This document shows positions 1 through 17,206 of a stretch of 17,206 bases of DNA, piece by piece; position 1 is the first letter of the stretch, and each line of letters opens with the position of its first letter. The position numbers and the translations under genes were made by a program. The stretch spans positions 1-17,206 of the forward strand of contig CAMPKM010000017.1 in assembly GCA_946887155.1 (NCBI GenBank). The letters run 5' to 3'. Source of the stretch: an uncultured Gemmatimonadota bacterium. GTDB lineage: Bacteria > Gemmatimonadota > Gemmatimonadetes > Gemmatimonadales > Gemmatimonadaceae. The notes beneath the pieces were generated by a model that had not been told where the DNA came from, did no database searches, and saw only the letters and a list, made by a program, of their open reading frames with translations.

Positions 1-1194
1 CACGGCGGAGTCGACGCCACCCGACAGCCCTACGACGGCCTTGGCGAACCCGCGCCGGCCGAGTTCATCGCGGAGGAAGCGGATGAGCCATTCCTCCACC
101 ATCTCGGCGTCGATATCGAGCGGTGGCGGGCAGCCATGGGCATCGCGCGCGACGTGGTGCGCTGGAATGATGACGCCCCCGTTGCCTCGATGATGGTTGT
201 CGACGGGTTTGGCGCCAAATTCCGATTCGGGGGGGGCCCCCCGCGGCCGGCCGTCCGATTCGGCGAGATCGTACGGCGCCACGAACGGTTGCTTGGCTTC
301 GACTGCGTCCAGCGTGCGGCGCAAGTGAGGCAGCGCCGTGCGCAGGTCGGAGATAAGTGGCATATCCGCTCGCGCCCGGGTGATGTCGCCGAGGTCGATC
401 GTCAACGTGACGATCGCTTCGTCGAACGCCGGCGCGCGAACGCGCACGTCACCCCGCGGACCAGCCACGCACGACCCGCCCGCGAACACCTTGCCGCCCT
501 CGCTGCCGGCCAGGTTGGCCAGCGAAACGAATACGCCATGTTCGTCCGCCATGTCACGCACCAGGCGTTCCCAACGCGCCACGCTTCCCGGACCCGGGAC
601 GCCCTCTTTCGACTGCAGGCCGCGCGCGGGCGCTGCGGCACAGACGAAGATCAGTTGCGCGTCATCGAGCGCGGCAACGGTCCCCGTTATGCTGTGCCAC
701 GCGTCTTCGCAGATAAGGATTGCCGCGCGTCCAAACGGCGTCTCGAACCCCCGCAGCGCATGGCCGCGCTCGACGAATCGTTCTTCGTCAAACAGCCCGT
801 ACGTCGGCAGGAAGTTCTTGCGGTGGACGTGGAGGATCCGGGCGGCACCGTCACCTAACCGGACGTACGCGGCGCTGTTGTATAGCGTATCGCGCCACCT
901 TTCGTAGAAGCCGACCACCACGTCGAGCGGACGACGCGCGCGATCGTCACGTGGACCGTCCGCGTATGCCTGATCCAGGTCGCGGGCCAGCGTCCCCGCG
1001 GTGACCGCCACGTCGCGCACGCCGCCTTCCACGAAATACCCGCTCAGGACCGTCTCGGGGAAATGCAGGACCTGCGGATGCGGCGACAGCATCCGCACCT
1101 GCGCGAAGATGTCGCGAAGGCGCGTCAGGTTGGCGCGGTAATCACCCTTGTGCGGGTGGAGTTGGGCAATCGCGATCGTTAGCGAACGAAGCAT
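1..1194 (-). CDS. nadE: Glutamine-dependent NAD+ synthetase, 5' part only
   Basis: Makes NAD+ from deamido-NAD+ (nicotinic acid adenine dinucleotide), with ATP and ammonia released from glutamine; cytoplasmic, last step of NAD synthesis. Reading from ATG at 1194, 398 codons stay open to the window edge. The N-terminal nitrilase-type glutaminase domain (about residues 1-280) shows the expected triad: Glu47 in FPETVLSGYF, Lys126 in HRKNFLPTYG and Cys162 in LICEDAW. After a linker (about 290-365), the synthetase domain begins and the window ends just inside its PP-loop, LSGGVDSA (390-397), so most of that domain is missing here. The frame holds through a G/C run at 231-243. No clear Shine-Dalgarno precedes the ATG. 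It is divergent from the penicillin-binding protein across the repeat array. Triad plus PP-loop makes the call secure. Confidence 0.95.
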   Translation of the reverse strand, partial: MLRSLTIAIAQLHPHKGDYRANLTRLRDIFAQVRMLSPHPQVLHFPETVLSGYFVEGGVRDVAVTAGTLARDLDQAYADGPRDDRARRPLDVVVGFYERWRDTLYNSAAYVRLGDGAARILHVHRKNFLPTYGLFDEERFVERGHALRGFETPFGRAAILICEDAWHSITGTVAALDDAQLIFVCAAAPARGLQSKEGVPGPGSVARWERLVRDMADEHGVFVSLANLAGSEGGKVFAGGSCVAGPRGDVRVRAPAFDEAIVTLTIDLGDITRARADMPLISDLRTALPHLRRTLDAVEAKQPFVAPYDLAESDGRPRGAPPESEFGAKPVDNHHRGNGGVIIPAHHVARDAHGCPPPLDIDAEMVEEWLIRFLRDELGRRGFAKAVVGLSGGVDSAV

Positions 1195-1281
1195 TGGCCA
1201 GAACCTGTGGGGCGCACCACGGGGCGGCAACACCCCCGGGTGGGTTGTCTTTGGCGGTTTTTGGCAAAGGGACTAAGTGCG

Positions 1282-1500
1282 AAGGGCGCGGACTGCCAAA
1301 CGGCGCGGACTTCCGATAGGGGCGCGAACTTCCGAACGACGCAGTTCGCGCCCCTCGGCAGTTCGCGCTCTTTCGCAGTTGGCGCTCTTTGGCAGTTAGA
1401 GCTCTTCGGCAGTTCGCGCTCCAGGCAATTGGCGCTCTTCGGCAATTAGCGCTCTTTCGGCAGCTCGGCTCTTTGGCATATCGCGACTTCAAGCAGTTCG
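1282..1500. repeat. Degenerate 17-bp repeat array, head to head
   Basis: About ten units resembling GGCAGTTCGCGCTCTTT run in one orientation: 1341-1356, 1357-1373, 1374-1390, 1391-1407, 1408-1423, 1424-1440, 1441-1458, 1459-1474, 1475-1490, and a partial unit from 1491. Three further units (about 1282-1297, 1298-1314, 1315-1333) are the same sequence inverted, for example GGGCGCGGACTGCC. Unit length is 16-18 bases with no intervening spacers, so it is not a CRISPR. Because the period is not a multiple of three and every frame shows the same broken peptide repeat, a protein-coding role is unlikely. Function unknown. Confidence 0.85.
1319..1354. repeat. Perfect 12-bp inverted repeat at the array junction
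   Basis: GGGGCGCGAACT (1319-1330) pairs perfectly with AGTTCGCGCCCC (1343-1354) across a 12-base loop. It sits exactly where the 17-bp units change orientation. No T-run follows on either side, so it is not a typical intrinsic terminator, and no gene reads into it from either direction. A protein-binding site or cruciform is possible. Confidence 0.8.
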
Positions 1501-1619
1501 CCCCATCCAGGTAGTTGCTCGTGGCGCCGAGTGCGCCAAGTCACAAACGCACGGCGGACGGAACGGTGACCTTCGCAAGTGTACATTGAGTTCCTGCGCC
1601 TCTGACCGTGCCCAGCTCG

Positions 1620-3686
1620 ATGAAGGTTCTCCGTTTCCCGATAGCCGTCGTAGTCCTTTCGCTGGGTTTTTCCGGAGCGATCCCGGCCCAGGGCACGACG
1701 CAACGCGGCGACACCGTCCAGCCCTGGCAGATCATCAAGCCGCCGCAGTCATCGATCGTCCTGGCGCGCGACGGCTCGTTCATCGGCGAAGTCGGCGAAG
1801 AATTCCGGACCAGCGTCCCATTCGCCTCTCTTCCGAGGTACGTCCCGCAGGCGTTCGTCGCCATCGAAGACCAGCGATTCTACCAGCATGACGGCGTCGA
1901 CCTCGTCGGCATTGCCGGCGCGATCAAGGATGCCATCCGTGGCGACCCGCGCGGCGCGAGCACGATCACCCAGCAACTGGTCGGCAACATGCACCCGACC
2001 ATCATCGACCGGTCGGACGTCAGCCTGGGGCGCAAGCTCCGCGAGCAGAACGCGGCGCGGGAGATGGAACGGCACTACTCCAAGGAGCAGATCCTCGAGG
2101 CGTACCTCAACCAGATCCACTTCGGGCATCGCTGGTACGGCATCGAGGCCGCCGCGCGTCACTATTTCGGGAAGTCCGCGGCGAGGCTGAGCCTCTCCGA
2201 AGCGGCGATGATGGCGGCCGTCATCAACGGTCCGGCGCTCTTCGATCCGATCAATCGGCCGGAACGGGCCAAAGAGCGTCGCGACCTCGTGCTCTCGGTC
2301 ATGGCCGACCAGGGTTTCATCACGACTGATGAGGCGGCGGCCGCGAAGGCGGAACCGATCGAGGTCGCGCCTAACGCCGGATACAGCGCGCCGTCGCCGT
2401 GGTTCGTCGACGTGGTGCGCGTCCAGGCCGAGCGCGCCGGTATCCCTGTCCGGGACGGCGGGTACCGGATCCGCACGACGCTCGACCCGGCGCTCCAGCG
2501 AGCGGCCACCACCGCGCTCGTCGATGGCCTGAACGAAATCGAGCAGCGCCCCGGATACGCGCACCCCATCTGGGCGAACCGGCGACCGTCTTCGTCCCGT
2601 AGCGGGCGCAACGCTCGACAGCAGTCCAATCCCGCCGACTACCTGCAGGGTGCGGTCGTGGCGTTGGATCCGTTCACGGGCGATGTGCGTGCGCTCGTTG
2701 GCGGCCGGGATTACGCCGCCGCACCGTTCAATCGCGCGATCGACGCCAAGCGACAGCCCGGGTCAGCGTTCAAGGTATTCGTCTACGCATCCGCGGTCGC
2801 CGACAGCATGCTGCCGAGCGCGATGGTTGCCGACACGGCGCTGGCGATTCCGCAGGCTGGCGGGAGCATGTATCGGCCACAGAATTCCGACGGCGAGTTC
2901 CTGGGCGCGCTCACGATGCGTACGGCGCTGACGCGCTCCAGAAATCCCGTGGCGATCCAGCTCGCTCTGCAAGTAGGCATGGACACGGTCTCGGCGCTGG
3001 CGCACGAGATGGGACTCGACTCCGACATCGCGCCGTATCCATCCAGTGCGATTGGTGCATCGGTCGTCCAGCCGTTGGACCTGGTGGCGGCATATGCCGC
3101 CATCGCCAACCTTGGCGCGCGCGTTGAACCGAGGTTCATAACGAGGATCGAGGATGCGGCCGGCGAGACGGTCTGGCAGAACCCGATGGTCGCGCCACGG
3201 CCCGTGCTCGATCCGGCGGTGGCGTACATCGTCCGCGACATGCTGCGGGACGTCGTGGATCGCGGAACGGCGACGTCCGTGCGCAACGCGGTGCCCGACA
3301 GCATCCTCGTCGCGGGCAAGACCGGCACGACCAATGACAATACCAACGTATGGTTCGTCGGCATGACGCCCGATATCGTCGCCGGTGTCTGGATCGGCTT
3401 CGACCGTCCGAAGACGATTACACCCGGTGCGGCGGGCGGCTCACTGGCGGCGCCGATCTGGGCGCAGATGATCGCGCGTGGGGCAGGGGCGAGCCGAGGC
3501 CTGCTCTGGCGGCCGCCACCGGGCGTCACGTCAGCCGAGCTCGATCGCGTGACGGGTCGCCTCGCTGATCCCCTGTCCCCACCTGAATCACGGTACACCG
3601 AGTACTTTCTAGGCGGCACGGAACCGCTGCCCGTGCGGCTTGATTCCTGGGGAGTACTGCGTGGGCGCAGGTCAGCGATTCGTTAG
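1620..3686 (+). CDS. Class A penicillin-binding protein (PBP1A family transglycosylase/transpeptidase)
   Basis: Bifunctional periplasmic enzyme that polymerises glycan strands from lipid II and crosslinks their peptides. Residue numbers are from ATG 1620. A short hydrophobic N-terminus (MKVLRF then a hydrophobic run to about residue 24) is a signal or anchor. The GT51 domain (about 55-220) has EDQRFYQHDG with catalytic Glu83, GASTITQQ, a RKLREQ motif and KEQILEAYLN. The transpeptidase domain (about 335-620) has SAFK (Ser382, Lys385), SRN (440-442) and KTGT (567-570). The tail, with GVTSAELDRVTGRLADP and a FLGGTEP stretch, is typical of PBP1A. An in-frame GTG at 1608 would add four residues; neither start has a clear Shine-Dalgarno, and ATG was preferred because it places a Lys before the hydrophobic run. 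All catalytic motifs are intact. Its 3' end overlaps the next gene. Confidence 0.95.
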   Translation: MKVLRFPIAVVVLSLGFSGAIPAQGTTQRGDTVQPWQIIKPPQSSIVLARDGSFIGEVGEEFRTSVPFASLPRYVPQAFVAIEDQRFYQHDGVDLVGIAGAIKDAIRGDPRGASTITQQLVGNMHPTIIDRSDVSLGRKLREQNAAREMERHYSKEQILEAYLNQIHFGHRWYGIEAAARHYFGKSAARLSLSEAAMMAAVINGPALFDPINRPERAKERRDLVLSVMADQGFITTDEAAAAKAEPIEVAPNAGYSAPSPWFVDVVRVQAERAGIPVRDGGYRIRTTLDPALQRAATTALVDGLNEIEQRPGYAHPIWANRRPSSSRSGRNARQQSNPADYLQGAVVALDPFTGDVRALVGGRDYAAAPFNRAIDAKRQPGSAFKVFVYASAVADSMLPSAMVADTALAIPQAGGSMYRPQNSDGEFLGALTMRTALTRSRNPVAIQLALQVGMDTVSALAHEMGLDSDIAPYPSSAIGASVVQPLDLVAAYAAIANLGARVEPRFITRIEDAAGETVWQNPMVAPRPVLDPAVAYIVRDMLRDVVDRGTATSVRNAVPDSILVAGKTGTTNDNTNVWFVGMTPDIVAGVWIGFDRPKTITPGAAGGSLAAPIWAQMIARGAGASRGLLWRPPPGVTSAELDRVTGRLADPLSPPESRYTEYFLGGTEPLPVRLDSWGVLRGRRSAIR
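3649..3654 (+). promoter_or_regulatory. Shine-Dalgarno for the lipoprotein gene
   Basis: GGGGAG lies six bases before GTG 3661, inside the end of the PBP gene. It favours GTG 3661 over the in-frame TTG at 3640, and GTG 3661 also gives a normal-length lipoprotein signal peptide. Confidence 0.7.
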
Positions 3687-5184
3687 GTCTGGCCTGGCGG
3701 TGCTCGTCCGCCTGGCGCCCGCGATCGGCCTGCTGGCCTGCCGTGATGAGCCGACGAGTGCGACGGCGCCCGTGGTCATCGAGCCATCGACATCGACCAA
3801 TCCCGATTTCACCGTTGGCACGACGGTGACGACCGCACCGACGTTCGTCGTGCGGAACTTTCGTGGTGAAGCACTCGCCAACATCCCCGTCACGATCACG
3901 GTCACGCGGGGCAACGGCACGATCGCCAACGCCCCGGTTCGGACGGCGGAGGGCGCGACACCGGTGGGTGCGTGGACGCTGGACACCATTGCCGGTGTCA
4001 ACGAACTCACCATCGTTGCCGGTTCGGCGCCACCGGCTCGCATAACGCTGACTGGTGTCGCCGACGTACCGGCCACGCTGACGACGGGTACGAATCCCCT
4101 GGACGGTCTCGCCGGTGATTTTCTCAGCGGCGCGTTCATGCTGCGCGTCCTCGACCGCTACGGCAATCCGGTAAGCGGTATCGGCATCGACCTGTCGGTC
4201 GCGAAAGGAGGCGGTGAGGTCGCACCGGCATCGACCATCACTGACGACAACGGAGTCGCGGCAGGCATCTCCTGGCGACTGGGCCGGTTCGGCGGATCGC
4301 AACAGCTGATCGCCACCGCCGGTTCGCTGCGCGCCGAAATTGCCGCCCGGATCCGCTCCGAATTTTCTCCCGAAATCCGGTTCGTGGGACCGGTGGTCAA
4401 TCCACAAGTGCAGGCCGCTTTCGCCGCCGCCGTCGATCGCCTCCAGGCGAGTATCGTCGGTGACGTCAGCAACGTCCCCGTGCTGAATTTCGATGTCTCG
4501 CGTTGCGGCATTCAGGGTGTGGGTGCCGTCAACGAAACCGTCGACGACCTGATCGTCTTCGCGATGGTCGTTCCCATCGATGGCGTCGGAAAAGTCCTGG
4601 CGTCAGCCGGCCCGTGTATCCTGCGCACGCAAAGCGGCTTCCCGCTGATTGGCCTCATGCGGTTCGACTCGGACGACATCGAGAGCCTGTCGTCGAACGG
4701 CAGGCTCCCTTCGGTGGTGCTCCACGAATTGCTTCACGTCATCGGCATCGGGACGCTCTGGCGGTCGCAGGAGAGGCTCGCCGGCATCGGGACGTCCGAT
4801 CCTCGCTTTGTCGGTCCGGAGGCGGCGTCGCAATGCCTGACTGCCGGCGGGTTCAGCGGCTGCAGCGATGGACGTGTGCCGGCGGAAAACACCGGCGGGC
4901 CGGGCACGGCGGAAGTCCACTGGCGTGAAGCCACATTCGATCGCGAGGTCATGACGGGCTTCGTCGAATCGGACAATGTCATGCCCCTGTCGGCGATTTC
5001 GATTGCCTCGCTCGCCGACCTGGGTTACACGGTGAACCTGCTGGCGTCCGACCCGTTTCAGGTGCCGGTGCCGTCAGCTGTTTCGCCACGTATATCGCCC
5101 CAGCCCGTCGCCCCCTGGGAAACGGTACACATCCCGCTCTTCGAATTGTCTCCCGCCGGGACGTTGCGACGTATCACGCGTTGA
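3661..5184 (+). CDS. Lipoprotein with Ig-like repeats and a leishmanolysin-like zinc metallopeptidase domain
   Basis: Predicted secreted lipid-anchored protease of 507 residues. The N-terminus is a lipoprotein signal: charged start, hydrophobic stretch, then lipobox LLAC with Cys27. Two beta-rich Ig-like segments follow (about 49-130 and 139-230), each with the pattern of bacterial adhesin-type repeats such as DRYGNPVSGIGIDL. The catalytic part (about 233-450) has HELLHVIG (His355, Glu356, His359), a likely third zinc ligand His420 in EVHWREA, and a Met-turn candidate Met431 in EVMTGF. This spacing fits the M8-type metzincins. Several cysteines (SRCG, GPCI, SQC, GCSDG) fit an extracytoplasmic protein with disulfides. 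The gene starts 26 bases before the PBP stop, so the two are probably co-transcribed and translationally coupled. The substrate cannot be told from sequence. Confidence 0.85.
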   Translation: MGAGQRFVRSGLAVLVRLAPAIGLLACRDEPTSATAPVVIEPSTSTNPDFTVGTTVTTAPTFVVRNFRGEALANIPVTITVTRGNGTIANAPVRTAEGATPVGAWTLDTIAGVNELTIVAGSAPPARITLTGVADVPATLTTGTNPLDGLAGDFLSGAFMLRVLDRYGNPVSGIGIDLSVAKGGGEVAPASTITDDNGVAAGISWRLGRFGGSQQLIATAGSLRAEIAARIRSEFSPEIRFVGPVVNPQVQAAFAAAVDRLQASIVGDVSNVPVLNFDVSRCGIQGVGAVNETVDDLIVFAMVVPIDGVGKVLASAGPCILRTQSGFPLIGLMRFDSDDIESLSSNGRLPSVVLHELLHVIGIGTLWRSQERLAGIGTSDPRFVGPEAASQCLTAGGFSGCSDGRVPAENTGGPGTAEVHWREATFDREVMTGFVESDNVMPLSAISIASLADLGYTVNLLASDPFQVPVPSAVSPRISPQPVAPWETVHIPLFELSPAGTLRRITR

Positions 5185-5222
5185 GCTGGGGGCTGTTCCC
5201 AGGCCTGCCGTCTTCCGTCCGC

Positions 5223-6554
5223 CTAACGCGCCCGCTTCTGCACCTCCTCCATGACGCGAAGGAGGTTTCCGCTCCAGAGTTTCGCGATCTGTTCCTCGGT
5301 GTAGCCGCGCTTCACCAGCTCCAGCGTGACGTTGAACGTTTCTTCGGCCCCGTTCCAGCCTTCGACGCCGCCACCCCCGTCAAAGTCGGAGCTGATGCCG
5401 ACGTAGTCGATGCCGATCAGTTTCACGGCGTAGTCGATGTGGTTGACGAAGTCCGCCACGGTCGCGCGAGCAGGCGCCGGATACTGGCGATCGATATCCG
5501 CGAGCCGGTCGTTGAATGCGGCGCGTCGTTCGGGGGGCAGGGAGTCGATCGCCGCCTGGGCCGCACCACGTCCGCCCCGTCCGCCGCCACCACCGCGAGC
5601 CGCGCCGGCTCCCCCGGCCGCACCGCCGCGTCCCGCGCCACGCCCGGCGCCTGCCGTCGGAATGCCGAACTCGGTGTACAGTGCCGCGATGGCCGGCGCG
5701 CGTTCGGCCGGTGCCGGGTCGCACTTCACGTACGAGGCAAACGCGACCACCTGGATCACGCCACGGTTCTTCTTCAACGCCAGGAGCTGTTCGTCATCCA
5801 TGTTGCGCGAGTGGTTGCATAACGCGCGAACGGCGGAATGCGACGCGATGACAGGGGCCTTGCTCAGCTCGAAGGTCTGCATCGAGGACTGCTTCGACGG
5901 GTGCGAGATGTCGATCATCATGCCGACGCGGTTCATCTCGGCAATCGCCTGCCGGCCGAGCGGCGAGAGGCCGTTCCATTTGAAGCCCTGGGCCTCTCCG
6001 GTGTTCGAGTCCGACCATTGCGAGTGCCCGTTGTGCGCCAGGGAGAGGTACCGGCCGCCGCGATCGTAGAACGCCTTGATGTTCTTCAGGTCCTCGCCTA
6101 ACGGGTAGGCATTCTCGATGCCGATCATGGCGACCTTGCGGCCGGATGCCGCGATCCGGCGGACGTCGGCCGGGGTCAACGCGAGCCCGATCTTGTCGGG
6201 CGCGATGGTCTCCGTCAGCCGGTGTATGGCCTCGAACTTCTCGATCGCCTGGTCGTAGGCCCGCTTGTACCCTTCGGGGGTGAAATCCTGCTGTTGACCG
6301 ACGTAGACAACCATGAAGGAGACATCGAGTCCCCCTTCGACCATCTTCGGGATGTTGACTTGCGTCGACAGGCGCTGTGTGTAGTTCCGTTCGGCGGTGA
6401 AGTTGGCCGGACTGATATCGTCGTGCGTATCGAGCGTGATCACCCGGTCGTGGATCGCGCGAGCCCGCGCCAGGACTTCCGGTGGGGTCGCCTGCGCCTG
6501 GACGGCGCTGGAGGCGATCAAACTGGACAGGACCATCAGCGAAAGGCGACGCAC
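5223..6554 (-). CDS. Secreted membrane-dipeptidase-type peptidase (M19)
   Basis: Zinc dipeptidase of the renal dipeptidase family, 443 residues, predicted exported by a signal peptide ending near VQAQA (about residues 1-22). All expected metal ligands are visible: His44 and Asp46 (DTHDDIS), bridging Glu147 (GIENAYP), His218 (DISHPS), His239 (IASHS) and Asp390 (SSDFDGGG). Start is GTG 6554 because GGAGG lies five bases upstream and a signal peptide begins there; the same frame stays open far upstream into the permease gene, but that extension is only its shadow. A Gly/Ala/Arg-rich low-complexity insert at about 303-333, just before the last quarter of the barrel, is unusual. It follows the permease by 125 bases on the same strand. 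Its TAG stop lies inside a CGTTAGGC octamer. Confidence 0.93.
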   Translation of the reverse strand: MRRLSLMVLSSLIASSAVQAQATPPEVLARARAIHDRVITLDTHDDISPANFTAERNYTQRLSTQVNIPKMVEGGLDVSFMVVYVGQQQDFTPEGYKRAYDQAIEKFEAIHRLTETIAPDKIGLALTPADVRRIAASGRKVAMIGIENAYPLGEDLKNIKAFYDRGGRYLSLAHNGHSQWSDSNTGEAQGFKWNGLSPLGRQAIAEMNRVGMMIDISHPSKQSSMQTFELSKAPVIASHSAVRALCNHSRNMDDEQLLALKKNRGVIQVVAFASYVKCDPAPAERAPAIAALYTEFGIPTAGAGRGAGRGGAAGGAGAARGGGGGRGGRGAAQAAIDSLPPERRAAFNDRLADIDRQYPAPARATVADFVNHIDYAVKLIGIDYVGISSDFDGGGGVEGWNGAEETFNVTLELVKRGYTEEQIAKLWSGNLLRVMEEVQKRAR

Positions 6555-6559
6555 AGAAT

Positions 6560-6564
6560 CCTCC
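6560..6564 (-). promoter_or_regulatory. Shine-Dalgarno for the dipeptidase
   Basis: On the minus strand GGAGG is followed by ATTCT and then GTG. This decides the start at 6554, against the long upstream extension of the open frame. Confidence 0.75.
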
Positions 6565-6679
6565 GGGAGCCGGACAGGCAGGATCGGACAGCGGTAGAGG
6601 CTGAATTCTGCACGCTGCGCCTGTTTCTGCAATCCGCTCCTCGCACTCTTTGGCGCGATGGCGAAGACCGGACGCCTGT

Positions 6680-7948
6680 CTACTCGTGCCGGATCGCGTC
6701 GATCGGGCTCAACCTCGCCGCGCGGCGGGCCGGGTAGGTGCCGAATGTAAGGCCCACCACGACCGCTGCGATGGCGGCAACCATCACCGTGCTCCACGAA
6801 ATGGACGCGTAGAGCGCGGGCGCATCCGAGAACGTCCGTATCAGCGCCGTGATCGCATAGGCCCCCGAGACGCCTAACGCCAATCCGATCAGGCTTCCCA
6901 GCGAGCAGATCGTGACCGACTCGGCCAGGAACTGGCGCAGGATGTCCCGGTCGCGGGCTCCCGCTGCCTTCCTGATCCCGATCTCGCGCGTGCGCTCGGT
7001 GACCGACGACAGCAGCACGTTCATGATGCCGATCCCGCCGACCAGCAGGGAAATGCCCGTGATGGCGCCCATGAACAGCTTGAACATCAGGATTCCACGT
7101 GATAGCTGCTCCAGGCGGCGCTCGTTGGTCGAGACGAGATAACGCCGCGCCCATGCGGAGTCGCGTGACGCAAAATACTGCTCGATTCTCTGCTGGAGCG
7201 GCTGCGTCTGCTCCACGCTCGACGCCACCGCGATGATCACCGGCGGCTGGCCAGGCGTCGTCGTCGTCGAGGCAAACCGCAGCGGGGCGAGGACCCGGTA
7301 ATCCGCCTGCGACCGCCGGCGCGACCCGAACGGGACCACCGGCACAGTCTGGGGCTCGAGCACCCCGGTCACCAGCGCCGGCACGCCGCCTAACGATATG
7401 GAGTCGCCGACGAGCGACGCCGCGTTCGAATCCCGCGCCAGCGCCCGGGCGAGGTCCATCGAGATCGCGACCACCCCCGCCGAACCGGAACCTTCTTGTT
7501 CGCTGGGCAGACGGCCCATGGACGCCCTGAGCCGCGAGGAGTCGCCGAGCGCCAGCTCCACCATGACCAGCGCCATTCTCCGGGCATCGCCGGACATGCT
7601 TCTGACCTCGGCGTACGACTCGGCTCGCAACACGACCGATTTCACGCTGGCGAGCGCGTGGATGCCGCGCGCGTCGTCGACGGTGAGTACGGCCGGCGAC
7701 GCGATGGGAAACGACTGGCCGTCGATCACCTCGCGTGTCCGGGCCGCAACGGACACCGACTGCAGGTCCGTCGTCTGCTCGATCTGGCTCCTGACCGAGC
7801 GTTCGAGCCCGTCGCCCACCGAGAGGACCGCCACCAGGGCACTGACGCCGATAATGACGCCGAGTGTCGACAGGATCGTACGGAGCGGATTGGCGCGAAG
7901 TGTTTCGAAGCCTACCGCGATCGACGTGGATATCGCTGCGAAGCGCAT
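6680..7948 (-). CDS. ABC transporter permease, MacB/FtsX type
   Basis: Inner-membrane permease of 422 residues with the MacB topology: one N-terminal helix (about 22-44, after the typical LRANPLRTILSTLG), a large periplasmic domain (about 50-285), then three C-terminal helices (about 289-313, 345-370, 386-404). The conserved FtsX-type loop SVTERTREIGIRKAAGA lies after the second helix, and the end ARRAARLSPIDAIRHE is typical. No ATPase domain is fused and no partner ATPase gene is in the window, so its nucleotide-binding subunit must be elsewhere or the gene is orphaned. Such permeases export peptides, lipoproteins or drugs; the substrate here is unknown. A GGGGTCAGAC inverted repeat ends three bases before its ATG and leaves no Shine-Dalgarno. 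Confidence 0.92.
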   Translation of the reverse strand: MRFAAISTSIAVGFETLRANPLRTILSTLGVIIGVSALVAVLSVGDGLERSVRSQIEQTTDLQSVSVAARTREVIDGQSFPIASPAVLTVDDARGIHALASVKSVVLRAESYAEVRSMSGDARRMALVMVELALGDSSRLRASMGRLPSEQEGSGSAGVVAISMDLARALARDSNAASLVGDSISLGGVPALVTGVLEPQTVPVVPFGSRRRSQADYRVLAPLRFASTTTTPGQPPVIIAVASSVEQTQPLQQRIEQYFASRDSAWARRYLVSTNERRLEQLSRGILMFKLFMGAITGISLLVGGIGIMNVLLSSVTERTREIGIRKAAGARDRDILRQFLAESVTICSLGSLIGLALGVSGAYAITALIRTFSDAPALYASISWSTVMVAAIAAVVVGLTFGTYPARRAARLSPIDAIRHE

Positions 7949-7951
7949 GAA

Positions 7952-7996
7952 CGGAAAATGGGGTCAGACCCCATTACGAGCCTGACCCCATTTCCG
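7952..7996. repeat. GGGGTCAG inverted repeat between lon and the permease gene
   Basis: Left arm CGGAAAATGGGGTCAG (7952-7967) pairs with right arm CTGACCCCATTTCCG (7982-7996), with one extra A in the left arm and a 14-base loop that itself holds another ACCCC. It fills most of the 63-base lon to permease gap and could form a hairpin in the lon transcript. It belongs to the same family as the repeats near 10790 and 15605. Confidence 0.85.
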
Positions 7997-8011
7997 TGTC
8001 GAAACGGTCGC

Positions 8012-10594
8012 TCAGCCTACGCCCGCCGGGATTTGCTCGTCCACCGGCTCCTGGTCGCGCGCCATTTCATCGGTCATGGCGATGCGCAGGACCTCCGGCA
8101 GCGTCGACACCGGGTGGAACTTGAGCTGCGACCGCACTTCCTCAGGCACGTCTTCCAGGTCGGCCTCATTCTCGGCTGGCAGGATGATGTGCTTGATCCC
8201 GGCGCGGTGAGCGCCCAGCACTTTCTCCTTGAGCCCACCGATCGGCAGCACGCGTCCGCGCAGCGTGATCTCACCGGTCATGGCGACGTCGCGGCGAACC
8301 GGACGTCCCGACATCTCCGAAACCAGGGCGGTAGCGATGGCGATACCCGCCGACGGCCCGTCCTTGGGGATCGCGCCGGCCGGCACGTGGATGTGTGCTT
8401 CCATCGCGCCATCCAGGCGGTAGCCGTGGATGCCGAGCGCGGTCGCGTTGTTCGTGGCGTAGGTGAGCGCCGCGCGGGCGCTCTCCTTCATGACTTCACC
8501 GAGCTGGCCGGTGAGGATGAGCGACATCGGCGCGGCCTGCATGCGCGACGGTGTCTCGCCGTCTTCGGTGGACGCCGGCGCCTCGCGGCGGCGGATCGAG
8601 GCTTCGACGAACATGATGTCGCCGCCCACAGGCGTGTAGTACATGCCCGTGGCGATGCCGACCTCGTTCTGCTCGGCTGCATGTTCCGGATGGACTTTCG
8701 GCCTGCCTAACAACTCACGCACCTCGGCGGCATCGATGCGGCGATCGCTCAGAATGCCGTCGCTGCCGGTGGCGACACGGCGGGCCACTTTCCGGCAGAC
8801 CGCGCCAACCTGACGTTCGAGCTGGCGCACACCGCTTTCGCGCGTGTAGTTCGCGACGATGCTCGCCACGGCATCGTCGGTGAACGAGATGCCCTTGTCG
8901 CCGAGGCCATTCTCCTCGAGCTGGCGCGGGATCAGGTACTTCTTGGCTATTTCCGCCTTCTCGCGTTCGGTATAGCCCGAGAAGTCGACCATCTCCATCC
9001 GGTCGAGCAGCGGGCCCGGGATGTTCTGGACGAAGTTCGCCGTCGCGATGAACAGGACCTCGCTCAGGTCGAACGGGATGCCGAGGTAGTGATCGGTGAA
9101 CGAGTCGTTCTGCGCCGGGTCGAGCACCTCGAGCAGCGCCGCCGAGGGATCGCCCTGGAACGACACCCCGAGCTTGTCGACTTCGTCGAGCAGGAAGACC
9201 GGGTTCTTGGTGCCGGCCTGCTTCATGCCCTGGATGATGCGGCCCGGCATGGCGCCGACGTACGTGCGCCGGTGCCCGCGGATGTCCGCCTCGTCGCGGG
9301 CGCCGCCCAGTGAGACACGGACATACTCGCGGCCTAACGAGCGGGCGATCGACTTGGCGATCGACGTCTTGCCGACGCCGGGCGGACCGATGAAGAGCAG
9401 GATCGGACCCTTGGCCATCGCGCGGGCCTTCGCCTCGCGCGCGTCGGTGATCGGGCGGTCGTCGTCGCCGTTGCCGCCGAGTGCCGGCGTCGCATCATCC
9501 TTGGGTGCCTTCACCTTGAAGGCCGGGAATTCGCCGGTTTTTTCGACCTCTTCGGCCAGTTGGCGGGCGCGAAGCTGCCGGACCGCGAGGTACTCCAGGA
9601 TGCGGTCCTTCACGTCCTGCAGGCCGTAGTGGTCCTCCTCCATGATCTCCGACGCGCGATTCAGGTCGAGCATGTCGTCGGACCGGGTGCTCCACGGGAG
9701 CTCGGCGATCCACTCGAGGTAGGTGCGGATCACCTGCGCTTCCATCGATTCTCGCCCGGTGCGCTCCAGGCGGCCAAGTTCGCGCTCGACTTCCACCCGC
9801 GCTTCCTTGGGCAGGTCGAGCTTCGTCAGCTTGTCGCGCAGTTCCTCGACTTCGCGCGACTGGTCGTCGTCGCCAAGCTCCTTCTGGATCGCCTTCATCT
9901 GCTCGCGCAGGAACATTTCGCGCTGGCGTTCGCCCAGTTCCTCCTGGACCTGCGACTTGATTTCTTCCTGCGCCTCGAGCATCCCGATCTGGCGCTGGAC
10001 GTGGACCAGCACGCGGCGCAGGCGTTCCTCGACGCTCAGCGTCTCGAGCAGTCCCTGTTTCTCGGGAACGGTCAGCTCGATGTAGCCGGCGACGAGATCG
10101 GCGAAGCGGCCTGGCTCCTCGACGGCGTCGAGCACCTGATGCACGACTTCCTCGGGCAAGCCACGCTTTTCGCCAAGTTCGCCGGCGCGCTCGCGGGTTT
10201 CCTTGTGGAGGGCTTCGAACGCCGCATCCGACTCGGAGAGCGGCGCCATCTCTTCGGTCGGCATAACGACAGCGCTGAGGAAGCCGTCGCCCTGGGTGTA
10301 CTGCAGGGATGTGGCGCGCTGTTCGCCCTGGAGGAGCAGCTGGACGCCACCGAGTCCGCGCTGGATCTGTCCGATCCTGGCGATGACACCCATGGAATAC
10401 AGGATTTCCGGCGCAGGTTCGTCGGTGTTGTCACGCTGTGCGACGGCGAACACGAGCCGGTCGCCCTTGAGCGCCGATTCAATGGCGCGCAGGGTTCCAG
10501 GGCGCCCCGCCGCAATGGGCGCCGTCAGGCCAGGGAAGATCACCGTCCCCCGAAGCGGGAGAACCGGCAGCGTCTGTCGCTCTGCCAAGGTCAT
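8012..10594 (-). CDS. lon: ATP-dependent protease Lon (LonA type)
   Basis: Cytoplasmic AAA+ serine protease that unfolds and degrades damaged and regulatory proteins. From ATG 10594 it has 860 residues, somewhat longer than the usual 780-820. The N-terminal substrate-binding domain begins at [14 protein letters not shown]; a charged helical region (about 210-300) follows. The AAA+ domain has Walker A GPPGVGKT (403-410) and Walker B FLLDEVDK. The protease domain has the dyad Ser748 (PKDGPSAG) and Lys791 (GGLKEKVLG). An insert rich in Gly, Asp and charged residues just before Walker A (about 368-395), and one in the protease domain near [14 protein letters not shown], account for part of the extra length. 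The frame extends 20 codons upstream to GTG 10654, but the residues do not look Lon-like. GAGG stands only two bases before the ATG, a poor spacing. Confidence 0.97.
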
Positions 10595-10955
10595 GTCCTC
10601 AACTGATGTCCACCCGTTGCCGCGCGTGCGCTCTGCATCACGCAGCCTTCCCACCGGGAAGTCGACTCCATTACGGGTGGGTATACCTCACGCACTTCTC
10701 GGGCTGCTGAATTACGCCAAGGTGGCTGTGATTGCAACTTTTACGGGCCAATGTGACGTAGTGTGGCAGGCCGATCTGGCGGCCCCGTAAACGGGGTCAG
10801 ACGCCATTTCCGAAAAAAACGGGGTCAGACGCCATTTCGGGTGGGTTCACCATGGTCCGTCAGGATTCAGGAACGGCGTCTGACCCCGTTTTTGTTTCCT
10901 TTTCCCCGATTCGAGCCCGTAACCGCACAACGGATTTCGCTTTACGCTGCACTAC
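10595..10955. other. Divergent intergenic region between lon and the kinase pair
   Basis: The 361 bases hold presumed promoters for lon (leftwards) and the kinase operon (rightwards), but I see no strong consensus for either and no CIRCE-type heat-shock operator. Positions 10595-10780 show no repeat. Positions 10789-10893 hold the GGGGTCAGAC repeats. The last 60 bases before ATG 10956 are relatively AT-rich and contain no Shine-Dalgarno. Confidence 0.7.
10789..10893. repeat. Two direct and one inverted copy of a GGGGTCAGACGCC repeat
   Basis: Two identical 22-base direct copies, core ACGGGGTCAGACGCCATTTC, lie at 10789-10810 and 10817-10838. An inverted copy, GGCGTCTGACCCCGTTTTT, lies at 10875-10893 and pairs over 19 bases with 10815-10833, leaving a loop of about 41 bases. 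The run of T after the right arm resembles a rightward terminator, but no rightward gene precedes it. The core differs from the repeats at 7952 and 15605 by GCC in place of CCC. Confidence 0.85.
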
Positions 10956-12953
10956 ATGAGTGCTACACTACTCGACTGCCCCGTCGTCGTACCCAGCCAG
11001 GCCCACCGCGTGCCCGAGCCAGTCGGTCCTCAGTCAGACCCAGACCTTCGAGCACACGTCGAGCGAGTTCTCGCTGCGACCTACGAACTCGACCGCGAAA
11101 TCGGCCGCGGCGGGATGGGTATCGTCTACAAGGCCAAGGATCGGCGCCTCAAGCGGACCGTCGCCATCAAGGTGCTCCCGCCGGAACTGGCCTTTCGCGC
11201 CGAAATCCGTACGCGATTCCTCCGTGAGGCTGAGACCGCCGCCCAGCTGAGCCACCCGAACATCGTGCCGATCTACAGCGTCGATGAACGGGACGGCATC
11301 GTCTATTTCGTGATGGCGCTGGTCGAGGGGGAAAACCTGGCCGTCCGGATTCACGCGAACGGCGCGCTGTCGCCGGGTGAAGCGCGCCGCATCCTGCTCG
11401 AAGTGGCGCACGCGCTGGCGTATGCACACGAGCGGGGCGTGGTCCATCGCGACATCAAGCCGGACAACATCCTGATCCAGAATGGCGACGGCCGCGTGCT
11501 GGTGACGGATTTCGGTATCGCCCGGGCCGTCACGGAAGGCGCCGATTCGCGGCTGACGGCCACCGGGATGGCGATCGGCACACCGGCCTACATGTCGCCC
11601 GAGCAATCGACCGGTGACCGCCAGATCGACGGACGCAGCGACCTCTATTCGTTAGGCGTCGTCGGCTACCAGATGCTGGTGGGCGACCCGCCCTTCGAGG
11701 CGCCGAGCACGCCGGCCCTCCTCGTGAAGCACCTGTCGGAACGCCCGGAACCGATCATCCAGCGACGCCGCGGCGTGCCGCCGGACCTGGAACGCGCGGT
11801 CATGCTGCTCCTGGAAAAGGATCCGGACCTCCGTTTCCCGAGCGCGGACGCCCTGGCCGCGGCGCTCGAAAGCGGAAACGTTCCCGCGCTGCCTGACGCG
11901 CCCTCGGCCCCGCCGGTCCGGGCCTCGCGCGCGACGCGTGCACCGGCTCCGGCAGTGGACGATGACTGGGCCCCCGCGGGCGTGTCGCGCGAAGAGCAGT
12001 CGCGCTGGTACGCGCCCCCGGTGGTCAAATTCCGCAAGAAGCTCGGGCCGTACGTGATCGTGAACTCCGTCATGATCGTGTCGTCGATCCTCTTCGGCGT
12101 GAGCCTGGTCTTCTTCACGGCCATCTGGAGCGTGTACATGGCGTTCCAGTACGCCAAGCTGTGGAGCGAGGATTACGACTGGCACGACGTGCTGCGCGAG
12201 CCGCGGGACCGGATGTTCTTCGACGTCGTCGCCGAATGGTTCGACAACGTCCGCGCGCTCTGGGACAAGAACAAGGCCGCCGAGGTCCGGGCGCGAAGCC
12301 AGATGAAGGGCGTGCGCACGCCGAGCGGTACGTATTCCTCCATGGCGGCCGCGCCCAGGCAGGGCCGGCTCGCCGCGCCTGACGCGGTGCGGCGTGCGGG
12401 ATTGCAGAGTCCTTCGGTGCGCAAGGCATCCAGTCACCGCGATGACATCCTTCGTTGGGTGGCGACATTGTCCAAGCGCGACAAGCAGGTCGCGGCGGAC
12501 GTGCCCGCCACCGCCAACGCGTTGTACGAGAACATCGAATCCCTGGCCGCGAATGTCGCCACCCTCGACCGCGAGGTCTCGCCGGGTGCAGCGGCCGAAG
12601 TCGAGTCGGAAATCACCGCGCTCGAGGCACAGGCAAATCCGTTCGATCAGCGCGCGAGTGAGGAGCGGGTGCGTCGCCTTGCTCACCTCAAGCGACAGCG
12701 CCGCGCAGTCGCCGATCTCGAGTCGCGCCGGGAACGTTCCCGCGAACGGCTCGAAAGTTGCCTCCTGGCGCTGGAGAACATGCGTCTCGACGTGATCAAG
12801 CTGAAAGCCGGCAGCCAGACGTTGCAGCAGATCACGCTCGTTGCCGAACGCGCCCGCGAACTGGCCAGCGAAGTGGACAACGCGATGTACGTCGCCGACG
12901 AAATGTCGAAGCTGAAGGGCGGAAACCGCGAGTCCGGGATCGGGCGCCGCTGA
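10956..12953 (+). CDS. Membrane serine/threonine protein kinase with C-terminal helical domain (first of a tandem pair)
   Basis: Hanks-type kinase of 665 residues. The kinase domain (about 44-305) has the loop GRGGMG (50-55), Lys72 (VAIK), catalytic HRDIKPDN (164-171, Asp166), DFG (185-187) and GTPAYMSPEQ, so it should be active. A Pro/Ala-rich linker follows (about 310-350). A hydrophobic stretch at about 365-400 looks like two closely spaced membrane helices. The last part (about 495-655) is charged and helical, likely coiled coil, containing RRLAHLKRQRRAVADL and LALENMRLDVIKL. This tail matches that of the next gene. Unlike most PknB proteins there are no extracellular PASTA domains; both termini are probably cytoplasmic. 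Start ATG 10956 has no Shine-Dalgarno; an in-frame GTG near 11010 is an alternative. The target is unknown. Confidence 0.92.
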   Translation: MSATLLDCPVVVPSQAHRVPEPVGPQSDPDLRAHVERVLAATYELDREIGRGGMGIVYKAKDRRLKRTVAIKVLPPELAFRAEIRTRFLREAETAAQLSHPNIVPIYSVDERDGIVYFVMALVEGENLAVRIHANGALSPGEARRILLEVAHALAYAHERGVVHRDIKPDNILIQNGDGRVLVTDFGIARAVTEGADSRLTATGMAIGTPAYMSPEQSTGDRQIDGRSDLYSLGVVGYQMLVGDPPFEAPSTPALLVKHLSERPEPIIQRRRGVPPDLERAVMLLLEKDPDLRFPSADALAAALESGNVPALPDAPSAPPVRASRATRAPAPAVDDDWAPAGVSREEQSRWYAPPVVKFRKKLGPYVIVNSVMIVSSILFGVSLVFFTAIWSVYMAFQYAKLWSEDYDWHDVLREPRDRMFFDVVAEWFDNVRALWDKNKAAEVRARSQMKGVRTPSGTYSSMAAAPRQGRLAAPDAVRRAGLQSPSVRKASSHRDDILRWVATLSKRDKQVAADVPATANALYENIESLAANVATLDREVSPGAAAEVESEITALEAQANPFDQRASEERVRRLAHLKRQRRAVADLESRRERSRERLESCLLALENMRLDVIKLKAGSQTLQQITLVAERARELASEVDNAMYVADEMSKLKGGNRESGIGRR

Positions 12954-12969
12954 GGCCCGGCCAGTCCCG

Positions 12970-14982
12970 ATGAGCGACACCCTTCGCGCCCGCGCCGTCA
13001 CCGCCTTTGGTGAAGGGTACGAAATCGACGCCGAGGTCGGTCGAGGCGGGATGGGCGTCGTCTACCGATGCCGCGACGTCAAGCTGCGCCGCTTCGTGGC
13101 CATCAAGGTGCTGCCGCCGGACCTGGCATACCGAGACGAGGTCCGGACGCGATTCCTCCGCGAGGCGGAAACGGCTGCGCAGCTCAACCATCCGAACATC
13201 GTCCCGATTTATTCGGTCGACGACCGCGATGGCCTGGTCTGGTTCGTCATGGGACTCGTCGACGGCGAAAGCCTGGCCGCGCGTCTCTCCCGCGAGCCTC
13301 AACCCCCCTACGCGGAAGTGCGACGAATCCTGCGCGAGGTTGCCGACGCGCTCGCCTATGCGCATGCGCGCGGCATCATCCACCGGGACATCAAGCCGGA
13401 CAACATCCTCATCGACCGCCTGACGAATCGGCCGATCGTCACCGACTTCGGAATTGCCCGGGCCATCGAAGGCGATTCGAGACTCACGGTCACGGGCACC
13501 GCCGTCGGCACGCCGGCGTACATGTCCCCCGAGCAGGCGATGGGTGAAGGCGAGATCGACGGGCGCAGCGACCTGTATTCGCTGGCGTGTGTCGGCTACC
13601 AGATGCTGGCCGGCGAGCTCCCGTTCAAGGCAACGAACACGCCCGCCATGCTGATGAAACACCTGAGCGATCCGCTGCGACCGCTCAGCACGGTGCGACC
13701 AGGCGTTCCTCAGAAATTCGCGGCGCTGATCGAACGGACACTGGCGAAAAAGCCGCACCAGCGCTGGCGTGATGCCTCCGAGTTCCGCGATGCACTCGAT
13801 GCCTTGTCGCTCGACGATCTGTCGGAAAGGGCGCCGGGCGGAAGGCGCAATGCGTCGACGATCTCGCCGGGAGAAGTTCACGCATCCGCCGCGTGGAAAC
13901 GTCCGGCCGTGCCGGCGCCACCACCGCTGCCTCGGCCACTGCGCCCGCCCCTGCCTGACGAGGCACCCGTCAGGCTCCCCCGCCTGTCGTCGCCACGGGA
14001 TCGCGCGGAGGCGCCTCGCGACCGGCATCTCCCCGCACTGGCCAGAAGAAGTGCCCCGGAAGATCCGCACGGCGACCGCCCTCCGGTGCCGTCATTCATG
14101 CCGGAGTCGTGGCAGGACGCGCGTCGCGAATGGGGTCGCGAAGCGCCAGTGGGCATATCTTCGCGCGTCAACCGGATCAGGGAATTCCGGCGCGCACTCG
14201 CGAAGAACGGTGGACTGGTCGCGATGCTGGCCACGATCAACGTGATGTTTTCGCCCGGGTTCCCGTGGGCGTTGTTCCCGACGGCGTTCATTGGATTGGG
14301 GATGTTGAGGCGTGCCGGTTCGCTCTGGGCTGACGGGATCCGGATGAACGAGGTGTTCGGACCGCAGGCCGCGAAGCAGCTGGCGAGCGGTGGCAGCGCC
14401 GAACCGAGAACCGGTCGGCCACCTTCGGCGCACGAGCTCGCGCGCCAGCTGGCGCCCGCCGACGTCCTCGCCGGTCCGTACGGCGAACACGTGCGCCGCG
14501 CGGCCATGGATCGCGCCGCCGCGCAGGACGCCCTCGCGAAGCTTGGCCCAGCTGACCGCGAGATGATTCCCGACGTCGGTCCGACGCTCGACGCGCTCGC
14601 CGAACGGGTGTCATCACTGGCCCAGGCGCTGCACGGACTGGAACGCGCCGCGCCGATCGACGCCGTCGCATCGGTAGACGCGTCACTCACCGAGGCCCGG
14701 AACCGGCCCGAATCCGCGGAGCGCGACCGCCGGATCGAGATGCTCGAGCGGCAGCGCGACACAATCAATGACCTGACGAAGCGGCGCGACGGACTCAGGG
14801 AGCAGATCGAGAACGCCAACCTGCTGCTGCAGAGCATGCGGCTGGACTTGCTCGCGCTGGGGTCAGCCGGCGTTCAGTCGGCGATCAACGATTCCACGAG
14901 CGCTACGCAGGAAGCGCGGGCCCTGTCCCGGGACCTGCGCATCGCGCTGGACGCCGCCAGGCAGATCCGGACGGGCGCCTAA
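12970..14982 (+). CDS. Membrane serine/threonine protein kinase with C-terminal helical domain (second of a tandem pair)
   Basis: A 670-residue paralogue of the preceding kinase, 16 bases after its stop and surely in the same operon. The kinase domain (about 17-280) has GRGGMG (24-29), Lys46, HRDIKPDN (138-145, Asp140) and DFG (159-161), all intact. The Pro/Arg-rich linker (about 290-395) is longer than in the first kinase. A hydrophobic stretch at about 414-444 follows VNRIREFRRALAKN and likely crosses the membrane as a hairpin. The helical tail (about 520-670) has RIEMLERQRDTINDLTKRR and LLLQSMRLDLLAL, clearly alignable with the first kinase. The shared architecture suggests a duplication and perhaps heteromeric signalling through the tails (inference). 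Its TAA stop overlaps the TAG stop of the convergent gene. Confidence 0.92.
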   Translation: MSDTLRARAVTAFGEGYEIDAEVGRGGMGVVYRCRDVKLRRFVAIKVLPPDLAYRDEVRTRFLREAETAAQLNHPNIVPIYSVDDRDGLVWFVMGLVDGESLAARLSREPQPPYAEVRRILREVADALAYAHARGIIHRDIKPDNILIDRLTNRPIVTDFGIARAIEGDSRLTVTGTAVGTPAYMSPEQAMGEGEIDGRSDLYSLACVGYQMLAGELPFKATNTPAMLMKHLSDPLRPLSTVRPGVPQKFAALIERTLAKKPHQRWRDASEFRDALDALSLDDLSERAPGGRRNASTISPGEVHASAAWKRPAVPAPPPLPRPLRPPLPDEAPVRLPRLSSPRDRAEAPRDRHLPALARRSAPEDPHGDRPPVPSFMPESWQDARREWGREAPVGISSRVNRIREFRRALAKNGGLVAMLATINVMFSPGFPWALFPTAFIGLGMLRRAGSLWADGIRMNEVFGPQAAKQLASGGSAEPRTGRPPSAHELARQLAPADVLAGPYGEHVRRAAMDRAAAQDALAKLGPADREMIPDVGPTLDALAERVSSLAQALHGLERAAPIDAVASVDASLTEARNRPESAERDRRIEMLERQRDTINDLTKRRDGLREQIENANLLLQSMRLDLLALGSAGVQSAINDSTSATQEARALSRDLRIALDAARQIRTGA

Positions 14983-15503
14983 CGGGGTATCCGGGCAGGC
15001 CGCCAGGCTTCCCCGCCCACGCCGAACCCGACGGCCGCGCCACCGAGCGACCCGACGATCAACCCGACCGGCACGCCACGCATGAAGTCGTTGGCGTCGG
15101 GATTCACCTCGGGCATGTTGCCGAGGCCGAAGAGGACGCCGCCGATCAGCGCACCGAAGATCATCCCGCGCGCCATGGCGCTGCGCACCGTGCGCCCGCT
15201 GCTGACCTCGAGGTGTTCGATCGTCGACAGTCGGATCGTTACCCGGCGGAATTCATCGACCAGCACGGGCCCGGATTCCATGCCTAACACGGTGCGCACT
15301 TCGCCGGTATCGAGCACCATCACCGACGTGTCGAGTGACTTGATCCGCCCCACATAACGGTCGGTCCGGAGTTCGGGCGCGAAGACTCGTACTCTCGTGC
15401 CGACCTCAGGGCCACGGACAGAGTCCACCGCCTGCGCCTGGATGCCCGTGGCCGACATGAGCGTCGTCGCGAGGACCAACGCTGTATTCACCAGATTCTT
15501 CAC
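14979..15503 (-). CDS. Small exported protein of unknown function with glycine-zipper-like helices
   Basis: I do not recognise a family. The 174-residue product begins with a signal peptide (MKNLVNTALVLATTLMSATG, cleavage likely after IQAQA). The middle (about 30-105) is beta-rich, with alternating residues such as GTRVRVFAP and YVGRIKSLDTSVMVLDTG, suggesting a small SH3- or barrel-like domain. The end has two Gly/Ala-rich hydrophobic segments (GMIFGALIGGVLFGLG and GLIVGSLGGAAVGFGVGG), reminiscent of glycine zippers that insert in or lie on a membrane. Start GTG 15503 follows GGAGGT by three bases. It is convergent with the kinase operon and shares four bases with its end. Confidence 0.8.
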   Translation of the reverse strand: MKNLVNTALVLATTLMSATGIQAQAVDSVRGPEVGTRVRVFAPELRTDRYVGRIKSLDTSVMVLDTGEVRTVLGMESGPVLVDEFRRVTIRLSTIEHLEVSSGRTVRSAMARGMIFGALIGGVLFGLGNMPEVNPDANDFMRGVPVGLIVGSLGGAAVGFGVGGEAWRPARIPR

Positions 15504-15506
15504 ACT

Positions 15507-15512
15507 ACCTCC
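15507..15512 (-). promoter_or_regulatory. Shine-Dalgarno for the small exported protein
   Basis: On the minus strand GGAGGT is followed by AGT and the GTG start at 15503. It is one of the strongest ribosome binding sites in the window and supports that start. Confidence 0.7.
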
Positions 15513-15604
15513 TGCCTCGCGCGCTAATGGTCTCAGGTAGAAAAGTGGCTAGTGACTCAAATGATGTCGAGCGTCGGAGCCTCAAGCCCGCGTGCGAGCG
15601 TTCA

Positions 15605-15663
15605 AGTTCGGGGTCAGACCCGGGGTCAGACCCGGGGTCTGACCCCGGGTCTGACCCCGAACT
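15605..15663. repeat. 59-bp near-perfect palindrome built from GGGGTCAGACCC units
   Basis: Arms 15605-15633 and 15635-15663 are exact reverse complements over 29 bases around a single central base at 15634. Each arm holds AGTTC plus two 12-base units GGGGTCAGACCC. It lies in the 273-base region between two divergent genes, 102 bases from the start of the small exported protein. Both strands read as Gly-Ser-Asp-Pro repeats by accident of symmetry. It is related to the repeats at 7952 and 10789. The rest of the region, 15664-15776, shows nothing I can name. Confidence 0.95.
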
Positions 15664-15776
15664 CGATGGTCTAGCGGAGGGTGGGAAAAGAGGTATCCTT
15701 AGCGCCCGAGACGCTGCGTCCTGCAGAGTTGGTCGTAAAACATTGTCTCGACTGTACTTAACCCAATCAAACCGGC

Positions 15777-16910
15777 GTGACGATCCCGCTCTCGCCAGAA
15801 GGCTCGGCCGACGCCACCACGGGGTCCATCGACTCTGCCGCGGTGCAGTTTCCACTCGGCTGGCTCCTGAACAACGCGTCATCTGCGTTACAGTATCGAG
15901 CCATTATAGAGGTAGCTGGGCTGTCTGGCGATCGGGAGGTGTATCGGAAGCTGTCGCTGGCGTTTCCACCGGCGCTCCGGATCGCGATGGCGCAGGGTGG
16001 AGACGGGTCCTGGGGCGGCGCCATGCTTCGCGTTCCCGAAGTGGGCGCCAACCTGACCGACGTCGGAACGATTCCGGCTTACCGTCGCCTGCTGGAGTAC
16101 GGATGGGATCGAGAGTCGCCGCCCCTGATCCGCGCTCGACGAGTTCTCTTCCGACTGCTCGCCGAAGACAATGACGAGGATCAGCTCTACGAATACCGCG
16201 AGGCGGCTGGGGGTGACCCGGACCTGATCCGTCGCTCGCGCGTCATCCTGCGCGAAGCGGCCGCCGCGGCGCTCGCACATGCCGGGTACGAACGGGATCC
16301 GCGACTCCGGGGGGCCGCGCTCAGAATCATGGCGCGCCTGGATTCGTACCTGACGTCACCGTTGGCTGAACGGCCGTGGGTGCGCGTCGGCAACCGCCAG
16401 GTGCTCGCCGCCGAGGCGACGCCGCCTTCGATGCACGTGCTGACGATGGTGGCGCACATGCCACTCTTCCGGAGCGAGAATCACCCGCAGGTCAACAGGC
16501 TGCTGAAGTACATCTCCCAGCCCCTGCCGCGACAGGAAGCGTTCCAGCAGGTCGGTGCGCACATTGTCGAACAGCCACATCTCGTCCTGGGCGATCCACT
16601 TTCCAGCCGAAACGTCGCCGACGCTGACGTACCCTTCGCATTGACCTGGCTCGAGCTGATGGCCCGACTCGGCTTCCTGCGGCGCAATGACTCGTGGTTG
16701 AGCCTTTTCGACCGCTTCCTCGACGATCGCGATCGGGATTTCGTGTGGCACCCGCACCGCGGATCGGCGAAACCAGCAAGCACGAATCCCGACGTGTGGG
16801 CGATGTTTCCGCTCGATGCCGGCGCCGAAGGCGAGGATCGATGGAGTGACGTGACGTTCCGCCTCGGTCTGATCGCCAGGTTGATGGGTCGACCCATCGA
16901 AGTGGTATAG
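15777..16910 (+). CDS. Unrecognised mostly helical protein
   Basis: A 377-residue protein with no signal peptide and no membrane helix, so probably cytoplasmic. I do not recognise the family. It is rich in helix-forming repeats such as IPAYRRLLEYGWDRESPPLI and WLELMARLGFLRRN. A segment QGGDGSWGG near residue 75 resembles the QW-type motif of terpene-cyclase and prenyltransferase toroids, so an alpha/alpha-barrel is conceivable, but no catalytic acid motif such as DXDD is evident; this is a weak guess. Start GTG 15777 has no Shine-Dalgarno and an in-frame GTG a little downstream is possible. A hydrolase gene follows after 16 bases and is probably co-transcribed. It has the only TTA codon I found in the window that is not followed by GG (near 15890). 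Confidence 0.75.
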   Translation: MTIPLSPEGSADATTGSIDSAAVQFPLGWLLNNASSALQYRAIIEVAGLSGDREVYRKLSLAFPPALRIAMAQGGDGSWGGAMLRVPEVGANLTDVGTIPAYRRLLEYGWDRESPPLIRARRVLFRLLAEDNDEDQLYEYREAAGGDPDLIRRSRVILREAAAAALAHAGYERDPRLRGAALRIMARLDSYLTSPLAERPWVRVGNRQVLAAEATPPSMHVLTMVAHMPLFRSENHPQVNRLLKYISQPLPRQEAFQQVGAHIVEQPHLVLGDPLSSRNVADADVPFALTWLELMARLGFLRRNDSWLSLFDRFLDDRDRDFVWHPHRGSAKPASTNPDVWAMFPLDAGAEGEDRWSDVTFRLGLIARLMGRPIEVV

Positions 16911-16916
16911 AGGAGG
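16911..16916 (+). promoter_or_regulatory. Shine-Dalgarno for the alpha/beta hydrolase
   Basis: AGGAGG directly follows the upstream stop codon and stands ten bases before ATG 16927. An out-of-frame ATG at 16920 lies closer but leads to a stop near 16979, so 16927 is the start. Confidence 0.55.
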
Positions 16917-16926
16917 CGGATGGAGG

Positions 16927-17206
16927 ATGGCGGATGTCAGAGTGCAAGCCGCCACGTTGCTCCCGTATCCGGCGGATGATGCCGAGGTCACCGCGCGGGA
17001 GATCATTTCCGGCGGCGAACGCGTCCGGCTGGTCGAGGCGGGCCCGCCGGACGGTGCGGCGATCATGCTGCTGCACGGCTGGGGAGCGTCGGCGTACAAC
17101 TTTCGCGACGTGCTGCCGGCGTTAGGCAGGGCCGGCTACCGGGCGATTGCGCCTGACCTGCGCGGCCACGGGTGGAGCGAAACCCAGTTGCCGCCCGGTG
17201 CGTGGG
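16927..17206 (+). CDS. Alpha/beta hydrolase, N-terminal part only
   Basis: The first 93 residues of an alpha/beta-hydrolase-fold enzyme run off the window. MLLHGWGASAYNF carries the HGxG oxyanion-hole motif (from about residue 50), and RAIAPDLRGHGWSE is the conserved strand 4 and loop seen in epoxide hydrolases, haloalkane dehalogenases and esterases. The nucleophile elbow and the rest of the triad lie beyond the window, so the reaction cannot be assigned. No signal peptide is present. It sits 16 bases after the unrecognised helical protein, probably in one transcript. Confidence 0.9.
   Translation, partial: MADVRVQAATLLPYPADDAEVTAREIISGGERVRLVEAGPPDGAAIMLLHGWGASAYNFRDVLPALGRAGYRAIAPDLRGHGWSETQLPPGAW

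What the first reader, a model, noticed from the sequence alone, without database searches (positions are those of the whole stretch)
2369..17127. Enriched octamer GCCTAACG / CGTTAGGC, coinciding with rare TTA codons
Exact copies of GCCTAACG on either strand at 2369, 5221, 6096, 6872, 7388, 9332, 11650, 14977 and 17120, plus GCCTAACA at 8705 and 15282 and ACCTAAC variants at 853 and 3682. At roughly two-thirds GC, a rough expectation is under one copy in 17 kb counting both strands. In coding sequence it usually reads TTA-GGC (Leu-Gly) in the sense direction; of about ten in-frame TTA codons I found by eye, nine are followed by GG. At 2369 it instead reads Pro-Asn, so a dicodon preference alone does not explain it. 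Candidates are an uptake sequence, a chromosome-orientation or repair motif, or a methylation target.
Basis: partly seen in the sequence, partly recalled or inferred. Interest (0 to 1): 0.7.

Follow-up and report, generated by a model that had tools for sequence, protein, structure and literature searches.

The report
Genome-wide uptake-signal-like word in Gemmatimonadota
A seven-to-eight-letter DNA word is scattered hundreds to thousands of times through the genomes of certain soil and water bacteria, tends to be kept in place by evolution, and goes with a competence gene beside the DNA-import channel, so it is probably a 'take up DNA of my own kind' label that appears to be unreported in this phylum.

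Summary
The octamer is real. GCCTAACG occurs 9 times in the window against about 0.2 expected. The nearest relative held, a Gemmatimonadaceae MAG, has 858 copies. In that family 26 of 179 genomes carry 223-4469 copies and the other 153 carry 1-70. It is a DNA-level signal: all four stop-free reading frames and intergenic DNA are enriched, and synonymous-codon shuffles do not reproduce it. Copies are kept above control words in 11 of 13 genome pairs, show no replication polarity, and are spaced more evenly than chance in some stretches. In Gemmatirosa kalamazoonensis (4469 copies) the published m6A motifs are others. RecC or a strong AddB-like hit was found in only 5 of 26 enriched genomes. Integron integrase does not track the word. 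ComFB, a late-competence protein, does: it lies beside the DNA-uptake channel gene comEC in 17 of 19 enriched against 5 of 76 background loci (Fisher 1.5e-12; tree-aware p about 3e-4). Best reading: a DNA-uptake-sequence-like self-recognition word evolved independently in Gemmatimonadota. Uptake itself is untested and no receptor is identified.

The parts
2369..2376 (+). GCCTAACG, inside the penicillin-binding-protein gene, read as Pro-Asn
   Evidence: relative L001 reads CCCTGACG
5221..5228 (+). GCCTAACG, overlapping the stop codon of the M19 dipeptidase gene where two genes converge
   Evidence: aligned relative differs
6096..6103 (+). GCCTAACG, inside the M19 dipeptidase gene (Leu-Gly, TTA-GGC, on the coding strand)
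   Evidence: exactly conserved in relative L001
6872..6879 (+). GCCTAACG, in the MacB/FtsX-like permease gene
   Evidence: relative reads GCCGAGCG
7388..7395 (+). GCCTAACG, in the MacB/FtsX-like permease gene
   Evidence: relative reads GCCTAGCC
9332..9339 (+). GCCTAACG, inside the Lon protease gene
   Evidence: relative L001 reads TCCCAGCG
11650..11657 (-). GCCTAACG (CGTTAGGC on +), inside the first Ser/Thr kinase gene
   Evidence: exactly conserved in L001
14977..14984 (+). GCCTAACG, over the stop codons of two converging genes (kinase and small unknown protein)
   Evidence: exactly conserved in L001 although the bases right next to it differ
17120..17127 (-). GCCTAACG (CGTTAGGC on +), near the end of the window, outside called genes
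   Evidence: aligned relative differs
8705..8712 (+). GCCTAACA, 7-mer core with variant last base
15282..15289 (+). GCCTAACA, 7-mer core with variant last base
3681..3688 (-). ACCTAACG, one-mismatch copy; the relative has CGTTAGGC here
4040..4047 (+). GCATAACG, one of four copies (also 685-, 5817+, 10261+) of a variant enriched in this lineage

Best explanation
GCCTAAC(G) is a genome-wide self-recognition word that works like the DNA uptake sequences of Neisseriaceae and Pasteurellaceae. Free DNA carrying it would be bound preferentially by a surface DNA receptor on a type IV pilus-type machine and imported through ComEC, so that kin DNA is favoured. Transformation and selection together would keep the word frequent and sharp. 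Shown here: strong lineage-specific enrichment, DNA-level signal, strand neutrality, conservation in most pairs compared, even spacing in some stretches, widespread ComEC and PilT, and a strong association with ComFB next to comEC. Inferred: that the word biases DNA uptake, and that a receptor reads it.
For: Counts: window 9 against 0.21; relative G001 858 in 4.5 Mb with the reversed word at 208; family 26 of 179 genomes at 223-4469, the other 153 at 1-70. DNA level: Gemmatirosa chromosome samples have 115, 58, 17 and 15 copies in the four possible frames against 4.05, 3.35, 0.1 and 0.95 after synonymous shuffling, and 116 of 129 TTA codons are TTA-GGC. Conservation, counted from both sides: above control words in 11 of 13 pairs, for example 6 of 7 kept at 84% identity against 28%; 8 of 10, 10 of 18 and 4 of 4 in other pairs against 18-23%. 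Spacing: in G021, 11 gaps under 300 bp against 30.6 expected; Gemmatirosa plasmids, 2 gaps under 100 bp against 11.9. No replication polarity: 138+/133- on the Gemmatirosa chromosome samples; intergenic 20:23 in G021. Competence link: ComFB beside comEC in 17 of 19 enriched against 5 of 76 background loci, Fisher 1.5e-12, Pagel-type test LR 21.1, p 3e-4. Gap check: every ComFB-positive locus has at least 301 bp upstream of comEC; of 57 ComFB-negative background loci that could be measured, the median gap is 114 bp and 40 are under 200 bp, too short for ComFB. [quoted passage not shown] PilT in 52 of 52 genomes tested, ComEC in 155 of 179.
Against: No uptake experiment and no receptor. ComEC presence alone does not separate the groups (21 of 26 against 134 of 153, p 0.35), nor does PilT. 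Five enriched genomes gave no PF03772 hit; a relative's ComEC found only a fragment in one of them and nothing in the other four, perhaps because assemblies are incomplete. Gemmatirosa, with 4469 copies, and G021 have no ComFB near comEC. Five background genomes have ComFB without the word. The high-copy '21-kb' Gemmatirosa element, which its authors say may be a phage, carries the word densely, 19 GCCTAAC in 20 kb, where a phage might be expected to lack it. Not all copies persist: 0 of 11 in the pair G156/G157, 0 of 1 in G086/G087, and 4 of 12 between the window and L001. Spacing is not more even than chance in G001 contig C7 or in the Gemmatirosa chromosome samples, and in the latter 8-kb bins are over-dispersed. 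Near-miss words are enriched only at particular positions. The density in spacers is only slightly above that in genes.
Confidence: 0.62

Rival explanations
1. The word is an intracellular protein-binding or recombination site (Chi-like, chromosome-organising or repair-guiding) used on both strands.
For: Conservation, even spacing in some stretches and presence on chromosome and plasmids fit any genome-wide protein site.
Against: No replication polarity. RecC in 3 of 26 enriched against 10 of 26 background genomes; RecC or a strong AddB-like hit (PF12705 with E under 1e-20, a cut-off of mine) in 5 of 26 against 14 of 26, the opposite of what a RecBCD/AddAB Chi predicts. Five more enriched genomes have only weaker PF12705 hits. 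The link to ComFB is unexplained.
Confidence: 0.17
2. It is a methylation target or HIP1-like iterated word maintained through a DNA methyltransferase.
For: Iterated words of this density are known from HIP1 in cyanobacteria (recalled, no call).
Against: It is not a palindrome. In G. kalamazoonensis, with 4469 copies, SMRT sequencing reported three m6A motifs, RGATCY, ATGCAC and CCAGN7TCA, none of them this word (PMC3974934, whole text). 5mC is poorly seen by that method (recalled) and is not excluded.
Confidence: 0.07
3. It is the core of integron attC sites, spread by cassette insertion.
For: The same 7-mer forms attC ends: a site on Gemmatirosa plasmid 1 at L204:892-987 reads GCCTAAC...GTTAGGC. 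Some background genomes show mostly same-strand rows of copies about 0.4-2 kb apart that look like cassette arrays (not examined further).
Against: In the window most copies are single and lie inside housekeeping genes such as Lon and the PBP. Integron integrase is in 17 of 26 enriched and 84 of 153 background genomes, p 0.39. In a 50-kb stretch holding an integron only 2 pairs, 4 of 41 copies, are attC-like by an exact R-box match; attC was scanned in that stretch only.
Confidence: 0.03
4. Codon-pair preference (TTA-GGC) or mutation bias produces the word.
For: Most coding copies read Leu-Gly.
Against: All four stop-free frames and intergenic DNA are enriched; synonymous shuffles give 0.18, 2.6 and 3.0 against observed 6, 75 and 106 coding copies in the window, G001 and Gemmatirosa plasmids.
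Confidence: 0.01

Closest known systems
Neisseriaceae DNA uptake sequence (DUS, GCCGTCTGAA)
   Same: Short, non-palindromic, hundreds to thousands of copies, tied to pilus-dependent competence; the minor pilin ComP is associated with it there (PMC3630211, passages).
   Different: Unrelated sequence and phylum; ComP not sought here; opposite-strand pairs under 100 bp apart are rare (3 among 271 copies of the Gemmatirosa chromosome samples); uptake untested.
Pasteurellaceae uptake signal sequence (USS)
   Same: Most copies inside genes; not palindromes; no orientation bias (PMC1939737, passages: 65% of H. influenzae copies lie in open reading frames).
   Different: Different word and phylum; [quoted passage not shown]
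Cyanobacterial HIP1
   Same: Highly iterated octamer (recalled).
   Different: HIP1 is a palindrome linked to methylation (recalled); this word is not a palindrome and not among the m6A motifs listed for Gemmatirosa.
Integron attC R-box (GTTRRRY, consensus recalled)
   Same: The 7-mer GTTAGGC is identical to an attC end.
   Different: Copies here are mostly single, dispersed and not hairpin pairs.

Membership tests
DNA uptake sequence (DUS/USS) | Short non-palindromic word greatly over-represented genome-wide | tested here: met
   (in relatives; the window's own genome is not held)
DNA uptake sequence (DUS/USS) | Both strands, no replication orientation bias | tested here: met
   GC skew is a weak guide to replichores in these genomes
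DNA uptake sequence (DUS/USS) | Host encodes competence and type IV pilus machinery | tested here: met
   ComEC 155 of 179, 21 of 26 enriched; PilT 52 of 52, 26 of 26 enriched; ComFB beside comEC in 17 of 19 enriched
DNA uptake sequence (DUS/USS) | DNA with the word is taken up preferentially | not testable with these tools
   needs an uptake or transformation assay
DNA uptake sequence (DUS/USS) | Dedicated receptor such as ComP | not tested
   no receptor search was made
DNA uptake sequence (DUS/USS) | Cloud of over-represented near-miss words | tested here: inconclusive
   G001: GCATAACG 30 against 1.5, GCCTGACG 181 against 56; Gemmatirosa: GCCCAACG 80 against 27 and changes of the last base (GCCTAACA 44 against 0.5, GCCTAACC 9 against 1.3, GCCTAACT 6 against 0.4); most other variants near or below background
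HIP1-type word | Palindromic octamer | tested here: not met
   GCCTAACG is not its own reverse complement
Chi site | RecBCD or AddAB present | tested here: not met
   RecC or strong AddB-like hit in 5 of 26 enriched genomes
Chi / KOPS | Strand polarity relative to replication | tested here: not met
Integron attC | Paired inverted R boxes folding into a hairpin | tested here: not met
   2 pairs (4 of 41 copies) in a 50-kb stretch that contains an integron

The most novel reading that the evidence does not exclude
Gemmatimonadota evolved, and many lineages later lost, their own iterated DNA-uptake word, GCCTAAC(G), coupled to a ComFB-associated ComEC importer: an independent system of sequence-labelled DNA uptake, outside the Proteobacteria, which limits transformation to kin in abundant soil bacteria.
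Probability: 0.55. Interest if true: 0.88.

Novelty: new variant of a known kind. Interest (0 to 1): 0.74.

Why it matters
Iterated uptake words are known to me only from two proteobacterial families (recalled). An independent case in a distant phylum would allow a direct test of whether such words arise by selection for kin DNA or by drive from biased uptake, since the family holds several gains or losses. It would also suggest that natural transformation shapes genomes of a major, hard-to-culture soil phylum, and it gives a practical handle: tagging DNA with the word might make these bacteria genetically tractable. The ComFB association also points to what that little-known protein family does.

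Tried and rejected
Alternative words in background genomes: in 19 background stretches of 7-20 kb the best 8-mer score was 9.2, against up to 19.4 in enriched ones; but several enriched stretches scored no higher than 9, so weak dialects could be missed. Terminator or promoter role: density is similar in converging, diverging and tandem spacers (8 in 10.6 kb, 10 in 13.6 kb, 24 in 34.9 kb; 24 copies at gene edges left out) and flat along genes. Longer conserved repeat around the word: beyond a mild preference for C or T before it, and for C after it in Gemmatirosa, flanks show only codon periodicity. Integron and Chi links: see rivals. ComFB in the plasmid collection: no match. Other groups: 50 of the 73 non-Gemmatimonadota loci in hand were sent and 48 genomes searched; highest 128 copies in 5.7 Mb; not a systematic survey. 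Rfam: no hit in the window. Literature: searches for the word in both directions and for Gemmatimonad with uptake sequence or competence terms showed no paper on it. Searches found 0 papers; some searches listed 20 of 163, 20 of 216, 30 of 183 and 15 of 198; open-licence papers only.

Caveats on the controls: the 26 background genomes were picked by hand, mostly for long contigs. For ComFB, 79 of the 134 background genomes with a ComEC hit were fetched (76 usable) and all 21 enriched genomes with one (19 usable); 5 of 100 loci were dropped because the upstream DNA is cut off (L116, L119, L206, L213, L223). The HMM was built mostly from enriched genomes (12 of 13 sequences), which the gap test offsets in part: 57 of 71 negative background loci could be measured. 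The Pagel-type fit used one FastTree gene tree, midpoint root and a short optimiser, so its p value is rough. Genome pairs share genomes and are not independent; its control words match A+T content, not codons. Gene calls are from a simple ORF and GC3 script.

Full report
What is there. The 7-mer core GCCTAAC has 11 copies against 0.48. Pfam names most surrounding genes as ordinary cell genes: a penicillin-binding protein, an M8-like peptidase, an M19 dipeptidase, a MacB/FtsX permease, Lon and two Ser/Thr kinases; 2 of 9 proteins scanned had no hit. No whole genome is held for the window.

Where it comes from. Lon of the window is 91% identical (best segment) to that of a Gemmatimonadaceae MAG (L001, genome G001), and the window is syntenic with it at about 74% nucleotide identity over the aligned bases. 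G001 has 455 and 403 copies on the two strands in 4.5 Mb; the reversed word has 101 and 107. In 386 kb of G001 it is the top 8-mer, 96 against 2.97.

Distribution. In the family of G001, 26 of 179 genomes have 223 to 4469 copies and 153 have 1 to 70, often fewer than the reversed control. In an even draw of 395 genomes of the phylum, six genomes not in that family list exceed 200 copies (361-779) and three more lie at 168-181. None of 48 genomes from other groups exceeds 128. On a comEC tree of 40 rows the enriched label needs seven changes, so it is patchy.

A DNA-level word. In 300 kb of Gemmatirosa plasmid DNA, all 217 CCTAAC are preceded by G and 217 of 218 GCCTAA are followed by C (this stretch includes a published 53-kb tandem duplication, so some copies count twice). 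Coding copies use all four frames without stops. On the Gemmatirosa chromosome samples the frames have 115, 58, 17 and 15 copies against 4.05, 3.35, 0.1 and 0.95 after synonymous shuffling, and 116 of 129 TTA codons are TTA-GGC; in G021 it is 108 of 156, in G001 57 of 84. Intergenic density (0.69-0.76 per kb) is a little above coding density (0.60 per kb), and position within genes is flat.

Conservation and spacing. Between genome pairs, counted from both sides, exact copies are kept at 10 of 10 (95% identity; control words 72%), 6 of 7 (84%; 28%), 6 of 7 (84%; 31%), 8 of 10 (77%; 18%), 4 of 8 (76%; 18%), 2 of 3 (78%; 15%), 10 of 18 (78%; 22%), 2 of 3 (81%; 26%), 4 of 4 (81%; 23%), 6 of 16 (75%; 14%), 4 of 12 for the window pair (77%; 20%), 0 of 11 (71%; 12%) and 0 of 1 (74%; 14%): above control in 11 of 13 pairs. 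A full alignment of the window with L001 keeps 3 of 9 window copies and 3 of 5 copies of L001 exactly, against 16.5% of all 8-mers. Spacing is more even than random in G001 contig C8 and the Gemmatirosa plasmids at 2- and 4-kb bins and in G021 at 2-kb bins only. It is not so in G001 contig C7 or in the Gemmatirosa chromosome samples, where 8-kb bins are over-dispersed.

What it is not. No replication polarity: 138 and 133 copies per strand on the sampled Gemmatirosa chromosome; intergenic copies 20 against 23 by local GC skew in G021. Orientation follows the gene instead: GTTAGGC is in sense in 131 of 202 coding copies in Gemmatirosa, and in G021 in 60 of 71 coding copies in genes on the G-rich strand and 54 of 73 in genes on the C-rich strand, as the Leu-Gly frame predicts. 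RecC was found in 3 of 26 enriched and 10 of 26 background genomes; counting PF12705 hits with E under 1e-20 as AddB-like, 5 of 26 against 14 of 26, p 0.02; weaker PF12705 hits alone occur in five more enriched genomes. A RecBCD/AddAB Chi is therefore unlikely. The Gemmatirosa methylome paper, read whole, lists RGATCY, ATGCAC and CCAGN7TCA as m6A motifs. Integron integrase (E up to 1e-40) is in 17 of 26 enriched and 84 of 153 background genomes, although attC ends share the 7-mer.

The competence link. ComEC (155 of 179) and PilT (52 of 52) are widespread and do not discriminate. Clustering the genes around comEC in 40 genomes showed one small family beside it mainly in enriched genomes, 12 against 1 by the gene caller. 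Pfam names it ComFB (PF10719, E 3e-16). An HMM search of the comEC loci finds ComFB in 17 of 19 evaluable enriched loci and 3 of 19 background loci, and in 2 of 57 further evaluable background loci: 17 of 19 against 5 of 76, Fisher 1.5e-12. A dependent model of the two traits on a comEC tree beats the independent one, LR 21.1, p 3e-4. In all ComFB-positive loci the gap between comEC and the usual upstream gene is at least 301 bp; in 57 measurable ComFB-negative background loci the median is 114 bp. [quoted passage not shown]). The exceptions are Gemmatirosa and G021 (word, no ComFB near comEC) and G023, G025, G097, G108 and G109 (ComFB, no word).

Judgement. The anatomy matches what uptake sequences look like, and the strongest discriminating gene found is a competence gene. 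I therefore think the word labels DNA for uptake, with confidence 0.62. The uptake step and the receptor are inference. ComFB association could also mark active transformation in general, with the word serving recombination of incoming DNA inside the cell.

Literature. No paper in the listings seen from searches of the open-licence library describes this word or an uptake sequence in Gemmatimonadota (numbers listed under Tried and rejected). PMC7305173 (passages) reports, for soil bacteria that include Gemmatimonadetes, that ComEC with adjacent recombination genes goes with the strongest signs of recombination.

Noticed in passing
window 15609-15657: A 12-bp tandem repeat, CGGGGTCAGACC, about four copies; it contributes to the second most enriched word of the window, GGGGTCAG.
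   Followed up: partly
window 1341-1501: A degenerate 17-bp tandem array, about 9.5 copies at 75% match.
   Followed up: no
52 genomes: RecBCD/AddAB-type genes are scarcer in word-rich genomes (5 of 26 against 14 of 26, p 0.02), perhaps linked to how incoming DNA is handled.
   Followed up: partly
L175 (G079:C1): The 21-kb high-copy Gemmatirosa element seems to be a unit of about 15 kb with its first part repeated: four ORFs recur with equal lengths at an offset of 14,997 bp. It carries 19 GCCTAAC in 20 kb; one of ten proteins scanned has a Pfam hit, DUF5906.
   Followed up: partly
L162:10279-10318: Four GCCTAAC copies in a row at 11-bp steps in Gemmatirosa.
   Followed up: no
G183:C43, G254:C2, G269:C5, G345:C14: In word-poor genomes, mostly same-strand rows of GCCTAACG about 0.4-2 kb apart look like integron cassette arrays.
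   Followed up: no
window and G001: Lineage-specific variants: GCATAACG (4 in the window against 0.1; 30 against 1.5 in G001) and GCCTGACG (181 against 56 in G001) are enriched, while Gemmatirosa and the G102, G103 and G105 stretches favour GCCCAACG; possible dialects.
   Followed up: partly
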